NCBI GenBank assembly: GCA_938082505.1
Contig: CALLLH010000014.1
Span: forward strand, 62,001-126,000
Direction: 5' to 3'
Origin: an uncultured Flavobacteriales bacterium
GTDB taxonomy: Bacteria; Bacteroidota; Bacteroidia; Flavobacteriales_D; Sanyastnellaceae
Length of the DNA: 64,000 nucleotides
Shown in pieces: positions 1 to 64,000 of the stretch; the first letter of the stretch is position 1; every line of letters starts with the position of its first letter. A program made the position numbers and the translations under genes. A model generated the notes under the pieces. That model worked only from the letters and a program-made list of their open reading frames with translations, did no database searches and had not been told where the DNA came from.

Positions 1-1500
1 GTCCGGTCAATCGACCCCGGCAAGGCGACCGACCTCGAGACGATGTGGGTGGTGGACCAGCTGTATGAGGGGCTGCTGGAATTGGATGAGACGTTGCAGG
101 TCAAACCTGCCTTGGCCGAGTCCTGGAGCGTTTCGGATGATGGGCTGACGTTTGGCTTTCGATTGCGCCGGGGGGCAGTCTTCCATGACGGCACTCCGGT
201 GACGGCCATGGATGTGGCCCTCAGCTTCAAACGCTTGCTGGACCCGGAGGAAGCACTTCCGGGAAGGTGGGTGCTCTCCGACCTGGCCGAGCAAGGCGTC
301 CACATCGTTTCGGACGACAGCCTCGTGCTCCGCCTCCGGCGCGCGCAGCCCGTTTTTCCCGGGTTGTTGGCGACCCCGCAAGCCGCCATTCTCCGAGGGG
401 GCGGGGCAGAGGGCAATCCCGACATTGAGGATTTCGGCAGCGGGCCTTTCACGCTGGAAGGGTGGCTCCCTGAGACGGCCATGGTGCTCCACCGGTTCGG
501 CCAATATTGGATGAAGGATTCCGCGGGGGTGCATCTCCCCTATCTCGAGGGTGTCCGCATTGAATTCAACCGGGAGCCCGGTGCCGAGTTCCTCGGATTC
601 AGACAAGGCCGATATGACTTTGTCTCGGCACTCGATCCTGAATGGGTCCAAGCCCTCAGGAATGACCAGGGCGAGTGGAAGCCGGAATGGGAAGGGCGGA
701 TTTCAGTCCATGAGGTGCCCTATCTGAAGACGGATTACATCGGTTTCCTCGTGGACACGGTGGCCCTCGACCAAGGGGGATTCCCGAGGTTGGACGCAAG
801 CGTGCGTCGGGCGATGAGCATGGCGCTGGACCGCGAAGGGCTCGTGCGTGAATTGCGGGCGGACGAGGCCGTACCCGCTGTGGGCTTCGTGCCACCGGGC
901 ATGCCGGGATTCTCTTCAGCCGTTCGACCTGAACGGTTGGATCTCAGCTGGCAACCGGATTCCGCACGGCGCATTTTGACCGCGCTCGGCATTGGTCCGA
1001 AACCGCCATTGAAAAGGCTGCAGGGCCTCACCTTGGGGACCAAGCCCGGTGCAGCCGACCTCGCCGCTGCGGTGCAGCACGCCTGGGCGGAATTCGGCAT
1101 TGACGTGGCCATCGACATCGCACCGAGTGCCATCGATGCAGAACGCGTGGCCCGAAGCCAGGTTCCCCTCTTCCGGAAGTCGTGGCTTGCGGATTACCCT
1201 GATGCGGAGAATTTTCTCGGGTTGTTCAGCCCGGATCGCTGGTGCCCTGAGGGCCCCAATTACACCCATTACGCCAATGCTGCCGTGACCGACCTGCTCG
1301 CCGGGGCGGGACGCATGGTGCGCGGAAACGAGCGGGACAGCCTGTTGCGTTCAGCCGAGCAGCAGGTCCTGGATGACATGCCGTTGATCCCCTTGTGGCA
1401 CGACCAGGTGGTCCATCTGGTCTCCTCGGATTGGACCGGATGGAGCGTCAGTCCGACCAACCGATTGGATCTGCGCCATGTGCGCTCCAAGGCACATTAA
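1..1500 (+). CDS. ABC transporter solute-binding protein, family 5 (5' truncated)
   Basis: The reading frame is open from base 1, so the start and signal peptide lie before the window. The visible 499 residues match peptide/nickel-type extracytoplasmic binding proteins (SBP_bac_5, DppA/OppA type). They open with a DPGKATD segment typical of the family N-terminus, followed by a WSVSDDGLTF stretch, then FHDGTPVTA and DVALSFKRLLDP. The C-terminal part has the usual LPLIPLWHDQ-like region. The protein would capture an oligopeptide or similar ligand outside the inner membrane for an ABC importer whose permease genes are not in view. The next gene starts 11 bases downstream and may be cotranscribed. 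The substrate cannot be read from the sequence. Confidence 0.9.
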   Translation, partial: VRSIDPGKATDLETMWVVDQLYEGLLELDETLQVKPALAESWSVSDDGLTFGFRLRRGAVFHDGTPVTAMDVALSFKRLLDPEEALPGRWVLSDLAEQGVHIVSDDSLVLRLRRAQPVFPGLLATPQAAILRGGGAEGNPDIEDFGSGPFTLEGWLPETAMVLHRFGQYWMKDSAGVHLPYLEGVRIEFNREPGAEFLGFRQGRYDFVSALDPEWVQALRNDQGEWKPEWEGRISVHEVPYLKTDYIGFLVDTVALDQGGFPRLDASVRRAMSMALDREGLVRELRADEAVPAVGFVPPGMPGFSSAVRPERLDLSWQPDSARRILTALGIGPKPPLKRLQGLTLGTKPGAADLAAAVQHAWAEFGIDVAIDIAPSAIDAERVARSQVPLFRKSWLADYPDAENFLGLFSPDRWCPEGPNYTHYANAAVTDLLAGAGRMVRGNERDSLLRSAEQQVLDDMPLIPLWHDQVVHLVSSDWTGWSVSPTNRLDLRHVRSKAH

Positions 1501-1511
1501 CTTAAGCTCCG

Positions 1512-2522
1512 ATGCTGAAGATCGATACCCACACCCACATCATGCCCAAGCAGCTTCCTGACTGGAGCACAAAGTTGGGGTACGGGTCCTTCATCCACCT
1601 CGAGCACCACCGGGAAGGTGCGGCGCGCATGATGCAGGGAGACCGGTTTTTCAGGGAGGTGATGGCCAATTGCTGGGACCCCGTGGTGCGCATGGAGGAA
1701 TACGCGGCTTCCGGGGTGCAGGTGCAGGTGGTCTGCACGATTCCCGTCCTGTTTGCCTATTGGGCCAAACCCAAGGATACCCTGGACATAGCCCGGTTCC
1801 TCAATGATGACATTGCCCGCACTGTGCAGGACCATCCGCGGCACTATGTCGGATTGGCCACCCTGCCGATGCAGGATGTCGATTTGAGCATCCAGGAGTT
1901 GGAACGCTGCGCGTCCATCGGGTTCAAGGGCATCCAGATTGGCTCCAACATCAACGGCTACAACCTTTCCGAGTCGCGTTTCGAACCGCTGTGGGAGGCC
2001 TGCGAACGATTGGGCATGGCCATCATGATCCACCCATGGGACATGATGGGCAAGGAGATGATGACGAAGTACTGGTTGCCCTGGCTGGTCGGCATGCCCG
2101 CGGAGACCTCGAGGGCCGCCTGTTCCATGGTGTTTTCGGGTGTGTTCGATCGGTACCCGGCGCTGCGCGTCATGTTCAGTCACGCCTCCGGAGCGTTCCT
2201 GGCCACCCTCGGGCGCATCGAGCACGGATGGCGCTGCCGTCCCGATCTCGTGGCAGTCGACAACCCGAACAACCCGCGCGACTACCTGCGCAGATTCTGG
2301 GTGGACAGCATCACACACGATGCCCGGCTCATGGAGTACGTGCTTGACCTGCAGGGTGCTGACCGCATCGTCATGGGGTCCGATTACCCCTTTCCTCTGG
2401 GTGACCTGGAGTTCGGTCGGTACATCGAGAAGGACATGGATTTATCGGAGGAGGACCGCAGCGCCATTTTTCATGGGGCGGCATTGGAATGGCTCGATCT
2501 CAAATTGGAGCGCTTCACATGA
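1512..2522 (+). CDS. 2-amino-3-carboxymuconate-6-semialdehyde decarboxylase (ACMSD-like amidohydrolase)
   Basis: A 336-residue metal-dependent decarboxylase of the amidohydrolase superfamily. The metal-binding HxH motif is at the N-terminus (KIDTHTHIMPK). Further ACMSD hallmarks are ENCWDP-like NCWDP, VLFAYWAKP, LATLPMQD, HPWDMMG with the metal histidine, KYWLPWLVGMPAET, and the terminal metal aspartate in MGSDYPFPLG. These match animal and bacterial ACMSD closely along the whole length. The known reaction diverts the tryptophan/kynurenine intermediate ACMS to aminomuconate semialdehyde instead of quinolinate. No other kynurenine-pathway gene is in the window, so a related 2-oxo-acid substrate is possible. 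The TAA end of the upstream gene forms part of a weak TAACTTAA box before this start. Confidence 0.88.
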   Translation: MLKIDTHTHIMPKQLPDWSTKLGYGSFIHLEHHREGAARMMQGDRFFREVMANCWDPVVRMEEYAASGVQVQVVCTIPVLFAYWAKPKDTLDIARFLNDDIARTVQDHPRHYVGLATLPMQDVDLSIQELERCASIGFKGIQIGSNINGYNLSESRFEPLWEACERLGMAIMIHPWDMMGKEMMTKYWLPWLVGMPAETSRAACSMVFSGVFDRYPALRVMFSHASGAFLATLGRIEHGWRCRPDLVAVDNPNNPRDYLRRFWVDSITHDARLMEYVLDLQGADRIVMGSDYPFPLGDLEFGRYIEKDMDLSEEDRSAIFHGAALEWLDLKLERFT

Positions 2523-2593
2523 CCATGGAAGGAACGGTTCCTGAGCATAGGGTGGCGCAACCTGTGCCGGAGGAAGGACGTTGATTCAGGGAG

Positions 2594-3190
2594 ATGGCGT
2601 CTTCGGAGGAACTCAAATCATTGATCGAGGGGTGCAAGGCACAGCGGCCGAACGCGCAGCGCAACCTCTACGCCAGATTCAGTGGCCAATTGTTCGCCAC
2701 GGCCATGCGCTACACGAACAGCAGGGAGGACGCCGAGGATGTCCTTCAGGAGAGTTTCGTGAAGATCTTCAAGCACATCAAGAGCTACCGGTTGGACTTC
2801 TCCTTTGAAGGGTGGATGCGCAAAATCGTGGTGAACACCGCCATCACGCACTATCGGAAAAGCCAGAAGCACAGCCATCACCAGGACATCACGGACTTGC
2901 CCGCGACACCGCGGGACCTGGAGAATCAGCACGATCCGGAGTTCACGGCCGAAGAGCTGGAGTTCGCCATTGCCCAATTGCCCCTGGGGTATCGGACCGT
3001 GTTTTGCATGTATGTGATCGAGGGGTTCAAGCACCATGAGATTGCAGAGCAATTGCAGATTGATGTCAATACGTCAAAGAGCCAGTTGAGTCGCGCGAGG
3101 AAATATTTGCAGCGGGTTCTTGCAACCCTTTCGGCCCGAGCACAGTCTAAAGAGGGCATCACCTCCGGAACCGCAGGTAAAGCAAAATGA
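2594..3190 (+). CDS. RNA polymerase ECF-type sigma-70 factor
   Basis: A 198-residue protein with the two ECF sigma domains. Region 2 (about residues 25-90) carries SREDAEDVLQE and the -10 recognition segment FEGWMRKIVVN. Region 4 (about residues 115-175) carries LPLGYRTVF, then the helix-turn-helix HHEIAEQLQI and SKSQLSRARKYL. It would direct RNA polymerase to a specific promoter set. The stop overlaps the next start (ATGA), so the downstream membrane protein is translationally coupled, an arrangement typical of sigma/regulator pairs. No clear promoter box sits at the usual distance; the preceding 71-base gap contains a GGAAC-G-GTTCC palindrome at 2531-2541. Confidence 0.92.
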   Translation: MASSEELKSLIEGCKAQRPNAQRNLYARFSGQLFATAMRYTNSREDAEDVLQESFVKIFKHIKSYRLDFSFEGWMRKIVVNTAITHYRKSQKHSHHQDITDLPATPRDLENQHDPEFTAEELEFAIAQLPLGYRTVFCMYVIEGFKHHEIAEQLQIDVNTSKSQLSRARKYLQRVLATLSARAQSKEGITSGTAGKAK

Positions 3191-3867
3191 AGGACGACAA
3201 CCTCCATACAAATCCGGCAGACGCCGAATTCGATGCGCACTGTCGATCACTGCTCCAAGGCAGGACGGTGGCTGCGCCTGACCCACAGGCGGCCATGTTT
3301 GCATCAGAAACAACTGCAGGCTCCGGTCGGGGTCTGTTCTATGCCGGGGGCGCCATACTGTTGGTGGCAGGTGCCATCTGGTGGGCCGCATTGCCGCCGG
3401 ACCAGGACCTCCCGAATGCGCTGGGCAGCCCGGTGATTGAATCTGAAGTGGAAAGCACAACACCCGCTCTTGAGGAGCAGATGCTGCCTGCTTCCCGGTT
3501 GGATGACGCTGTGGCGGATGAGGTTCCCGTCCCTGCAGCTGAGCCGGTCGTGGAAAAGGTCGAGTCGGCCGATTCACGGGGCGAGGTCGATGTTCAGGAA
3601 CGCAGCCTGGCCGCTTCGGCGCCCGAACCCGACGAGACACGAGGCGAATCCGAAACGGTCGACGTTCCTGTGGTGGAACCCGCCTCAACCGGAATGGATG
3701 CCCCGCCCGAATCCGAAACGGGAGGAGCCGCATTGGCAAGTCCGATTGAAAAGGCCGGGCCTGAAGTGCCGGATGTCGCCGTCCCGGAGGAAAAGACCGA
3801 GCCCACGGAAGGGAAACCCCGCCTGACATTGCCACTGACCATGCCCTCCGGAGGAGGTCAACGCTGA
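3187..3867 (+). CDS. Acidic, proline-rich single-pass membrane protein coupled to sigma factor
   Basis: I do not recognise a family. The 226-residue protein has a short soluble N-terminus (about 48 residues), one membrane helix at about residues 50-69 (FYAGGAILLVAGAIWWAAL), and a long low-complexity tail rich in Glu, Pro, Ala and Ser that would lie in the periplasm. Its start overlaps the sigma stop (ATGA). By position and topology it could be an anti-sigma factor or membrane tether, but the N-terminal region shows no zinc-binding anti-sigma motif; a single His-Cys pair is present near residues 18-19. The role is inference from context. Confidence 0.7.
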   Translation: MKDDNLHTNPADAEFDAHCRSLLQGRTVAAPDPQAAMFASETTAGSGRGLFYAGGAILLVAGAIWWAALPPDQDLPNALGSPVIESEVESTTPALEEQMLPASRLDDAVADEVPVPAAEPVVEKVESADSRGEVDVQERSLAASAPEPDETRGESETVDVPVVEPASTGMDAPPESETGGAALASPIEKAGPEVPDVAVPEEKTEPTEGKPRLTLPLTMPSGGGQR

Positions 3868-3952
3868 GGACGGTGTCCGAAGGCCTGCGATTCACAATGC
3901 TGTCCGCTGTCTTGGATGATGCCTGTTCATCCATTGCAGCCAACCCTGGTCA

Positions 3953-4828
3953 ATGAGGAACAGCCTGCTCCTCTCGATCAGTGTGTTGTTTACGGCGGGT
4001 GCGCCGCTCCTTGCCTTGCCTTGCGGTCGGGATACCATTACAGTGGATGGGGTGCCGCTCGAGCTGGAGCTGGACATCATGGAGGTGGCCCCATATGTCG
4101 ATGGAAAGGGCAGAAAGGGAGGGGTCAGGCGAACATCCCCAGCCCCATCGTTCAACCTTGACCTGATGGCTGGCGTCACAGGCTATCCCCGGAACTCCAG
4201 TGGCGAGCGACTGTCGGCCTACCTGGGGCGTGGAGCAAGACCGCTGATGGGTTTTTCGCCATCTGTGGACTGGAGGGGAGCGCGCAGTTTCCTCAGGCTC
4301 GCGTGCGCACTGGATGCACACCAAGATTGGAGTTTTGATGCATCCGCATTGGATGACAGCCTCTATGCGCTGGCCCCCGATGGGGATGGTGGCCTGGAGC
4401 AATGGTTGCTGTACGATTATGAATTGGGCATCGAGTTGGATACCCTCGAAGTGCCGACCTCCCGTTATGTCCAGCGCTCCGCCATGGTGGCCGTCAGCTT
4501 GGGCGGATACAATGGTCGGCCGGGCAGCAGGAGAGGAACGCCGTCCCTGGAGTGGTGGGCCGGTTTTCATCTCCGGATTGGCCAGAATGGTCGGGAAGCG
4601 AATGAAATCAACAGGGTGACTTCAGGTCTTCCATCTCCTGCCTCGGCGTTGGGTGGCGCAAGGAACGACTGGGAGCCCATCACGGTCACGGGAGTGGGCA
4701 TGCAGTGCGGACTCGCGAAAGCACTGCGGAAACCGGAATGGTCCTGGGTGGTCAAGGCATCCTGGACGGCGGGACTGGTGTCCCGGTGGTCTGTGGCATT
4801 TGGCGTGCAACGCCAGTGGGGCCGGTGA
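3953..4828 (+). CDS. Exported protein of unknown function, possible outer-membrane protein
   Basis: A 291-residue protein starting with a clear signal peptide (MRNSLLLSISVLFTAGAPLLA, cleavage expected near residue 22-24). The mature part alternates aromatic and polar residues, as in beta-sheet envelope proteins, with repeated Gly-rich turns and a final stretch WSVAFGVQRQW that could be the last strand of a barrel. No known domain was recognised. It follows the sigma/membrane-protein pair by 85 bases on the same strand and may be the output of that module. A rho-independent terminator lies 125 bases beyond its stop. Confidence 0.7.
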   Translation: MRNSLLLSISVLFTAGAPLLALPCGRDTITVDGVPLELELDIMEVAPYVDGKGRKGGVRRTSPAPSFNLDLMAGVTGYPRNSSGERLSAYLGRGARPLMGFSPSVDWRGARSFLRLACALDAHQDWSFDASALDDSLYALAPDGDGGLEQWLLYDYELGIELDTLEVPTSRYVQRSAMVAVSLGGYNGRPGSRRGTPSLEWWAGFHLRIGQNGREANEINRVTSGLPSPASALGGARNDWEPITVTGVGMQCGLAKALRKPEWSWVVKASWTAGLVSRWSVAFGVQRQWGR

Positions 4829-4952
4829 CCGGTTGACACCTTTTGGCAAAGTGCGGAACAACATTTTCGACGAACCGGGCGTCTTATTGATGCAGGCGCA
4901 AGCAGACCTGCAAGTACAGCGAAGATTTGGTTCAAGTTGTTTTGGTTAAGGT

Positions 4953-4985
4953 GAAGGAGCTCCGAACGCGGGGCTCCTTCTGTTT
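4953..4985 (+). terminator. Rho-independent terminator
   Basis: GAAGGAGC (4953-4960) pairs with GCTCCTTC (4973-4980), with further weak pairs inside and TGTTT after it. It closes the sigma-factor region and precedes the promoter of the gene at 5016. Confidence 0.7.
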
Positions 4986-5003
4986 GATGTCGGCACGATT
5001 GGC

Positions 5004-5011
5004 TATTTTGC
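5004..5011 (+). promoter_or_regulatory. Promoter -7 box at leaderless distance (gene at 5016)
   Basis: TATTTTGC begins 12 bases before the ATG. A TTTG at 4982-4985 lies 18 bases upstream, the expected -33 spacing for Bacteroidota promoters. Confidence 0.6.
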
Positions 5012-5015
5012 AGGT

Positions 5016-6095
5016 ATGAGGCGCAACCAGCACGGTCGGAATCAAGGTCATCCCACCCGTTTCATGACCTTGCTTGTGCTCTGGGCGGGCGTCTCGCAGT
5101 TGGCTTCGGCACAATTGGTCAATCCGGGTTTCGAGTTGTCGTCGGGGATGCCGGCAGCGCCGGGCATGTGGCATCTGCTGCATGGCTGGAACAATGCCTT
5201 CAGCGGTATTTCCAGCCCGGACTTCTTCCACATGGATGGAACGTTGGGAGGGGATCTTCCGGAGACTCCGGTCGCCATGGTGCATCCTGCGGACGGAAGA
5301 GGCGTGGCCGGATTGGCCGTCATCAAACGCAATGGCGCAGGACAACCCTTGTCCCGGGAATACCTGGTCCAGGCGTTCGATCAGCCCCTTCAGGTAGGCC
5401 AGCACTATCAGTTGTCCTTCTCGTTGACCAACGGAGAGCGGCTGCCGACTTCTCTTTCGGGCCTGGCGGTGAATGGTGTGGGGGTCGCCTTGACGGAAGA
5501 CCAGCCGGCGCAATTCGGCGATGGCGTATTGGATCTGTCCCCGGCGTTTCAGTTTCCCTACGCACGTTATGACGAGGAATGGGAACAGGTGACCATGACA
5601 TTCCTGGCCGATGCGCCGCACCGGTTTCTCACCATCGGGGTCTTTTTGCCCGATGAGGCCCTCGAAGCTGAAATCCGAGCGGGGACCAACCCCAGTCTCG
5701 CGTATTACTTCTTTGACGCATTCAGCATGGAGCCGGTTCCTCCGCCGGGTGAACCCGGCCCTGCAGGGGTCGAGGTGAAGGACCCCTTGGATGTGGATGA
5801 GCCGGGCGATGCCGGATTCGGCATGTTCGTTCCCAATGCATTCTCCCCGAATGGCGATGGGCTGAACGACATGTTCAAGCCCCAGGTCGGTGAAGTCAAG
5901 CCTGTGAACTTCGGCATCTACACCCGCTGGGGTCAGCGCATTGCGGAGCTGGATCCCGGGAGTCCGGAATGGGACGGCAAGGACGGTCAAGGCAAGTTGC
6001 TCTCACCTGGTGTCTATATCTGGATGCTCGAATGGCCACGAAGTGTTCCCCAGGAGCAACGCAGCCAACAAGGTGCCGTGATGCTGCTGCACTGA
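5016..6095 (+). CDS. T9SS type B sorting-domain protein (gliding-motility C-terminal domain)
   Basis: A 359-residue secreted protein. After a basic N-terminus there is a hydrophobic signal segment (FMTLLVLWAGVSQLASAQ). The middle contains a beta-sandwich-like region beginning LVNPGFELSSG, as in many Bacteroidota surface proteins. The last 85 or so residues form the gliding-motility-associated (CHU_C) domain: VPNAFSPNGDGLND, a RWGQRI core, WDGKDGQGK and a GVYIWMLEW strand. That domain is the type B signal for outer-membrane export by the type IX system. The start is fixed by a TATTTTGC box 12 bases upstream, predicting a leaderless transcript. No enzymatic motif was seen. Confidence 0.88.
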   Translation: MRRNQHGRNQGHPTRFMTLLVLWAGVSQLASAQLVNPGFELSSGMPAAPGMWHLLHGWNNAFSGISSPDFFHMDGTLGGDLPETPVAMVHPADGRGVAGLAVIKRNGAGQPLSREYLVQAFDQPLQVGQHYQLSFSLTNGERLPTSLSGLAVNGVGVALTEDQPAQFGDGVLDLSPAFQFPYARYDEEWEQVTMTFLADAPHRFLTIGVFLPDEALEAEIRAGTNPSLAYYFFDAFSMEPVPPPGEPGPAGVEVKDPLDVDEPGDAGFGMFVPNAFSPNGDGLNDMFKPQVGEVKPVNFGIYTRWGQRIAELDPGSPEWDGKDGQGKLLSPGVYIWMLEWPRSVPQEQRSQQGAVMLLH

Positions 6096-6121
6096 GGAGG
6101 GGCCATCTTTGCCTTCCGCGA

Positions 6122-7756
6122 GTGAAATGCCCAACATTGGTTGAATCCGCCCCCTTTTCCCTGATTGACAGTTTGCCGGAGTGGCACGTGGCTGCGCACT
6201 GGTGGAGGGGCACCCTCCCTGAGGCGCCGCCCGGCCAGTCTTGGCCGGACAAACCGGATGACGCGTCATTGGATGCCATGCGCGACCGGATCACGGGCCC
6301 GGAACACGGCCCTTTGCTCGTGGAGCGCCTCGGAATCCAATATCGGGAGGCGGGCATGTCCGCGCCGCGCCGCGCCGCCGACCTGCTCGGTGCACGGGCG
6401 CGCACCGTCACGGCGGGACACCAGCTCTGTCTGGCGGGCGGTCCGGCTTTCACCTACTATAAGATCCTGACCGCAATTCACCTGGCGCAGCGGCTCGAGC
6501 AACGCTGGGGAACAGCGGTCGTGCCGGTGTTCTGGCTGGCATCGGAAGACCATGACTTCGAGGAGATCAGCCGGCTGTGGACCGGTGATCGATGGATGGC
6601 CTGGGTGCCGGATGAGGCCACCGGAGGTCCGGTTGGTCGGTTGTCGGGAGTCGGGCTGCACGGCCTGCTTGAGGAGTGGGGCGGTATTGCCGGGCTGTCC
6701 GATGCGCAGCGGAAGCCATTGTCGAGTGGAGGGCATCCAACCCTCTCCATCGCCATGAGGCACTGGGTCCATGCTCTGTTCGGGCCGGATCGCATCGTGG
6801 TGTTGGATGGGGATGATTCCGCATTGAAAGCGAGGTTCGTGGACGTGATGCAGCGGGAGGTCAAGGGCGCCCTCACCTTGGAGGCGGTCAGCGAATGGAA
6901 TGAGGTGCTGGGCGGTGCTGGGTTCAAGCCACAGGTTCACGTCAGGCCATGCAACTTGTTCCACCTTGGTGAAGGCGGCAGGCACCGCATCGTGCAGGAG
7001 GAAGGAACGTGGCGCACCCTTGGGGGGAAATCATGGAGGGGTGAGGCCGATTTGCTCGAGGACATTGCGGCGGATCCCCGGCAGTTTTCGCCGAACGCCT
7101 TGTTGCGCCCCGTATACCAGTCCCTCCTGTTGCCGGATGTGGCGGTGGTGGGGGGCATGGCCGAAGTGGCTTATTGGTTGCAGATTCCGGGCGTCTTCCA
7201 TCGGCTGGGTTTGCCCCAGCCGGTTCTCGTGCCACGCGATGGAGCCTTGGTGTTGCCGAGCAAATGGTCCCGGCTCATGGAACGGTGTGGATTGGATGCC
7301 TCCGATTGGCAAGCGGGCAAGGATCAATGGGAAGCGCAGTGGATCGCCTCGACTGTGCCACCGGAGCTGAGGGCCTGGGAAGAAGCCGTGACAAGTGGTG
7401 CCGAGCTCACCCGTGAAGAGCTGGCCTCATTCGATGCCGCCTTGGAGGCTGGCGTCAAGGCCACCGAGGCGAAAATGAAGAACCTGCTTGAGAAATTGGA
7501 GCAGCAAATTGGACGCGCTGTGAAACGCAAGGAATCGGATGGCCTGGCTCGGATGGCCCGATTGGATGAATGGTGCCGACCGGATGGCAACATGCAGGAG
7601 CGGGTATGCACGTGGTTCCAGCTCGCCGCCGAGTGGGAGCGGCAAGGAGGGGCGGGGGCTTCACTTCCTGAGGTCCTCGATGCCGCCATGACGAAGGGGC
7701 ACGAAAAGGGAGGGTGGCGGCCTTTGATGCACGTCATCAGACAGGAAGGCCCTTAA
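6122..7756 (+). CDS. bshC: Bacillithiol biosynthesis cysteine-adding enzyme BshC
   Basis: A 544-residue protein when started at GTG 6122, close to the usual BshC length of about 530. Family signatures are visible: TVTAGHQLCLAGGPAFTYYK near the N-terminus, then VPVFWLASEDHDFEEI, a long C-terminal helical segment (about residues 430-480), and the terminal DGNMQERV stretch. BshC is taken to ligate cysteine to GlcN-malate, the last step of bacillithiol synthesis. The bshA partner is 35 kb away at 41204-42334. The reading frame stays open further upstream, but homology begins just after GTG 6122; a CATCTTTG promoter-like box lies at 6104-6111. The stop overlaps the promoter box of the next gene. 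Confidence 0.9.
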   Translation: MKCPTLVESAPFSLIDSLPEWHVAAHWWRGTLPEAPPGQSWPDKPDDASLDAMRDRITGPEHGPLLVERLGIQYREAGMSAPRRAADLLGARARTVTAGHQLCLAGGPAFTYYKILTAIHLAQRLEQRWGTAVVPVFWLASEDHDFEEISRLWTGDRWMAWVPDEATGGPVGRLSGVGLHGLLEEWGGIAGLSDAQRKPLSSGGHPTLSIAMRHWVHALFGPDRIVVLDGDDSALKARFVDVMQREVKGALTLEAVSEWNEVLGGAGFKPQVHVRPCNLFHLGEGGRHRIVQEEGTWRTLGGKSWRGEADLLEDIAADPRQFSPNALLRPVYQSLLLPDVAVVGGMAEVAYWLQIPGVFHRLGLPQPVLVPRDGALVLPSKWSRLMERCGLDASDWQAGKDQWEAQWIASTVPPELRAWEEAVTSGAELTREELASFDAALEAGVKATEAKMKNLLEKLEQQIGRAVKRKESDGLARMARLDEWCRPDGNMQERVCTWFQLAAEWERQGGAGASLPEVLDAAMTKGHEKGGWRPLMHVIRQEGP

Positions 7757-7761
7757 CTTTG
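7754..7761 (+). promoter_or_regulatory. Promoter -7 box (HAD gene)
   Basis: TAACTTTG is an exact TAnnTTTG match and overlaps the bshC stop codon. It implies a leader of about 50 bases before the start at 7818; that leader contains a purine-rich GGGAGGT and an out-of-frame ATG at 7780. Confidence 0.55.
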
Positions 7762-7817
7762 CACCTGTAAAGGGAGGTAATGGTCCTCGCTGTGTCAATC
7801 ACGCCACCCCGAAGACC

Positions 7818-8264
7818 ATGGAAAGCAAGAAGAATTTGTCCCTACAGGAAGCCCGCGATGCAGAAGGGCGCGCCGCTTCCCCCCAGCTGCCGGAACACGT
7901 CAAGAATTTCCTCATCGACATCGACGGGACCATCACCGAGGATGTGCCGAACGAGGAGCCGGAGCGGATGGCCACCTGTGCCCCTTTTCCCGATGCGCTC
8001 AACACGTTGAATGGATGGTATGACGAGGGGCATGTGATCACCTTTTTCACCAGCCGGACCGAGGACCACCGCGCAGTCACGGAGTCGTGGCTCAAGGACC
8101 ACGGATTCAAGTATCACGGTCTGCTCATGGGCAAGCCAAGGGGGGGCAATTACCATTGGATCGACAACCATGTGGTGCGGGCCACGCGTTATGTGGACCG
8201 CTTCACCCAGTTGGTCAAGACGACCCGCGAAATAGAAGTGTTCAAGGGCAACGAAGAGGACTGA
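7818..8264 (+). CDS. HAD-superfamily phosphatase-like protein
   Basis: A 148-residue protein with the HAD nucleophile motif I in FLIDIDGTITEDVP (both aspartates present), motif II around FFTSRTEDHR, and a conserved MGKPRGGNYHWIDNH block. This small family is common in Bacteroidota and is often labelled phosphoheptose isomerase in databases, but the visible motifs are those of a HAD hydrolase. The substrate is unknown; a sugar phosphate is plausible. The start follows a roughly 50-base leader with its own TAACTTTG promoter. Confidence 0.8.
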   Translation: MESKKNLSLQEARDAEGRAASPQLPEHVKNFLIDIDGTITEDVPNEEPERMATCAPFPDALNTLNGWYDEGHVITFFTSRTEDHRAVTESWLKDHGFKYHGLLMGKPRGGNYHWIDNHVVRATRYVDRFTQLVKTTREIEVFKGNEED

Positions 8265-8267
8265 GCG

Positions 8268-8681
8268 TCATCCGCGTTCGTCCAGGAAGCGCTGCAGGAT
8301 GATGGCCGCTGCGATGCGGTCGATCCGGCCTTTTTCCCGGCGCTTGGATTTTCGCATTCCTCCCGTCACCATGGCCATGCTCGCTTCTACGCTCGTGTGG
8401 TCCTCATCGACAAAATGGACGGGAATCTCCGGATGTCGCTTGCGCAAATCGCCAGCAAAAGCCGCGATGTCATCCGTGCTGTGCGTGTGCTCGCCTGATA
8501 TGAGGCCGGGTTGGCCGACGACGAAACCTGCGCACGGTTCGGCCTGCACCAAGCGGGCGAGCACTTCCGCACACTCCTGAGGACTGCACGTGCACTCGGG
8601 GGAGGCGATCAACGCCCCCGAATCGGTCACGGCGATGCCGATGCGCCTGGAACCGTAATCGAATGCGATGAACCGCGCCAT
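8268..8681 (-). CDS. ruvX: Putative Holliday junction resolvase / pre-16S rRNA nuclease (YqgF)
   Basis: A 137-residue RNase H-fold nuclease of the YqgF/RuvX family. Motifs seen: FDYGSRRIGIAVTD with the first catalytic aspartate, FVVGQP, FVDEDHTSVEA in place of the usual DERxTT block, KRREKGRIDRIAAAIILQ with the last acidic residue. The length is normal. Members process the 5' end of 16S rRNA and were first proposed as resolvases. It is divergent from dapD with only 40 bases between the two start codons. The 3' end lies four bases from the convergent HAD gene. Confidence 0.93.
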   Translation of the reverse strand: MARFIAFDYGSRRIGIAVTDSGALIASPECTCSPQECAEVLARLVQAEPCAGFVVGQPGLISGEHTHSTDDIAAFAGDLRKRHPEIPVHFVDEDHTSVEASMAMVTGGMRKSKRREKGRIDRIAAAIILQRFLDERG

Positions 8682-8685
8682 GGCG

Positions 8686-8693
8686 CGAATTTA
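8686..8693 (-). promoter_or_regulatory. Promoter -7 box at leaderless distance (ruvX)
   Basis: TAAATTCG on the minus strand begins 12 bases before the ruvX ATG, leaving a CGCC gap. It is 16 bases from the opposing dapD box. Confidence 0.6.
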
Positions 8694-8709
8694 CCTGATG
8701 GACACCGGG

Positions 8710-8717
8710 TATCTTCG
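8710..8717 (+). promoter_or_regulatory. Promoter -7 box at leaderless distance (dapD)
   Basis: TATCTTCG begins 12 bases before ATG 8722, leaving a CCCC gap. This favours 8722 over the upstream in-frame ATG at 8668, which lies inside ruvX. Confidence 0.6.
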
Positions 8718-8721
8718 CCCC

Positions 8722-9579
8722 ATGGAACAAGCTATGGATGCAGTAGGCCGAACGGCGGAGGACTGGGCGTCCATCCGCCCGATCATCGAGGCGGCCTGGA
8801 ACGACCGGGAGCGCTGTGGTCTGCCGGAAACGGAAGCGGCGGTTGAAGCGGTGATCCAAGGCCTGGATACCGGGGTGCTGCGTTGCGCGGAACCCGTGGG
8901 GACAGATTGGCAGGTCAATGAATGGGTCAAGAAGGCCGTGGTCCTGTATTTCCCGATGCGGACCATGGAAGTCCACGAGGTGGGCCCGTTCCAGTTCCAT
9001 GACAAGATGGCCTTGAAGCGGAACCATGCCGAAGCGGGTGTTCGCGTGGTGCCCCACGCCATAGCCCGGTATGGGGCTTTCCTCGGAAAGGGTGTGGTGA
9101 TGATGCCGAGTTATGTGAACATCGGCGCCCATGTCGGGCCAAGAACGATGGTGGACACCTGGGCCACCGTGGGGTCCTGTGCTCAGATTGGAGCGGATGT
9201 GCACCTCAGTGGTGGTGTAGGAATAGGGGGGGTGTTGGAGCCCCTGCAGGCATCACCCGTCATCGTGGAGGATGGAGCCTTCGTCGGTTCCCGGGCGATC
9301 GTCGTGGAGGGCGTTCGCGTCGGCCGGGAGGCGGTCCTCGGAGCGGGAGTGGTCCTGACATCCAGTACCCGCATCATCGATGTTTCGGGCACCGAACCCG
9401 TCGAATACAAGGGGGTGGTGCCGCCCCGCGCAGTGGTCATCCCGGGTACCCGGGAAAAAACCTTCCCTGCGGGAACATATGGGGTGCCCTGCGCCCTCAT
9501 CGTAGGCCACAGGAAGGAGAGCACGGACCGCAAGACGTCCCTCAACGACGCACTCAGAACCCACGCCGTGGCCGTATGA
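8722..9579 (+). CDS. dapD: 2,3,4,5-tetrahydropyridine-2,6-dicarboxylate N-succinyltransferase
   Basis: A 285-residue acyltransferase of the left-handed beta-helix family. The N-terminal helical domain is followed by WVKKAVVLYF and FHDKMALK, then hexapeptide repeats in GVVMMPSYVNIGAHVG, MVDTWATVGSCAQIG, VHLSGGVGIGGV and GAFVGSRAIVVEGVRVG. These match DapD, which succinylates tetrahydrodipicolinate in the lysine/diaminopimelate pathway. An in-frame ATG at 8668 would overlap ruvX; the promoter box 12 bases before 8722 supports the shorter form. The stop overlaps the next gene's ATG (ATGA), so the glycosyltransferase is coupled. Confidence 0.93.
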   Translation: MEQAMDAVGRTAEDWASIRPIIEAAWNDRERCGLPETEAAVEAVIQGLDTGVLRCAEPVGTDWQVNEWVKKAVVLYFPMRTMEVHEVGPFQFHDKMALKRNHAEAGVRVVPHAIARYGAFLGKGVVMMPSYVNIGAHVGPRTMVDTWATVGSCAQIGADVHLSGGVGIGGVLEPLQASPVIVEDGAFVGSRAIVVEGVRVGREAVLGAGVVLTSSTRIIDVSGTEPVEYKGVVPPRAVVIPGTREKTFPAGTYGVPCALIVGHRKESTDRKTSLNDALRTHAVAV

Positions 9580-10673
9580 CCACCAGCGCAGGGCACCACG
9601 GGATGCCGCCCGACGCGAGGGTGGTGTTGTTGCAACCCGCGTTCCTCGGGGATGCCGTCCTGTCCACGTCCCTGCTCGAGTCGTGGCATCGGGAATTTCC
9701 CGGGCATCGGCTGTCCGTCCTCGTGCGGCAGGGTGCGCACAGGTTGTTTGACGATCATCCGTATCTCGAACATGTCCTCGGCTGGGATCGCCGTGGATTC
9801 GCGAAATATGGCCGGCTCATGACCCTGGCTGGCCAGGTGCGTCGATTGAAACCGGACGGCATCATCAACCTGCACCGCTATGCGAGCATGGCATGGCTCG
9901 CAAGAAGGGCGCGGCCCCATTGGTCTACTGGGTTTTCAGAGGGGAGCCGGTGGCAGCCTGCCCAAACGAAATTCGTGGCGCACGCATGGGGCGACGGGCG
10001 GCATGAGACCGAGCGGAATCACGCCCACATAGCACCATGGGTTGGGCCTTGGACCGCAGCAGGCGATCGCCCGCGTTTGCACCCTTCAGCTCGGCACCAT
10101 GCCGCGGCGGACGAATGGCCTCAAGGCGCCCTGATCCTGGCGCCGGCAAGTGTCTGGGCAACAAAGAGATGGCCCGCGGAGCAATGGGCGTCACTGGCGG
10201 ATGCGTGGGCCGAACGCCAGCCGGGTCAGGCGATCATCCTCATCGGAGGTGGGGACGACAAGGCGCTGTTGGATGCCATCGCGGGGCAATGCCAATCGGC
10301 CCAGCCCATGACGTGCGCCGGAGGACTTGATTTGCTGGGCACCGCTGCCCTGATGTCGAGGTCCACCATGGTTGTCAGCAACGACAGCGCACCGTTGCAC
10401 ATGGCGGGGGCCATGGATGTGCCCCATGTGGCGGTCTTCTGCAGTACGACTGCGGGCTTCGGTTTCGGTGCATTGCCCCATATGGTGGACACCCGAAGCG
10501 CCCTCAATGTCGAAATCGAGCCGTCTCAACTGGCGTGCAAGCCATGTGGGCCGCATGGGCACAAGGAGTGTCCCGCGGGGCATTTCAAGTGTGGTCGGGA
10601 ACTCGGTTTCCACCGGGTCCTCCAAGCGATGGAGGGGATCAGCAGCCCTCCATCCGGAAGCCGGACTCCTTGA
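9576..10673 (+). CDS. Glycosyltransferase family 9 (heptosyltransferase-like)
   Basis: A 365-residue GT-B enzyme of the ADP-heptose transferase family. Seen are the N-terminal VVLLQPAFLGDAVLSTSLL, the central LILAPASVWATKRWP, the nucleotide-sugar site SNDSAPLHMAGAM, and the cysteine-rich tail ACKPCGPHGHKECP typical of Bacteroidota members. It would add a heptose or similar sugar to the lipopolysaccharide core at the cytoplasmic face. The start overlaps the dapD stop by four bases. The 3' end overlaps the convergent gene at 10639 by 35 bases. Confidence 0.88.
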   Translation: MTTSAGHHGMPPDARVVLLQPAFLGDAVLSTSLLESWHREFPGHRLSVLVRQGAHRLFDDHPYLEHVLGWDRRGFAKYGRLMTLAGQVRRLKPDGIINLHRYASMAWLARRARPHWSTGFSEGSRWQPAQTKFVAHAWGDGRHETERNHAHIAPWVGPWTAAGDRPRLHPSARHHAAADEWPQGALILAPASVWATKRWPAEQWASLADAWAERQPGQAIILIGGGDDKALLDAIAGQCQSAQPMTCAGGLDLLGTAALMSRSTMVVSNDSAPLHMAGAMDVPHVAVFCSTTAGFGFGALPHMVDTRSALNVEIEPSQLACKPCGPHGHKECPAGHFKCGRELGFHRVLQAMEGISSPPSGSRTP

Positions 10674-10995
10674 GGATGCGCAGGACGCAGCTGGAGGAGG
10701 TGAACTCGTGGTATTCCCTGTATTCGACCCCGTCAATCACCATGAAGAGCTCCGCACCGATGAGGTCTCCGGACTGGGGGTGGAACCTGAAGTTGCCATA
10801 GTTGAACTTGACATCCTGGTCGGCCATCGCCAGGCGCACCGCATTCAGATTCTCGCGGCTTAGAGGGCCTTCAATCGTGGCGAGCGTGGTCTCACTCGGG
10901 GAGGGGGCGTCGCTCTGGGACCAGACGGACCCCGGGATGCTCATCAGGACAAGGGCAAGGGCCGCCATGAGGCTGCGTACAGGTGACATGTTCAT
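10639..10995 (-). CDS. Small exported protein of unknown function
   Basis: A 118-residue protein with a signal peptide (SLMAALALVLMSIPGSVWSQ, cleavage near residue 26). The mature domain of about 90 residues contains one cysteine mid-way and one at the very C-terminus (MEGC), which might form a disulfide. No family was recognised. An in-frame ATG two codons later is an alternative start, but the promoter box TAATTTGG lies exactly 12 bases before 10995. The 3' end overlaps the convergent glycosyltransferase by 35 bases. Confidence 0.75.
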   Translation of the reverse strand: MNMSPVRSLMAALALVLMSIPGSVWSQSDAPSPSETTLATIEGPLSRENLNAVRLAMADQDVKFNYGNFRFHPQSGDLIGAELFMVIDGVEYREYHEFTSSSCVLRILKESGFRMEGC

Positions 10996-10999
10996 GCCC

Positions 11000-11007
11000 C
11001 CAAATTA
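11000..11007 (-). promoter_or_regulatory. Promoter -7 box at leaderless distance (gene ending at 10639)
   Basis: TAATTTGG on the minus strand starts 12 bases before the ATG at 10995, with a GGGC gap. Confidence 0.55.
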
Positions 11008-11111
11008 AGCCAAGCGCGGAAGCGGGCCAATATCCAGCAGCGCAAACGCAGTGGTGCATCCGTTGTGAAAAAGTGGAGGGGGTCGCAGACCGGCAGGGGC
11101 AAGGGGCTCGG

Positions 11112-11119
11112 TATTTTCG
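11112..11119 (+). promoter_or_regulatory. Promoter -7 box (dnaN)
   Basis: TATTTTCG precedes the dnaN start by 26 bases, implying a short leader of about 14 bases with an AC-rich sequence and no Shine-Dalgarno. Confidence 0.5.
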
Positions 11120-11137
11120 AGCACCCATAACAAACGA

Positions 11138-12259
11138 ATGCAGTTCATCGTCTCCAGTACCGCCCTGCTCCGTCAACTCCAGGCCATCAGCGGAGTGCTC
11201 AACAGCAGCAACACCCTGCCCATCTTGGACAATTTCCTGTTCGACATCAAGCCGGGCAAGGCCTCCATCAGTGCGAGCGACCTCGAAACGACGATGACAA
11301 CCTCGGTCGAGGTGACCTCGGACGAAGAGGGCGCCATCGCGATTCCGGCGAAAATGCTGCTGGACATCCTCAAGACATTCGAGGATCTGCCGCTCACCTT
11401 CAAGGTCGATCCCAAGACTTGTGGCGTGGAACTGACCAGTGAGGCAGGCAAATACAAGCTGGCGGGTGCCCACGCCGACGAATTTCCGCGCACCCCGGAA
11501 CTGGAGGGTGCCACTTCGGTCACCTTGAATTCGGACACGTTGGCCGACGCCATTTCCCGGACCTTGTTCGCGGCGGGCAGCGACGACCTGAGGCCCGTCA
11601 TGAGCGGGATTTTCTTCGAACTGCGCAGCGACCACCTGAGTTTTGTCGCTACCGATGCCCACCGCCTGGTCCGCTACGCGCGCACCGATGCTTCCGCCCC
11701 CGAGAATGCGGAGATGATCGTTCCCAAGAAGCCCCTCAACCTGCTGAAGGGTACACTGCCCATGACCGATGAGGTGGTGGTGGCCTTCAATGAGGCCAAC
11801 GCCCATTTCAAGTTTGGTGAGATGGACCTCATATGCCGGTTGATCGAAGGGAAATACCCGAACTACGAGGCTGTCATTCCCAAGGACAATCCCAACTGCA
11901 TGACCATCGACCGGAAGGACTTCCAACGGAGCATCCGTCGGGTGGCCATTTTCGCGAACAAGACCACACACCAGGTCCGGCTATCCCTTGCGGGGAGCAG
12001 CCTCGAGATCAGTGCTGAGGATGTGGATTTCGCCAACGAGGCCAAGGAGATCCTGGCTTGCAACTACGCGGGTGAGGACATGGAAATCGGATTCAACAGC
12101 CGGTTCCTTCTGGACATGCTCAACAACCTCGACGCCCAACAAATCACGTTGGAGTTGAGTGCGCCCAACCGGGCGGGGATCATCCGTCCACAGCATGACG
12201 GCGAAGCCGGAGGCGAGGACATCCTCATGTTGGTCATGCCGGTGATGCTCAACGCCTGA
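11138..12259 (+). CDS. dnaN: DNA polymerase III sliding clamp beta subunit
   Basis: A 373-residue clamp protein, normal in length, with the three-domain arrangement of DnaN. It opens MQFIVSSTALLRQL with the usual NTLPILDNFLF, has the central ATDAHRLVRY signature, and ends ILMLVMPVMLN with the conserved hydrophobic C-terminus. It forms the dimeric ring that tethers polymerase to DNA and recruits repair factors such as MutS-type proteins. It stands alone here, with no dnaA or recF beside it, as is common in Bacteroidota. A TATTTTCG promoter box lies 26 bases upstream. Confidence 0.97.
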   Translation: MQFIVSSTALLRQLQAISGVLNSSNTLPILDNFLFDIKPGKASISASDLETTMTTSVEVTSDEEGAIAIPAKMLLDILKTFEDLPLTFKVDPKTCGVELTSEAGKYKLAGAHADEFPRTPELEGATSVTLNSDTLADAISRTLFAAGSDDLRPVMSGIFFELRSDHLSFVATDAHRLVRYARTDASAPENAEMIVPKKPLNLLKGTLPMTDEVVVAFNEANAHFKFGEMDLICRLIEGKYPNYEAVIPKDNPNCMTIDRKDFQRSIRRVAIFANKTTHQVRLSLAGSSLEISAEDVDFANEAKEILACNYAGEDMEIGFNSRFLLDMLNNLDAQQITLELSAPNRAGIIRPQHDGEAGGEDILMLVMPVMLNA

Positions 12260-12305
12260 GCTTCATTGAATCCCGGGCGGCAGCGCGCTGTTTCCGGGAG
12301 GTCGA

Positions 12306-13193
12306 TCAGGGGGCTCCGACAGGGGAGCCTCCGAGCAGTCCGGTGTCATCCTGGAGGGAGGTTTCTCCGGAAGGCGATGGCGGATTTTCCTCCTCCTCCT
12401 CAGGCAATGGAGGCGGTTGGGGCCCATCGCTCTTCAATACAAGCGCGAGCAACCCCCCGACGCAGGCCCCTGAGAGGTGTCCTTCCCAGCTGACGCCCAC
12501 CTCGATGGGGAAGACGCCCCAAACGATGCTGCCGTAGAGGAACACCACAACCAGGGCGACGCGCATCAGCACAGTGTGCCTGCGGATGACGCCACTCAAA
12601 AAGAGAAAGGCGGCCAAAGCATACACGACACCACTGAGCCCGATGTGGTTTCCGCCCACTCCGCTCGTCCACAGCAATGTTCCACTGCCCACCCAGCACC
12701 AGAACAGCACCTTGGGGCCGATTCCGCGATAGAAATACAGCAGCATCGCAGACAGGGTGAAGAACGATACTGTATTGCCCCAGATGTGGCTCCATCCACC
12801 GTGCAGGAAGGCCATGCTCAGGATGCCGATCAACCCGCGGGCCTGCAGTGGGCGGTTTCCGAAGCGGTTGAGACCGAGGTCGAATTGGAGGTTGATCAGG
12901 AATACGCCCCAAACGAGAACCAGACAGCCGACGGTCATGACGAGCGCAGTGAAAATCCTGTGCCGATCCGCCTGCAGTTCCTCCTGCGAGTGCCCGGGCC
13001 GCATTGCGGGATGGTCAGGTCTCCTGAAGCTGCGCCAGGGCCTGGCTCCGGGGGCAATGCCCACCTCATTAGGGGATGCCGGCTGCTCGCGCGAGACGGA
13101 GGCATCCTGATGCTCTCCTGAGGAAGAGCTGGAAGCACTGCCAAACCTGGGGTTTGGAGTGGCATCCACACGTTCGTTTGGATAAGAACCCAC
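12306..13193 (-). CDS. Rhomboid-family intramembrane serine protease (GTG start)
   Basis: A 295-residue membrane protease when started at GTG 13193. The N-terminal 75 or so residues are Ser/Pro-rich and probably cytoplasmic. Six membrane segments follow. Rhomboid hallmarks are HGGWSHIWGN, the nucleophile motif GLSG in HIGLSGVVYALA, and the partner histidine in GHLSGACVGG. The C-terminal tail has a PPPLPEEEEE stretch. The start was chosen because a TATTTTGA promoter box sits exactly 12 bases before the GTG; the first in-frame ATG after it (13004) would remove about 63 residues. It is divergent from the gene at 13253 and convergent with dnaN. Confidence 0.85.
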   Translation of the reverse strand: MGSYPNERVDATPNPRFGSASSSSSGEHQDASVSREQPASPNEVGIAPGARPWRSFRRPDHPAMRPGHSQEELQADRHRIFTALVMTVGCLVLVWGVFLINLQFDLGLNRFGNRPLQARGLIGILSMAFLHGGWSHIWGNTVSFFTLSAMLLYFYRGIGPKVLFWCWVGSGTLLWTSGVGGNHIGLSGVVYALAAFLFLSGVIRRHTVLMRVALVVVFLYGSIVWGVFPIEVGVSWEGHLSGACVGGLLALVLKSDGPQPPPLPEEEEENPPSPSGETSLQDDTGLLGGSPVGAP

Positions 13194-13197
13194 GGCG

Positions 13198-13205
13198 TCA
13201 AAATA
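13198..13205 (-). promoter_or_regulatory. Promoter -7 box at leaderless distance (rhomboid, GTG start)
   Basis: TATTTTGA on the minus strand begins 12 bases before GTG 13193 with a CGCC gap. Confidence 0.5.
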
Positions 13206-13223
13206 GGCCCTAATGGACGGAAC

Positions 13224-13231
13224 TACTTTGC
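13224..13231 (+). promoter_or_regulatory. Promoter -7 box (SirB1-like gene)
   Basis: TACTTTGC lies 29 bases before the start at 13253, giving a predicted leader of about 17 bases. It is back to back with the rhomboid promoter. Confidence 0.45.
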
Positions 13232-13252
13232 CGCATCGAACCTGAAGGAACA

Positions 13253-14161
13253 ATGAGCGTTACAGAACTGAATGCGTTGATTTCTCTTTTGGAAGACCCG
13301 GATGAAGGGATCTACAATACCGTGCGAAAGGAATTGGAGCGGATTGGCGAGGCAGCGTTGCCACCGCTGCGCACGGCCATCACAGAAGAGGGGCACGGGG
13401 AAATCTTCTTGAGCCGCGCCAAAGAGCTGCTGGATTACCTGGGGACCGATGAGGTCCGGGATGGATTCGCCCATTGGGTTGATTCCGACGACCACCACGT
13501 CGGGCGCGCCCTCCTCCTGTTGGACCGGTACCTCGATCCCGCAAGGTCCCACGCCGATCTCGAAGAGACCATGGGGCGCATCCGGCAGGACATCTGGTTG
13601 GAATTGAATGACGACATGACCGCATTGGAGCAGGTCAAGGTCATCAACCGGATTTTCTTTGAGCACCATGGGTTCGCCGGAACCCGCGGCGGAGCGGCGA
13701 AACCGGCCCATGCCCTGCCGCGCGAGGTGCTCGAACAGCGCAAGGGCAATTCACTCGCCTTGGGGGCGCTTTACCTCGCCATGGCCCAGGAACTGGGATT
13801 GCCCATACACGGAGTGAACCTGCCCAACCACTTCATACTGGCCTATTGTGACGGCGGGCATCTGGGAGAGTTCAGCGAAGACGGCAGCCCGGGCGGAGTG
13901 CTGTTCTACATCAACCCTTTCAACAAAGGAGGCATCATCCATCCTGACGAGGTCAATGCCTTCCTCGGTCACCTGGACCTGCCGGTCGACCAACGGAATT
14001 GTGGGCCCTGCCATCCGGTGGATGTAGTGCGCCGCCTCATCGGCAACCTCGCGTATGCCTTCGAGCGTCAGGAAGAGCTGGAGCAGGCGGAGCGCATGCG
14101 GGAGTTGCTCTTTTTCGTGGAGGGTTGCTCATCCCCGCAGCGCGCCGAGCGTGCGGAATAG
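13253..14161 (+). CDS. SirB1-like transglutaminase-fold protein
   Basis: A 302-residue protein. The first 90 residues are helical and HEAT-like (LEDPDEGIYNTVRKELERIG). The core matches the SirB1/transglutaminase-like family: INRIFFEHHGFAG, the KGNSLALGALYLAMAQELGLPIHGV block and NHFILAY with the conserved histidine. The position where true transglutaminases carry the catalytic cysteine is not a cysteine, as is usual for SirB1 proteins, so an enzyme role is doubtful. The C-terminus is a short helical repeat. Its 3' end overlaps the convergent sugar transferase by 33 bases. Confidence 0.85.
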   Translation: MSVTELNALISLLEDPDEGIYNTVRKELERIGEAALPPLRTAITEEGHGEIFLSRAKELLDYLGTDEVRDGFAHWVDSDDHHVGRALLLLDRYLDPARSHADLEETMGRIRQDIWLELNDDMTALEQVKVINRIFFEHHGFAGTRGGAAKPAHALPREVLEQRKGNSLALGALYLAMAQELGLPIHGVNLPNHFILAYCDGGHLGEFSEDGSPGGVLFYINPFNKGGIIHPDEVNAFLGHLDLPVDQRNCGPCHPVDVVRRLIGNLAYAFERQEELEQAERMRELLFFVEGCSSPQRAERAE

Positions 14162-14716
14162 AACGGACAGGTCGCCCGCGAAGCTGCGGTGGCGGACGTA
14201 TTCCTGCTGAATGGCCAGTTTGGCAGGCAGGATTTCCTGCCGGTAATGTTGTTCCGGATCTGATGCGCCCGCCAGGAGGGTGCCTTCATCCTTGAAAGCA
14301 AGGGCGTCGGGCCCCGTTATACCCGGTCTTATGGACAGCACCTCGCGCCAGACGGGAGAGCCGAGGTCCACGAATGCGGGGACCTCAGGACGGGGGCCGA
14401 CCAGGCTCATGTCACCCAGGAGCACATTGAAGAGCTGAGGCCATTCGTCCATCCGGTGGCGGCGCAGGGTGCGCCCGATTCCTGTAATTCTCGGGTCCTC
14501 CGCACCTGCCGTGACAGGCGCGTCGCCGGAGCGGGCGGGGCGCATGGTCCGAAACTTGAGGATGTCAAAGGGAACGCCGGAGCGCCCCATCCTTTTCTGC
14601 CGAAAAAGCACGGTGCCTCCTTGCGTGGCCAGCAGAACAAGGGAGATGGTGGCCATGGGCAAGGCGAGCACCGCGAGGAGCAGGCCGGAAATGAGCAGGT
14701 CGAAAGTGCGCTTCAT
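14129..14716 (-). CDS. PglC-like undecaprenyl-phosphate sugar phosphotransferase
   Basis: A 195-residue monotopic phosphoglycosyl transferase of the small PglC type. It has the N-terminal re-entrant membrane helix (FDLLISGLLLAVLALPM), FRQKRMGRSGVPFDILKFRTMR, the DE dyad in HRMDEWPQLFNVLLGDMSLVGPRPE, and SIRPGITG. It would transfer a sugar-1-phosphate to undecaprenyl phosphate to start a lipid-linked glycan. The gene overlaps the end of the aminotransferase by four bases, making a two-gene cassette. Such pairs are known from bacillosamine-type glycan pathways in other bacteria; the actual sugar is not shown here. Confidence 0.9.
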   Translation of the reverse strand: MKRTFDLLISGLLLAVLALPMATISLVLLATQGGTVLFRQKRMGRSGVPFDILKFRTMRPARSGDAPVTAGAEDPRITGIGRTLRRHRMDEWPQLFNVLLGDMSLVGPRPEVPAFVDLGSPVWREVLSIRPGITGPDALAFKDEGTLLAGASDPEQHYRQEILPAKLAIQQEYVRHRSFAGDLSVLFRTLGALRG

Positions 14717-15993
14717 CCCTGGTCGGAAGGAGCGAAGGAAATCAAGGCACTTTCAAGCGCCGAAGCCACGCGTTGAACATCTCCAATTGACATGAGCCGG
14801 TGAATGGGCAGGCTGATGGCCGCATGGAAGGCTGCACAAGCATGGGGAACATCAGAAGCCGAGAAGCCCCTTTCCCGGTAGGCGGTCAACAGGGGGAGGG
14901 GAGGGAAATGGACATTCGTGGCGATGCCCGCAGCGGCCAATGCCTCCATGATGTCATCGCGGTGGATGGACGCAGCAGCCGAGAGCCGGATCACATAGAG
15001 GTGGTCGGCGCTGCGCCGGCCATCCCCGAGGCGGACGGGCAATTCGATTCCCGGAATCGCGGAGAGGGCCTGGTCATAAGCGTCTGCAAGGGAGTGACGG
15101 TGGGCGAGATCTTGCCCATAGCGTTCGAGCGCGACCCGGCCCATGGCCGCCTGGATGTCCGTCATGTTGCATTTGAATCCAGGTCGGGTCACGTCGTATT
15201 TCCAACTGCCCTTGCCTTGGGCGCTGTATTTGGAGGCGGCATCCTTGGTCTGTCCGTGCAGGCAGAGGGCGCGCAATTCCCGGTGGACTTCTCGAGCATC
15301 GAATCCATCGGGCAAGGCAATGGCGACGGCTCCACCTTCGGCGGTGGTGAGGTTCTTGACCGCATGGAAGGAGAATACCGACAGGTCCGCCTGGCTCCCG
15401 ACCGTCGATCCATTGACCTCTGCGCCCAGCGCATGGGCGGCATCGGAAAGGAGGAGGGGACGCCCGAGCTTGGATTGCACGGGGTGCTGACTGGTGAAGC
15501 CGCGCTGCAGCCCCCACATGGCGAGGCGGCTTTTCCATTCCTCGCAGGGTATGGGCCACCCCCCGATGTCAACCGGCATGACCGCCTTGGTCCGCTCCGA
15601 AAGGAGGGGTTCGACCATTTCCCACGTGATGTTGAGCCCATCCTGGCGTCCGGTCGGGGGCAGGTCGACCAGCACGGGGGTAGCGCCGCGATGGAGGACG
15701 ACATTGGCTGTGGCGCAATAGGTGTAGGCCGGGAGAATGACTTCGTCGCCGGGCCCTACGCCGAACCAGTCCAGGATGACCCCGGCAAGGCCGGTCCACG
15801 AACCGCCGCAGAGGACCGCGGGTACCCCGGTGAATGCGGCCAATTCCCGCTCGAAGGCAGCCGTTTCTGGTCCGGTGGTGATCCAACCGGACCGCAGAAC
15901 CCGCTCGACGGCAGCGATGGTGGCGTCATCGATGTACGGGGGTGCGAATCCAATGGGTTCGGGGTTCAGGGGGGCGCCTTGTTCGGAAGCCAT
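14713..15993 (-). CDS. DegT/DnrJ/EryC1-type PLP-dependent sugar aminotransferase
   Basis: A 426-residue PLP enzyme of the nucleotide-sugar aminotransferase family. Seen are APPYIDDATIAAVERVLRSGWITTGPETAAFE, GGSWTGLAG, GDEVILPAYTYCATAN, the PLP region DAAHALGAE, and the Schiff-base lysine in SVFSFHAVKNLTTAEGG. It would make an amino sugar, probably at C4 of a UDP-linked keto sugar, for the adjacent PglC-like transferase. The start at 15993 fits both homology and a GATTTTCG promoter box 13 bases upstream. Confidence 0.9.
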   Translation of the reverse strand: MASEQGAPLNPEPIGFAPPYIDDATIAAVERVLRSGWITTGPETAAFERELAAFTGVPAVLCGGSWTGLAGVILDWFGVGPGDEVILPAYTYCATANVVLHRGATPVLVDLPPTGRQDGLNITWEMVEPLLSERTKAVMPVDIGGWPIPCEEWKSRLAMWGLQRGFTSQHPVQSKLGRPLLLSDAAHALGAEVNGSTVGSQADLSVFSFHAVKNLTTAEGGAVAIALPDGFDAREVHRELRALCLHGQTKDAASKYSAQGKGSWKYDVTRPGFKCNMTDIQAAMGRVALERYGQDLAHRHSLADAYDQALSAIPGIELPVRLGDGRRSADHLYVIRLSAAASIHRDDIMEALAAAGIATNVHFPPLPLLTAYRERGFSASDVPHACAAFHAAISLPIHRLMSIGDVQRVASALESALISFAPSDQG

Positions 15994-15998
15994 GGGTG

Positions 15999-16006
15999 CG
16001 AAAATC
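15999..16006 (-). promoter_or_regulatory. Promoter -7 box near start (aminotransferase)
   Basis: GATTTTCG on the minus strand begins 13 bases before the ATG at 15993. The first base deviates from the consensus T. Confidence 0.45.
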
Positions 16007-16038
16007 GCCCAACCTCGGCAATTCCCATCAGCCGGAAT

Positions 16039-16046
16039 TACATTCA
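16039..16046 (+). promoter_or_regulatory. Possible promoter -7 box (pterin dehydratase)
   Basis: TACATTCA lies 26 bases before the start at 16065, implying a leader of about 14 bases. Confidence 0.35.
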
Positions 16047-16064
16047 CGCCTGAAAGCAGAATCC

Positions 16065-16298
16065 ATGTGGCTTGAAAAGGACAACCGTCTGGTGAGGGAA
16101 TTCAGATTCAAGGACTTCCAGGAGGCCTTCACCTTCATGACGCGGGTCGCCTTCCTGGCGGAACAGCACCGGCATCATCCGACCTTTCACAACGAGTTCA
16201 GCTACGTGCGCATCGAGCTGCATACACACGACGCCGGAGGCATCGTGACGTCCAAGGACCGACACATGGCTGAAGCGGTGGACGGATTGCTCCAGTGA
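16065..16298 (+). CDS. 4a-hydroxytetrahydrobiopterin dehydratase (PCD)
   Basis: A 77-residue protein, slightly short for the family. It carries EFRFKDFQEAFTFMTRVAFLAE and the catalytic histidine cluster in EQHRHHPTF, followed by IELHTHDAGGIV. PCD enzymes dehydrate 4a-hydroxytetrahydropterin formed by aromatic amino acid hydroxylases; no hydroxylase gene is in the window. The gene is followed at once by a strong bidirectional terminator and is divergent from the aminotransferase gene. Confidence 0.9.
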   Translation: MWLEKDNRLVREFRFKDFQEAFTFMTRVAFLAEQHRHHPTFHNEFSYVRIELHTHDAGGIVTSKDRHMAEAVDGLLQ

Positions 16299-16327
16299 GC
16301 ACCGAGCACTGAATTCCTTGCAAAACA

Positions 16328-16356
16328 AAAGGCCCTCCGAAGAGGGCCTTTCCGTT
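16328..16356. terminator. Bidirectional rho-independent terminator
   Basis: AAAGGCCCTC (16328-16337) pairs perfectly with GAGGGCCTTT (16342-16351) around a CGAA tetraloop. A-rich sequence before and T-rich sequence after allow it to serve both the pterin dehydratase gene and the convergent lipoprotein gene. Confidence 0.85.
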
Positions 16357-16373
16357 TTGTCTTCAGCCGGGAT

Positions 16374-16919
16374 TCAGTTCCCTGCGCCGTCCACAGGTGC
16401 GGGGGTCACATCCGCCGAAATGGTGATGCGTGTCTGCTCCGGAACGGTGTTGGCATTGATCGTGACCGTCTTGGTCTGCTTGTTCTTCTTTCCCTTCGAG
16501 TTGAATTTCACCTCGATTTCGCCTTCTTCACCGGGAGCGATGGGCTCTTTCGGGCACTGAGGAACAGTGCATCCGCAGGATCCCTTGCAGCGATCGATGA
16601 TCAGCGGGTTGTCTCCGGTATTGGTGAACTTGAAGATGTGCGTGACCGCGTCGCCTTCATCGATGGTGCCGAAGTCCCAGGCATTTTCCGCGAATGTCAT
16701 CGAGGTGGTGGGGCCTGTAGGCTGCGTTTCAGTGGCCTCCGGAGCAGAATCTTTCGCGGGGTCCATGTTCTGGTCGGCAGCTGCGGCATTTTTCTGAGCG
16801 CTCGCCTCGGTGTCCGTCATCGGTGTATATCCGATGGCATCCTCACCTCCATTCTCGCTGGAGCAGGCGATGAGCAGCATGGGAAGGGCCATCAGGGCCA
16901 GTGTACGTGGGATGTTCAT
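16374..16919 (-). CDS. DUF1573-domain lipoprotein
   Basis: A 181-residue lipoprotein with signal MNIPRTLALMALPMLLIAC, where the lipobox cysteine is residue 19. A linker rich in Ala, Glu and Thr (about residues 20-75) leads to a DUF1573 domain (about residues 80-175) with WDFGTIDEGD, HIFKFTNTGDNPLII and the cysteine motif KGSCGCTVPQ. DUF1573 domains have an Ig-like fold and are abundant on Bacteroidota surfaces; the function is unknown. A start three codons earlier (16928) is possible. Confidence 0.87.
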   Translation of the reverse strand: MNIPRTLALMALPMLLIACSSENGGEDAIGYTPMTDTEASAQKNAAAADQNMDPAKDSAPEATETQPTGPTTSMTFAENAWDFGTIDEGDAVTHIFKFTNTGDNPLIIDRCKGSCGCTVPQCPKEPIAPGEEGEIEVKFNSKGKKNKQTKTVTINANTVPEQTRITISADVTPAPVDGAGN

Positions 16920-16943
16920 GGTATGCATGGTCGTATTGTGGAA

Positions 16944-16951
16944 CGAAATTA
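16944..16951 (-). promoter_or_regulatory. Promoter -7 box (DUF1573 lipoprotein)
   Basis: TAATTTCG on the minus strand, placing transcription start about 10 bases before the ATG at 16928 or 19 bases before that at 16919. Confidence 0.45.
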
Positions 16952-17011
16952 AGGGTCTTAGAGTCACCGGTTAGGCTCAAGGGAACAGGTTCTTCATCAT
17001 TCGAAAGTGGA

Positions 17012-18628
17012 TTATCGGCTTCCGATGCCCGAGTCCTTGTATGTACCATCCTTGAGCACTTCTAATCCGCGGCGAAAAATGGGGTTGATGGGATTGAATA
17101 CCTCATAGAACATCCCGGCATCGAACAGACTGCGGCCCATTATCGCCTTGAGCCTGAGTGTTGTGGCCGGGAGGCTCGTGTTCCAGTCCTCTTCTGCGAA
17201 CGGAATCTCCTCCGCTTCGCCGAGTGCAATCAAATTGTCGAGCAGTGATTGCGGAACGGCATAATCGGCGATGAAAGCTTCACGGTCTGCGAGGGAGGCC
17301 TCGAGTTCCTTCCGGTTCGCATCCACGAATTCGAGCACGGCGCGGTTGAACAGACCCCGGCGCAGCAAGTCACTGAAATAGACGCTGTTCATGGAGGTGT
17401 CAATGGGCACGAAAACGTCGGGCAGGATGCCCCCTCCACCATATACCGTGCGCCCTAGAACCAACGTGCTGTAACGGAGGCTGTCGGGCAGCTCGAGGCT
17501 GTCGAGGGACATCAGCTCTCCCTTCTCGAATCGCTCGTACTTCTCCCTTCGGTAGGCATCCACACCATCGTCATAAGGCTTCTGAATGCACCTGCCGGAA
17601 GGCGTGAAATACTGTTGTACGGTCAGCCTCACGGCACTGCCGTCGGGGAGGCGGACCGGACGTTGCACCAACCCCTTGCCGAACGTACGGCGGCCGACGA
17701 TCAACCCGCGATCCCAGTCTTGGATGGCGCCGCTGACGATTTCACTGGCTGAAGCGCTGGATTCGTCCACGAGCACGACCAGCCGGCCCTTCTCAAACCT
17801 TCCGGTCTCCTGGGCCACGCGGTCCTCACGCGGGAACGAGCGGCCATCCGTGTACACGATGAGCCGGTCATCGGACAGGAATTCATCCCCCATGGCGATG
17901 GCGGTGTTCAACATGCCTCCTCCATTGCCCTGCAGATCGAGGATCAGATCCTTCATCCCCTCATCCTTCAGATTGTCAAGGGCGGAGATCAATTCGCCCA
18001 TGGTCTCTTTTGAGAAGCGGTTGACTTTGATGTAGCCCACTTTGGGATCGACCATGTAATGGGCGTCCACGCTGTAGATGGGGATCTTGTCGCGCTCGAT
18101 GTCGAAGTAGATCAGGTCGTCGAGGCGGCCGCGCTTGACGCCGACTTCGACGTGGGTGCCCTTGGGGCCCTTGAGCCGATCCATGACGCCCTTGTTTCGG
18201 ATTCCTACTCCGGCGACGACCTCTCCGTCGACCTCGACGATGCGGTCGCCGGAAATGATGCCCAGCTTCTCACTTGGTCCTCCCGCAATGGTGGAGACGA
18301 CCATGATGGTGTCCTTCATGATGTTGAACCGGACTCCGATGCCTTCGAAATTTCCGTTCAACGGTTCGTCCGCCTCTTGCAGATCTTCCGCAGGGATGTA
18401 GACCGAGTGGGGGTCGAGCTTCTCCAGCATGCCCCTGATGGCGGTCTCCACGAGTCCATCCAGATCGACTGAATCCACATACATGCGGTTCATGTAGTAG
18501 AGCAGGGTGTTGAATTTCTCACCCTGTTCCTGGACGTTCTGCTGGGCCTCGGCCACTGCTCCGTATGTGAGGGCGTTGACGAGGAGCAGCAGTCCAATCC
18601 CTGCTGATTTCGTGGAAAATCGCGTCAT
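17012..18628 (-). CDS. S41-family C-terminal processing protease (CtpA-like)
   Basis: A 538-residue periplasmic protease. Signal peptide in the first 28 residues (IGLLLLVNALTYGAVAEAQ). A helical region with DPHSVYIPAED is followed by a PDZ domain (about residues 90-180, NFEGIGVRFNI), then the S41 protease core. The catalytic serine lies in VDESSASASEIVSGA and the lysine in GRRTFGKGLVQ. After the core comes SGRCIQKPYDDGVD and a long helical C-terminal region, giving the longer form usual in Bacteroidota. It likely trims envelope proteins. The start is supported by a TATCTTTC box 12 bases upstream. Confidence 0.93.
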   Translation of the reverse strand: MTRFSTKSAGIGLLLLVNALTYGAVAEAQQNVQEQGEKFNTLLYYMNRMYVDSVDLDGLVETAIRGMLEKLDPHSVYIPAEDLQEADEPLNGNFEGIGVRFNIMKDTIMVVSTIAGGPSEKLGIISGDRIVEVDGEVVAGVGIRNKGVMDRLKGPKGTHVEVGVKRGRLDDLIYFDIERDKIPIYSVDAHYMVDPKVGYIKVNRFSKETMGELISALDNLKDEGMKDLILDLQGNGGGMLNTAIAMGDEFLSDDRLIVYTDGRSFPREDRVAQETGRFEKGRLVVLVDESSASASEIVSGAIQDWDRGLIVGRRTFGKGLVQRPVRLPDGSAVRLTVQQYFTPSGRCIQKPYDDGVDAYRREKYERFEKGELMSLDSLELPDSLRYSTLVLGRTVYGGGGILPDVFVPIDTSMNSVYFSDLLRRGLFNRAVLEFVDANRKELEASLADREAFIADYAVPQSLLDNLIALGEAEEIPFAEEDWNTSLPATTLRLKAIMGRSLFDAGMFYEVFNPINPIFRRGLEVLKDGTYKDSGIGSR

Positions 18629-18632
18629 GCCC

Positions 18633-18640
18633 GAAAGATA
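18633..18640 (-). promoter_or_regulatory. Promoter -7 box at leaderless distance (S41 protease)
   Basis: TATCTTTC on the minus strand starts 12 bases before the ATG at 18628, with a GGGC gap. Confidence 0.55.
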
Positions 18641-18716
18641 GGGGTGGCGTCTCGGGCCTTGAAGGGGCCTGGGATGGGGATTTGCTAAAAAATGGGAGCA
18701 GGGTAGCCTCCCGGGT

Positions 18717-18724
18717 TAACTTGC
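18717..18724 (+). promoter_or_regulatory. Possible promoter -7 box (lysyl-endopeptidase-like gene)
   Basis: TAACTTGC upstream of two candidate starts, 18745 and 18769. Confidence 0.35.
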
Positions 18725-18768
18725 GAATTCCGGTCCAGACAAGGATGCGGATCGGAAAAACTTGCTTC

Positions 18769-20460
18769 ATGAAGCCATTGAAACCGCTTGGGATTCCCCT
18801 GTTCACCCTGATTGCATTGCTGGTATCCAACCCTGTATGGACACAGACGGATGCTTCACCTTGTCCTGAATCCCTGTTGGGTGCGCCGTCCATGGAGCTG
18901 CACCTGCCCGCCCTGGATGCGGATGCCGCATGGGCCAGGGCGGAGAAGGAGGCCGTAGAGTGGGGCAAGCACCTTTACGGTGTGGTGGTGGCCCAGGAGG
19001 CGGATCTTTCCCCCGAGGCGGGTCAATCGGTTCACCTGGCTGCTGTCCGGATCCCGGGTGCACTGGGCGTGGCACTTCATTTCAGCGATTTCCATCTGCC
19101 GGTCGGGGTACGGATGTGGGTAACGGATGCGGAGGGCCTTTGGCAGGAAGGCCCCTATGATTTCAGGGACAACGACGCCCACGGTCGGATGGCGACGGGC
19201 GATGTGCCCGGCGAATGGGCCGTCTTGAGGTTGGCCATTCCCGAAGGCCTGGCCCAGGAAGTGCGCCTTGAGATGGAGGGAGCCGCGGCCTTGTTTCGGG
19301 ATGTCGACGGAGCCAGGGGCGGAAGCCAGCCTTGCGAGGTCGATGTGGCGTGTCCGGAAATCGTGGGCTGGGAGTGCCAGCGGGATGCCACCGTCCGGCT
19401 GTCGATCATCGAAAGCGGGGGCAGCTACCTGTGTTCCGGGGCCATGGTGAACACCACCGCGCTGGACTGCCGACAATACATGCTGACGGCGCTGCACTGT
19501 GCGAGTGAAGTGACCGATGACGAATTCGCCCTGCTCAAGGTGTACTACAACTACGAGCGTCCGGAGTGCGGCGAGGGCAATGGATTCCTCAACCGCCGGC
19601 GGACCGGGGTCATCCGGCTCGCCGATTCGGATGACATCCAGGGCAACAACTTCGACGGGTCGGATTTCCTGCTGGTTGAGGTGGAGGACGAGATCCCCTC
19701 AAGCTGGGATGTGTACTATGCCGGATGGGATGCCAGCGGATCGGGAGCTTCGAGCGGTGTGGGCATCCATCACCCGTCAGGTGATGTAAAGAAAATCAGC
19801 ACGTTCACCCAGAATACCTCGAGTATAAGTTTAGGTGATTTCGGGTCGCATTGGAGGGTGTATTGGGTGGAGACCCAGACCAATTGGGGAGTCACGGAAG
19901 GCGGTTCTTCAGGGTCCCACCTCTTCAATGAGGATGGCCTGTCCATCGGCACCCTGTCCGCGGGGTTGTCGGCGTGCACGAACAACGGAGCGGGAGCGGG
20001 GACCGGACCGGACGAGCCGGACTATTATGGGAAGATGTCGTTTCATTGGGACGACAATCCGAATCCGGAAGACGAGAAATTGTACTTGTGGTTGGACCCG
20101 ACAGGATCGGGTACGACTGCGTTGCACGGGGCCTATCCCGACGATGAGGCGGATGTGCCTTGCGGCCCGGCCCAGGCCTGCGAGGAGGTGGCCGATGTCG
20201 CCCAGATGACCCTCGCCATGGACCTCAGGATCCAGCCCAATCCCGCCCGCGATGTTCTCCACATCCGCTGGCCTAGGGGACAGTGGTCTGAGGCGGCCAC
20301 GTTGCGTGTTCGAGATGCCGCAGGGCGCCTGCTGCACGAAGCGTCATGGTGGGGAGGCAGCGCCACCTTGAACGTGGCGGATTGGCCGAGGGGCTTGTTG
20401 CTTCTATCAGTCGAGCTGAAAGAAGGGGCCCAGTGCACGAAGCGGGTCATGCTCGAGTGA
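18769..20460 (+). CDS. Lysyl-endopeptidase-like serine protease with T9SS type A sorting domain
   Basis: A 563-residue secreted protease. The signal peptide is FTLIALLVSNPVWTQ. A prodomain of about 190 residues precedes a trypsin-fold catalytic domain: histidine in MLTALHCASE, aspartate in NNFDGSDFLLVEV, and serine in GGSSGSHLF. Many cysteines in the catalytic domain suggest disulfides, as in Achromobacter-type lysyl endopeptidase. The last 75 residues are a type A sorting domain (IQPNPARDVLHI, a RVRDAAGRLL core, and a VMLE end) for type IX export. An earlier ATG at 18745 would only lengthen the signal region. The stop directly abuts the end of mutS2. Confidence 0.88.
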   Translation: MKPLKPLGIPLFTLIALLVSNPVWTQTDASPCPESLLGAPSMELHLPALDADAAWARAEKEAVEWGKHLYGVVVAQEADLSPEAGQSVHLAAVRIPGALGVALHFSDFHLPVGVRMWVTDAEGLWQEGPYDFRDNDAHGRMATGDVPGEWAVLRLAIPEGLAQEVRLEMEGAAALFRDVDGARGGSQPCEVDVACPEIVGWECQRDATVRLSIIESGGSYLCSGAMVNTTALDCRQYMLTALHCASEVTDDEFALLKVYYNYERPECGEGNGFLNRRRTGVIRLADSDDIQGNNFDGSDFLLVEVEDEIPSSWDVYYAGWDASGSGASSGVGIHHPSGDVKKISTFTQNTSSISLGDFGSHWRVYWVETQTNWGVTEGGSSGSHLFNEDGLSIGTLSAGLSACTNNGAGAGTGPDEPDYYGKMSFHWDDNPNPEDEKLYLWLDPTGSGTTALHGAYPDDEADVPCGPAQACEEVADVAQMTLAMDLRIQPNPARDVLHIRWPRGQWSEAATLRVRDAAGRLLHEASWWGGSATLNVADWPRGLLLLSVELKEGAQCTKRVMLE

Positions 20461-22590
20461 TCACCGGACCCAGACGAGGTCCTCGAGCTCCACGCGCGTC
20501 CTGAATTCGCCGAAGGCCACCGTGGCACGCGCTCCTTTGATGTCGAGCACTTCGCCGCGCTGTCTTCCCTCCTTGAGCCGGACCGTGCTGCCGACAGCGA
20601 TGCGGTCGAGGTGTTGTTTCGTTCGGGAGGACTTTCGGCGCTTGTCTTCCGCAGCTTTCTTCCTCGCCTTGGCTTCTGCCCGCTCGGCGAGTTTGGTCGC
20701 TTCCATGGAAAGGTATTTCCTGAGGTCCTCAATCAGTGCCTTGTTGGGCTTGCCGGATTGGAACCGGTCGATGAACTGTTGGAGCTTCTTGCCCCGGACC
20801 AGGGCTGCATTCTGGTCTTCCCCCAGACGCTGCACATTCTCCTGGCGCTCCGCAAGCCGCTCCGCCTTCTGCTCATAATCCTTGCGCGCCTTGTCGGCAG
20901 CATGCTCCGCCTGAAGTTGCCGATCCGTGAGTTTCGCGTGGCGGGTCTTCTCCTTTTGAAGGGAAGCGATGAGCCCATCCAACTTCACCTTCCGGGGGTC
21001 GAGTTTCTCCTTGGCCCGACCGATCAGGTGGGCAGGAATCCCATTGAGCTCAGCGACTTCAAAGGTGAAGGAACTCCCCGGATGTCCGAGGTCGAGCCGA
21101 TAGGTGGGAGAAAGGGTTTCCGCATCAAACAGCATGCTGCCGTTGATCGCTTCCGGCATCTGGGTCGCGCGGTTCTTGATGTTGGCGTAGTGGGTGGTGA
21201 CGACACCGAAGACGCCTTTTCCGTAGAGCTCTTCGAAAAACACTTCAGCGAGGGCGCCTCCCAGCTCAGGGTCGCTCCCCGTGCCGAATTCATCGAGGAG
21301 CAACAGGCTGTTCTGGCCGGCGGAACCCAGGAAGCCCCGCATCCTGTTCAGCCGATAGCTGTACGTGGAGAGCTGGTTTTCGATGCTCTGGTTGTCACCG
21401 ATGTCGGTCAGGATCTCCTTGAACAGGCCGAAGGCGCTGTCGGGGTGCACCGGAACGAGCAAGCCGCTCTGCACCATGGCCTGCAACAGTCCGACCATCT
21501 TCAGCGCAATGGACTTGCCTCCTGCATTCGGTCCGCTGATGATGAGCATGCGGCGTCCCGGGTGGAGGGTGAGGTGCTGTGCTTCGACGGCCACCCCCTT
21601 GGACCTGTGGCTGAGCAGGAGCAGGGGGTGAAAAGCCTTGAGCAATTCGATCCGCGTTTCTTTGACGATGTGCGGCATGGCCGCATCCATTTCCAGGGCG
21701 AGCTTGACCTTCGCCTGGATGAAATCAAGCCGGACGAGCAGCCGCTGCTGGGCCTTGATGAGCGGGGTGTGCCTGCGGATCCTCTGGGTGAGGGCCCTCA
21801 GGATGCGCGTGATCTCTCTGCGCTCGTCATCCTTCAGCATCTCCAGCTCATGATTGACCTGGTGGCAATCCACAGGCTCGATGAAGGTGACCGAACCGGT
21901 CTTCGATGTTCCCAACGCGGTGCCCCTGACCTTCCGTTTGTGTGTACTCGCGACAGCGAGGACGCGCCGGTCATGGAGGTAGCCTTCTTGGATGTCCGCC
22001 AACCAACCTTGCTTGATGGCGGCGCGAAGTGCTTTGTCGAAGAGGCGGTTCACCTGGCGCCGCGCCGTTTGCATTTCAATCCGGATGCGCCCCAGGGCTT
22101 CGGATGCATGGCTCCTTACGCCCCCTTTGGGATCGAATACAGCTTCAATCTCGCTGACGATTTCTTTGTTTTCACTGACCGTTCCGAGCATGCCGCACAA
22201 CCTGGGGAACGACCGTTCCCGGCCTCCCAGGGTGCCGACGATGTCATTCACCAGCCGTGTGCACTGCAGGACCCGCATGAAGCCGGCTTCGGTCAAGGCC
22301 GAGCCGGAAACCTCCAGCAGCTTGATTTCTCCTTTGATTTCCTCGAATACAAGCGAGGGGAAAGGGGTGCCTTCCACGCGGATGCGCCGCAGTTCGTCCG
22401 TTGATTCAAGGGCCGAAATGACCGCAGGGCGGTGGGCGGTGGGTTCGAGCTGGCGTGCCCTGCGACGGGCGGAGTCTGAGGTGCACCGGTCTTCAAGCAA
22501 CCGTCGGATGACGCCGAATTCAAGGTCATCGATGCTTTGGGCATCAAAGCCGACCAAACCGCGTGGGGGGCGCAGGCTATCGTCAGACAT
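20461..22590 (-). CDS. mutS2: MutS2-family ATPase lacking the Smr domain
   Basis: A 709-residue protein of the MutS2 family. The N-terminal clamp-like region is followed by the ABC ATPase: Walker A in ISGPNAGGKSIALK, signature-like GSAGQNSLLLLDEFGTGSDPE with Walker B, and the switch histidine in VVTTHYANIK. A long coiled coil (about residues 520-640) and a KOW-like end (GSTVRLKEGRQRGEV) follow, and then the protein stops. The C-terminal Smr endonuclease domain of about 80 residues found in Bacillus MutS2 is absent. MutS2 proteins act in recombination control or in rescue of collided ribosomes. The start overlaps the miaA stop region. Confidence 0.9.
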   Translation of the reverse strand: MSDDSLRPPRGLVGFDAQSIDDLEFGVIRRLLEDRCTSDSARRRARQLEPTAHRPAVISALESTDELRRIRVEGTPFPSLVFEEIKGEIKLLEVSGSALTEAGFMRVLQCTRLVNDIVGTLGGRERSFPRLCGMLGTVSENKEIVSEIEAVFDPKGGVRSHASEALGRIRIEMQTARRQVNRLFDKALRAAIKQGWLADIQEGYLHDRRVLAVASTHKRKVRGTALGTSKTGSVTFIEPVDCHQVNHELEMLKDDERREITRILRALTQRIRRHTPLIKAQQRLLVRLDFIQAKVKLALEMDAAMPHIVKETRIELLKAFHPLLLLSHRSKGVAVEAQHLTLHPGRRMLIISGPNAGGKSIALKMVGLLQAMVQSGLLVPVHPDSAFGLFKEILTDIGDNQSIENQLSTYSYRLNRMRGFLGSAGQNSLLLLDEFGTGSDPELGGALAEVFFEELYGKGVFGVVTTHYANIKNRATQMPEAINGSMLFDAETLSPTYRLDLGHPGSSFTFEVAELNGIPAHLIGRAKEKLDPRKVKLDGLIASLQKEKTRHAKLTDRQLQAEHAADKARKDYEQKAERLAERQENVQRLGEDQNAALVRGKKLQQFIDRFQSGKPNKALIEDLRKYLSMEATKLAERAEAKARKKAAEDKRRKSSRTKQHLDRIAVGSTVRLKEGRQRGEVLDIKGARATVAFGEFRTRVELEDLVWVR

Positions 22591-23587
22591 GGCCATGGCG
22601 AATGAAGTCGAGCGCCAATTCAATGGCCCTTTCGGGATGCCGGGCATCCACCCAATGGACACCGGATTGGCGATGGAACCACGTCAGCTGCTTCCGGGCG
22701 AATTGCCGGGTGGCTTCCTGAATCTTCGTGATGGCCATGTCCAATTCCATGCGTCCTTCGAGCACATCGAACAATTGAGGATATCCTACGGTTCGCAGGG
22801 CGTTGAGTTCCTTGAGGTGGTGAACCGACTGGACCTCCTCCAACCAGCCCGCTGCGATCATGGCCAGGGTCCGTTCATTGATCCGCTCGTGGAGCCAGGT
22901 CCGGGGTGCTCCCAGGCCCAGGGTCAGGGTGTCCCATTTCCGTTGACGGCTTCGGGTCCATCCGCCGGAATGGGCCTTTCTGAGGTCGGCCTGTTGTTTC
23001 CTGAAACTGGTGTACGATCGGCCTGAAACCCGGCAGACTTCGACCGCCCGAATCACCCTGTGGGGGTTCGATGCATCCACCGCGCGTCGGTGTTCAGGGT
23101 CCAGTCGTTCCAGCTCTTCCAGCAGAGGGGCCAGTCCCTGCGCAGCATGCTGTGCATTGAGTGTCGCCCGCACCGCCGGATCGGAGGGGATGTCATCGAG
23201 CCCATCTTGGACCGCCTGGGTATACAGCCCGCTGCCTCCGACCAGAATGGCGACTTCAGGTTGTCCTTGGTCTCGCCTGCGCTCGAAATGGTCTTCGAGC
23301 CACGGCACCGCATCGTGGGCGAATCGACCGGAACTGTACCCGCGCTCCAGCGGCAGGAAATCAATGAAATGATGGGGGGCCTGGGACCGTTCCTCGGGAG
23401 TGGGTTGGGCTGTGCCTATCGGGATGCCCTGGTAGAATTGCCTGCTGTCGGCCGAGATGATTTCGGCCCCCAGGGCACGGGCAATGGCAATCGACAATCC
23501 CGTTTTTCCCACGGCGGTCGGACCTACGATGGAAATCAGCAAGGGGCCTTCACCCCGGGATTGAATGTGCCGTCCTGCCGAAGTCAA
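22583..23587 (-). CDS. miaA: tRNA dimethylallyltransferase
   Basis: A 334-residue prenyltransferase. The P-loop is in SIVGPTAVGKTGLSIA, followed by IISADSRQFYQG, PHHFIDFL, VGGSGLYTQAV and the C-terminal TVGYPQLF and RQFARKQLTWFH blocks. It prenylates A37 of tRNAs that read UNN codons. The only in-frame start before the P-loop at a sensible distance is a TTG that overlaps the TGA of the upstream pRiA4b-type gene, so translation is probably by coupling. The 3' end overlaps the start of mutS2. Confidence 0.92.
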   Translation of the reverse strand: MTSAGRHIQSRGEGPLLISIVGPTAVGKTGLSIAIARALGAEIISADSRQFYQGIPIGTAQPTPEERSQAPHHFIDFLPLERGYSSGRFAHDAVPWLEDHFERRRDQGQPEVAILVGGSGLYTQAVQDGLDDIPSDPAVRATLNAQHAAQGLAPLLEELERLDPEHRRAVDASNPHRVIRAVEVCRVSGRSYTSFRKQQADLRKAHSGGWTRSRQRKWDTLTLGLGAPRTWLHERINERTLAMIAAGWLEEVQSVHHLKELNALRTVGYPQLFDVLEGRMELDMAITKIQEATRQFARKQLTWFHRQSGVHWVDARHPERAIELALDFIRHGHV

Positions 23588-24162
23588 TACGCAGCCTCGT
23601 CCAAATCGTCCAACGAAGTGAAGCTCGGTCCATCTCCATGGTCGTCTTCTCCGTCCTCGAGGTAGGCATCGAGTTCCGGATCACCGGTCCGGTAGGGCGC
23701 ATCGTCATCTTCTGCCGGCTCATCAAGGCCATCCATGAGGTCGACCTCCTTGGAGAACTGATCGGGAGCCTTTCCGAATTCATGCGCCAGCAGGGGGTAA
23801 TCGGGTTTCTCACCTTCCTCCAGGGCCACGACTTCGACATAGAAGCACCACATCCTCAGAAAGTCGTAGACATACACCATGCGGTCGTTCGCCAGTTCCA
23901 CCATGTCCCCGACGACCACATTGCGCATCGAAGGAAAGGGGGTGCCACTGTCGTCCATTCCCATGTCCATCAGAGGTACCTCGCGTCCCCGGCCCCAATC
24001 CTCATCGGACTTGAAGAAGGAGGCCATCTCACCTTCACCGAAATCGAAGGCGGCGAGGATGCCGCGGTGCAGGTCCTCCAATGGAGAGGACTTGTCGATG
24101 AGGATGTCGCGGAAGACGTCCTCTTCGATATCGATGATCACGCGGAAACGGATGAGATTCAT
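23584..24162 (-). CDS. pRiA4b ORF-3-like protein
   Basis: A 192-residue protein of the plasmid pRiA4b ORF-3 family. It opens with IRFRVIIDIEEDVFRDILI, has the LEDLHRGILAAFDF block in which the family's conserved histidine sits, and continues with a VYVYDF...W segment. The last 60 residues are highly acidic. The family was first named from plasmids, but chromosomal copies are widespread and have no known function. It is the first gene of a three-gene operon with miaA and mutS2, coupled by overlapping stop and start codons. Confidence 0.85.
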   Translation of the reverse strand: MNLIRFRVIIDIEEDVFRDILIDKSSPLEDLHRGILAAFDFGEGEMASFFKSDEDWGRGREVPLMDMGMDDSGTPFPSMRNVVVGDMVELANDRMVYVYDFLRMWCFYVEVVALEEGEKPDYPLLAHEFGKAPDQFSKEVDLMDGLDEPAEDDDAPYRTGDPELDAYLEDGEDDHGDGPSFTSLDDLDEAAY

Positions 24163-24213
24163 GGGGGAATCGAGGCGTAAAGCGAATGTAGGCCATCTCT
24201 GCGGCAGGCGCGT

Positions 24214-24221
24214 TAGTTTCG
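24214..24221 (+). promoter_or_regulatory. Possible promoter -7 box (gene at 24258)
   Basis: TAGTTTCG, 44 bases before the start, implying a leader of about 32 bases. Confidence 0.35.
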
Positions 24222-24257
24222 CGACCGGTCTTCAACCCTGCAAGGATTCAAATCGAC

Positions 24258-24800
24258 ATGCGCATTCCATTCGACTCCCGCATCCTCAAGTTCGCGCTGG
24301 CAGCAGGCGCATTGGCTTATGCTGTCCAGTGCTTCATGTCCGGCTATACCGGCTCGGGAATCGGCATGGTGCTGCTGTCCGTCTTGATTGGTTTGACCGC
24401 CTTGCGGAGCATGAGGATGGTGGTGGTCGCGTTCCGCATCCAGCAACAGAAAATGGACAAAGCCAGGGAAGTGCTGGCGGGAATCAACCCCAAACACCTT
24501 TGGCCCAAGAACCGCGGTCAATACTGGTTTTTGCAGGGGAATCTGCTGCTCGAGTCCAGCTTGACTGAAGCGGAGAGGGCCTTCAGGACCGCCCTGGAAG
24601 TGGGGTTGAAGCGGGACGAGGAAAAGGCCGCGGTGATGCTCAATCTGGCCGCGATCCAAAGTTCCAAGCGCCGGAACAAGGAAGCCAAAGCCCTCCTCGC
24701 CCAAGCGAAGAGGCTCGACAAGAAGGGCATGCTCAAGGCCGACATCAAGACCATCGAACAGGCGATCAAGCATCCTCAACAGGTGATGCGCCGGCGGTGA
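24258..24800 (+). CDS. TPR-containing inner-membrane protein, unknown function
   Basis: A 180-residue protein with two predicted membrane helices near the N-terminus (about residues 10-28 and 32-50, IGMVLLSVLIGLTAL). A cytoplasmic helical region follows with two tetratricopeptide-like units: RGQYWFLQGNLLLESSLTEAE and AAVMLNLAAIQSSKRRNKEAK. The C-terminus is very basic. No enzyme motif was seen; the repeats suggest protein binding. The next base after the stop begins a small CCCCG-CAA-CGGGG hairpin. Confidence 0.7.
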   Translation: MRIPFDSRILKFALAAGALAYAVQCFMSGYTGSGIGMVLLSVLIGLTALRSMRMVVVAFRIQQQKMDKAREVLAGINPKHLWPKNRGQYWFLQGNLLLESSLTEAERAFRTALEVGLKRDEEKAAVMLNLAAIQSSKRRNKEAKALLAQAKRLDKKGMLKADIKTIEQAIKHPQQVMRRR

Positions 24801-24837
24801 CCCCGCAACGGGGATCGACGGCCTTGTTCGAAAGGGT

Positions 24838-25185
24838 TCAGGGTTGCAGGTTGGGGAGCGACGCCCGTCCCACGGACGTCATGGGGGGGAGGATTTCCAA
24901 CTCATTGGAAAGCCGGGGCTCTCGGCGGATCTCCTGCAAGGAGTACAACCATTCCATGGACATTTCCTGTGCCCTTGAAACCAGGCGCTGTCCATGCTCG
25001 GAATCGAGGAGGTCGGGACTCCTGTGGAATTGCCGCTCGAAGTCCTCCAGAGCGGCGTGTACCGCATGGGCGATGGGCTTGTATTGCGCCCTGCATTGGG
25101 GTGCGGCATCCATGTGAAGGGCACATTGTTCAAGTACATCGAGCAGGAGTGCCCTGATGGCCCGTTCTGTTTCACCGTTCCGCAT
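24838..25185 (-). CDS. Hypothetical helical protein
   Basis: A 115-residue protein from ATG 25185; the frame is open a little further upstream, to a candidate start at 25215. It is rich in amphipathic helix (ERAIRALLLDVLEQCALHM, then HAVHAALEDFERQF) with no signal peptide or membrane segment and no family I recognise. Support that it is real: protein-like composition, coding direction shared with the E1 gene upstream, and a TACCTTCC promoter box exactly 12 bases before 25185. It fills what would otherwise be a gap of about 450 bases. Confidence 0.55.
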   Translation of the reverse strand: MRNGETERAIRALLLDVLEQCALHMDAAPQCRAQYKPIAHAVHAALEDFERQFHRSPDLLDSEHGQRLVSRAQEMSMEWLYSLQEIRREPRLSNELEILPPMTSVGRASLPNLQP

Positions 25186-25189
25186 GACC

Positions 25190-25197
25190 GGAAGGTA
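25190..25197 (-). promoter_or_regulatory. Promoter -7 box at leaderless distance (gene at 25185)
   Basis: TACCTTCC on the minus strand starts 12 bases before the ATG, with a GGTC gap. The last two bases are weak matches. Confidence 0.4.
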
Positions 25198-25249
25198 GTC
25201 CGGGCAAGAACCCAATCAGGACGTGTGGGTCTTCTGTGGAAAAGAACCG

Positions 25250-27268
25250 TCAGAAGGCGAGGAGGCGGTTCAGTGCCTTCGGCAGACGCTCCTTCGGCAG
25301 GTAGTCGGCTTCCAGGGTGGGGGCAAAGGGCACCGGGGTGTCGAGTGAGGCCACCCTTTCCACCGGGGCGTCCAAGTGGCTGAAGCAGGCCGACTGGATC
25401 CTGGCGGTCAGTTCCGCACCAATTCCCCCCGTCAGGTTGTCCTCGTGGAGCACGAGCACCCGTCCGGCTCTTTTCGCGGCATCAAATACCGTGTCCCAAT
25501 CAATGGGAGCCAACGTCCTCAGGTCCACCACGCCGATTTCACCCAGGCCTTCATTCCGGCAGCGTTCGGCTTCTTCGAGTGCCCAATGCACGCCCATGCC
25601 GTAGGTGATGATGACCGCAGCCTCCGGAATGCCGAACAGCCGGGCCTTGCCGAATGGCAAGCTGTAGTCGTTCGTAGGCACCGCGCCACTGAGGCTGCGA
25701 TAGAGCGCCTTGTGCTCGAAGAACAGCACGGGATTCGCCGTATCGAAGGCCGACGCCAACAGCCCCTTGGCGTCTTCGGGGAAGGCCGGATAGGCGATCA
25801 TCAGGCCCGGTACATGGAAGAACCAGGCTTCGTTCGATTGGCTATGAAAGGGACCGGCAGCGACTCCTGCACCCGTGGGCATCCGGACCACCACATCTGC
25901 GTGCTGGCCCCATCTCCAGTGCAGCTTGGCCAGGTTGTTCACGATCTGGTTGAAGCCGCAGGTAACGAAGTCCGCGAACTGCATTTCCACCATGGCCTTC
26001 ATTCCGGCGATGGAGAGCCCCAGCCCAGTTCCGACAATGGCGCTTTCGCAGAGGGGCGTGTTGCGCACGCGGTCTTCACCGAACCGTTCTGTGAAGCCGT
26101 CTGTGACCTTGAATACGCCTCCATAGGCACCGATGTCCTGGCCCATCAGCACGAGGTTGTCGTGCCGTTCCATGGCGAGGGCAAGGGCCTCGGAGATCGC
26201 ATCGATGAACCGTTTCTCCTCGGTCTCTCCCGAAGGTTCCCGGTACTCCGGAGTCTCCTTGCGGAAGAGGCGTTCCACTTCGCCTGCGGCGTTTGCCTCC
26301 ACGTCAGGTTGGGCTTCGGCCGCCTTCAGGGCAGCGGCAATGTTCTTCTTGATCGCTTCCTTGCGCCCCTCCACGTAGGAAGCGTCAACATGGCCCTCTT
26401 TCTGCAGGAAGGCGATGTAGGCGTCGACCGGGTCGCGGGCCTCCCAGGATTCGATGAGGCCTTCCGGGTAATACTTCGTTCCACTGGCTTCCTCATGGCC
26501 TCGGCGCCGGAAGGTGTCGAACTCGAGCAGGATGGGGCGGGGGGCCTTGCGGATCGAGGCCGCGGCCTTCTTTACGGCTTCATAGACGGCCAGGATGTCG
26601 TTGCCGTCCACGCGGATGGCGTCCTCCGCGGGAATGCCGTACCCGATGGCCTTGTCGATGAACTGCGCGCATCTGAATTGCTGCGTGCTGGGCGTAGACA
26701 GCCCCCAATGGTTGCTCTCAATGCAGAAGATCACGGGCAACGACCAGACGCTCGCGACATTGAGCGCTTCGTGAAAGTCCCCTTCACTGGTGGCGCCGTC
26801 TCCCGTGAACACGAGGGTCGCCTTGCCTTCCTTCCGGTTCTTCGATGCCAATGCGATGCCATCTGCAATGCCGAGCTGCGGGCCGAGGTGGCTGATCATC
26901 CCCACGATGTGGTGCTCCATGGTGCCGAAATGGAAACTGCGGTCATGGCCCTGCGTGAAGCCGGTGGCTTTTCCCTGGAATTGGGCGAAGAGGCGGGTCA
27001 GGTCAATCCCCCGTGTGGTGAACACACCGAGGTTCCGGTGCATGGGCAGGATGAATTCTTCGGGTTGCAACGCCGCCGCACATCCGACCGAGATGGCCTC
27101 CTGACCCATGCCTGAGAACCACTTGCTGATGCGCCCCTGCCGCAACAGACTGAGCATCTTCTCCTCAATCAACCGGGGAAGGAGCAGGTGGTCGAGCAGC
27201 TCGAGCATGACCTTGGGCGCGATGCCGCGGTCCTGAATGTGCAGGGCGGAAACCTTCTTCGAAGCCAT
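25250..27268 (-). CDS. Fused alpha/beta E1 subunit of a 2-oxoacid (branched-chain type) dehydrogenase
   Basis: A 672-residue thiamine diphosphate enzyme joining both E1 chains. The alpha half (about residues 1-330) has SGMGQEAISVG, the ThDP motif GDGATSEGDFHEALN and FDTFRRRGHEE. The beta half (about residues 345-672) has MGQDIGAYGGVFKVT, TPLCESAIVGTGLG, and the C-terminal DLRTLAPIDWDT and VLHEDN blocks. Fused E1 proteins of this kind are frequent in Bacteroidota and oxidatively decarboxylate branched-chain oxoacids or related substrates together with E2 and E3, which are not in the window. The start has an exact TAGATTTG box 13 bases upstream. Confidence 0.92.
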   Translation of the reverse strand: MASKKVSALHIQDRGIAPKVMLELLDHLLLPRLIEEKMLSLLRQGRISKWFSGMGQEAISVGCAAALQPEEFILPMHRNLGVFTTRGIDLTRLFAQFQGKATGFTQGHDRSFHFGTMEHHIVGMISHLGPQLGIADGIALASKNRKEGKATLVFTGDGATSEGDFHEALNVASVWSLPVIFCIESNHWGLSTPSTQQFRCAQFIDKAIGYGIPAEDAIRVDGNDILAVYEAVKKAAASIRKAPRPILLEFDTFRRRGHEEASGTKYYPEGLIESWEARDPVDAYIAFLQKEGHVDASYVEGRKEAIKKNIAAALKAAEAQPDVEANAAGEVERLFRKETPEYREPSGETEEKRFIDAISEALALAMERHDNLVLMGQDIGAYGGVFKVTDGFTERFGEDRVRNTPLCESAIVGTGLGLSIAGMKAMVEMQFADFVTCGFNQIVNNLAKLHWRWGQHADVVVRMPTGAGVAAGPFHSQSNEAWFFHVPGLMIAYPAFPEDAKGLLASAFDTANPVLFFEHKALYRSLSGAVPTNDYSLPFGKARLFGIPEAAVIITYGMGVHWALEEAERCRNEGLGEIGVVDLRTLAPIDWDTVFDAAKRAGRVLVLHEDNLTGGIGAELTARIQSACFSHLDAPVERVASLDTPVPFAPTLEADYLPKERLPKALNRLLAF

Positions 27269-27273
27269 TCCGC

Positions 27274-27281
27274 CAAATCTA
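27274..27281 (-). promoter_or_regulatory. Promoter -7 box near start (E1 dehydrogenase)
   Basis: TAGATTTG, an exact TAnnTTTG match on the minus strand, begins 13 bases before the ATG at 27268. Confidence 0.6.
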
Positions 27282-27318
27282 GCTGTGGCACCCTCCGCTC
27301 TTCAGGGGGGGGACAACG

Positions 27319-27326
27319 TATTTTGC
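27319..27326 (+). promoter_or_regulatory. Promoter -7 box (FAD dehydrogenase)
   Basis: TATTTTGC lies 16 bases before ATG 27335, predicting a leader of only about four bases. Confidence 0.45.
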
Positions 27327-27334
27327 CAGCGGAA

Positions 27335-28930
27335 ATGAACAGTGCACCGGAAGGCGATTTCCAAGGGTCGAAAACCCCGGAAACGGTGATGATCCGATTG
27401 GACCCTGGACAGGCTCGGAATCCCGAGGCCATCCGGCGTGCGCTGATGCAGCAGGGTGCGGAGTGCAGGACTTTCGCCGTGCTCAAAAGGAGCCTGGATG
27501 CGCGGCGCCGTCCTGCCATGGTGGAGATGCTGGTGGGATTGGAGGTCGAGGCCGTTCCCGCAGAATGTGGTCAGTGGTGCGATGTCTCGGAGGCTCCCAC
27601 GGTGGTCATCGTGGGCGCCGGACCCGCCGGATTGTATTGTGCCCTGAGGTTGATCGAGCTGGGGGTCCGTCCCGTGGTGATGGAGCGCGGACAGGCGGTC
27701 AGGGAGCGCAGGCGAGACCTCGTGAAGCTCATCCGCGAGGGCCGCGTGGACCCCGACTCCAATTACTGCTTCGGCGAAGGTGGAGCGGGCACGTATTCCG
27801 ATGGCAAGCTGTATACCCGGGCCAAAAAACGCGGAGGATGGCGCAAGGTCCTCGGATGGTTCGTGGAGCATGGCGCCGATCCGGATATCCTCGTCGACAC
27901 CCACCCCCACATCGGCACCAACAAGTTGCCCGCCATCATCGCGGCCATGCGGGAGCGCATCATCGAATGCGGGGGCGAGGTGCGTTTCGGCCAGCGCGTG
28001 GTCGGTTTGATGCGGGAGCCGGATGGCCGGGTCAACGGGGTCAGACTCACCGATGGGAATCAGCAGGGCAGTGCCGTGGTTTTGGCCACGGGCCATGGCG
28101 CGCGCGATGTGTTCGAGTGGATGGATTCCTCAGGATTGGCATTGGAGAGCAAGCCATTCGCCATGGGTGTGCGCATCGAGCATCCGCAATCCTGGATTGA
28201 CGCCAGACAATATCGCTTGAAGGCCAATGAGGCTGCCGGGACACTGGGGCTTCCTCCTGCGGCTTATTCATTGGTGACACAGACTGGGGATGGGGGGGTG
28301 TTCTCGTTCTGCATGTGCCCTGGCGGAGTGATCGCCCCCTGCGCCACTGAGGAGGGGGAGGTGGTGACGAACGGATGGAGCCCCTCCAAGAGAAACAACC
28401 GGTGGGCCAACAGCGGTGTCGTGACTACGGTAGAACCGGAAGTATGGGAAGGCCTTGGCTTCCCGGGCGTCCTCGGAGGGCTGGCATTTCAGCGGTCCGT
28501 GGAGCGGGCGTGCCACGCCGCAGCGGGTGGGGGGCAGCAGGCGCCGGCGCAAAGACTGGCGGATTTCGTGGTTCGAAAACCTTCGCGAAGCCTACCCGAT
28601 TGCAGCTATCTGGCCGGATTGACACCGGTGGACTTGACCCGGTTGCTGCCGGAATTCATGGTCGACCGGTTGATTCGGGGGATTCGGGATTTCGAGAGGA
28701 AAATGCCGGGCTACATCCATCCGGAGGCCATTGTGGTGGCCCCGGAGAGCCGGACGTCGAGCCCCATTCGCATGCCGCGCGATCGGAACACGCTGTCCAT
28801 GCCTGGAGCAGAAGGGCTGCATCCCTGTGGCGAAGGAGCAGGCTATGCCGGGGGCATCGTCTCGGCGGCCATGGATGGCCTGCGTGTTGCGGAGGCGGTC
28901 GCCGCCAGCCTCAGGGTCAATCCTGACTGA
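27335..28930 (+). CDS. FAD-dependent dehydrogenase (COG2509-like)
   Basis: A 531-residue flavoprotein. An N-terminal domain of about 85 residues (RNPEAIRRALMQQG, FAVLKRSLDARR) precedes the FAD-binding Rossmann motif VVIVGAGPAGLYCALRLIE. The family's CFGEGGAGTYSDGKL, HIGTNKLP and FCMCPGGVI blocks follow, and the C-terminal nucleotide-site block GEGAGYAGGIVSAAMDG closes the fold. The proteins are widespread but their substrate is not established. The start at 27335 follows a TATTTTGC box by a few bases. The last 14 bases overlap the convergent SPOR protein gene. Confidence 0.88.
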   Translation: MNSAPEGDFQGSKTPETVMIRLDPGQARNPEAIRRALMQQGAECRTFAVLKRSLDARRRPAMVEMLVGLEVEAVPAECGQWCDVSEAPTVVIVGAGPAGLYCALRLIELGVRPVVMERGQAVRERRRDLVKLIREGRVDPDSNYCFGEGGAGTYSDGKLYTRAKKRGGWRKVLGWFVEHGADPDILVDTHPHIGTNKLPAIIAAMRERIIECGGEVRFGQRVVGLMREPDGRVNGVRLTDGNQQGSAVVLATGHGARDVFEWMDSSGLALESKPFAMGVRIEHPQSWIDARQYRLKANEAAGTLGLPPAAYSLVTQTGDGGVFSFCMCPGGVIAPCATEEGEVVTNGWSPSKRNNRWANSGVVTTVEPEVWEGLGFPGVLGGLAFQRSVERACHAAAGGGQQAPAQRLADFVVRKPSRSLPDCSYLAGLTPVDLTRLLPEFMVDRLIRGIRDFERKMPGYIHPEAIVVAPESRTSSPIRMPRDRNTLSMPGAEGLHPCGEGAGYAGGIVSAAMDGLRVAEAVAASLRVNPD

Positions 28931-30941
28931 GCAGGATTTCCGCTTCGGCCAGGGGGACGATGCGCCCCGAGACATCCCCTACGACGAAGGCATCGGGAAA
29001 TCCTGAGGATTGGATGTTTGGAAGCGCGGCCCTCGCGGCCTCGACGGTCTGGAATTGACCGTGCAGGTAGCGGTGCCATCCAGTATTGCTGCGGTGTTCG
29101 ACGTCGCCAATCTCGAGCAGTCCGTTCATGGCTTCGACGCTCATCCGCGATTTCAGGGCGCCCAGCTGGATGCGGAAACCAATCTTCGTTCGGTCAAACT
29201 GAGGCTGGAGCTCCATTTCCGAAGTTGTGGCCCCCCCTGAGCCCACCACGGCGGAGTTGCCTTCTCCTGGAATGTGGGATGTGACAAAGGCCCCGCTGAA
29301 TCCGAGTGTGACCATCCGGACCTTGAATTCCACCGCCTCGAGGCGTCGGTCGAATGCTCCGGACACCACACGGGTCAGTCCATCCTCGCCCTTGAAGCGG
29401 AGCACGTCAAGCCCTGCGAACAGAGCGTCCAGTCCCGCCTGGTCCGGGGTCTTGTAGGCACCAAGCTGCACGCGGAAATGGTGCGCCGAAGGGGTGTCGG
29501 GAGCCGTCAATGCCGAGGTTGATTCCGCAGGGGTGTTGCAGTCCCGGTCGGAATCCGAGGATTCAGGGGCGACGACTACAGCGTCCAAGCCGGCACTCCT
29601 GACTGCATGGGCTGCTTTCCCGGCTTGCAGGGGGTCGGTTCCCAGGGACACCTCCATTCCTGAAGCAGTCTCCTTGAGGTTGCGGAAAGCAAGCAATGTC
29701 TGGTGTTCCGCCTGGGTCCATCCACCGGTCGGGGCGGTCACCCTCAATGTAAAAGAAGCGGGGGCGTCGGAGGTCACCTGGCCGCGCACCACGTCCCATC
29801 CGGCTTTCGGGGTCTGAAAGGACTTTTCGTTTTCCGCCACGGAAGCAGCGTCCATGGCGATGCCATGCTGATCGACATCGATGTGTGGGGAGAAGATTTC
29901 GCGGTCCCGGTGGTCCGCGTAACCGTCGCCATCCGAGTCGACAGGACATCCGAAGGCATCGACTTTGATGCCCCTGGTTCCCGGACACCGGTCGTACAGA
30001 TTGCTGACACCGTCTCCGTCCGTATCCATGTCGGCAAGGAGCACGGCATCATCGGCGGCAATGCCATGGACGGGCGGCATGGCGGCAGGTTTTCTGGCCA
30101 GCCTGCCGAGGCGAATGCCGATTCCGAAGAATCCACTGGCCATCGCATCACCGGCGAGAAAGCGCCCGGAAGACTGGCCGTCGACACCGTCATCGAGGCC
30201 GAGCCAGCCTCCGATGCCGAATCGGGTCCTGATGCGGGGCGAGACATCAAGTCGGACGCCGAGTTGTGCAGGAATGGCCATGGAACGCCCTTTGGGGGCC
30301 ACTCCGGGCTGTTCTGTCATGTCGCTCTCATAGGTGTAATCCCTTCGAAGGACCAGGGCATTTCCATCATGGTCACTGCCCTCGGCCATGCTGCGCAAGG
30401 TGCCATCGGACCAAAGGTGGTAGGGACGGCCGAACGCATCTTCGAGGTCTTGCGTCATCAAATGATCCACGTGGGCAATGCCGATCCCGATGAATGGCTG
30501 AAACCCTTTTGAAATACGGGCTTGTCGCGTCCGGGCATCCTGTCTGTTGCCGGCGCCGTCCCAGACCCAATTGACCATGAATTCGCCGGATTGGATCTCG
30601 GTCTGCCAACCCCTCATGGCCCCATCGTCGGTGACCACCACGGACCGGCCCGCCTTGAATTCGAGCTCCCAGGGTCCACGCCATGAAGATTGCACGGAAA
30701 GGGCATGGCCATATCCGGTATTGCCGAGGTGGTGGGCGCCGAAGGACCGGTTGCGTTCAGTGTGCAAGGCTGTCGGGCCCATCTGCCAACCCGCGTGAAT
30801 GCCTGAACCGGCTTGGGAGGACCCAGCGCCCCCAGAAAGCTGCGCAAAGGAAGGAAGCACACTGCTGATCGCCAGCACAAGGAGACCCAACGAGAGGCTG
30901 TGGAAGCCCTTGGAAGGGGATGGGACGCACGGGTAAAACAT
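28917..30941 (-). CDS. Outer-membrane protein with TSP3 repeats and two SPOR-like domains
   Basis: A 674-residue exported protein from ATG 30941. The signal peptide is SLGLLVLAISSVLPSFAQ. The N-terminal 270 residues look like an OmpA-type outer-membrane beta-barrel (many Gly/aromatic alternations). Thrombospondin type 3 calcium-binding repeats follow (DMDTDGDGVSNLYDRCPGT and DSDGDGYADH). After a linker come two SPOR-like modules, HHFRVQLGAYKTPDQAG and IGFRIQLGALKSRM, each ending in a GF.DAFV-type strand. SPOR domains bind denuded peptidoglycan, so the protein may link outer membrane and cell wall. The OmpA peptidoglycan-binding domain itself is absent. Confidence 0.78.
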   Translation of the reverse strand: MFYPCVPSPSKGFHSLSLGLLVLAISSVLPSFAQLSGGAGSSQAGSGIHAGWQMGPTALHTERNRSFGAHHLGNTGYGHALSVQSSWRGPWELEFKAGRSVVVTDDGAMRGWQTEIQSGEFMVNWVWDGAGNRQDARTRQARISKGFQPFIGIGIAHVDHLMTQDLEDAFGRPYHLWSDGTLRSMAEGSDHDGNALVLRRDYTYESDMTEQPGVAPKGRSMAIPAQLGVRLDVSPRIRTRFGIGGWLGLDDGVDGQSSGRFLAGDAMASGFFGIGIRLGRLARKPAAMPPVHGIAADDAVLLADMDTDGDGVSNLYDRCPGTRGIKVDAFGCPVDSDGDGYADHRDREIFSPHIDVDQHGIAMDAASVAENEKSFQTPKAGWDVVRGQVTSDAPASFTLRVTAPTGGWTQAEHQTLLAFRNLKETASGMEVSLGTDPLQAGKAAHAVRSAGLDAVVVAPESSDSDRDCNTPAESTSALTAPDTPSAHHFRVQLGAYKTPDQAGLDALFAGLDVLRFKGEDGLTRVVSGAFDRRLEAVEFKVRMVTLGFSGAFVTSHIPGEGNSAVVGSGGATTSEMELQPQFDRTKIGFRIQLGALKSRMSVEAMNGLLEIGDVEHRSNTGWHRYLHGQFQTVEAARAALPNIQSSGFPDAFVVGDVSGRIVPLAEAEILLSQD

Positions 30942-31007
30942 GGTGGTGGTATTCACGCCCCTTACGCCGTGCAGGGGCAAAAGGTTACCCCGGGGTGACG
31001 GCCGACT

Positions 31008-32189
31008 TCATTCGGAGTCGATGCGCCGCGCGAGCTCCTTGCCGATGCCCGCTCCGACGGCAATCCCCATGCCGCCCATCCTGACAGCATGGTGAAGGCC
31101 GGGCGCAGTGTGGCCGATGAGCGGTTCGCGGTCCTGTCCTACACCGAGCCAACCGGTCCAGCGGTGTGTCACGATTGCAGTTGACCCCAACCACTGTTCG
31201 GCCGATTGCACAAGCCGATCATCCCATGCCGCCACCGCCGCCGCCTCTTCCAACGGGGAGCCGGGTGCCGGCCAAGGGATGCCGTAATGCCTCCCTCCTC
31301 CAAACAGGACGCGGCCGCGGTCCAAAGTGCGGAAGTACAAATAGCCGTCTTCGGCGTGGTAACACCCCTCTGGGGGTGCGCCGCTTGCCGGCGTGAGCAC
31401 CAAGACCCGGTTCGGGGCGGTCTCCACCTTGAGCTCGGGTACCAATTGTCGGGCGAATCCATTGGTACAAACGGCCACTTTCTCGCTCCGGAAGACCCCG
31501 CGCGGTGTCGAGATGGACCATGAATCCACACCTTGGTCCAACCGTGAAAGGGTGTCCACGGAGCAGCCGTGTAGCCGCTGAATCCCCTGTGAGTCGAGTG
31601 CTGCATGGAAGGCGGAGACCAGCCGCCCTGTATGCAACATCCCCTCCCAGGGCAGATGAATGGCCAGGTGCGCATTCAGGATGCCAGCACGGTGTACATC
31701 CTCGGCAAGCGCCGGCCGGTCCGCGCCGAGGGGGTGGACGTCTCCGAGGCCGACATCGAGCAACGGGGCCACAAGCCGGTTCAAATCAGCAAGGGCGCGC
31801 ATCACATCCCGCGCACGCTCCTGCCCTTTCAATTCTCGGCCAAAAAGCTCCCACCCGCCTTTCCATTCGAGACCAATCTGCTCCTGTCCGAGCATTTCCA
31901 AGAGGGTCCGGAGCCCGCGAATCCGCATCTCCACAAGGCGCAACCAACGGTCCTGTCCCAATTGCTCCAGGTCATCGAGCCATTCACCTGGTCCTCCGAA
32001 ACAGGCGAAGCCCGCATTGCGCGTGGTGCCACCTTCACCGATGATGTCCCGCTCCAGGATTCGGACCTTGTCCTTTGGTCGCAATTTCTTGTATTGCAGC
32101 GCAGTACTCATGCCGACTATGCCTGATCCGATGATGGTCAGGTCCGCCGGCGCGAGCAAATGTTCACTTTCCCAGTATCCTATGGGCAT
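31008..32189 (-). CDS. DAO-family FAD-dependent oxidoreductase
   Basis: A 393-residue flavoprotein of the D-amino-acid-oxidase/glycine-oxidase superfamily. The FAD motif is ADLTIIGSGIVGMSTALQY, followed by LERDIIGEGGTTRNAGFACFGG. The C-terminal flavin site is seen in TGWLGVGQDREPLIG and RMGGMGIAVGAG. The family oxidises amino acids, sarcosine or related amines, and the specific substrate cannot be told. The start was placed where homology begins. The 90 bases up to the divergent gene at 32280 contain only a weak TAATTCGA box at 32242. Confidence 0.87.
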   Translation of the reverse strand: MPIGYWESEHLLAPADLTIIGSGIVGMSTALQYKKLRPKDKVRILERDIIGEGGTTRNAGFACFGGPGEWLDDLEQLGQDRWLRLVEMRIRGLRTLLEMLGQEQIGLEWKGGWELFGRELKGQERARDVMRALADLNRLVAPLLDVGLGDVHPLGADRPALAEDVHRAGILNAHLAIHLPWEGMLHTGRLVSAFHAALDSQGIQRLHGCSVDTLSRLDQGVDSWSISTPRGVFRSEKVAVCTNGFARQLVPELKVETAPNRVLVLTPASGAPPEGCYHAEDGYLYFRTLDRGRVLFGGGRHYGIPWPAPGSPLEEAAAVAAWDDRLVQSAEQWLGSTAIVTHRWTGWLGVGQDREPLIGHTAPGLHHAVRMGGMGIAVGAGIGKELARRIDSE

Positions 32190-32279
32190 ACTTTTGCGTA
32201 AGTCAGGAGGTTGTACCTCCGAGTAATGGGTTGATTTTCCGTAATTCGAGTCAGGAGTCGACCCTTGCAAGGAACAAAG

Positions 32280-34886
32280 ATGTCCACGATCGTGCGCTAC
32301 CCCTTCAGGAATGCTGTCAAACTGCTCGTCTTCGCAGTCGGATGGCTGCCGCATATGATGTTGGCCCAAGCCAGCATCGAGGTGGATGGTACGGTGCGGG
32401 ACAAGGACAGCAACCGGAAGCTGGCTGGAGTGGAGGTTTCCGTGCTGAGGGCGGGACAGCCCTATGACGCGGTGTCCACCTTGTCCAATGGCAAGTACAC
32501 GTTGTCCCTCGATCATGGAACGGATTACGTGCTGTTGTTCTCCTTTGAGGACATGAGTCCGAGAAAGGTGTTGTTGAACACGTCATCGATTCCCCAGGAA
32601 TTCCAGGAGCGTCCATTCTACCTGACTGTGGAGATGAGCCTGTTCGATGTCCCGCCCGGATTCGACCAGGGACTCTTGGACGAGCCCATAGGAAAGGTGG
32701 CGTTTGATGCGGTCAAGGAGCAGTTGGCCTGGGACTTGCCGTACACGGCGAACATGCAGGCCCGCATTGAGGATGAGTTGGCAGCCAGCGCGGGCAATGG
32801 CGATGAGGAGGCCTCCAACCGTGAATACGAGGAGCACATGCGCAAGGCAGAGGTGGAGTTCGGACGGGAACGCTGGGAGCAGAGCATCAACTGGTTGGAC
32901 AGAGCCCTGACGGAATTGCCGGGTGACAGCAGGGCTGAACGCATGAAGGATGATGCCTTGGAGCGGCTTGCAGCTGCAGAATCCGAGGCGGAGTCCAAAC
33001 TGGACTACGAGCGCTTTTTGCGCGAAGGCAAGATGGCCATGCGCAAGGAGGATTGGGCTGCGGCAAGGGCTTCAATTACAGCAGCGGCTGACCTGTTCCC
33101 TTCTGAGCAGGAACCCAAGGACCTGTTGGCGGAAATCGATGCGGCGACCGCGGCGGATGACAATTCCGCCGAGGATGCCGCATACGACGATGCGGTCAGT
33201 TCGGGAATGGCGGCCATGTCGGCCAATGACCTGGATGGTGCAGAAGCTGCATTTGAGGAAGCCGCGGGCATCAAGCCTTCAGAAAGACTGCCCAGGGAGA
33301 AGCTCACGGAGATTCGTCAGCTGAGGAAGTCCTCGGAGCGCGATGCCGCCGCAGCGGACCGCCTCCAACAGGAATACCAGGCGTTGATTGACCGCGCGGA
33401 TCGAAGTTTTGATGACCAGGATTTTGTGATGGCCAAGACGATCTATGAGCAGGCTTCAGGGATGATGCCGTCGGAATCCTATCCGAGGGAGAGGGCCTTG
33501 GAGGCAGAGGGGCGCATTGTGGAGCTGAATTTCGAACAGGAGGAAGCCCCTGCAGCTGAATCGAGGGATGGACGTGGGGAATTGGACCGGCAATACGAGG
33601 ACCGTGTCCGGGAGGGCGATGAGGCCTTTGACGAGGAGCGGTGGTCGGATGCACGTGCGGCATACGAAGCCGCATTGGAATTGAAGGCGGACGAGCGTTA
33701 CCCGAAGAGCCGCATACGCCGCATCGAGGCACTGTCCGGTTCGGATTCGGCTGTCGATGCCAACCTGGAACTTGACCGCGAGGCGCTCCTCGCGGAGCAG
33801 GAGGCCGCTGCCGCTGCCTCGGAGGCCGAGGCTGCCGCAATCAAGGAGGAACAATCCCGATTGTTGGAGGAAGAAAGGCTCGCCGCACTGGAGGAGGAGG
33901 AACGACGCAGGTCCGCCAGCCGGGACAAGTCCGATGCAGACATGAACCGCAGCCGAAACTACGTCTCCGCCATGCAGAACGAGGAGGAGGATGCGGCAGA
34001 ATCCTATTACCGCAATGCCTTGGAGTCGGAGATCAGGGCGCGGGGTCAAGCCGTTTACGCCAAGGCTGATCGCCAATCGGAGCTCAACGGAATCTGGTCA
34101 GGAAACAGCAATGGCCGCAGGCAGTCGACCTATGCCGGAATCGAGGATCAACGCGACAGGCAAGCCAACGCCACCTATGAGGCCGCATCATTCAGGGTCG
34201 ACCGCATGGGCGACTTCGGGTCGAGGGCCGACCAATATTCGGAGAAACAGCAAGATTGGAAGTCTACGGGTGACGCGGGAAGGAGGGACAGGTTCATTAC
34301 GTTGACGCGAAAGGAAAAAGAGAACAAAGAGCGCCTGTTCGACCGGACCCGGCGCTACGAGGTGTTCGTAGACTCCTTGGACCGCATGCTGGAGGCCTAT
34401 GCGGATTTCAATCGGGACCTGCGATTGGCTTCGGTGGATGACCGCATCATGCGTTTCGAGGAGATTGAGCGGCGCACGGCACAACATCGGCGCATTGGTG
34501 AAGATGAGGAGAACCGACGCCTGGACCGATGGACCGATGTGCAGGACCAGGACCGTGAGCACAAGCAAGCCAACCAGTTGTCAGCAGGAGAGGCTGAAAT
34601 CCGATCCGCCTCGGCATTGAGGAAAGTGATGGACAAAGAGAAGGGAGCACCCCCGTCATCAGAAGATTTCAGGGATGTTCCGGCCAAGGAGGGGATCCGT
34701 CAAGGCATGGAGGAGCGGAGCTATGAGGAGGGCAACGCCCTGATCATCGAGCGGACAGTGCGCGTGGACAATGAAGTCAATGTCTATCGCAAGACTGTCG
34801 CCAAGCACGGCGTCTACTACTTCAAGAACGACAGGTCCATCACCCGGGAGATATGGGTGCTCGAGACTTTCGCCATTTCCGACTGA
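32280..34886 (+). CDS. Large envelope protein with CarboxypepD_reg-like domain and five TPR-like repeats
   Basis: An 868-residue exported protein from ATG 32280. Signal segment near residues 15-30. A carboxypeptidase-regulatory-like beta domain (EVDGTVRDKDSNRKLAGVEV) covers about residues 33-125. Five tandem helical units of about 60 residues each begin at tyrosines near residues 183, 243, 302, 366 and 439, with a shared pattern of an A/G-x2-A-F core, W/D-x2-A and a final P-x-E-x-Y-P. A very charged Ala/Glu/Arg coiled coil follows (about 490-560), then a long basic-acidic region. It ends in YYFKNDRSITREIW. I know no function; the architecture suggests an envelope scaffold. Confidence 0.7.
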   Translation: MSTIVRYPFRNAVKLLVFAVGWLPHMMLAQASIEVDGTVRDKDSNRKLAGVEVSVLRAGQPYDAVSTLSNGKYTLSLDHGTDYVLLFSFEDMSPRKVLLNTSSIPQEFQERPFYLTVEMSLFDVPPGFDQGLLDEPIGKVAFDAVKEQLAWDLPYTANMQARIEDELAASAGNGDEEASNREYEEHMRKAEVEFGRERWEQSINWLDRALTELPGDSRAERMKDDALERLAAAESEAESKLDYERFLREGKMAMRKEDWAAARASITAAADLFPSEQEPKDLLAEIDAATAADDNSAEDAAYDDAVSSGMAAMSANDLDGAEAAFEEAAGIKPSERLPREKLTEIRQLRKSSERDAAAADRLQQEYQALIDRADRSFDDQDFVMAKTIYEQASGMMPSESYPRERALEAEGRIVELNFEQEEAPAAESRDGRGELDRQYEDRVREGDEAFDEERWSDARAAYEAALELKADERYPKSRIRRIEALSGSDSAVDANLELDREALLAEQEAAAAASEAEAAAIKEEQSRLLEEERLAALEEEERRRSASRDKSDADMNRSRNYVSAMQNEEEDAAESYYRNALESEIRARGQAVYAKADRQSELNGIWSGNSNGRRQSTYAGIEDQRDRQANATYEAASFRVDRMGDFGSRADQYSEKQQDWKSTGDAGRRDRFITLTRKEKENKERLFDRTRRYEVFVDSLDRMLEAYADFNRDLRLASVDDRIMRFEEIERRTAQHRRIGEDEENRRLDRWTDVQDQDREHKQANQLSAGEAEIRSASALRKVMDKEKGAPPSSEDFRDVPAKEGIRQGMEERSYEEGNALIIERTVRVDNEVNVYRKTVAKHGVYYFKNDRSITREIWVLETFAISD

Positions 34887-34890
34887 TTCC

Positions 34891-37824
34891 TCAATCCCCC
34901 GTCCTCTTTCCTTCTCCACCGCACCCGCTCGGCGGAATGGGATAAAGGTCCAGCGCGAGCACGGCACAAGGGACGCCACCCGTCAGTGATGCGGTCCAGA
35001 GCCCGTCCTGGATCTGTGGCCAGGAGGTGGGCCAATCCCAACTCTGGCCGTGGATCAGCCAATCCACTGTGCCACCGGCACACGGTATCTCGAGGCTGCC
35101 CGCTGCCCATCCCGAAAAGTGACTTCCGAAATGATTGGCTCCGCCCTGGATCTCGGGAGGGATGGCCTGGTTGAATTGGAGGTGGACGTCATTGTCATCG
35201 AACATATTCCATCCACCACCTCCTTCTGGTTTCATGACGAGCAGGGCGCGGTCATCCCGAATGGCGACGTCATTTGAGAGGAAGGAACAGCAAGCTGCCT
35301 CGGCCCGACCATGGCGAAGGTGAAGGCCGACGGCATTGGATTCGAAAGCGGAATCCTCAATCCTCATCCTGCCGGGACCTGAGAGGAACAGCGCTGTGGC
35401 GGTCTCACGAAAGACGCAGTGCTCAATGAGATGCGCGGGTTCCGTGCCAAGCCCAAGGTGGATGACCGGATGACCGGAGAACTCAGCGTCAGTCCACCGC
35501 ACCCTGTTGTCGCACAACCGTGTCGAACCGCCGATGAAAGCTGCGTCCTCGAGGCGGTATTCTCCGCCATCCTGGGCCAGGTGCAGGGCGAGTGATGACA
35601 GGTGGGAGATCCGCAGATCCCCCGAAACGGAAAGGGAGTCACTGCCGGATCCCAACAGGGCGACATCATCGAACTTCATTTCCCCCGACAGGGTGCTCTT
35701 CCAATGCGCATGGCCCAGCCATCGCACCCCTGATCCCGACTGGATGTAGTCCCCGCTTCCCGTGAAGGTGACCAGTGCCCCCTCCCCGAGCAGCCAGTTG
35801 GTCTGAGCCGGAGGTCCGTGAACCTCCCAGGCACTGCCATTCCCAAAGTTGAAATGGGCGGAAAGCGAAGTGCTCATGATGGAATTCTCCGTGTGGAAAT
35901 GATGCCAATGGACCTCGTTCTGCAGGAGGCAATTTCCATTGAGCAACACCTGACTGCCGGGTTGCTGGGTCCACAGGAAATCGGATGTTCCGACGATGTG
36001 GCTGCCCGGCATGGCGCGCAACACACTCCCCGCCCGGAGGTCGAGGGTGCCCCCATTGAGGGTCAAGGTAGCGCCGGCCTCGAGGGTCAAGGTGCTGTGC
36101 TCATGCAGGATGCAATGTCCCGTCACGGTGAGCGCAGTTCCAGAATGCAGGGTGAGGTGGGCTTCGGATGCGGATGCAGCCGGACCTCCCCCCAATTCCA
36201 GCACGCCCCCTGCGAGGACGTCGATATTCTCCGTGCAGGGATGGACCTCGAAGATTCCGGTGGAGCCGGGTGGGGCAGCTGCATTTCCGAACTGTGGGTC
36301 GGAGGATTGCAGGCACAATCTTCCGGTGATGGAAAGCCCTGGGAGCCCCCAATCACCAGCGGCGTTGAGCACTTGATCTCCAGTGAGGAGGCCAGGAGAC
36401 AACGGACATTCCGTAAAATCGAGCTGGTCGAGGACAAAGGCCACATTGGCAGGATTGATTTCGCTGTGTGGTTCATTGTATTCGCCATGATGGATGCTGT
36501 GGAATGGGGATAGGGAAGCGAGGTTGTTCATGGTTTCCGCATTCCACGGAGGTGGAATGCCCAAGGCGCTCGGGGTGGGGATGAAGCTGTGGAGCGGTTG
36601 GAATTGTCCCGCGCCGATGGGAGGAATGTCGATGGGCCATGGCAGGTCCATCGCCGCTGTGGCCTGATTGAAGGACGCCACGAACTGCAGCATGGAAGGA
36701 CGGGTTCCTCCCGGCATGAAGTCGACGGAGCCTGACCAGGGAAGATTCAGGGGGGTTCCGGTTCCTGTGGTCAGCTCCAATGGCCATGGCCAGCCGGGCC
36801 CCTGGGGTGTCTCCACGAGGTTGGTGACAGGAGCCAAGGGGCCCGCCAGCGGATGGTCAGGGTCACCGGGATGCGGGTGGACTTCCAGATCCAGCAGGCC
36901 GCCCACATCTCCAATCAGGTCGCTGGAGAGGATGGCATATTCATAGTCGAGGAGGGGCAATCCCTCATCAGGGATGACATCGGTCCCGCCATTGGCGATG
37001 GCCACACTTCTGCAATGCCTGGGCCAAGCGGTCGCGTTCAGACTGTCCTGGTACTGCTCACGCAGCGGGTTGGGGTCGGTCTGGAAGAGGAGCAACTGTC
37101 GAGCAGCTATGGATTCAAGGGCTTCGTTCAACCCTTGCAGTTCGGGATTGTCCCCGGCAAGAATCCGAATGAGCTGCTGGAGTCCGAGGGGCACATTGGC
37201 CCCTGCATGAGGACTGTCGAGACTGAGGTAAAGTTGACAGCAGTGGGGAACCCCATCGGCCTCCAGCAATTGCAGGGCGATGCGCGCAATCTGGCCGCCC
37301 ATGCTGGCGCCGCTGACCACCATCGGACGGGGGTCCTCGCGGTATTGCCTGAGATGACTGAGGATGTCCGCCAGCAGGATGGCATTGGCGAAAATATCTC
37401 CGGAACCGTCCTCGAAATCCACGAGTATGGGGTGGAAACCCCTGTTTTGAAGCGAATCCAACAGGGCGGGCATATGGCCCATCATCGGGTATTGATCTGG
37501 GGAGCATCCATGGAAGGCCCCCCAACCGAAATCGCCCAGTTGATGTTCGCTGGAAGTCCCACTCAGCCCGAAGTCAATGCCCTCCACGAATACGAAGGGC
37601 CTGCCCAGGGGCGCTCCCGTATTCTTGAGGTACACATTGGCCGCCATTTCCCCTGTCGGTGTCCAAGCGACATGGCGAAACGGCTCGGACGGATAGGCGA
37701 GCCATGGAGGGGTCACGGGGTCGGCTACAGGGCAATCCTGCGCTTGGATTGCGCCATGGGAAAGCAAGGTCAAAAGAATGCAGCACTGATAAAGACAGCA
37801 TGTTGGGGAGAGGGGATGGCGCAT
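34891..37824 (-). CDS. Secreted lipase-like alpha/beta hydrolase fused to a parallel beta-helix
   Basis: A 977-residue exported protein. The signal region is CCLYQCCILLTLLSHGAIQAQ. The first half (about residues 30-470) is alpha/beta-hydrolase-like: PFVFVEGIDFGLSG, the nucleophile elbow VVSGASMGGQIARIA (GxSxG), and LSLDSPHAGANVPLG. The second half (about 500-930) shows many short repeats with Leu/Ile and Asn/Gly turns (GATLTLNGGTLDLRAGS), as in right-handed parallel beta-helix proteins. The C-terminus has LDLYPIPPSG, which resembles the opening of a T9SS type A sorting domain, but the protein stops about ten residues later. I saw no complete export domain. It ends four bases from the convergent gene. 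Confidence 0.72.
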   Translation of the reverse strand: MRHPLSPTCCLYQCCILLTLLSHGAIQAQDCPVADPVTPPWLAYPSEPFRHVAWTPTGEMAANVYLKNTGAPLGRPFVFVEGIDFGLSGTSSEHQLGDFGWGAFHGCSPDQYPMMGHMPALLDSLQNRGFHPILVDFEDGSGDIFANAILLADILSHLRQYREDPRPMVVSGASMGGQIARIALQLLEADGVPHCCQLYLSLDSPHAGANVPLGLQQLIRILAGDNPELQGLNEALESIAARQLLLFQTDPNPLREQYQDSLNATAWPRHCRSVAIANGGTDVIPDEGLPLLDYEYAILSSDLIGDVGGLLDLEVHPHPGDPDHPLAGPLAPVTNLVETPQGPGWPWPLELTTGTGTPLNLPWSGSVDFMPGGTRPSMLQFVASFNQATAAMDLPWPIDIPPIGAGQFQPLHSFIPTPSALGIPPPWNAETMNNLASLSPFHSIHHGEYNEPHSEINPANVAFVLDQLDFTECPLSPGLLTGDQVLNAAGDWGLPGLSITGRLCLQSSDPQFGNAAAPPGSTGIFEVHPCTENIDVLAGGVLELGGGPAASASEAHLTLHSGTALTVTGHCILHEHSTLTLEAGATLTLNGGTLDLRAGSVLRAMPGSHIVGTSDFLWTQQPGSQVLLNGNCLLQNEVHWHHFHTENSIMSTSLSAHFNFGNGSAWEVHGPPAQTNWLLGEGALVTFTGSGDYIQSGSGVRWLGHAHWKSTLSGEMKFDDVALLGSGSDSLSVSGDLRISHLSSLALHLAQDGGEYRLEDAAFIGGSTRLCDNRVRWTDAEFSGHPVIHLGLGTEPAHLIEHCVFRETATALFLSGPGRMRIEDSAFESNAVGLHLRHGRAEAACCSFLSNDVAIRDDRALLVMKPEGGGGWNMFDDNDVHLQFNQAIPPEIQGGANHFGSHFSGWAAGSLEIPCAGGTVDWLIHGQSWDWPTSWPQIQDGLWTASLTGGVPCAVLALDLYPIPPSGCGGEGKRTGD

Positions 37825-37929
37825 GGAGAATGGGAGATTGCAAGCAGGGTTCAAGGATCGTTCCGGCTGTTGGCAACGGCATGTTCATGTATCAATCCAA
37901 TGGGCGCATCCGCAAAGGGGGGCGGGCCC

Positions 37930-37937
37930 TATTTTCA
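37930..37937 (+). promoter_or_regulatory. Promoter -7 box at leaderless distance (cotransporter)
   Basis: TATTTTCA begins 12 bases before ATG 37942, with a CACC gap. It supports this start over longer upstream readings. Confidence 0.55.
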
Positions 37938-37941
37938 CACC

Positions 37942-40170
37942 ATGCAGGAGAAGGGACTTGGAACGTTTGCCGTGTTCATGACGGCGATCTCCACCATCCT
38001 CGGTGCCATTCTGTTCCTTCGGTTCGGATTCGCTGTGGCCCACGTGGGCCTGATGTGGACCATGGCCATCATCGTTCTCGGCCACCTCGTGACGATTCCA
38101 ACCGCATTGGCCGTTGCTGAAATCGCGACCAACCAGAAGGTGGAGGGGGGAGGCGCCTACTATATGATCAGCCGTTCATTCGGGCTGTCCATCGGCGGCG
38201 CGATTGGGATTGCCCTGTTTCTGAGTCAGGCGATCAGCGTCGCATTCTACATCATCGCCTTTACCGTATCCACCCGGGACCTGTTGACCTGGCTGGAGGT
38301 GGGGCATGGAATCCTGCTCGAGCCCTGGATGGTCAACTATGGCTTCATGTCACTGTTGACCCTGCTGATGCTGACCAAGGGCGCCCAGGTTGGGGTCAAG
38401 GCCCTGTACGGAGTGGTGGCCGTACTCGTGGTGGCACTGGTCAGTTTCTTCGCGGGAACAGGAGAACCCCAGGCCCAACTGGACATCCTGCGCACCATCG
38501 ACAGCACCCTGATTACGGGGGATGGACGCACCATCGAGCGGTACACCTTCATCGAAGTGTTCACGTTCATTTTTCCGGCGTTCACGGGCATAGCGGCGGG
38601 CTTGGGGCTCAGCGGGGACCTGAAGGAGCCGGCAAGGGCAATCCCCAAGGGGACATTGTGGGCAACGGTCGCGGGCATCGTGGTCTACATCTGTGTAGCA
38701 CTCAAATTCTGGGTGAGTGCCAGTCCGGAGCAATTGGCCTCGGATGAGCTCTTCATGGAGTCCATCGCCATCTGGCCACCACTGATTCCGATGGGGCTGG
38801 CGGCGGCGGCCATATCCAGCGCCCTGGGCAGCGTGATCATAGCACCGCGCACGCTGCAGGCCCTGGCATTGGACCGGATTTTCCCCAAGCCCATCGGATT
38901 GCAGTTGAGAAAGGGCAGGAAGTCCGACAACGAGCCCGTCATCGCCTCCATCGTCACCTGCATCATCGGCTTCATATTCGTTTCCCTCGGGGACATCAAT
39001 GCGGTGGCGGAGATCATTTCGATGTTCTTCATGGTGACCTACGGAGCCATTTGCCTCGTCAGTCTGTTCGAACATTTTGCAGCGAGTCCCGGGTATCGTC
39101 CTACGTTCCGGTCGCATTGGTTGCTCAGCTTGGTCGGCGCCGTCACCTGCTTCTACCTGATGTTCCTGATGAACTTCAGCTATGCACTGGGCAGCCTGAT
39201 CATCATGGGGGCGATTTACGCAGGCCTGTCGCGTCGGGGTGAGCGGGGTATGGTGGCCCTGTTTCGCGGCATGCTCTTCCAATTGAGCAGGCAGCTCCAA
39301 TTGATCCTCCAGCGGCGCGACACGGCCGAGCTGGACCGCAAGGACTGGCGGCCCATGGTGCTGGCGGTGAGCAAGGATACCTTCCGCCGATTGGGGGCCT
39401 TCGACATGGTCCGATGGATCGCCCATCGACAGGGCTTCGGAACGTACGTCCACCTCATCGAGGGCAGGTTGGATGCGCGCTCCTTCAGGAGTTCGCTGCG
39501 GGCCAAGCAGGGCCTGGCCGATCTTGCAAAGGCCCTCAAAAGCAGGGTCAGCACCTCGACCATCGTCTCGCCGTCGTATACCTCGGCAATCGCTCAATGC
39601 GTGCAATTGCCCGGCATCAGCGGACAGGGCAACAATGCCATCCTCCTCGAGTACATCGACGAGCAGCCAGAAAGCGCCGAGCAGCTGGTGGCCAACTACG
39701 ACCTGCTGCGCGGATCCAACCTGGACCTCTGCCTGCTGAGGTCCAGCTTCCGGGGATTCGGAGAACGCAGGACCATCCACATCTGGATCACCCCGGAAGA
39801 TTCCGCCAACGCCAATCTGATGATCCTCATGGCGTATGTGATCCAGGGCCACCGGGATTGGCGCGACTCGAACATCCAGGTGTATTCGATATACCGGGAT
39901 GGGGACAGGACGAAAAAGGAAGCCGCATTGCAGGCCCTGATCCAGGCGGGACGCATCCCGGTCAGTGAACAGAACATCGAAATGGTGGAAGAGATGCCGG
40001 GCGATGTGCGGGAAGAGCTCATCGATGCACGCAGCAAGTTTGCTGACCTGACCTTCATCGGTTTCAACGATGCCGACATCCGCCGGGAGGGGGTCAAGCT
40101 CTTTGAGGCACACCACGGCATCGGCAATATCCTCTTTGTGGATGCCCATGATGAGGTAGCCCTTGATTGA
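37942..40170 (+). CDS. Bacterial cation-chloride cotransporter (SLC12/APC family)
   Basis: A 742-residue transporter. The membrane domain (about residues 1-430) has some twelve helices and SLC12 features: the first helix FMTAISTILGAILFLRFGFAV, TALAVAEIATNQKVEGGGAYYMISRSFG, and FIFPAFTGIAAGLGLSGDLKEPARAIPKGTL. The C-terminal 310 residues are cytoplasmic and alternate beta strands and helices, like the regulatory domain of animal NKCC/KCC proteins (WRPMVLAVSKDTFRR, then IHIWITPEDSANANLM). It would move chloride together with sodium or potassium. The gene at 40179 starts nine bases downstream. Confidence 0.87.
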   Translation: MQEKGLGTFAVFMTAISTILGAILFLRFGFAVAHVGLMWTMAIIVLGHLVTIPTALAVAEIATNQKVEGGGAYYMISRSFGLSIGGAIGIALFLSQAISVAFYIIAFTVSTRDLLTWLEVGHGILLEPWMVNYGFMSLLTLLMLTKGAQVGVKALYGVVAVLVVALVSFFAGTGEPQAQLDILRTIDSTLITGDGRTIERYTFIEVFTFIFPAFTGIAAGLGLSGDLKEPARAIPKGTLWATVAGIVVYICVALKFWVSASPEQLASDELFMESIAIWPPLIPMGLAAAAISSALGSVIIAPRTLQALALDRIFPKPIGLQLRKGRKSDNEPVIASIVTCIIGFIFVSLGDINAVAEIISMFFMVTYGAICLVSLFEHFAASPGYRPTFRSHWLLSLVGAVTCFYLMFLMNFSYALGSLIIMGAIYAGLSRRGERGMVALFRGMLFQLSRQLQLILQRRDTAELDRKDWRPMVLAVSKDTFRRLGAFDMVRWIAHRQGFGTYVHLIEGRLDARSFRSSLRAKQGLADLAKALKSRVSTSTIVSPSYTSAIAQCVQLPGISGQGNNAILLEYIDEQPESAEQLVANYDLLRGSNLDLCLLRSSFRGFGERRTIHIWITPEDSANANLMILMAYVIQGHRDWRDSNIQVYSIYRDGDRTKKEAALQALIQAGRIPVSEQNIEMVEEMPGDVREELIDARSKFADLTFIGFNDADIRREGVKLFEAHHGIGNILFVDAHDEVALD

Positions 40171-40178
40171 CCCTGCCC

Positions 40179-40604
40179 ATGTCCAAGACCATCCACATCA
40201 TCAACGGTCCGAACCTGAATCTGCTGGGGAAACGCGAACCGGAGCGATATGGGACTGCCGGGCTCGAAGAGTTGATGCGCGGGTTGCGCGAGGCCTTCCC
40301 CACCATGGAAATCCACCACTTCCAGTCCAACGTCGAAGGTGAACTCATCGATCATCTGCACCAGGTGGGGTTCACCTCGGATGGTGTCGTGCTCAATGCC
40401 GGTGGGTACACCCATACATCCGTCGCCTTGCGTGATGCGGTGGCGGCGGTTTCCGCCGCGGTCATCGAAGTGCACATCACCAACATCCATGCACGGGAGG
40501 AATTCCGTCATGTGAGCCTGCTCAGTCCGGTTTGCAGGGCGGTGATCTGCGGGTTGGGTCTTGGCGGCTATGAGGCGGCCGTGAGGGCACTCACCTCAGA
40601 ATGA
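40179..40604 (+). CDS. aroQ: Type II 3-dehydroquinate dehydratase
   Basis: A 141-residue enzyme of the shikimate pathway, normal in length. Signatures are IHIINGPNLNLLGKREPERYG with the active-site tyrosine, FQSNVEGELIDHLH, LNAGGYTHTSVALRDA and IEVHITNIHAREEFR with the catalytic histidine. It converts 3-dehydroquinate to 3-dehydroshikimate as a dodecamer. It lies directly after the cotransporter, probably in the same transcript. Its last nine bases overlap the convergent membrane protein gene. Confidence 0.95.
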   Translation: MSKTIHIINGPNLNLLGKREPERYGTAGLEELMRGLREAFPTMEIHHFQSNVEGELIDHLHQVGFTSDGVVLNAGGYTHTSVALRDAVAAVSAAVIEVHITNIHAREEFRHVSLLSPVCRAVICGLGLGGYEAAVRALTSE

Positions 40605-41204
40605 ACCCGCCTTCCGCGCCATCCGCTCTGTGGCGGCCCTGAGGAGTTTGAGGAGGGCGTCGGCATGCCGGTGGTCCAATTGCTTGCCGAAGATCATCGT
40701 CCTTCTGCCCGCGCTGAATTTCAGTGTTTCTCCTCCCATGGACCAGAATGCCTGTTCGAACGTGCGCAGGATCTGTGTCGGGTTTTCCTGAATCCGGGAC
40801 AGCCCTTGGTAAGCGCCGTGCGCAAAAAAATCGGGGAGACCCCTGCGGCCGAATGCGAGGGCCACGGATATTCCTCGGTGATCCACGGCGATGATTTCGC
40901 GACCGCGCAGGCGCCAGAGCCAGACCTTGCCGATTCGGAAGGCGAAAAAGGCCCAGAAGGCGGTGTAGATGGCATAGCCCAACCACGCATTGCCTTCTGA
41001 TGGTTCCTGTGTCCAGAAATACAGGACGGTAGCCTCAAGGCAGCACCAAAGGACCAGCCATGCCGTGAGCATGGCCATCTGCATGGATGGGATGTCCTGT
41101 GCGATCTCGATGCGCAGCGCCTCTTCCGCCTGTCCGCGTTGTTCCCACCGGAATTCGACGCGATCGCCGATGTTGCCCTCGGTGCGTTCAGTCCGTGTTC
41201 CCAT
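40596..41204 (-). CDS. Two-helix membrane protein of unknown function
   Basis: A 202-residue protein. Two hydrophobic helices lie at about residues 45-62 (MLTAWLVLWCCLEATVLYF) and 75-95 (AIYTAFWAFFAFRIGKVWLW). The C-terminal cytoplasmic part of about 100 residues is basic and resembles a small PH-like or bacterial membrane-tethered beta domain (EIIAVDHRGISVALAF), though I cannot assign a family. Its ATG overlaps the TGA of bshA (TGATG), so it is translationally coupled to bshA. A role tied to bacillithiol is only suggested by position. Confidence 0.72.
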   Translation of the reverse strand: MGTRTERTEGNIGDRVEFRWEQRGQAEEALRIEIAQDIPSMQMAMLTAWLVLWCCLEATVLYFWTQEPSEGNAWLGYAIYTAFWAFFAFRIGKVWLWRLRGREIIAVDHRGISVALAFGRRGLPDFFAHGAYQGLSRIQENPTQILRTFEQAFWSMGGETLKFSAGRRTMIFGKQLDHRHADALLKLLRAATERMARKAGSF

Positions 41205-42334
41205 CAATCCACAGTTTCCGGGGAAAGGACCTGATTGTAGATCCTGAGGTATTCGGGGAGGACCCGGTCGATGGCGAAAGTGGCCGCCCTGTCCTTTGCT
41301 TGACCCCGGAACTTTTCGTGATGGGCCGGGTCCAGGAGGAACTCGGCGTGTTCCGCCATCATGGTGACGTCCCCCACAGGGGCCAGCATGCCACTGACTC
41401 CGTGCCGGATGACCTCCGGCAGACCTCCTGCCTCCGTGGCCACCACAGGGACGCCACAGGCCATGGCCTCCAAAGCGGCGAGTCCGAAGCTCTCACTCTC
41501 GGAGGGCAACAGGAAGAGGTCGGTGATGGCCAGCGCCTCCAGCGGATTCTTGAGCTTGCCGAGGAAGAACACCTGCTCGGCCACACCCAGCTCACGGGCG
41601 GTGCGCTCGGCCGCGGAACGGTCGGGGCCATCGCCGATCATAAGCAGCTTGGCCGGTATGCGCTCCGAAAGCCGGGCAAAGGTGGCAATGACATCGTTGA
41701 CCCGCTTGACGGGGCGGAAATTCGAAATGTGACAAAGGAGCTGCTCTCCCGGGGCGATGAACTGTGCGCGGTCCTGGCCTTTCAGCCCTTGGAAATGGGC
41801 AGGGCAAATGAAATTGGGGACCACTTCGATGTCCTTGTTGATCCCGAAGAGCTTGTAGGTGTCACTGCGCAAACTCGTGCTGACGGCCGTCACGGCATCG
41901 CTCTGGTTGATGGCAAACGAGATCACCGGTTCGAACCCCGGATCCTTGCCGAGCAGGGTGATGTCCGTCCCATGGAGCGTGGTGACCACGGGCAGGTGGC
42001 GCCCTTCCTCGGCGAGAATGCGCTTGGCCATGTACGCACTCGAGGCATGGGGAATGGCGTAATGGACGTGCAGGAGGTCCAGGTTCTGCTGGCGCACGAC
42101 CTCCACCATCTTGGACGCGAGCACCAATTCATAAGGGGGGTAGTCGAACAGCGGGTATTGGGCAATCCTGACCTCGTGGTAGAACACATTCGGCCGGAAA
42201 CTGCCCAGGCGGACCGGTTGGTCATAGGTGATGAAGTGCACCTCATGGCCTTGTTGGGCCAATGCCTTGCCCAGCTCCGTGGCGACCACGCCGCTCCCAC
42301 CAAAGGTGGGATAGCACACCATTCCTATCCTCAT
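41204..42334 (-). CDS. bshA: N-acetyl-alpha-D-glucosaminyl L-malate synthase
   Basis: A 376-residue GT4-family glycosyltransferase matching BshA. It opens RIGMVCYPTFGGSGVVATELG, typical of the family, with HVHYAIPHASSAYMAK, VVTTLHGTDITLLG, FICPAHF and the nucleotide-sugar site LPSESESFGLAALEAMACGVPVV. BshA joins UDP-GlcNAc and L-malate, the first step of bacillithiol synthesis. Together with bshC (6122-7756) this indicates a bacillithiol-making cell; the bshB deacetylase is not in view. A TAAATTGC box lies 12 bases before the ATG. Confidence 0.95.
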   Translation of the reverse strand: MRIGMVCYPTFGGSGVVATELGKALAQQGHEVHFITYDQPVRLGSFRPNVFYHEVRIAQYPLFDYPPYELVLASKMVEVVRQQNLDLLHVHYAIPHASSAYMAKRILAEEGRHLPVVTTLHGTDITLLGKDPGFEPVISFAINQSDAVTAVSTSLRSDTYKLFGINKDIEVVPNFICPAHFQGLKGQDRAQFIAPGEQLLCHISNFRPVKRVNDVIATFARLSERIPAKLLMIGDGPDRSAAERTARELGVAEQVFFLGKLKNPLEALAITDLFLLPSESESFGLAALEAMACGVPVVATEAGGLPEVIRHGVSGMLAPVGDVTMMAEHAEFLLDPAHHEKFRGQAKDRAATFAIDRVLPEYLRIYNQVLSPETVD

Positions 42335-42338
42335 GTCG

Positions 42339-42346
42339 GCAATTTA
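42339..42346 (-). promoter_or_regulatory. Promoter -7 box at leaderless distance (bshA)
   Basis: TAAATTGC on the minus strand starts 12 bases before the bshA ATG, with a CGAC gap. Confidence 0.55.
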
Positions 42347-45310
42347 CTCCCCTCCGCCGCCTCCGGGGGGCGCATCGGCGAAACGAAAGGGCAAATTGAG
42401 CGATTCCTGAATGATCACCAGTGCTTTCGTTCGGATGTCCTCATCGACATACAGACGGTTGCCCGCATCGGGACAGACGCGATTGGCGAGGATGATGGCG
42501 GTCCAGTCTCCCTCGGGATCCGTCCAGGCAAGGGTGCCTGTGAATCCACTGTGGCCGAAACTCGACCAGGAACCGGCATTGCCGCTCGCTCCGGTCTCGG
42601 GTTCCAGACCGGGCTTGTCCCAACCCAATGCCCGCCGGTTGTCTTCTTCAGGGAAGGCACGCCGGGTGAATTCGGCAACCGTCTCGCTCCGCACGATCCG
42701 CGTTCCCCTCCACACGCCTCCGTTGCCCAAGCATTCCATCAGCACCGCGAGATCATGGGCGTCCGAAAAAAGGCCTGCATGCCCCGCCACCCCACCCATC
42801 ATGGCCGCTCCGGGATCGTGGACGTATCCGCGGACCCAGGCATCCCGGAATGAGGTGTCCCTTTCGGTGGGGGCGATGTCCTCGAGGGGAGACCATTCCA
42901 GGGGCAGGTAGCCCATGCGTTGCAGCCCCAGGGGTCGCAGGATCAAGCTGTCGGCCACAGCCGCCAATGGCATGTCCCACCGGGCTTCGAGGATTTCCTG
43001 CAACAGGTAGTACCCGATGTCGCTGTAGCGGTATCGACCTGAAGGCTTGGGTTCGATGCCCCGGATCGTGGTGCGGATGGAATCGCACCAATCAGGGTGC
43101 ATGCACCGGCCCGAACACAGGGTGACCCAGCCGGGCACCTCTTCCGCGGCCAAGACTCCATCTGTGCTGTCCGCATGGGCGGTCAGGTCCATGTAGAAAG
43201 GTATCCAAGCGGGCAGGCCGGAACGGTGTGCCAGCACATCCCTCAGGGTGCGGCGGGCCAGTTCCGGGTGGAGTTCGGCGGTCGGGTGTCGCGGCAGGAT
43301 TTCGCCCAAAGGTTGGTCCAGGCCAACCAGGCCCCGCTCCACGGAAATCATCGTCAGCAGTGTGGAGACGGCCACCTTTGTGATCGAGGCGAGATCGTAG
43401 AGGTGGTGTCTTTCGACGGGAGTGTCGGCTTCATCCCCCAACGAGCCATAGGCGGCATCGTGTCGGATGGAATCTCCGCGGGTCACGAGAATCCGCATCC
43501 CGGGGGTTGCGCCCATCGCGATGGCGGCGTCGGCCAAGCTGTCGAGGCGATGTCCCATGGCCCGCGAGGCGGAATCAGGTGGAGCACGGAACAACCTCGG
43601 TGCCGAGATCGGGTTTCCCATTCCCGCCTTCCATCCCGCAACATCCACGGGAAGCCGACCCAGGGCGTGGCCTTCACCGCACAAGGCGGCCATGGCGGCC
43701 GTCTGCGTGAGGTCATCCTCTTGATGGGCGATCAGCCAACGGAAGTCGGGATCGTTGGGGAGGTGGGCCAGGGCATAAGGACTGGTGAAGAGGGCAATGC
43801 TGAGGTGCTCCGATTCAGCAGACATCCGCTCGATGAGCCGATCGGCACCCTGCGGAATTCCGAAGCGTCGCGACGGCTTGTTGCTTTCGTCAAGGAAGGC
43901 CAGCACCACTTCGCTGTGGCCTTCGACCGAGCGGGCTGTGGCTTCAATTTGCGCCTCCGAGATGGGGCCCTTGCCGATCCGGATGACCGCGGTCTTGGGG
44001 TGGGTCAGCTTCATTCGCCGCTCCAGGGCATCTCCCCGGTTGCCGATGATGACCAGGGCAGGGGGCAACCGCACGTCCAGCGTTTCAGGGTCACCCAAGT
44101 GCACGAGCATGTGGCTCCTCAGTTGCTGCTGCAATCCGAAGGACGTGGAAGTGGGCGCTTCGGCTGAAGCCGGCACATCCAACCATTGCTTGGCCATCAG
44201 CACCTTGAAGCAGGCATCATCCAGCCTGGCCGTGTCGAGCTCTCCACGGCGCAAGGCGGATTCGATGCTGTCGATGACAAGCGCGGGATCGGAAGGAAAC
44301 AGCAGGATGTCATTGCCTGCCTTGAGCGCCGCAACCTCGCGTGTACCGGGCGGCACGAGGTCCGAAGCTCCCGCCATGGTCAGCGCATCGGTGAATACAA
44401 GGCCTTCGAAGCCCAGGCTGTCGATCAGCAGATCCCGCACCACCCTGGGAGACAGCGATGTCGGCATTCCCGTAATGGAATCGAGGGCGGGAACATCGAG
44501 GTGCGCGGTCATGATCCCTTCGACGCCTCGGTGGATCAAGGTGCGGAAGGGAGGCAACTCGAGGTCATCAAAGTGGGCGCTGTCCGACAGGATGCGGGGC
44601 AAGGCAAGATGCGAGTCCAGATCCGCATCACCATGCCCTGGAAAATGCTTGCCGACCGCCATCACTCCGGCCTTGCGAAGCCCTTCGGCCCAAGCCGCCG
44701 CCAAGCGGCCCACCCAATCGGGCCGAGACCCGAACGAACGGTTGCCGATGACGGGATTCGCGGGGTTGCTGTTCACGTCGGCCACCGGAGCAAAGTCAAT
44801 TCCGATGCCCAAGGCCTTCAGTTCCAATCCGGCGTGGTAGCCGGCCTGCCGAACCAGGTCCTCATTCTCTGTTGCGCCCAGCGACATGGCCTTGGGAAAG
44901 GTCAGGCCATCGCCCAACCGCATGCCGGCCCCCCATTCGGCATCCATGGCGGTCATCAGGCCGACCCCTTGTCTGGAACGGGCGAGGCTGTCCAAAGTCC
45001 GCAGATTCCGCTTCGTGGTGGTGCGGTCGCCCTGCATGGCGATGACCCCTCCGATGCCATATTCCAGAACATCCGCTGCGACCCCTTCGAAGGAATCTGA
45101 TTCGCCGGGCTTGGAATACAAGGGCAGCATCATGAGCTGTCCAATCTTCTGGCGAACCGTCATGCTGTCCATTCCGTCCCGGGCGGCAGCGGAATCCGCA
45201 TTCAGGAACAGGGGGCGCATTGGAGGCTCCGGTGCCTGGGCTTCTCCTGATTGACAGCCCAAGAGTATGGGCGCCAAAAGAAAAACGCCCCATGTGTGCA
45301 CCTTAAGCAT
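42344..45310 (-). CDS. Lipoprotein fusing GH3 beta-N-acetylhexosaminidase and beta-lactamase-type serine hydrolase
   Basis: A 988-residue lipoprotein with lipobox ILLGC at residue 19. The GH3 domain (about residues 45-400) has KHFPGHGDADLDSH at 221-234 and the nucleophile aspartate in FTDALTMAG at residue 308. A GH3 C-terminal-like linker domain reaches about residue 570. The last 400 residues are a class C beta-lactamase/transpeptidase-fold hydrolase with the SxxK motif SITK at 642-645 and RYSDIGYYLL as the second motif. Such fusions are typical of Bacteroidota and are thought to recycle peptidoglycan. The start lies eight bases inside the end of cmk. Confidence 0.93.
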   Translation of the reverse strand: MLKVHTWGVFLLAPILLGCQSGEAQAPEPPMRPLFLNADSAAARDGMDSMTVRQKIGQLMMLPLYSKPGESDSFEGVAADVLEYGIGGVIAMQGDRTTTKRNLRTLDSLARSRQGVGLMTAMDAEWGAGMRLGDGLTFPKAMSLGATENEDLVRQAGYHAGLELKALGIGIDFAPVADVNSNPANPVIGNRSFGSRPDWVGRLAAAWAEGLRKAGVMAVGKHFPGHGDADLDSHLALPRILSDSAHFDDLELPPFRTLIHRGVEGIMTAHLDVPALDSITGMPTSLSPRVVRDLLIDSLGFEGLVFTDALTMAGASDLVPPGTREVAALKAGNDILLFPSDPALVIDSIESALRRGELDTARLDDACFKVLMAKQWLDVPASAEAPTSTSFGLQQQLRSHMLVHLGDPETLDVRLPPALVIIGNRGDALERRMKLTHPKTAVIRIGKGPISEAQIEATARSVEGHSEVVLAFLDESNKPSRRFGIPQGADRLIERMSAESEHLSIALFTSPYALAHLPNDPDFRWLIAHQEDDLTQTAAMAALCGEGHALGRLPVDVAGWKAGMGNPISAPRLFRAPPDSASRAMGHRLDSLADAAIAMGATPGMRILVTRGDSIRHDAAYGSLGDEADTPVERHHLYDLASITKVAVSTLLTMISVERGLVGLDQPLGEILPRHPTAELHPELARRTLRDVLAHRSGLPAWIPFYMDLTAHADSTDGVLAAEEVPGWVTLCSGRCMHPDWCDSIRTTIRGIEPKPSGRYRYSDIGYYLLQEILEARWDMPLAAVADSLILRPLGLQRMGYLPLEWSPLEDIAPTERDTSFRDAWVRGYVHDPGAAMMGGVAGHAGLFSDAHDLAVLMECLGNGGVWRGTRIVRSETVAEFTRRAFPEEDNRRALGWDKPGLEPETGASGNAGSWSSFGHSGFTGTLAWTDPEGDWTAIILANRVCPDAGNRLYVDEDIRTKALVIIQESLNLPFRFADAPPGGGGGE

Positions 45311-45995
45311 GCAATACCTGCTGGACGCAGCCCATCATGTGGTCGAACTGCTCTTCAATGGACAGATTGCTGTTGTCGATCACAATGGCGTCCTCGGCTT
45401 GCAGAAGGGGGCTGTGGTCCCTCGTGCTGTCAATCTGGTCCCGTTCGAGGAGATTGGCCTGCACGGCCTCCAGGCTGACCGAACGGCCGCGGCGGACCAA
45501 TTCATCGAACCTCCGCCGGCCCCTGGCCTCCAGGTCCGCTGTCATGAAGAATTTGACTTCTGCTTCGGGCAAGACCACCGTGCCGATGTCCCTTCCGTCC
45601 ATCACCACACCGCCCACTTCGCCCATGCGGCGCTGCGCAAGGACCAGTTTCTCGCGCACTTCCGGGACGCGGGCTACGACACTGACGTGACGCGAAACCT
45701 CATGGCTGCGGATTTCCTTTTCCACGTTTCTGCCGCTCAGGCAGATTTCGCTGCGCCCCGATCCCGGATTGAACCGGAAGGTGAGGTAGACCCTCGGCAG
45801 CGCCTCGACCATGCCGGAGACATTGAGGTTTCCGTCGTGGTCGATGAGTTTCTCCCGCAGGGCGAAAAGGGTCACCGCCCTGTACATCGCACCGGTATCG
45901 ATATAGATGTAGTTCAGCGCCTTGGCCAAGCCCTGAGCCAACGTGCTCTTTCCTGAGGCACTGAGGCCATCGATGGCGATGCTGATCCTTTTCAT
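45303..45995 (-). CDS. cmk: Cytidylate kinase
   Basis: A 230-residue (d)CMP kinase from ATG 45995. The P-loop is IAIDGLSASGKSTLA, followed by IDTGAMYRAVTL, the CMP-site block VVMDGRDIGTVVLP, and the lid region RGRRRFDELVRRG with RDHSPLLQAEDAIVIDNS. It phosphorylates CMP and dCMP. The gene follows porQ on the same strand after a 51-base gap with its own TACCTTCG box. The stop overlaps the start of the GH3 lipoprotein. Confidence 0.95.
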   Translation of the reverse strand: MKRISIAIDGLSASGKSTLAQGLAKALNYIYIDTGAMYRAVTLFALREKLIDHDGNLNVSGMVEALPRVYLTFRFNPGSGRSEICLSGRNVEKEIRSHEVSRHVSVVARVPEVREKLVLAQRRMGEVGGVVMDGRDIGTVVLPEAEVKFFMTADLEARGRRRFDELVRRGRSVSLEAVQANLLERDQIDSTRDHSPLLQAEDAIVIDNSNLSIEEQFDHMMGCVQQVLHA

Positions 45996-46022
45996 GGGCC
46001 TGTGGTGAGCATTCGGGAATCT

Positions 46023-46030
46023 CGAAGGTA
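46023..46030 (-). promoter_or_regulatory. Possible promoter -7 box (cmk)
   Basis: TACCTTCG on the minus strand, 35 bases before the cmk ATG. Confidence 0.4.
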
Positions 46031-46046
46031 GCAACGAGAACGGCGC

Positions 46047-47093
46047 CTACCGGTCGGTCAATCGGGTTCGAATGGCGAGATGGGTGGAAGAGCCGGCCGC
46101 ATGGTAGGTGTTCCGCGCAACGGAAAGGTCGAATCTGCGGACCTTGAAGTCGATGCCCCAGGCGAAACCGGCCGTGCCCGGGGCGTTGGTCAGCCTGAGC
46201 TCCTGTCGCCTGCGGTGGTGGTAGCCGAACCGGAATCCAAGGGAGGGCCCCAATTTGAGTCCCGTTCCAAGAGCAAGGTGCCGAAGGAGCCGGTCTCCGA
46301 AGGCCCACGTTCCACTGGCCAGCGTGTCTCCGGTCAGGGGGTCGATGACGTCATCGTAAAACCCTTCAGGCGCCAGGTCCCATTCTTGCATTTCATCATA
46401 GGTCAGGTAGAGGATGAAGGGGGCGTTGTCGAACCCCTTGGTCATGGACAGGCGCAGGTCAGGGGCGAATCGGCCACTGCTCCCCGCGGCATTGGCCGTG
46501 TGCTGTCCACCCCAGGGGCGCCAGTGTGCCGCCAGCCTGAACTGCCGGTCCCTGCGGAAGTAATTGGCCGAACAATCCAATTGGGCGAATCCGGCCCGGC
46601 GCTCGGGCAATCCACTCTGTCCGAGCCACAGGCTCAGTCCCACCGTCAGGTTGCTGTCGACCGGGACACTGATGCCGTGGACCCATGCCACATCCGAAGC
46701 GGAGAAACTGCCGGTTTCCACGCCGACGGGGTCACGCCCGGTAAAATTGCCGTAGCCCAGGTTGCGGAGTCCGGTGTGCCAAACCCACCGGCGGTTCTCT
46801 GGCCGCTTTGCATACACGGCGGCCGCCAGGGCAGTCCCCGCGAAATAATCCATGTAGGCCAGGTGCAGCTGTCCTGAATGCGTGGAGTCGAGCAGGGAGC
46901 CCTGCGCGAGGATGTCCCCGAGTGTGGCATCCAGGGGGGCGCCCATGCTTTCAGCTGAACCGGCCAGCCTCGCGGAAACGGGCAGGTCCAGCAATCCTGG
47001 ACGCGGAATTGCCTGGCCCATCACCGTGGCCAGCATGCCCGTCATCGCGAGGCAGGCAAACAGCGCGCTCAGCCGATGGGAAACGGGGGTCAT
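46047..47093 (-). CDS. porQ: Type IX secretion system protein PorQ-like
   Basis: A 348-residue outer-membrane protein. Signal peptide ALFACLAMTGMLATVMGQ. It shows the PorQ pattern: LLDLPVSARLAGSAE near the start, NSAL-equivalent segments, LHLAYMDYFAGTALAAAVYA, NLGYGNFTG, then TGSFSASDVAWVHG, and a row of beta strands ending RTRLTDR. PorQ is an accessory outer-membrane barrel of the type IX apparatus and of the associated sortase shuttle with PorV and PorU. Its ATG overlaps the lon stop (ATGA), so it is coupled to lon. The presence fits the three T9SS cargo proteins in the window. Confidence 0.82.
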   Translation of the reverse strand: MTPVSHRLSALFACLAMTGMLATVMGQAIPRPGLLDLPVSARLAGSAESMGAPLDATLGDILAQGSLLDSTHSGQLHLAYMDYFAGTALAAAVYAKRPENRRWVWHTGLRNLGYGNFTGRDPVGVETGSFSASDVAWVHGISVPVDSNLTVGLSLWLGQSGLPERRAGFAQLDCSANYFRRDRQFRLAAHWRPWGGQHTANAAGSSGRFAPDLRLSMTKGFDNAPFILYLTYDEMQEWDLAPEGFYDDVIDPLTGDTLASGTWAFGDRLLRHLALGTGLKLGPSLGFRFGYHHRRRQELRLTNAPGTAGFAWGIDFKVRRFDLSVARNTYHAAGSSTHLAIRTRLTDR

Positions 47094-49540
47094 TTGGCGG
47101 CCACGATTTGTTTGGGGTCCTCGACTTTCTCCCTGAGCAATGCCCTTTCAATCACGTCCGTCATGGTTTTCACGTAGTGGAAACGCAGGCCTTTGATGTA
47201 TCGTGCCTGAATGTCCTCCACGTGTTTGCGGTTTGATTCGCACAGCACGATTTCCTTGATGCCGGCCCTGCGGGCAGCGAGGATCTTCTCTTTGATGCCG
47301 CCGACCGGAAGGACCTGGCCACGCAGGGTGATCTCTCCGGTCATGGCGAGGAATTTCCTGACCTTGCGCTGGGTGAAGATCGAGGCGAGGGCCGTCAGCA
47401 TCGTGATGCCCGCAGATGGCCCATCCTTGGGAATGGCGCCCGCGGGAACGTGCACGTGCACATCCCAGGTGTCGAATACCTTGGGGTCGAGGTCGAGGTC
47501 ATCGGCGTGGGCCTTCAGGTATTGCAGTGCGATGACCGCGCTCTCTTTCATGACGTCGCCGAGGTTGCCCGTCAGTGTCAATTTGCCCTTGCCGGGGACG
47601 ATGCTCGTTTCGATGAAGAGGATGTCTCCACCCGCCGGGGTCCAGGCCAATCCGGTGACCACCCCCGCCACATCGTTGCCCTCGTAGCGCTCCTTCTCGT
47701 GGGAAGGCCCGAGAATGTCCACGAGCTCACCCGGCGCCACGGCCACCTCGTGAGGCACGTCCATGGCGATTTGGACCGCGCGGTGGCGCACCACCTTGGC
47801 AATGCGCTTGTCCAGTCCCCGGACGCCACTTTCATTCGTGTATTCGGCACAGATCTTTTCGAGGGTCGCGTCGGGAATCTCCACCTGGTCCTCCGTGATG
47901 CCGGTTTCCGCAACGTGCTTGCGGATGAGGTGCCGCTTGGCGATCTGGACCTTTTCCTCCACGGTGTAGCCGGAGACTTCGATGATCTCCATCCGGTCGC
48001 GCAAGGCGGGCTGAATGGTGGCCAAGGAGTTGGACGTGGCCAGGAACATCACCTTGGACAGGTCGTAATCCAGTTCCAGGTAATTGTCGTGGAAGGCGCT
48101 GTTCTGCTCCGGATCGAGGACTTCGAGCATGGCCGATGAGGGGTCTCCATGCAAATCGCGGCTCAGTTTGTCAATCTCATCGAGGACGAAGAGCGGGTTG
48201 GATGCGCCCGACTTTTTCAAGTTCTGTATGATCCTGCCCGGCATGGCGCCGATGTAGGTCTTCCGGTGTCCGCGTATTTCGGCTTCATCCCGAAGTCCGC
48301 CCAGCGACATCCGGACATACTCGCGGCCGAGGGCCTTGGCAATGGATTTGCCCAAGGAAGTCTTTCCCACTCCTGGAGGGCCATAGAGGCAGATGATGGG
48401 GGACTTCATGTCGCCCTTCAGTTTGAGCACGGCGAGGTGCTCAATGATGCGCTCCTTGACCTTCTCGAGCCCGTAGTGGTCCTCGTCCAGGATTTCCTGT
48501 GCATGGGCCAGGTCGAAATTGTCCTCCGAAGTGATGTTCCAGGGCAGGTCGAGCAGCAAGTCGAGGTAGTTGGACTGCACACTGTATTCTGCGCTCTGGG
48601 TGTTCATCCGCTCGAGCTTGCCCAATTCCTTGAGGAAAGTCTCGGCAACGGTATCGGGCCAGTCCTTCAATTCGGCCCGGGCCTTTTTTCCCGCGATGTC
48701 CTCCTTGTGCGGATCCGAGCCGAGTTCCTCCTGGATCTGCTTCATCTGCTGGTGGAGGAAAAATTCGCGCTGTTGTTTCTCGATGTCGGTCTTGACCCGG
48801 GATTGGATGTCGTGCTTCAATTCGAGCACTTTGAGCTCCTCGCCGAGCAATTCCATCACTTTCTCCACGCGCCCCTTGAGGCCGGCTATCTCGAGCAGGT
48901 TCTGCTTCTGTTCCTTCGCCCCATTCATGTTGGAAGCAATGAAATGGACCAGGAAACGCAGGGAATCGATGTTCTTGATGGCTATGGCCGCCTCGGACGG
49001 AATGTTCGGGCTGTTCTGGATGACCTCCATGCTCATCTCCTGCAGGCTTTGTTGCAGGGCTTCGCGTTCGGGCTCGCTCCATTCCTCCGGGGCATCCGGG
49101 AAGGGGGTGACCTTGGCCTTGAGGTAGGGTTCCGTCTCCAGCACATCCCCCATGTGGCATCGGCGCTTGCCCTGAATGATCACGGTATTGGACCCGTCCG
49201 GCATGCGGAGCATCTTGACGATCCGTGCGACTGTGCCCACATCGTGCAGGTCCTTCCTCTCAGGATTCTCGATCTCGGCATCCTCCTGGGTCATCACGCC
49301 GATATCACTGCCGCCTTTGTGGGCTTCCTTGAGCAATTGAAGGCTCTGGTCCCGTCCCACGTTGATGGGCAGCACGACGCCCGGAAACAGGACAGTGTTG
49401 CGCAGCGGGAGGATGGGCAAGGCTTCCGGGGTGTCCTCACGCTCCATGGCCGCCTCGTCTTCAGAACTCAGCAGGGGAATGGTCACGTGGTCCTCGGACT
49501 CTTCGGTCAGCAATTGGGAAAACGGTTGTTCTTCTTGCAT
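47090..49540 (-). CDS. lon: ATP-dependent Lon protease
   Basis: An 816-residue LonA protease. The N-terminal substrate-binding domain opens LPILPLRNTVLFPGVVLPI. The AAA+ module has Walker A CLYGPPGVGKTSLG and Walker B NPLFVLDEIDK. The C-terminal protease domain has VHVPAGAIPKDGPSAGITM with the catalytic serine and GGIKEKILAARRAGI with the lysine. The length is normal. It degrades misfolded and regulatory proteins in the cytoplasm. Upstream on the minus strand GATTTTCG and GACCTTCG boxes lie 8-20 bases before the start. PorQ is coupled behind it. Confidence 0.97.
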   Translation of the reverse strand: MQEEQPFSQLLTEESEDHVTIPLLSSEDEAAMEREDTPEALPILPLRNTVLFPGVVLPINVGRDQSLQLLKEAHKGGSDIGVMTQEDAEIENPERKDLHDVGTVARIVKMLRMPDGSNTVIIQGKRRCHMGDVLETEPYLKAKVTPFPDAPEEWSEPEREALQQSLQEMSMEVIQNSPNIPSEAAIAIKNIDSLRFLVHFIASNMNGAKEQKQNLLEIAGLKGRVEKVMELLGEELKVLELKHDIQSRVKTDIEKQQREFFLHQQMKQIQEELGSDPHKEDIAGKKARAELKDWPDTVAETFLKELGKLERMNTQSAEYSVQSNYLDLLLDLPWNITSEDNFDLAHAQEILDEDHYGLEKVKERIIEHLAVLKLKGDMKSPIICLYGPPGVGKTSLGKSIAKALGREYVRMSLGGLRDEAEIRGHRKTYIGAMPGRIIQNLKKSGASNPLFVLDEIDKLSRDLHGDPSSAMLEVLDPEQNSAFHDNYLELDYDLSKVMFLATSNSLATIQPALRDRMEIIEVSGYTVEEKVQIAKRHLIRKHVAETGITEDQVEIPDATLEKICAEYTNESGVRGLDKRIAKVVRHRAVQIAMDVPHEVAVAPGELVDILGPSHEKERYEGNDVAGVVTGLAWTPAGGDILFIETSIVPGKGKLTLTGNLGDVMKESAVIALQYLKAHADDLDLDPKVFDTWDVHVHVPAGAIPKDGPSAGITMLTALASIFTQRKVRKFLAMTGEITLRGQVLPVGGIKEKILAARRAGIKEIVLCESNRKHVEDIQARYIKGLRFHYVKTMTDVIERALLREKVEDPKQIVAAK

Positions 49541-49611
49541 CGGGTGCGCGAAGGTCGAAAATCAAGCCAGAAAGCCGCCCTGGTTCTTCAGGGGGTCAAT
49601 GTGTCAGGCTT

Positions 49612-50742
49612 TCAGGCCTGGTCCTGTCGTTGTGCGTGCAGCTGTGACAACCTGACACGTTGGACCTCGGACAAGGGGAGGCCCCGGCGGCCCATGACGG
49701 TCTGGGCAGTGGACAACATCCGCTCCAGGTCTTGGATTTCCATGGTTCCCATGCGGGCATTGTACCAGCTGAAGGCCGGCAGATGTTTGGGAGGAAACCC
49801 GGCATCGAATATGACACATGCAGGGTCGATGACAGTCCCTGTATTGAATGTGGTCCCGATGCCGCACTTGCTGTGGTCGCCCATCAGAAGTCCACAGAAT
49901 TGAAGTCCTGTGCCCTTCATGGCAGCATCCAGTGCGGACCATTGGCGCACCTCTCCGTAGGTGTTTTTCAGGTTGCTCGCGTTGGTTCCAGCACCGAGGT
50001 TGCACCAGCGGCCGATGACGCTGTTGCCCAGGAATCCATCGTGTGCCTTGTTGGCCCAGCCCTGGAAATTCACGTTGGAGATTTCGCCCCCCACCTTGCA
50101 ATGGGGCCCGATCACGGTGGGCCCGGAAATGCAGGCGCCCATGCGCACCGTCGCGCCTTCACAGACGATCAAAGGCCCTTTGAGATGAGCCCCCGCTTCG
50201 ATCTGGGCATCCGGGCCGATGAGGACCGGGCCGGCATCGGTGTCGATGGAGGCCGCCCTCACGGTCGCTGACTCGGCAACGCGCACATCCTCGCTCCGGC
50301 CATAGACCATGGCAGGGCCCACATAGGGTTGGAGGTTCCACCGGGAACCCACTGTGTCCACATCTCGTTGGATGGCGGATTCCAATGTACCGAACAGGTC
50401 ATTGGCGTGATGGAGGAGAACCTGTGATCCCGCTTCCAGTGTTGACCGTGCGCTCACCGAGTCCGGATTCCCGCAAACCGCGAGCATCACGCCATCCATG
50501 TACAGGGCGGTGCCAACATTCAGGGAACCGACCAGTGCCGCAGCATCCGATGAGGGTATCCAGCGTGCGTTCACCCTGATGACGGCGTCGTCACCTCCAT
50601 GGCTCACCATTTCCTGGCCCACTTGTTGCCACCTCACGGATTGGGTGAATGCACCATGCCGAATCCCAGCGACGCCTTCAATGAGATGAAACGGGTGCAG
50701 GGAAGCACAGGCCTCGTCTTCGAAAAGTTGTATTGTGGGCAT
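49612..50742 (-). CDS. GlmU-family sugar nucleotidyltransferase/hexapeptide protein
   Basis: A 376-residue protein of the GlmU-related family common in Bacteroidota. The N-terminus has the family's TIQLFEDEACASLHPFHLI in place of a normal nucleotidyltransferase start. The C-terminal half is a left-handed beta-helix with VLIGPDAQIEAGAHLKGP, CEGATVRMGACISGPTVIG, and the FQGWANKAHDGFLGNSVIG, WCNLGAGTNASNLKN and GDHSKCGIGTTFNTGT blocks seen in GlmU acetyltransferase. It may supply an N-acetylated sugar nucleotide, but this is not established. A TAGTTTTG promoter box lies 31 bases upstream. Confidence 0.82.
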   Translation of the reverse strand: MPTIQLFEDEACASLHPFHLIEGVAGIRHGAFTQSVRWQQVGQEMVSHGGDDAVIRVNARWIPSSDAAALVGSLNVGTALYMDGVMLAVCGNPDSVSARSTLEAGSQVLLHHANDLFGTLESAIQRDVDTVGSRWNLQPYVGPAMVYGRSEDVRVAESATVRAASIDTDAGPVLIGPDAQIEAGAHLKGPLIVCEGATVRMGACISGPTVIGPHCKVGGEISNVNFQGWANKAHDGFLGNSVIGRWCNLGAGTNASNLKNTYGEVRQWSALDAAMKGTGLQFCGLLMGDHSKCGIGTTFNTGTVIDPACVIFDAGFPPKHLPAFSWYNARMGTMEIQDLERMLSTAQTVMGRRGLPLSEVQRVRLSQLHAQRQDQA

Positions 50743-50765
50743 GGGACCAGACTCTGGGGGCCTGT

Positions 50766-50773
50766 CAAAACTA
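50766..50773 (-). promoter_or_regulatory. Promoter -7 box (GlmU-family gene)
   Basis: TAGTTTTG, an exact consensus match on the minus strand, implying a leader of about 19 bases. Confidence 0.5.
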
Positions 50774-50828
50774 AGCCCGACATGATCTTTGTCCGCGAAC
50801 ATCCACGGAGTTGGCGTGTTCTACAATT

Positions 50829-51728
50829 GTGAGTGCACCAGTGCAGGAATTTTCCATCAAGGACCTCGAGCATTTTACGGGGATCAAGGCCCATACCATC
50901 AGGGCTTGGGAACAACGCTATGGGTTGCTGAATCCTAGAAGGACATCCACCAACATCCGGTTCTATTCTTCGGAGGATTTGAAGCATTTGCTGAACGTCA
51001 GCTTGCTGAATCAGCACGGCCACAAAATTTCCCACATCGCATCGATGGGGAATCAGGAAATTCGTGCGGCCATCAGGTCCCTGGGCACCTCGGTCACCAG
51101 CGAGGACCATTGGCTGGGGATGCTCAAGATCAGCATGCTCAGTTTCGATGAGCAACTGTTCAGGTCGGTATCCAGCACATTCGAGGAGCAGTCCGGCATC
51201 AGTGATTTGTTGCTCAAACTCTACTTGCCCTTCATGGGGCAGATTGGGATGCTGTGGCTTACGAGTGCCATCTGTCCGGCACATGAGCATTTCGTGAGCA
51301 ACCTGATCCGGCAACGCCTGTTCCGGGCAGTGGACGAGGTGCCTGCGGTGGACGCAGGATATGACGACGATGTCTTTGCCTTGTTCTTGCCGGAGCGAGA
51401 AATCCATGATGTGAGCCTCCTCATGGTTCATTTTCTGCTGCGCAAGGCGGGATACCGAAGCCTGTTTCTGGGTCAATCGGTTCCTTTGGAGGACCTCGTG
51501 CAGATGGCGCCTCAGTTTCCCAGGTTGAAATGTGTCGCCTATTGCACGACTTTTCCCTCGGAAAATGGGGCTGAGGATTACCTGCGCAGGGTGGCAAGGG
51601 AATCCCAAGGCACGTCCCTCGAGTTTCACTTTGCGGGAAGGGTTTTCCAGGGAATGGAAGCCGTTCAGGATTCGATTCACCTGCACGGCAATGGACAGTC
51701 CCTCATTGGGACGCTGTTGAGTTCATGA
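50829..51728 (+). CDS. MerR-family regulator with B12-binding-like domain (CarH/LitR type)
   Basis: A 299-residue regulator from GTG 50829. The MerR helix-turn-helix is FSIKDLEHFTGIKAHTIRAWEQRYGLLNPRRT (about residues 7-38), followed by the wing NIRFYSSEDLKHLL. A four-helix segment has ICPAHEHFVSNLIRQRL. The C-terminal Rossmann part has LPEREIHDVSLLMVHFLLRKAGYRSLFLGQSVP. The cobalamin motif ExHxxG reads ExHDVS here: the axial histidine is kept but the glycine is serine. Relatives repress carotenoid or light-stress genes in the dark. The ECF gene 167 bases downstream, flanked by TTGAACA repeats, is the likely target. Confidence 0.85.
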   Translation: MSAPVQEFSIKDLEHFTGIKAHTIRAWEQRYGLLNPRRTSTNIRFYSSEDLKHLLNVSLLNQHGHKISHIASMGNQEIRAAIRSLGTSVTSEDHWLGMLKISMLSFDEQLFRSVSSTFEEQSGISDLLLKLYLPFMGQIGMLWLTSAICPAHEHFVSNLIRQRLFRAVDEVPAVDAGYDDDVFALFLPEREIHDVSLLMVHFLLRKAGYRSLFLGQSVPLEDLVQMAPQFPRLKCVAYCTTFPSENGAEDYLRRVARESQGTSLEFHFAGRVFQGMEAVQDSIHLHGNGQSLIGTLLSS

Positions 51729-51894
51729 GCCTGTAGGGCGCTTCTTTGTTTCACGCTGCCGTGCTTCTGGGTGCACAAGCCCCGGGTTTTTTTCGGGATT
51801 CAGCCCGCTCTGTTCATCAATATTTCAAAAAAGTTGAACAGAATTTTGGGTGAGACGAGAATTTGTTCAATCTTTGAGCCACAACATTGAACAG
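51729..51894 (+). promoter_or_regulatory. Intergenic control region with TTGAACA/TGTTCAA repeats
   Basis: The first part holds a GC-rich segment followed by seven T residues (51768-51792), a weak terminator for the MerR gene. The second part has TTGAACA at 51834-51840, the inverse TGTTCAA at 51864-51870, TTGAACA again at 51887-51893, and partial copies TGTTCATCAA at 51811 and GTTCAACAA at 51909. A GAATTTTG promoter-like box at 51841-51848 abuts the first copy, so a bound protein would cover the promoter of the ECF gene. Confidence 0.5.
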
Positions 51895-52404
51895 ATGTCC
51901 AGTTTAGAGTTCAACAACCTCCTTGTTTCCCATCAGGATTTCCTCTCAGGGTTTGCCATGGGGTTCACCCGTGACCGCGATGATGCCAACGATCTTGTCC
52001 AGGAGACTTTCGTGAAGGCACTCCGTTACAAGAACAATTTCAAGGAGGGGACCAACATCAAGGGGTGGTTGTACACCATCATGAGAAACATCTTCATCAA
52101 CAACTACAAGAAGAAGCGTTTCCAGAACACCATCGTGGACCAGACGGACAATCAGTTCTTCCTCAATTCAGGACAGGATTACCACCACGATTCAGTGACT
52201 TCACTGATCAACATCGATGACATTCAATCGGCAATTTCGAGGCTGAAGTATGATTTCCGCCGGCCATTCTCCATGTTCCTGGACGGTTTTCATTACGATG
52301 AAATCGCAGAGGAATTGGGCATTCCCATGGGGACGGTGAAGAGCCGCATCTTCCATGCGCGGAAGCGTCTCAGGGAGGAGTTGTCCGAATTCGAGGTGGC
52401 TTGA
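51895..52404 (+). CDS. RNA polymerase ECF-type sigma factor
   Basis: A 169-residue ECF sigma factor. Region 2 has FTRDRDDANDLVQETFVKALRY and NIKGWLYTIMRNIFINNYKKKR; region 4 has FSMFLDGFHYDEIAEELGIPMGTVKSRIFHARKRL. It closely follows the MerR/B12-type regulator. In Bacteroidota and other phyla such a pair often heads photoprotection or carotenoid gene sets, but no carotenoid gene follows here. An earlier in-frame GTG at 51850 is possible but would put the start one base from a promoter box. A strong terminator follows. Confidence 0.92.
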   Translation: MSSLEFNNLLVSHQDFLSGFAMGFTRDRDDANDLVQETFVKALRYKNNFKEGTNIKGWLYTIMRNIFINNYKKKRFQNTIVDQTDNQFFLNSGQDYHHDSVTSLINIDDIQSAISRLKYDFRRPFSMFLDGFHYDEIAEELGIPMGTVKSRIFHARKRLREELSEFEVA

Positions 52405-52441
52405 GTCAGGACCGACCACGGATTTGATTTTATCCATGGTG

Positions 52442-52477
52442 AAAGGCGAAAGGTGCGCAACCTTTCGCCTTTTTTGT
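52442..52477 (+). terminator. Rho-independent terminator
   Basis: AAAGGCGAAAGG (52442-52453) pairs perfectly with CCTTTCGCCTTT (52461-52472) around a seven-base loop and runs into T residues. It ends the ECF sigma transcript. Confidence 0.88.
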
Positions 52478-52506
52478 CGTCCTATCCTCGGTACATTGCA
52501 TCACCC

Positions 52507-55500
52507 ATGATCAAATCCGTGCAATCCATAGCGAAATGGACGTCCAGAGGCGCAGCGCTGTGTGTGACTTTGGGGCTGTCACAATTGACTTCCGCCCAGT
52601 TGGAGGTGAACAGCACCTTGACTCCTGACGAATACGTGAATGATGTGCTGCTCGGAACGGGAGTGGAAGCCACCAACGTGCAGTTCACGGGGAGCCCGGT
52701 GCAGATCGGTCAGATTACGGGTTTTGACGTTTCGGAATTTCCCATTGCGGCAGGTCTGATCCTGTCTACGGAGGTGGCCAACAATCCAGCCAACATTGAC
52801 GATGGCTGTCAGGATGATTTCATCGATGACGGGTTGGAGGTGTCCGGTGATCCTGATTTGTTGTCCATTGCCAACAGCGTGCCGCCGCTCATCGGTCAGA
52901 GTTTCTCGGTCTCGAGCGTCAATGACATCTGCGCCATCGAATTCGACTTCGTGGCGACGGGGGATACAGTGCGCTTCAACTACGTGTTCGGATCGGACGA
53001 GTACCTGGGTTGGATCAATTCCCAGTACAACGACATTTTTGGTTTCTTCCTGAGTGGACCCGGCATCAATGGACCCTATGCCGACAATGCCGTCAACCTG
53101 GCCGAGGTGCCCGGAAGCGACCCGCAATTGGCCATCACGATCAGTTCGGTCAACAACATCACCAATTCCGCATACTACATAGACAACCCCAACCCACATG
53201 ACGTCCTGTGCCAGAACGGATACACCGTTAAACTGACCGCGGAAAGCGTGGTGGAATGCGGCGAGACCTACCACATCAGGCTGGCGATTGCCGACGGTTC
53301 GGACACTGCACTGGAGTCTTTCGTGATCCTGGAATCCGGATCCTTCGAATCGAATTCTGTGGTGGAAGTGGACCTGTCCATCGATGTCGGCGGCCCCGAT
53401 GCCAACATCATTTACGAGGATTGCGGAGAGGCGTTGCTCACATTCACGCGTCCCCTCGAGACGATCATCGACATCGAGGAGATGGTCATCATCGACTACA
53501 GTGCCAGCACGGCGACGAACGGAGTCGATTTCACCGAGTTGCCTGACACGGTTTTCTTCCCGCCCTTCGTCTCCGTCCAGCAATTCCCGTTGGACGCCTT
53601 TGAGGACGGCATCCCTGAAGGCGTGGAGACCGTGGTGATGGAAATCCTGAACCTCGCGGCATGCAATGGGGGAGGGTTGACCAGCTATTTCGAGTTCGAC
53701 ATCGCCGATGAGCCCGATCCCCTTGTCGTGGATGGTTTCGATGCCACCCTGTGTGTCGGGGACTCCGTGTTGCTTGAGCCGATCATCGAAGGGGGGTATG
53801 GCAATTTCCACTACGATTGGGACTGCAATCCCGGGGTGGACGAACCCACCTACAATTACATTCCGGCTGCAGCGGGTGAATATGATTGCATCGTCACGGT
53901 GAGCGACACCTGTGGCATGCCCGAGGACCCGGGAACGTTCAACATTGTGGTGGAGGAGTATCCCGAGCTCACGGTGGAGATCCTTGGTGGGGATGTGGTC
54001 CTTTCCTGCAATGGTTTCGAGGAGATTTTCGCCGTTGCGGATGGAGGCAATCCCCCCTACACGTATTCCTGGGAGTTGCAGGATGACCAGCCTGCTTTCG
54101 GCTATGGCAACAGTTTCTTTCTGTCCACCTGGTTGAATGCCAGTGAGGTGCATGTGATTGTGGAGGACGCCTGTGGCCTGACCGCGGAAGCCATGGTCAA
54201 CGTCAGCATCGACGTACCGGAACTCATTGTCGAGCTCGAGGACAGCTACGAGGTGAGCTGCAATGTGCCGTTCAGCATTGCGCCCGATTGGTCCGGGGGA
54301 GAACCATTCTTCAATTTCGCCTGGCTGAACGGATTCGCATTCCTCGGGTTCGGCGAGACGTTGAACTGGACCACTGCAGAGGACTTGTCGGTGACATTGG
54401 AGGTGAGCGATGGATGTGGTCAATTCGTGACGGTTCAGACGGAAATCGAGGTGGTGAGTCCCCCGCTTGAGGTCACTTTGCCGGACTCGATGGTCGGCCC
54501 CTGCACGGAGACTTTCGTCATCACACCCGAAATTGAAGGAGGCAGTGGGGTCTACACCTATCAATGGACACAGAATTTCAATCCGGTAGGAGACCAGTCC
54601 ACCTATACCTACAGCGATGGATTGCCCAGCACCTTCTCGGTGGAGGTCACCGACAATTGCCAGTCTTCAGGTGGCGCATCGACCAGCATCGTCATCGACA
54701 ACCCGCCCTTGGTCATTGAATTGCAGGACACCATCAATGCGTCGTGCGTGGATTACACGGCGATTGCAGTCGACATCATCAGTGGAGCAGGGGATTACAG
54801 TTTTGAATGGACGGTGGGAGGCATCCCCTACGCCGGAGATGATCCGCAGATCACCGTCCAGAGTTTCGTCACCACGCCGATCGGGGTCGAGGTCCTCGAT
54901 GGTTGCGGTGGAGAGGATGCAACCGCGGGACTGCTCGTCATCCCGGATGTGCCCATGACGCTGACGGTATCGAGCGACACGGTGGTCTGCAGGGGTGCGG
55001 CCTTGACGATTTCTGCCCAAGCCACGGGGGGCGAGGAAGGGTTCGTTTACAGTTGGCCGACCATTCCAGCTTTTGGAGAGAACCAATACATCGCACCGAG
55101 CAATTCATACAGCTACCCCGTGGAAGTGACGGACATCTGTGGGGAGACCTTGACGGAAACGGTCGTGGTGGAAGTGCAATACATCTACAGCGATTTTTAC
55201 ACGAGTTACCTGTCGGATACCCGCATCGAGTTCATTGCCACTCCGGATCCCGTCTGTCCCTCATGTGACTATGCATGGGATTTCGGTGACGGGGCCACAA
55301 GTGTGGAAATGAACCCCATCCACGAATACGACGGGTTGTACGATTACTATGCCCAGCTGACGGTGACCAATTCGCTCGGATGCACGGACAGCGCGTATAC
55401 CTTGGTTGAAGGGCCGGTCATCGTCTACATTCCAAACGCGTTCACTCCGAACAACGATGGCATCAACGACGCCTTTCAGGTGGTGATTTCGGATGTGGTC

Positions 55501-55695
55501 TATTACGAGATCAACATTTTCAACCGTTGGGGAGAGGAGGTGTTCTACAGCACCGATCCCGACGAGGCGTGGATCGGCAACATGAAAGGAGGAGAGCACT
55601 ATGTCCCCCCAGGCATGTACAATTACCGCTTGCGCTGGAAGGGTTCGCGGACTGACGCCGAAGAGCTTTCGGGAACCATAGAGTTGATGCGCTGA
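52507..55695 (+). CDS. Choice-of-anchor L / PKD-like giant T9SS type B cargo protein
   Basis: A 1062-residue secreted protein. Signal segment SRGAALCVTLGLSQLTSAQ. The choice-of-anchor L domain (about residues 40-270) shows VSEFPIAAGLILSTE, FDFVATGDTVRFNYVFGSDEY and DIFGFFLSGPGINGPY. At least six Ig/PKD-like modules of about 85 residues follow, each with an S/G-rich turn and paired cysteines. A true PKD repeat with CDYAWDFGDGATS lies near residue 920. The final 90 residues are the gliding-motility C-terminal domain (YIPNAFTPNNDGINDAF, NRWGEEVFY), the type B signal for type IX export. It is probably a surface adhesin. Confidence 0.88.
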   Translation: MIKSVQSIAKWTSRGAALCVTLGLSQLTSAQLEVNSTLTPDEYVNDVLLGTGVEATNVQFTGSPVQIGQITGFDVSEFPIAAGLILSTEVANNPANIDDGCQDDFIDDGLEVSGDPDLLSIANSVPPLIGQSFSVSSVNDICAIEFDFVATGDTVRFNYVFGSDEYLGWINSQYNDIFGFFLSGPGINGPYADNAVNLAEVPGSDPQLAITISSVNNITNSAYYIDNPNPHDVLCQNGYTVKLTAESVVECGETYHIRLAIADGSDTALESFVILESGSFESNSVVEVDLSIDVGGPDANIIYEDCGEALLTFTRPLETIIDIEEMVIIDYSASTATNGVDFTELPDTVFFPPFVSVQQFPLDAFEDGIPEGVETVVMEILNLAACNGGGLTSYFEFDIADEPDPLVVDGFDATLCVGDSVLLEPIIEGGYGNFHYDWDCNPGVDEPTYNYIPAAAGEYDCIVTVSDTCGMPEDPGTFNIVVEEYPELTVEILGGDVVLSCNGFEEIFAVADGGNPPYTYSWELQDDQPAFGYGNSFFLSTWLNASEVHVIVEDACGLTAEAMVNVSIDVPELIVELEDSYEVSCNVPFSIAPDWSGGEPFFNFAWLNGFAFLGFGETLNWTTAEDLSVTLEVSDGCGQFVTVQTEIEVVSPPLEVTLPDSMVGPCTETFVITPEIEGGSGVYTYQWTQNFNPVGDQSTYTYSDGLPSTFSVEVTDNCQSSGGASTSIVIDNPPLVIELQDTINASCVDYTAIAVDIISGAGDYSFEWTVGGIPYAGDDPQITVQSFVTTPIGVEVLDGCGGEDATAGLLVIPDVPMTLTVSSDTVVCRGAALTISAQATGGEEGFVYSWPTIPAFGENQYIAPSNSYSYPVEVTDICGETLTETVVVEVQYIYSDFYTSYLSDTRIEFIATPDPVCPSCDYAWDFGDGATSVEMNPIHEYDGLYDYYAQLTVTNSLGCTDSAYTLVEGPVIVYIPNAFTPNNDGINDAFQVVISDVVYYEINIFNRWGEEVFYSTDPDEAWIGNMKGGEHYVPPGMYNYRLRWKGSRTDAEELSGTIELMR

Positions 55696-55735
55696 GCAAG
55701 GCCGGGGTTTCCGGGTTGGGGCTTTTTTCTGAACC

Positions 55736-55743
55736 TAAATTTG
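55736..55743 (+). promoter_or_regulatory. Promoter -7 box at leaderless distance (sugar permease)
   Basis: TAAATTTG, an exact match, starts 12 bases before ATG 55748 with a GCGC gap. TTG at 55716 is 20 bases further upstream and fits the -33 element. Confidence 0.65.
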
Positions 55744-55747
55744 GCGC

Positions 55748-57079
55748 ATGACCAATGCGCGGCAATACCGGGGAGCGTTCATTACGGTAACCTCCCTTTT
55801 CTTCATGTGGGGCTTCATCACGGTGTTGGTGGATGCCTTGATCCCGAGGTTGAAGGATGTGTTTGAATTGACCTACCTCCAAGCGGGGATGGTGCAGTTC
55901 GCCTGGTTCACGGCTTACGGTCTGATTTCCATACCCGGGGGCAAACTCATCAAGAGGATGGGGTACAGGAATGGAATCCTGGTGGGACTGTCATTGGCCG
56001 CCATCGGATGTCTGATGTTCTATCCGGCAGCCTCGACGCGATTGTTCATCCTGTTTCTGCTCGCCCTCTTCGTGGTCGCAGCGGGCATCACCGTCTTGCA
56101 GGTGGCGGCCAATCCCTACATCTCGGTGCTCGGGTCGGAGGAGGGCGCCTCCAGTCGATTGAACCTGGCCCAGGCCTTCAACTCGCTGGGGACCACCATT
56201 GCCCCCGTGATCAGTGCAGGCTACCTCCTGGCGGATACCGTCAAAACGGGAGAAGAGCAGGCATCCTTGACATCGGAGGCATTGGAATCATACAGGGTGG
56301 CAGAAGCTGGCGCTGTCCAGGGCCCCTTCATCGTCATTGCAGCGGCATTCCTGCTGCTGGCCTTTGTCATCAGCCGGGTTTCCTTGCCACGTATTCTCGA
56401 AGGAGGTGCAGATGGTCGAATTTCGGATGTCATGGGAAACCGGCGGCTGATGGCTGGAGCCGTTGGGATTTTCGTTTATGTCGGAGCCGAGGTGGCGCTG
56501 GGGAGCTATATGGTCAATTATGGCCTGAACCTCAACGTGCATGAACTGATGCAATCGCATCCATTCCTCGAGCGGATGGCGGGCATGGCGGCATCCATCA
56601 AAGGGCAATCGGTCTCCAGCCTCGATCCCAAGGGAAAGCTGGGTGTGCTGTTGACGTTTTATTGGGGTGGTGCCATGGTCGGACGTTTCGTCGGCGCGGC
56701 GTTGATGCAGAAAATCAACCCAGGTCTTCTGCTTGGAATCTTCGCTTCAGTTGCAATGGCGCTGGTGGTGAGCAGCAGCATGTCTTCCGGATTGGCTGCA
56801 CTGTTGATGCTGCTTGCGGTCGGTCTCTGCAATTCCATCATGTTTCCCACCATCTTCACCTTGGGCATAGAGCAATTGGGTGAGGCCAAGCCACAAGGAA
56901 GCGGTGTGCTGTGCACGGCCATTGTGGGAGGGGCCTTCATTCCACCGGCGTTTGGTGCCTTGGTCGATTCCGCAGGGTTCGCGGTAGCGCTTTTGTTGCC
57001 TGCACTCTGCTATTCCTACATCGCGGGGTTTGGTTTCAGGGCGGGGAAAAAGGCGTACAAGCCCGGCATGGCGGCTTGA
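55748..57079 (+). CDS. FucP-type sugar/proton MFS transporter
   Basis: A 443-residue permease of the fucose/glucose-galactose subfamily of the major facilitator superfamily, with about twelve membrane helices. Family marks: FITVTSLFFMWGFITVLVDALIPRLKDVFELT, the QVAANPYISVLG block after helix 4, NLAQAFNSLGTTIAP, and in the second half VGAEVALGSYMVNYG and FWGG-equivalent FYWGGAMVGRF. It would import a neutral sugar with protons; the actual sugar cannot be told and no catabolic gene is adjacent. A central cytoplasmic loop of about 60 residues separates the halves. Confidence 0.92.
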   Translation: MTNARQYRGAFITVTSLFFMWGFITVLVDALIPRLKDVFELTYLQAGMVQFAWFTAYGLISIPGGKLIKRMGYRNGILVGLSLAAIGCLMFYPAASTRLFILFLLALFVVAAGITVLQVAANPYISVLGSEEGASSRLNLAQAFNSLGTTIAPVISAGYLLADTVKTGEEQASLTSEALESYRVAEAGAVQGPFIVIAAAFLLLAFVISRVSLPRILEGGADGRISDVMGNRRLMAGAVGIFVYVGAEVALGSYMVNYGLNLNVHELMQSHPFLERMAGMAASIKGQSVSSLDPKGKLGVLLTFYWGGAMVGRFVGAALMQKINPGLLLGIFASVAMALVVSSSMSSGLAALLMLLAVGLCNSIMFPTIFTLGIEQLGEAKPQGSGVLCTAIVGGAFIPPAFGALVDSAGFAVALLLPALCYSYIAGFGFRAGKKAYKPGMAA

Positions 57080-57215
57080 CAATCGATCCTGAACCTGTGG
57101 ACAACGGGGTTCGAAAGTTTCACAATTGATTCCCTGAGCCTTGGAGGGTGACGGATAGTGACGTTCATTGGGAACCATCTGTACGGAAAACTGTTACAGT
57201 GACAATCGACCCGAT

Positions 57216-57365
57216 ATGGCGAAGAAGAAGAAAAAAACCAAGGAGCTGCAGCCGAACATCAAAGTGCGCCTTGATGGCCGGACCGTCATCACGGTAAGGG
57301 ATCCGAGCAAGTTGGATTTCTGGAGGGAGAAATACCCGAAATTGGAGATCCTCGAGGAGTCCTGA
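57216..57365 (+). CDS. Small basic protein, unknown function
   Basis: A 49-residue protein opening with a lysine run (MAKKKKKTKELQPN) and continuing RLDGRTVITVRDPSKLDFWREKYP. I know no domain. Support for coding: protein-like second half, a position just before a strong terminator that would otherwise have no gene to end, and a TGA that lies inside the first of two tandem hairpins. The 136 bases upstream show no clean promoter box. Confidence 0.6.
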   Translation: MAKKKKKTKELQPNIKVRLDGRTVITVRDPSKLDFWREKYPKLEILEES

Positions 57366-57380
57366 GCCGCTGGCTCAGGC
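57362..57380. repeat. Perfect hairpin overlapping a stop codon
   Basis: CCTGAGCC (57362-57369) and GGCTCAGG (57373-57380) form an eight-base stem with a GCT loop. It includes the stop codon of the small protein gene and abuts the terminator hairpin. Confidence 0.8.
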
Positions 57381-57425
57381 CCAAGAAAAAGGCCGGCCCA
57401 TCATGGGCCGGCCTTTTTCTTGGGG
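57381..57425. terminator. Long perfect bidirectional terminator
   Basis: The arms 57381-57401 and 57405-57425 are perfect inverse complements of 21 bases, with a TCA loop. The stem contains A5 and T5 on either side of a GC-rich core, so it can end transcription from both the small protein gene (+) and the gene at 57439 (-). Confidence 0.9.
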
Positions 57426-57438
57426 AATCCCATGGTGT

Positions 57439-57708
57439 TCAGGCCACCTGAGCCAACCGCTGGCCTTCCAAGCTCAGCGCTTCACGGCCCTTCTTGGTGA
57501 GCATGTAACCGTTCTTGTTTTGGATCATGCCGTCGAGGTACAGTCGGGTGATCCGCTCTCCAATCCGGGCTTGTCCTACGCTCAACGTGACATCACCCTC
57601 GATGCGTTTCCAAAAGTTGCGTTCAAGGGCAGACAGACGGATGTGCTCCTGCATTTCCTTCTTGTGCTGCTGGACGATGTCGAGAATCATCAAGTCGTGC
57701 TTATCCAT
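57439..57708 (-). CDS. Small winged-helix-like DNA-binding protein
   Basis: An 89-residue protein with a predicted winged-helix fold: ERNFWKRIEGDVTLSVGQARIGERITRLYLDGMI would form the helix-turn-helix, and QNKNGYMLTKKGREAL the wing. The YMLTKKG pattern is common to wHTH proteins of the MarR/PadR type. A TATTTTGC promoter box at 57761-57768 (minus strand) gives a leader of about 48 bases. A GTACA-GATA-TGTAC inverted repeat lies a further 35 bases upstream and could be its operator. The target is unknown. Confidence 0.75.
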   Translation of the reverse strand: MDKHDLMILDIVQQHKKEMQEHIRLSALERNFWKRIEGDVTLSVGQARIGERITRLYLDGMIQNKNGYMLTKKGREALSLEGQRLAQVA

Positions 57709-57760
57709 GAGGTTGAGTCGGTGTGCTGTGAGTCGCAGAGGGGAGGTTCCCCGAGCAGCG

Positions 57761-57768
57761 GCAAAATA
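57761..57768 (-). promoter_or_regulatory. Possible promoter -7 box (winged-helix gene)
   Basis: TATTTTGC on the minus strand; the start codon is 53 bases downstream of its last base. Confidence 0.35.
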
Positions 57769-57802
57769 GAAGCCAGCACGGATGAATCAAGAGTTTTCCA
57801 TG

Positions 57803-57816
57803 GTACAGATATGTAC
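57803..57816. repeat. GTACA-GATA-TGTAC inverted repeat
   Basis: Five-base arms around GATA, in the AT-richer stretch between the winged-helix gene and the end of the pseudo-acyltransferase gene. Confidence 0.5.
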
Positions 57817-57855
57817 AAATTGTTCACGCTATGATGACCCACGGATAAAATGCGG

Positions 57856-58335
57856 TCAAGTGTAGTAGCTGAACACCCTGTGGATGTACGACAGATCGCG
57901 GTCCGGGAATTTCCCCGACACGAACGGGGTATTGAATCGAATCCGCCTCAGTTCAGGAGCGAGGCTGACCAATTGGATGTTGTTGGATGCGCTTTTCCGA
58001 AGCAACTCAACCAGGTTGGGTGCATTGAAGGGGACCAGGATGAGTCCCTCGCCCGGAGCAGGGAGGATTGGTCCTTTGCTTGGAGCAGGCGCCTCGAGGT
58101 GGTCCCTTTCGGCGGCAGACCACCAGCGGGTATTGAGTCCCAAATGGACTTCAAGGAGTTCGGTCTCCATCTGCCATCGCTCCAAACCCGGCCCAAGGAT
58201 CAGGATGCCCGCCGAGGTTTGTCTCGGGGAGGGCCCCTCGCATTTCCATCCGCGCCAACGCAGCCAGAGGCCCATCATTCTCCTGATGACCTTGGGGCGC
58301 TGTGACCTCGGATGCTCTGGATCCCGTGCTTCCAT
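57856..58335 (-). CDS. Acyltransferase-like protein lacking catalytic residues
   Basis: A 159-residue protein resembling the short glycerol-3-phosphate/1-acyl-glycerophosphate acyltransferases of Bacteroidota. The N-terminal WLRWRGWKCEG, the hydrophobic ILILGP strand and the C-terminal LVSLAPELRRIRFNTPF align with family blocks (GWKVEG, VLIVAPH, RVxFGxPF). The catalytic HxxxxD motif, expected just after the ILILGP strand, reads GLERWQ: histidine to glycine and aspartate to glutamine. No EGTR motif is seen either. It is therefore probably a pseudoenzyme or has a new role. The ATG overlaps the aat stop (TGATG). Family assignment is from memory of the motifs. Confidence 0.6.
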   Translation of the reverse strand: MEARDPEHPRSQRPKVIRRMMGLWLRWRGWKCEGPSPRQTSAGILILGPGLERWQMETELLEVHLGLNTRWWSAAERDHLEAPAPSKGPILPAPGEGLILVPFNAPNLVELLRKSASNNIQLVSLAPELRRIRFNTPFVSGKFPDRDLSYIHRVFSYYT

Positions 58336-59015
58336 CAACCGTCTGTATTGAAAGACCAAGGCCCACGCACCGTGTCTTGGGTCATTGCGCTTTCCAGGGC
58401 GCTGAGGAAAAAGGAACGGGTCCGGTGTTCTGCTCCCAGGGTGGCGAGGTGGGGATTCATGATCTGGCAGTCAATCCAGTCGAATTTCGCGGACGCCAGA
58501 TGACCGGCCAGCTGGATGAAGGCGGCTTTGCTGGCATTGGATTGGCGGGTAAACATGGATTCCCCGAAGAACATGCTTCCAAGTGAAACACCATACAGTC
58601 CGCCAGCCAGGTTGCCCTCCGCATCCCAAGCCTCCACACTGTGGGCGAAACCCATCTCATGAAGGACCACATAGGCCTGGATGAAATCGTCCGTAATCCA
58701 GGTTCCTTCATCATCGCGCTGCGAGCATCCCAGAATGACACCGTTGAAATCCTGATCCATGGTGCAACTGAAAGTGCCTTTGTTCAAGACGGCCCGCATG
58801 CTCTTGCTGACCTTGACCGATTCGGGCTTCATCATGGCCCTGGGGTCGGGGCACCACCAGAGCAACGGGTCCTCGGGGGCAGACCAGGGAAAGATGCCCC
58901 TTTCGTATGCCAGGAGCAATCGATCGGGAGAAAGGTCTCCCCCGATGGCGACGAGCCCATCTTCCCTGAAGGCTTCCGAAGGCGGGAACCAAACCTCTGA
59001 CCCCAATTGATACAT
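58335..59015 (-). CDS. aat: Leucyl/phenylalanyl-tRNA-protein transferase
   Basis: A 226-residue enzyme matching Aat. Blocks seen: VWFPPSEAFREDGLVAIGGDLSPDRLLLAYERGIFPW, WWCPDPRA, WITDDFIQAYVVLHEMGFAHSVEAW, GGLYGVSLGSMFFGESMF, and FDWIDCQIMNPHLATLGA. Aat adds leucine or phenylalanine to protein N-termini, marking them for ClpS/ClpAP degradation in the N-end rule pathway. A TAATTTCG promoter box lies 15 bases before the ATG. The pseudo-acyltransferase gene is coupled behind it. Confidence 0.96.
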   Translation of the reverse strand: MYQLGSEVWFPPSEAFREDGLVAIGGDLSPDRLLLAYERGIFPWSAPEDPLLWWCPDPRAMMKPESVKVSKSMRAVLNKGTFSCTMDQDFNGVILGCSQRDDEGTWITDDFIQAYVVLHEMGFAHSVEAWDAEGNLAGGLYGVSLGSMFFGESMFTRQSNASKAAFIQLAGHLASAKFDWIDCQIMNPHLATLGAEHRTRSFFLSALESAMTQDTVRGPWSFNTDG

Positions 59016-59022
59016 GGCATGC

Positions 59023-59030
59023 CGAAATTA
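59023..59030 (-). promoter_or_regulatory. Promoter -7 box (aat)
   Basis: TAATTTCG on the minus strand begins 15 bases before the aat ATG, predicting a leader of about three bases. Confidence 0.5.
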
Positions 59031-59077
59031 GGGCCGGGAGAGCTTGACGATTTCCTCAAGTCATCAGAGAAGAACAG

Positions 59078-59746
59078 ATGGAGCATTCAGTGGATTGGTC
59101 AGGATGGGAAGATGCGGGCAAACCGTTGCCCGGCGCAGCTGCTCATCGTCCGATGATGCCCTACGCGCGTTCTTCGGCGGCTGAGGCCCGGGCCAAAGGG
59201 AACGCAGGGGTGGATTTCAGGGAGGCGGCCGTATTCATCGGAATTGAACCCGATGGAACCATGGCATTGATTGAAAGGACACCCGAAAAAGGGCCGCATG
59301 GTGGCCAGATGGCATGGCCGGGAGGGGCAAGGGAGCCGGGAGAGTCCATGCTGGAGTGCGCATTGCGGGAATGGAGGGAGGAGTTGGGGCTGCCTGGTGC
59401 ACACGGCCCCATGCGCCCCCCGGTTCCATTGACTGAAGTCCACGTCGAGCCGAGCCGATTCGTGGTGCGGCCGTTCGTGGCCCCGGTGGAGCTGCCGGAC
59501 CTGCTGATGCCCGATGAGGTTGAAGTGGCGGCGGTTCACCGGATCCGGTTGGACGACATTGTGGACGACCGCTACAGGACCCGACGGCCCGTGCTCGTCC
59601 ACCTTCCGGGCAGGAGGGGCTTCAAGTGGGAAGCGCCGGGTTTTGCGCTGCCGGAAGTGCCCTTCATCTGGGGGGCTACAGCTTTGATCCTTTGCGAAGT
59701 TGCCGAGTGGTATGCCGCTTGGAGCAGCAAACCTTCACCGAAGTAA
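59078..59746 (+). CDS. NUDIX hydrolase, CoA pyrophosphatase-like
   Basis: A 222-residue NUDIX protein. The NUDIX box is complete: GGAREPGESMLECALREWREELGL matches the pattern G-x5-E-x7-RE-x2-EE-x-G. It is preceded by the GGQMAWPGG segment typical of NudL/CoA-diphosphatase members and by RSSAAEARAKGNAGVDFREAAV. The fold ends FIWGATALILCEVAEW, also typical of that subgroup. It would cleave CoA, acyl-CoA or a similar nucleotide diphosphate. The next gene starts 10 bases downstream with its own promoter box inside the end of this gene. Confidence 0.9.
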   Translation: MEHSVDWSGWEDAGKPLPGAAAHRPMMPYARSSAAEARAKGNAGVDFREAAVFIGIEPDGTMALIERTPEKGPHGGQMAWPGGAREPGESMLECALREWREELGLPGAHGPMRPPVPLTEVHVEPSRFVVRPFVAPVELPDLLMPDEVEVAAVHRIRLDDIVDDRYRTRRPVLVHLPGRRGFKWEAPGFALPEVPFIWGATALILCEVAEWYAAWSSKPSPK

Positions 59747-59751
59747 TTTTG
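59744..59751 (+). promoter_or_regulatory. Promoter -7 box at leaderless distance (gene at 59756)
   Basis: TAATTTTG, an exact match, starts 12 bases before the ATG with a CCGA gap. It overlaps the stop codon of the NUDIX gene. Confidence 0.6.
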
Positions 59752-59755
59752 CCGA

Positions 59756-60298
59756 ATGGCAACAAAAAAGGCACTGGCGTTGGCCGAACTCCATGAAGGG
59801 CTTCATTCACCGGTCGAAGAGCGCCGGGATGCCGCATTGAAACGCGTGGCGGCGGAGGGAGAGCTCGCGACCATTGGTGAGCTCGTGAGGCTGCGCGGGG
59901 AGACGGATGAACCGAAAGTCCGCGAGGAAGTCGCCAATCTGCTGCGTGGGCTCAAGCTAGAGGGCGCTGGAACCGAGCTGATCGCAGTGGCCCTTCGCCC
60001 GGAGCATGCCGACCAATTGGCCGATTTATTGGGGTTCCTGTGGGAATGTGGGGGGAATGCGGATGGACAGTGCAGGAATCTGGCCATACGATCGGTGGAA
60101 ATGGGCATGCCCGTCATGGTGGAGGTATTGACCCTGTTCGAAGAGCTTCCTGAATGGCTGGACGACGAGGCTGACCTTCTGGACGCCATGCTGATCCTCA
60201 AACAGGGCCTGTCTGCGCGCCAAGGGGGCAATGCCACAACAGAAGTGGAAATGCTCAAGTTGATGCTCGCCGAGCTGATGAAACGAGAGCGGAACTAA
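59756..60298 (+). CDS. HEAT-repeat-like helical protein, unknown function
   Basis: A 180-residue soluble protein made of helix pairs. VEERRDAALKRVAAEGELATIGELVRLRGE and EPKVREEVANLLRGL look like two HEAT-type repeats in the first 70 residues; the rest is acidic helix with a Leu-rich LMLAELMK end. There is no signal peptide or enzyme motif. It is conserved-looking but not recognised. It has its own promoter and ends two bases from the convergent carboxylase gene, with no terminator between. Confidence 0.75.
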   Translation: MATKKALALAELHEGLHSPVEERRDAALKRVAAEGELATIGELVRLRGETDEPKVREEVANLLRGLKLEGAGTELIAVALRPEHADQLADLLGFLWECGGNADGQCRNLAIRSVEMGMPVMVEVLTLFEELPEWLDDEADLLDAMLILKQGLSARQGGNATTEVEMLKLMLAELMKRERN

Positions 60299-60300
60299 GT

Positions 60301-61947
60301 TCAGGTCTGCAGCACCCCCATGGTGAACGGACCTTCCGGCGGTGCGCCATCCGCCGCAGCAATCCCTTCCGATATCCAGTGTCGGGTATCGCGTGGATCG
60401 ATGATGGCATCCACCCAAAGTCGGGCCGCCGCGTAGTAAGGAGAGGTTTGTTCTGTATACCGGGTTTCGATGGCCTCTCGGAGTTCAGCCTTCCGTTCAG
60501 GCGTGATTTCCTCGCCCTGTTTTTTGCGGGTGGCCACCTCTATCTGCAACAGCACACCTGCCGCTTGGGCACCCCCCATGACGGCCAATTCAGCGGTGGG
60601 CCAGGCGACGATGAGTTTCGGGTCATAAGCTTTGCCGCACATGGCGTAATTCCCTGCACCGTAGCTGTTGCCTACGATGACGGTGAATTTGGGCACCACT
60701 GAATTGGCCATGGCATTGACCAATTTCGCACCATCCTTGATGATCCCTCCCTGTTCGCTCTTCGAACCGACCATGAAGCCGGTGACGTCCTGAAGAAACA
60801 CAAGGGGAAGGCCTTTCTGGTTGCAATTCATGATGAACCTGGCGGCTTTGTCCGCACTGTCCGAATAGATGACGCCGCCGAATTGGGTTCCTTGCTTGGA
60901 GCTCTTGACCAGCATGCGCTGGTTGGCCACGATGCCGACACTCCAGCCATCGATCCGGGCTGTTGCACAGAGCAGGGTCTTGCCATAGTCGCGCTTGAAT
61001 TCAGTGAAGGACCCACCGTCCACCAATGCGGTGAGCAGCTGACGAACATCGTAGGGCTCACGCCTCGAAGCCGGCAGGATGGAGAGCAATTCGTCCGCAT
61101 CACCGGCAGGGTGTTCAGGCGCGGTGCGGTCGAAATGCCGTCTGCTGGGCCGTCCGGCCCGATGTGACATCAGGGTGCGCAGCAGTCGGATGGCTTCGCG
61201 GTCATCTTCCACCACATGGTCCACCACCCCTGAAATGCTGCCGTGCATGTCGGCCCCGCCCAGGTCTTCTGCTCCCACATCCTCGCCGATCGCAGCCTTT
61301 ACGAGATAGGGGCCGGCGAGGAAGATGCTGCCCGTGCCCTTGACAATGATGCTCTCATCGCTCATGATGGGCAGGTAGGCCCCTCCGGCCACACAGCTGC
61401 CCATGACGGCCGCCAATTGCGGAATGCCGGCTGCACTGAGCCGGGCATTGTTCCGGAATATCCGTCCGAAGTGCTCCTTGTCGGGGAAAATTTCGTCCTG
61501 CATGGGGAGGTAGACTCCTGCGCTGTCCACGAGGTATACGATGGGCAGGTGCAGCTCAAAGGCGAGCTCCTGTGCCCTCAGGTTCTTTTTTCCAGTGATG
61601 GGAAACCAGGCGCCCGCCTTGACGGTGGCATCATTGGCGACGACGATGCAGCGCACCCCACTGACCTTGCCGATGACCACGACGCATCCTCCAGCTGGAC
61701 AACCGCCATGTTCCTTGTACATGCCGTGCCCCGCGAAAGCGCCCACTTCAAGCAGCGGTTCACCATCATCCATCAGGAGTGAAATCCGTTCACGGGCGGT
61801 GAGCTTGCCCTTCGCGTGCTCCTTGTCGATCCGTGCCTGCCCTCCGCCCAGCATGACCTGCTGGAGTTGGTGGTCCATCGCCGACAGCTTGAGCTTCATG
61901 GCATCGGCGCGTTGTTGGCGTTTAATTTCCTCGGCTGGAATGGGCAT
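60301..61947 (-). CDS. Acyl-CoA carboxylase carboxyltransferase (methylcrotonoyl-CoA carboxylase beta type)
   Basis: A 548-residue biotin-dependent carboxyltransferase. The N-terminal crotonase-like half has GGGQARIDKEHAKGKLTARERI, ATVKAGAWFPITGKKNLRAQE and YLVDSAGVYLPMQDEIFPD; the second half has GVIYSDSADKAARFI, LVFLQDVTGFMVG and SYGAGNYAMCGKAYDP, close to MccB and propionyl-CoA carboxylase beta chains. The LPMQDEIFPDKEHFGRIF block favours methylcrotonoyl-CoA, a leucine breakdown step. The biotin-carrying alpha subunit is not in the window. A TAAATTGG promoter box lies 31 bases upstream. Confidence 0.93.
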   Translation of the reverse strand: MPIPAEEIKRQQRADAMKLKLSAMDHQLQQVMLGGGQARIDKEHAKGKLTARERISLLMDDGEPLLEVGAFAGHGMYKEHGGCPAGGCVVVIGKVSGVRCIVVANDATVKAGAWFPITGKKNLRAQELAFELHLPIVYLVDSAGVYLPMQDEIFPDKEHFGRIFRNNARLSAAGIPQLAAVMGSCVAGGAYLPIMSDESIIVKGTGSIFLAGPYLVKAAIGEDVGAEDLGGADMHGSISGVVDHVVEDDREAIRLLRTLMSHRAGRPSRRHFDRTAPEHPAGDADELLSILPASRREPYDVRQLLTALVDGGSFTEFKRDYGKTLLCATARIDGWSVGIVANQRMLVKSSKQGTQFGGVIYSDSADKAARFIMNCNQKGLPLVFLQDVTGFMVGSKSEQGGIIKDGAKLVNAMANSVVPKFTVIVGNSYGAGNYAMCGKAYDPKLIVAWPTAELAVMGGAQAAGVLLQIEVATRKKQGEEITPERKAELREAIETRYTEQTSPYYAAARLWVDAIIDPRDTRHWISEGIAAADGAPPEGPFTMGVLQT

Positions 61948-61970
61948 TTCCGTTCATTGCGGGTTCGAAC

Positions 61971-61978
61971 CCAATTTA
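61971..61978 (-). promoter_or_regulatory. Promoter -7 box (carboxylase)
   Basis: TAAATTGG on the minus strand, back to back with the promoter of the divergent ABC gene. Confidence 0.4.
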
Positions 61979-61995
61979 CGGCCGATGCGGCCCCG

Positions 61996-62003
61996 TACTT
62001 TTG
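61996..62003 (+). promoter_or_regulatory. Promoter -7 box near start (ABC binding protein)
   Basis: TACTTTTG, an exact match, starts 13 bases before ATG 62009. Confidence 0.6.
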
Positions 62004-62008
62004 ATGGC

Positions 62009-63232
62009 ATGCACTTTGATGCCCACATCCCATTCGGGGTTGGTTTCTACCAGTCCAAGGGCAGGCGCTTCCGGTTCCTGGGCATCGATTGGCTGTGGGG
62101 ATGGGCCATCTGGATGTGCGCTTGCGGTGATTCTCCGCGTTCAACTTTGGAATCGCCAGCCGTTCAGCCCCGACTTCATGGTGTGGAATACGCCCAAACC
62201 TTTGGTTTTTCAGAATCAGGAGACACCCTTTGGTTGGAGAACAGTGAAGGTGTTTGGAAGGGGTGGGTGCGGGAAACCGATCCCCGAAGACCGTCTGCGC
62301 CGGCCACATCGGTTCCCGAGGGGAGGGCCGTTGGCGGCATCGTTGAATTGACAGGACGTGTGCAGGGTGTGGCGACATGGTCGACCACCCATGTGCCCCA
62401 TCTTCTGGCTTTGGGGGCAGAACGCGCCTGGCGGGCCGGGGGATACCTCGACCGGTTGGACGTTCAGGGTGTGGAGTTGAGCGGCGTGGTGGACCTCGGA
62501 GGAGATGCCGGCTTGGATGAGGAGGCCCTCGTGGGATCCGGAGCCAGTGTATTGACCTCGTATCCATTCGGTGACCCGATGCAGGGGGTGGAGGAACGCA
62601 CGGGTGTGGCCGTGATGGCCCTGCGTGAATACGAGGAAAAGCATCCCTTGGGCAGGGCCGAGTACATTAAGGTTTTTGGCTGGTTGACAGGAACATCGCC
62701 GTTGGCTGATTCCATCTTCGATGCGATAGCGGCACGGTATGATTCCGCATGTGCCACAGGCCGCCTTGCCGCCGAACAGTATGGCCGTCCATCAGTGTTT
62801 ACGGGCAGTGAGCAGGGCGGAATGTGGACGGCACCCAACGGGGAGGGGCTGGTGGCGAAGCTGATTGAGGACGCCGGAGGGCATTACTTGATGGACACCG
62901 CGACCGAAAAGCGATTGGGGTTGCGGAGGGAAGGCAGCAACCTTGAGATGGACCAGGAGCAGTTCGTCCTGCTCATGGAACAAGCCGAAGCGTGGGGCAA
63001 GGTGGTCCATGCCCCGGACGGCTGGTACCTCGAGGACGCACGGTCCTCGCTGCCCTGGTTGCCCCTGGAGGAAAAATTGATGTTTCACTGCAATACCGCA
63101 GAAGTGGATTATTTCGGTGCCGCCGTGCTGGAGCCGGACCTCATGCTCGAGGATCTGGTGGCCATTCTGCACGAGGAAGCATCCGAAGGCCATGAGGCGG
63201 TGTATTTCCAATCCACGATGCAGAGGCCATGA
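62009..63232 (+). CDS. ABC transporter solute-binding protein, iron/cobalamin (BtuF/FecB) type
   Basis: A 407-residue binding protein of the helical-backbone class III family. The start at 62009 (MHFDAHIPFG) is set by the promoter box. A hydrophobic LWGWAIWMCACG segment near residues 28-38 could be a lipoprotein signal ending in the cysteine. The fold is seen in WSTTHVPHLLALGAERAWRAGG, GLDEEALVGSGASVLTSYPFGD and the long central helix of ADSIFDAIAARYDSACA. It would deliver an iron chelate or cobalamin to the FecCD-type permease, whose ATG overlaps its stop (ATGA). Confidence 0.82.
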   Translation: MHFDAHIPFGVGFYQSKGRRFRFLGIDWLWGWAIWMCACGDSPRSTLESPAVQPRLHGVEYAQTFGFSESGDTLWLENSEGVWKGWVRETDPRRPSAPATSVPEGRAVGGIVELTGRVQGVATWSTTHVPHLLALGAERAWRAGGYLDRLDVQGVELSGVVDLGGDAGLDEEALVGSGASVLTSYPFGDPMQGVEERTGVAVMALREYEEKHPLGRAEYIKVFGWLTGTSPLADSIFDAIAARYDSACATGRLAAEQYGRPSVFTGSEQGGMWTAPNGEGLVAKLIEDAGGHYLMDTATEKRLGLRREGSNLEMDQEQFVLLMEQAEAWGKVVHAPDGWYLEDARSSLPWLPLEEKLMFHCNTAEVDYFGAAVLEPDLMLEDLVAILHEEASEGHEAVYFQSTMQRP

Positions 63233-64000
63233 GGCAGCGTGTTTCGATGGTGTGGATGGCATTGGCACTGCTGGTCCTCTTCGCGACGGGCCTCTTCTCG
63301 GGGCCTGCGCATTTGTCCTTGGATCAGGAATGGGAAGCGCTGACAGGACACGGGGAGGATACGGCGCATACCATCATGTGGAAACTCCGCTTGCCCAGGC
63401 TCATGATGGCGGTGGCTGCCGGAGCTGCCTTGGGGCTCTCCGGACTCCTGATGCAGACATTCTTCAGGAATGCATTGGCAGGGCCCAGTGTGCTGGGTGT
63501 AACCTCGGGGTCTACCCTCGGTGTGGCGCTGGTGTCATTGGGCGGCGCAACCCTGGGATGGGCCCCGGAAGAATTCGGTATGGCGCCACAGGTGATGGGC
63601 GCCCTGCTGGGCAGCACCTTGGTCATGGTCATGCTGGCACTCGTGATGGGGCGATTCCGCTCGCGTACGGCCCTGTTGATTTTCGGATTGATGGTGGGCT
63701 ATTTGGCCGGAGCCATGGTTACGGTATTGCAGGCCGGGGCGGATGCCGGAGCGTTGCAGGCTTTCGTCCATTGGGGCATGGGCTCTTTCGCGCGAGGTGG
63801 ATGGGGGGCATGCGGTGTGGTATTCGCCGCATTGTTGCCCTTGGTATGGTGGTCCCTGAGCGCAGGAAACCGCTTGGACATGTGGACCATGGGAACCTTG
63901 ACGGCCCGTACGATGGGGGTGGATGAACGCGGTTTGACCTGGCGCATGTTGGGGGCAGCCGGGGTGCTGGCAGGTCTGGTGACGGCTTGGTGCGGTCCGG
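63229..64000 (+). CDS. FecCD-type ABC transporter permease (3' truncated)
   Basis: The frame runs off the window end after 257 residues. The protein is strongly hydrophobic with about seven membrane helices visible. The first is VSMVWMALALLVLFATGLF. The FecCD/BtuC signature RLPRLMMAVAAGAALGLSGLLMQ is followed by FRNALAGPSVLGVTSGSTLGV and LLIFGLMVGYLAGAM. It forms the membrane channel for iron-siderophore, heme or cobalamin import with the binding protein upstream; an ATPase gene is expected beyond the window. Start overlap with the binding-protein stop shows they are coupled. Confidence 0.9.
   Translation, partial: MRQRVSMVWMALALLVLFATGLFSGPAHLSLDQEWEALTGHGEDTAHTIMWKLRLPRLMMAVAAGAALGLSGLLMQTFFRNALAGPSVLGVTSGSTLGVALVSLGGATLGWAPEEFGMAPQVMGALLGSTLVMVMLALVMGRFRSRTALLIFGLMVGYLAGAMVTVLQAGADAGALQAFVHWGMGSFARGGWGACGVVFAALLPLVWWSLSAGNRLDMWTMGTLTARTMGVDERGLTWRMLGAAGVLAGLVTAWCGP

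Follow-up and report, generated by a model that had tools for sequence, protein, structure and literature searches.

The present answer to how start codons are found in Bacteroidota comes mainly from studies of Flavobacterium and Bacteroides, in which measurements showed leaderless mRNAs to be rare, and the mapped species of the phylum are reported to be rarely leaderless (PMC9723704, PMC7366714). In the published figures for Flavobacterium johnsoniae, 87% of the predicted transcripts have a leader longer than 10 nt (PMC6847099); in F. psychrophilum, leaderless cases account for 5.5% of 890 (PMC9723704); and in Bacteroides thetaiotaomicron about 3.7% of the 5' UTRs are under 10 nt, the commonest length being 23 nt (PMC7366714). 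The -7 element of F. psychrophilum spans positions -12 to -5 from the transcription start site (PMC9723704), and in F. johnsoniae 4 or 5 nt lie between the element, with the revised consensus TAHHTTTG, and the transcription start site (PMC6847099). In Actinobacteria and Deinococcus-Thermus, leaderless genes are preceded by a TANNNT box at a distance of about 12 bp (PMC3160421). Of the 37 Bacteroidetes/Chlorobi genomes in the same survey, 1 had leaderless genes (2.4%), and its authors judged it unlikely that high leaderless percentages had been missed. A study of base biases mentions earlier reports of a high leaderless fraction in Bacteroidetes (PMC5397173), and leaderless mRNA in Flavobacteriia without CCUCC in the 16S rRNA is mentioned in PMC10783764.

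In the Sanyastnellaceae genome described here, leaderless mRNA would be a major layout (about 40% of the detectable promoters), whereas it is a rare exception in the Bacteroidota mapped so far. The box resembles the Flavobacterium -7 element in its core, its avoidance of G, its presence before tRNA genes and its inferred distance to the transcription start site (PMC6847099, PMC9723704); unlike in the mapped Flavobacterium species, which are mostly leadered, its sharpest single position lies 12 nt upstream of the ATG. B. thetaiotaomicron has the same promoter family and some leaderless mRNAs, but only the few short 5' UTRs cited above (PMC7366714). The systems of PMC3160421 share the box at one fixed distance, the large gene share and the high G+C, and differ in the motif, which is TAnnnT there and TAnnTT here. 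The link between Bacteroidota and leaderless genes is common to PMC5397173 and PMC10783764, and the latter also shares the loss of the anti-Shine-Dalgarno (anti-SD) sequence; unlike the present analysis, the passages of the two papers that concern this link give no -7 box at a fixed distance and no family with a high share. Leaderless mRNA in Bacteroidota has been suggested before, and a high share in one family, read from the box position, is the variant presented here. Literature searches yielded no recognised account of a leaderless-rich Bacteroidota family identified by promoter position.

A TAnnTT box at a fixed distance from start codons

In the window, i.e. the whole 64,000-nucleotide stretch of DNA that was analysed, the original prediction placed TAnnTT exactly 12 bases before eleven start codons and a closely similar box 13 bases before three more. 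All eleven sites at -12 read as claimed, with GTG as the start codon at 13193 and ATG at the other ten. At -13, strict TAnnTT is present at 27268 and 62009, and the site at 15993 is degenerate: it reads GATTTTCG, with the first T of TAnnTT missing, for which "closely similar" is a fair description. The sites are:

5004..5009, + strand: TAnnTT at -12 of ATG 5016 (start unconfirmed); T9SS type B sorting-domain protein
8688..8693, - strand: TAnnTT at -12 of ATG 8681; ruvX, its box and that of 8722 lying back to back
8710..8715, + strand: TAnnTT at -12 of ATG 8722; dapD, start without independent confirmation
11002..11007, - strand: TAnnTT at -12 of ATG 10995; protein of no assigned family
13200..13205, - strand: TAnnTT at -12 of GTG 13193; rhomboid-family protein, start uncertain
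16001..16006, - strand: degenerate box GATTTT at -13 of ATG 15993; DegT-family aminotransferase
18635..18640, - strand: TAnnTT at -12 of ATG 18628; S41 C-terminal processing peptidase (ctpA)
25192..25197, - strand: TAnnTT at -12 of ATG 25185; protein of no assigned family
27276..27281, - strand: TAnnTT at -13 of ATG 27268; dehydrogenase E1 / transketolase-like
37930..37935, + strand: TAnnTT at -12 of ATG 37942; amino-acid permease / K-Cl cotransporter-like
42341..42346, - strand: TAnnTT at -12 of ATG 42334; bshA, the TAA of the box being the upstream gene's stop codon
55736..55741, + strand: TAnnTT (full TAnnTTTG) at -12 of ATG 55748; FucP-like MFS transporter
59744..59749, + strand: TAnnTT (full TAnnTTTG) at -12 of ATG 59756; the TAA of the box is the upstream gene's stop codon
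61996..62001, + strand: TAnnTT at -13 of ATG 62009; start uncertain

The counts were performed on a 464-kb sample consisting of the window and 400 kb of the same genome (380 genes), in which genes were called blind, using a coding-only caller without promoter motif information. Before the 1,048 candidate ATG starts of this sample, TAnnTT was found at -11, -12 and -13 in 4, 41 and 9 cases, respectively; offsets from -20 to -49 have 3.2 each on average. Among 2,915 in-frame internal ATGs only 1 has the box at -12, as do 9 among 14,787 other ATGs; the box stands at -12 of 28 of the 300 ATG starts chosen by the blind caller (mean of 1.4 per offset at -17 to -60). In a motif-blind scan of 38,400 combinations of gapped 4-mer and offset, TAnnTT at -12 ranked first, with 41 observed and 0.42 expected (log10 of the Poisson P about -65). 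In cross-validation, a weight matrix derived from one half of the data and applied to the other (threshold of 5) yielded 30 sites versus 0.7 expected and 26 versus 2.0 expected. Genes with one candidate start only showed 0 boxes at -12 among 10, too few to serve as a control. In the whole genome, 188 boxes at -12 compare with 47 at -24, and the peak is present in the genome-wide count. The sample is about 1.4 times richer in -12 boxes than the genome average (51 over all ATG classes versus 36 expected from the genome, 188 x 464/2445), so that percentages derived from it are somewhat high for the genome.

Chance combined with start codons picked by eye was considered as an explanation, as the box itself had helped to choose three of the starts in the window. 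The same peak appears with blind-chosen starts, however, and the internal-ATG null, the cross-validation and the genome-wide counts also contradict this explanation, which is refuted and retains practically no probability. The recurrent TAnnTT box at -12 in this genome is confirmed as real.

Divergent genes are the commonest place for the box, which is found at 33 of 120 (27.5%) when any start codon is allowed and at 25 of 120 for ATG, the two controls of the ATG count giving 3 and 2 of 120. Among same-strand gaps it is present in 11 of 58 at 11-40 nt, 6 of 67 at 41-100 nt and 6 of 45 above 100 nt. Genes at most 10 nt from a same-strand neighbour carry it in 7 of 79 cases, and in all seven the TAA stop codon of the upstream gene provides the first three bases of the box, so that a chance match is easier there. 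The box rate is highest where a gene needs its own promoter, yet it does not cleanly track promoter need.

The box as a probable -7 promoter element

TAnnTT[TC]G begins 19-35 nt upstream of seven of the eight tRNA genes. In the 41 boxes at -12, G is present at the two free positions in 3 and 1 cases (4 of 82 letters), with a background G of about 30% (P about 8e-9). The form TAnnTT[TC]G is seen in 15 of the 41 and TAnnTTG in another 15; C or G is frequent at the seventh base in this genome of 60% G+C. No positional enrichment of the TTTG element near -33 was observed in the 41 aligned sites, and this element is also described as weak in F. johnsoniae (PMC6847099). The TAnnTT box is a promoter element, and its identification as the Bacteroidota -7 element agrees with its sequence, the avoidance of G, the tRNA genes and the spacing mapped in Flavobacterium.

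A fixed distance from the start codon is also typical of ribosome sites, and Bacteroidota are reported to lack Shine-Dalgarno sites and to use upstream adenines instead. The box could accordingly be read as a translation signal, either an A/T-rich ribosome or S1 site or Kozak-like upstream adenines, which would be silent on the transcription start site. But tRNA genes, which are untranslated, have the same box, it shows the pattern of the -7 element with its avoidance of G and not that of an A-rich run, and it is commonest at divergent genes. The translation-signal reading was rejected on the tRNA promoters, which largely refute it, and we regard it as extremely unlikely.

Two proteins of the genome have a Sigma70_r3 domain. 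A short sigma-70 protein of 289 aa, encoded on L029 and found by this domain, appears from its length and sequence to be of the kind without region 1.1. A second sigma factor might read part of the set: TAnnTTG boxes resemble the motif SM5 (TAnnTTGY), which was assigned away from the primary sigma factor (PMC9723704), two candidate proteins are available, and TAnnTTG makes up 15 of the 41 leaderless boxes versus 0 of the 7 tRNA boxes. However, TAnnTTG shows no significant preference for -12 over positions farther upstream (15:15 versus 36:56, P = 0.39), and the orthologous ctpA and bshA promoters swap among TTG, TTT and TTC. A separate sigma factor for the TAnnTTG boxes is unsupported by these comparisons and seems unlikely.

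The primary sigma factor of Bacteroidota would read TAnnTT as its -7 element, and from a box 12 (sometimes 11 or 13) bases upstream, RNA polymerase would begin at the first base of the codon or at most one base away from it. A box at -12, combined with the box-to-start distance mapped in Flavobacterium, supports transcripts that would begin at or beside the start codon. The product would be a leaderless mRNA, and the ribosome would have to recognise a 5'-terminal AUG without an upstream binding site; both the exact 5' ends and the translation of such mRNAs are predicted here. It is highly probable that the box is the primary-sigma -7 element, that RNA starts at the codon and that leaderless mRNA is a major layout in the genome and the family. 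The base preceding the ATG is C in 34 of the 41 box-led starts, which would fit a pyrimidine-purine initiator; blind starts that have no box likewise show more C at -1 (54% versus 30%), so that this base is not specific to leaderless starts.

Spread across Bacteroidota and the anti-Shine-Dalgarno sequence

The surveys used loci longer than 3,000 bases, also for the leaderless share; those of the relatives were performed without G270 and G287, and the share estimate also without G045, G276 and G144. Boxes at -12 outnumber those at -24 (z > 3) in 6 of 6 genomes of the same genus and 40 of 45 in the rest of the family, i.e. in 46 of 51 for the whole family versus 19 of 99 in other (sister) families; in family f2 the excess is seen in 17 of 60. 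The -12 enrichment is strongest in this family. In a phylum-wide pattern count, used as a guide only, TAnnTTTG occurs at -12 at least once in 245 of 247 genomes; within the class, the count lies above the reversed control in many genomes but not in all, so that the family is not alone in having this layout.

The leaderless share of the detectable promoters (those within 80 nt of a start) is 0.40 in this genome (90% bootstrap 0.29-0.55) and 0.58 (0.38-0.84) in the sister genera g124-126. Families f46, f54 and f6 have shares of 0.00, 0.05 and 0.08, respectively, and other values outside the family are 0.21 in Sphingobacteriaceae, 0.25 in f2, 0.41 in f49 and f51 together and 0.50 in f4 (80 kb). 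Low values also occur inside the family, namely 0.21 in G313 (g144) and 0.33 in G269, from 77-100 kb and with wide intervals. The term "widespread", used in the original prediction, is appropriate for this genome and its family and not for the phylum. A family with many promoters firing at the start codon would reopen the question of start-codon finding for marine lineages and would allow leadered and leaderless initiation to be compared in naturally occurring close relatives, and TAnnTT at -12 could be used as a start signal by gene finders on such genomes.

No 16S rRNA was found in the genome itself. The anti-SD core CCUCC is changed to ACUCC or UCUCC in G258 (g1), G321 (g126) and G454 (g149), one genome from each of three high-excess genera with a readable 16S end, the excess being taken from own -12/-24 counts for G321 and from genus values for G258 and G454. 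CCUCC is intact in eight genomes of seven genera with lower excess (G408, G409, G267, G269, G293, G263, G045 and G299). The -12 excess is also high in genera g124, g144, g125 and g146. Anti-SD decay as a cause of leaderless use fits these data within the family. Outside it, seven changed genomes have excesses of 8-64 per Mb, which overlap with those of 19 genomes with an intact core (-1 to 78 per Mb, G336 with CCUCU being counted as intact), and the changed genomes G495, G532, G537 and G578, which have no -12/-24 counts, stand outside this comparison; as a general cause, the anti-SD change does not fit. It is conceivable, though rather doubtful, that one marine Flavobacteriales family moved from a leadered to a leaderless main layout while its anti-SD decays. 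If true, recognition of a 5'-terminal AUG would be a standing initiation mode in free-living bacteria of a phylum whose mapped species seldom rely on it.

Conservation among relatives and the choice of start codons

Conservation was analyzed for four of the 14 listed genes (18628, 37942, 42334 and 15993). The box is at -12 or -13 of ctpA (18628) in 12 of 13 relatives and at -11 or -12 of bshA (42334) in 11 of 12, and it is kept before the permease gene (37942) in 7 of the 9 relatives listed. The flanks differ while these three boxes stay at -11 to -13; the same offset, which the original prediction had proposed to look for in relatives, is thus held, and in these three genes the box-to-ATG layout appears to have been kept by selection. 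At 15993, a strict box at -11 to -13 was found in 0 of 11 relatives, and a TTCG core is located just upstream of the ATG in 9 of 11.

The start of bshA is backed by a family alignment from residue 1 and by relatives, those at 18628 and 37942 are backed by relatives, and at 8681 (ruvX) and 55748 the family alignments set in no more than about six residues from the start of the profile. Of the 14 listed starts, these five have independent support. The blind caller picked different starts for seven of the 14 listed genes (5016, 8722, 10995, 13193, 37942, 42334 and 62009).

Transcription might start as proposed while many box-led ATGs are not true starts, so that translation from a later codon would leave short leaders. 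In this direction point the 13 of 41 sites at -12 that are not at the blind caller's start and the boxes that exceed the control 14-33 nt upstream of candidate starts; the caller's alternatives, with the -11 and -13 sites included, are later by 6-384 nt in some cases and earlier by 27-81 nt in others. Against it stand the 28 blind-chosen starts that do carry the box at -12, the conservation, in three genes, of the ATG 12 nt after the box while the remaining upstream bases vary, and the alignment of bshA from its first residue. We consider it very unlikely, and the box-led ATGs are retained as the probable starts.

The relatives' loci for bshA number 80, of which 64 were inspected for the bshA box, 63 entered the first grouping and 60 both the later grouping and the share estimate. 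The public relatives that rank highest by BshA identity are MAGs with the label Flavobacteriales, and one is labelled Crocinitomicaceae.

The box at -12 in the window and across the genome

The original prediction placed the sequence TAnnTT 12 bases before 11 start codons and a similar box 13 bases before three others, and proposed leaderless mRNAs on this basis. TAnnTT is present at -12 (the position of its first base relative to the start codon) in 11 of 11 of the former and at -13 in two of the latter, 27268 and 62009; the third, 15993, reads GATTTT in its place. The genome assembly holding the window comprises 2.45 Mb in 60 contigs and is 94.8% complete, and the public sequences closest to it in BshA come from Flavobacteriales MAGs (12 loci, 78-89% identity).

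Genes were called in the window and a further 400 kb of its genome (together the own-genome sample, 380 genes) by a gene caller written for the analysis, which used the coding signal only and ignored upstream sequence. Candidate ATG starts in this sample carried TAnnTT 4 times at -11, 41 times at -12 and 9 times at -13, against a background of 3.2 per offset from -20 to -49, and 1 of 2,915 in-frame internal ATGs had it at -12. With blind-called ATG starts only, 28 of 300 carried the box at -12. This motif and offset ranked strongest among 38,400 gapped-4-mer/offset combinations, and a weight matrix trained on one half and tested on the other recovered 30 sites versus 0.7 expected and 26 versus 2.0 expected. 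The peak across the genome, proposed beforehand as a check, was observed (188 sites at -12 versus 47 at -24, an excess of about 141); the recurrence of the box is thus confirmed by site inspection, blind starts and genome-wide counts. By this excess, an intact (strict) box at exactly -12 of an ATG would serve about 7% of genes of the whole genome (~2,000 genes, extrapolated from the 380-gene calling); one at -11 to -13 was found in 53 of 375 genes (14.1%) of the own-genome sample, which is richer in boxes than the genome.

Nature of the box and predicted start of transcription

The box is a promoter, rather than a ribosome signal, as shown by tRNA genes, G avoidance, gene context, controls and the sigma factor. 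No tRNA genes were found within the window; in the own-genome sample, seven of eight have TAnnTT[TC]G starting 19-35 nt upstream, and the eighth lies about 100 nt downstream of another tRNA gene. Among the 82 letters that fill the free positions of the -12 boxes (two per box), only 4 are G, a scarcity shared with the TAHHTTTG element of F. johnsoniae. Strict boxes at -11 to -13 precede 33 of 120 divergent genes; for same-strand genes the counts are 7/79 at no more than 10 nt from the neighbour, 11/58 at gaps of 11-40 nt, 6/67 at 41-100 nt and 6/45 above 100 nt, and 0/7 for genes with a larger overlap. In divergent genes with ATG only, the box was found in 25 of 120, versus 3 for the reversed and 2 for the complemented motif; farther upstream (-17 to -60) it was near the controls (1.32 per offset versus 0.95 and 1.02). 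Two proteins of the genome contain a Sigma70_r3 domain, one being a 289-aa primary-type sigma factor.

In published reports, the element occupies -12 to -5 relative to the transcription start site in F. psychrophilum (PMC9723704), and the gap between element and start site is 4 or 5 nt in F. johnsoniae (PMC6847099). Given these spacings, a box whose first base lies 12 or 13 nt ahead of ATG would place the start of transcription on the A or at most one base away. C directly precedes ATG at 34 of 41 -12 sites, consistent with a pyrimidine-purine transcription start, but starts without a recognisable box in the own-genome sample also prefer C (54% at -1, 44% at -2; T at -1 only 5%). In this genome the -12 pattern with C before ATG occurs 144 times versus 19 for the reversed motif; the 16 congeners give 70-155 versus 8-53.

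Conservation and distribution among relatives

Conservation was compared for the four of the 14 listed genes that had relatives passing the filter among the loci surveyed. The fixed offset, sought in relatives as originally suggested, was kept at -11 to -13 with varying surrounding bases in 12 of 13 relatives for ctpA (18628), 7 of 9 for the permease gene (37942; the start is placed elsewhere in both exceptions) and 11 of 12 for bshA (42334). For 15993, a DegT-family aminotransferase gene, a strict box was found in 0 of 11 relatives. The leaderless reading, with 5' ends predicted from box position, is well supported by the promoter nature of the box, its spacing and this conservation.

Upstream of 15993 (minus strand), a degenerate box is seen, with TTCG before ATG in 9 of 11 relatives (loci L167-L179). 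A GAATTG block near -30, present in the window and 6 of 11 relatives, is perhaps a -33-type element compensating for the weak -7 box. A bshA -7 box at -11 or -12 also occurs in distant Sphingobacteriales-type loci (L083, L091, L093).

Leaderless transcription as such is established, and earlier work suggested that it occurs in the phylum. In published reports, leaderless genes occurred in 1 of 37 Bacteroidetes/Chlorobi genomes, at 2.4% (PMC3160421), and made up 5.5% of 890 mRNAs in F. psychrophilum (PMC9723704); 87% of predicted leaders exceed 10 nt in F. johnsoniae (PMC6847099), and about 3.7% of 5' UTRs are below 10 nt in B. thetaiotaomicron (PMC7366714). In the open literature searched, we found no recognised description of a leaderless-rich Bacteroidota family defined by promoter position, nor of the scale and promoter basis of this layout in Sanyastnellaceae.

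A comparison of 150 genomes of the order found more -12 than -24 boxes (z > 3) in all 6 genomes of the own genus and in 40 of the 45 others of its family; in other families the count was 19 of 99, 17 of these in family f2. It is well supported that one family makes major use of leaderless transcription from the Bacteroidota -7 box, with start sites predicted from promoter position. The leaderless share was estimated with TAnnTT[TC]G or TAnnTTG against reversed and complemented controls in genes able to have their own promoter; several groups are small, and the public relative loci are non-independent because all surround bshA and have neighbouring genes in common.

Leaderless share of detectable promoters (90% bootstrap interval). 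Group names (own-genus, marine and the like) were assigned by us from BshA identity and record titles; g, genera; G, genomes; f, families.
This genome: 0.40 (0.29-0.55)
Own-genus public loci: 0.50 (0.20-1.00)
Sister genera g124-126: 0.58 (0.38-0.84)
G313: 0.21 (0.00-0.55)
G269: 0.33 (0.08-1.00)
Low-G+C marine Flavobacteriales loci: 0.67 (0.43-1.00)
Other high-G+C Flavobacteriales loci: 0.52 (0.21-1.00)
f2: 0.25 (0.13-0.42)
f46: 0.00 (-0.11-0.12)
f54: 0.05 (-0.14-0.23)
f49+f51: 0.41 (0.14-0.80)
f4: 0.50 (0.18-0.88)
f6: 0.08 (-0.03-0.24)
f3+f5: 0.21 (-0.29-1.00)
f22: -0.04 (-0.18-0.00)
f17: 0.33 (0.00-1.00)
Named Sphingobacteriaceae loci: 0.21 (0.13-0.30)

Of 114 genomes of the family, 11 had a 16S rRNA end that could be read. 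The anti-Shine-Dalgarno core was changed from CCUCC in three, to ACUCC in the own genus (L239, G258) and in g149 (G454) and to UCUCC in g126 (L242, G321), all genera with a high -12 excess (genus medians of 57-82 per Mb); the eight with an intact core belong to other genera, where the excess is 18-51 per Mb. Several genomes outside the family also have a changed core (UCUCC in other families of Flavobacteriales) but little leaderless excess, so the tie within the family is an association that need not be causal.

Packing of stop codons and boxes

In all 7 box-carrying genes that closely follow a neighbour (at most 10 nt), the box opens with the TAA that ends the preceding gene, and at these sites stop codon, promoter and next start are packed into about 15 bases. 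The bshA box, which overlaps the upstream stop codon here, reads TAC in three relatives, which argues that the box itself is kept and not merely a stop codon. At the four divergent sites listed below, the paired promoters overlap or nearly touch.

Overlapping and divergent sites (C16 and C24, coordinates from the own-genome sample).
Window 42344-42346: stop codon/box overlap
Window 59744-59746: stop codon/box overlap
Own-genome sample: five further overlaps
Divergent pairs, starts about 20-70 bases apart, each with a box at -11 or -12:
Window 8681/8722
C16 5695/5766
C16 52275/52297
C24 41833/41902

At window 42344-45310 (minus strand), a Glycoside hydrolase family 3 domain is fused to a beta-lactamase-family domain.
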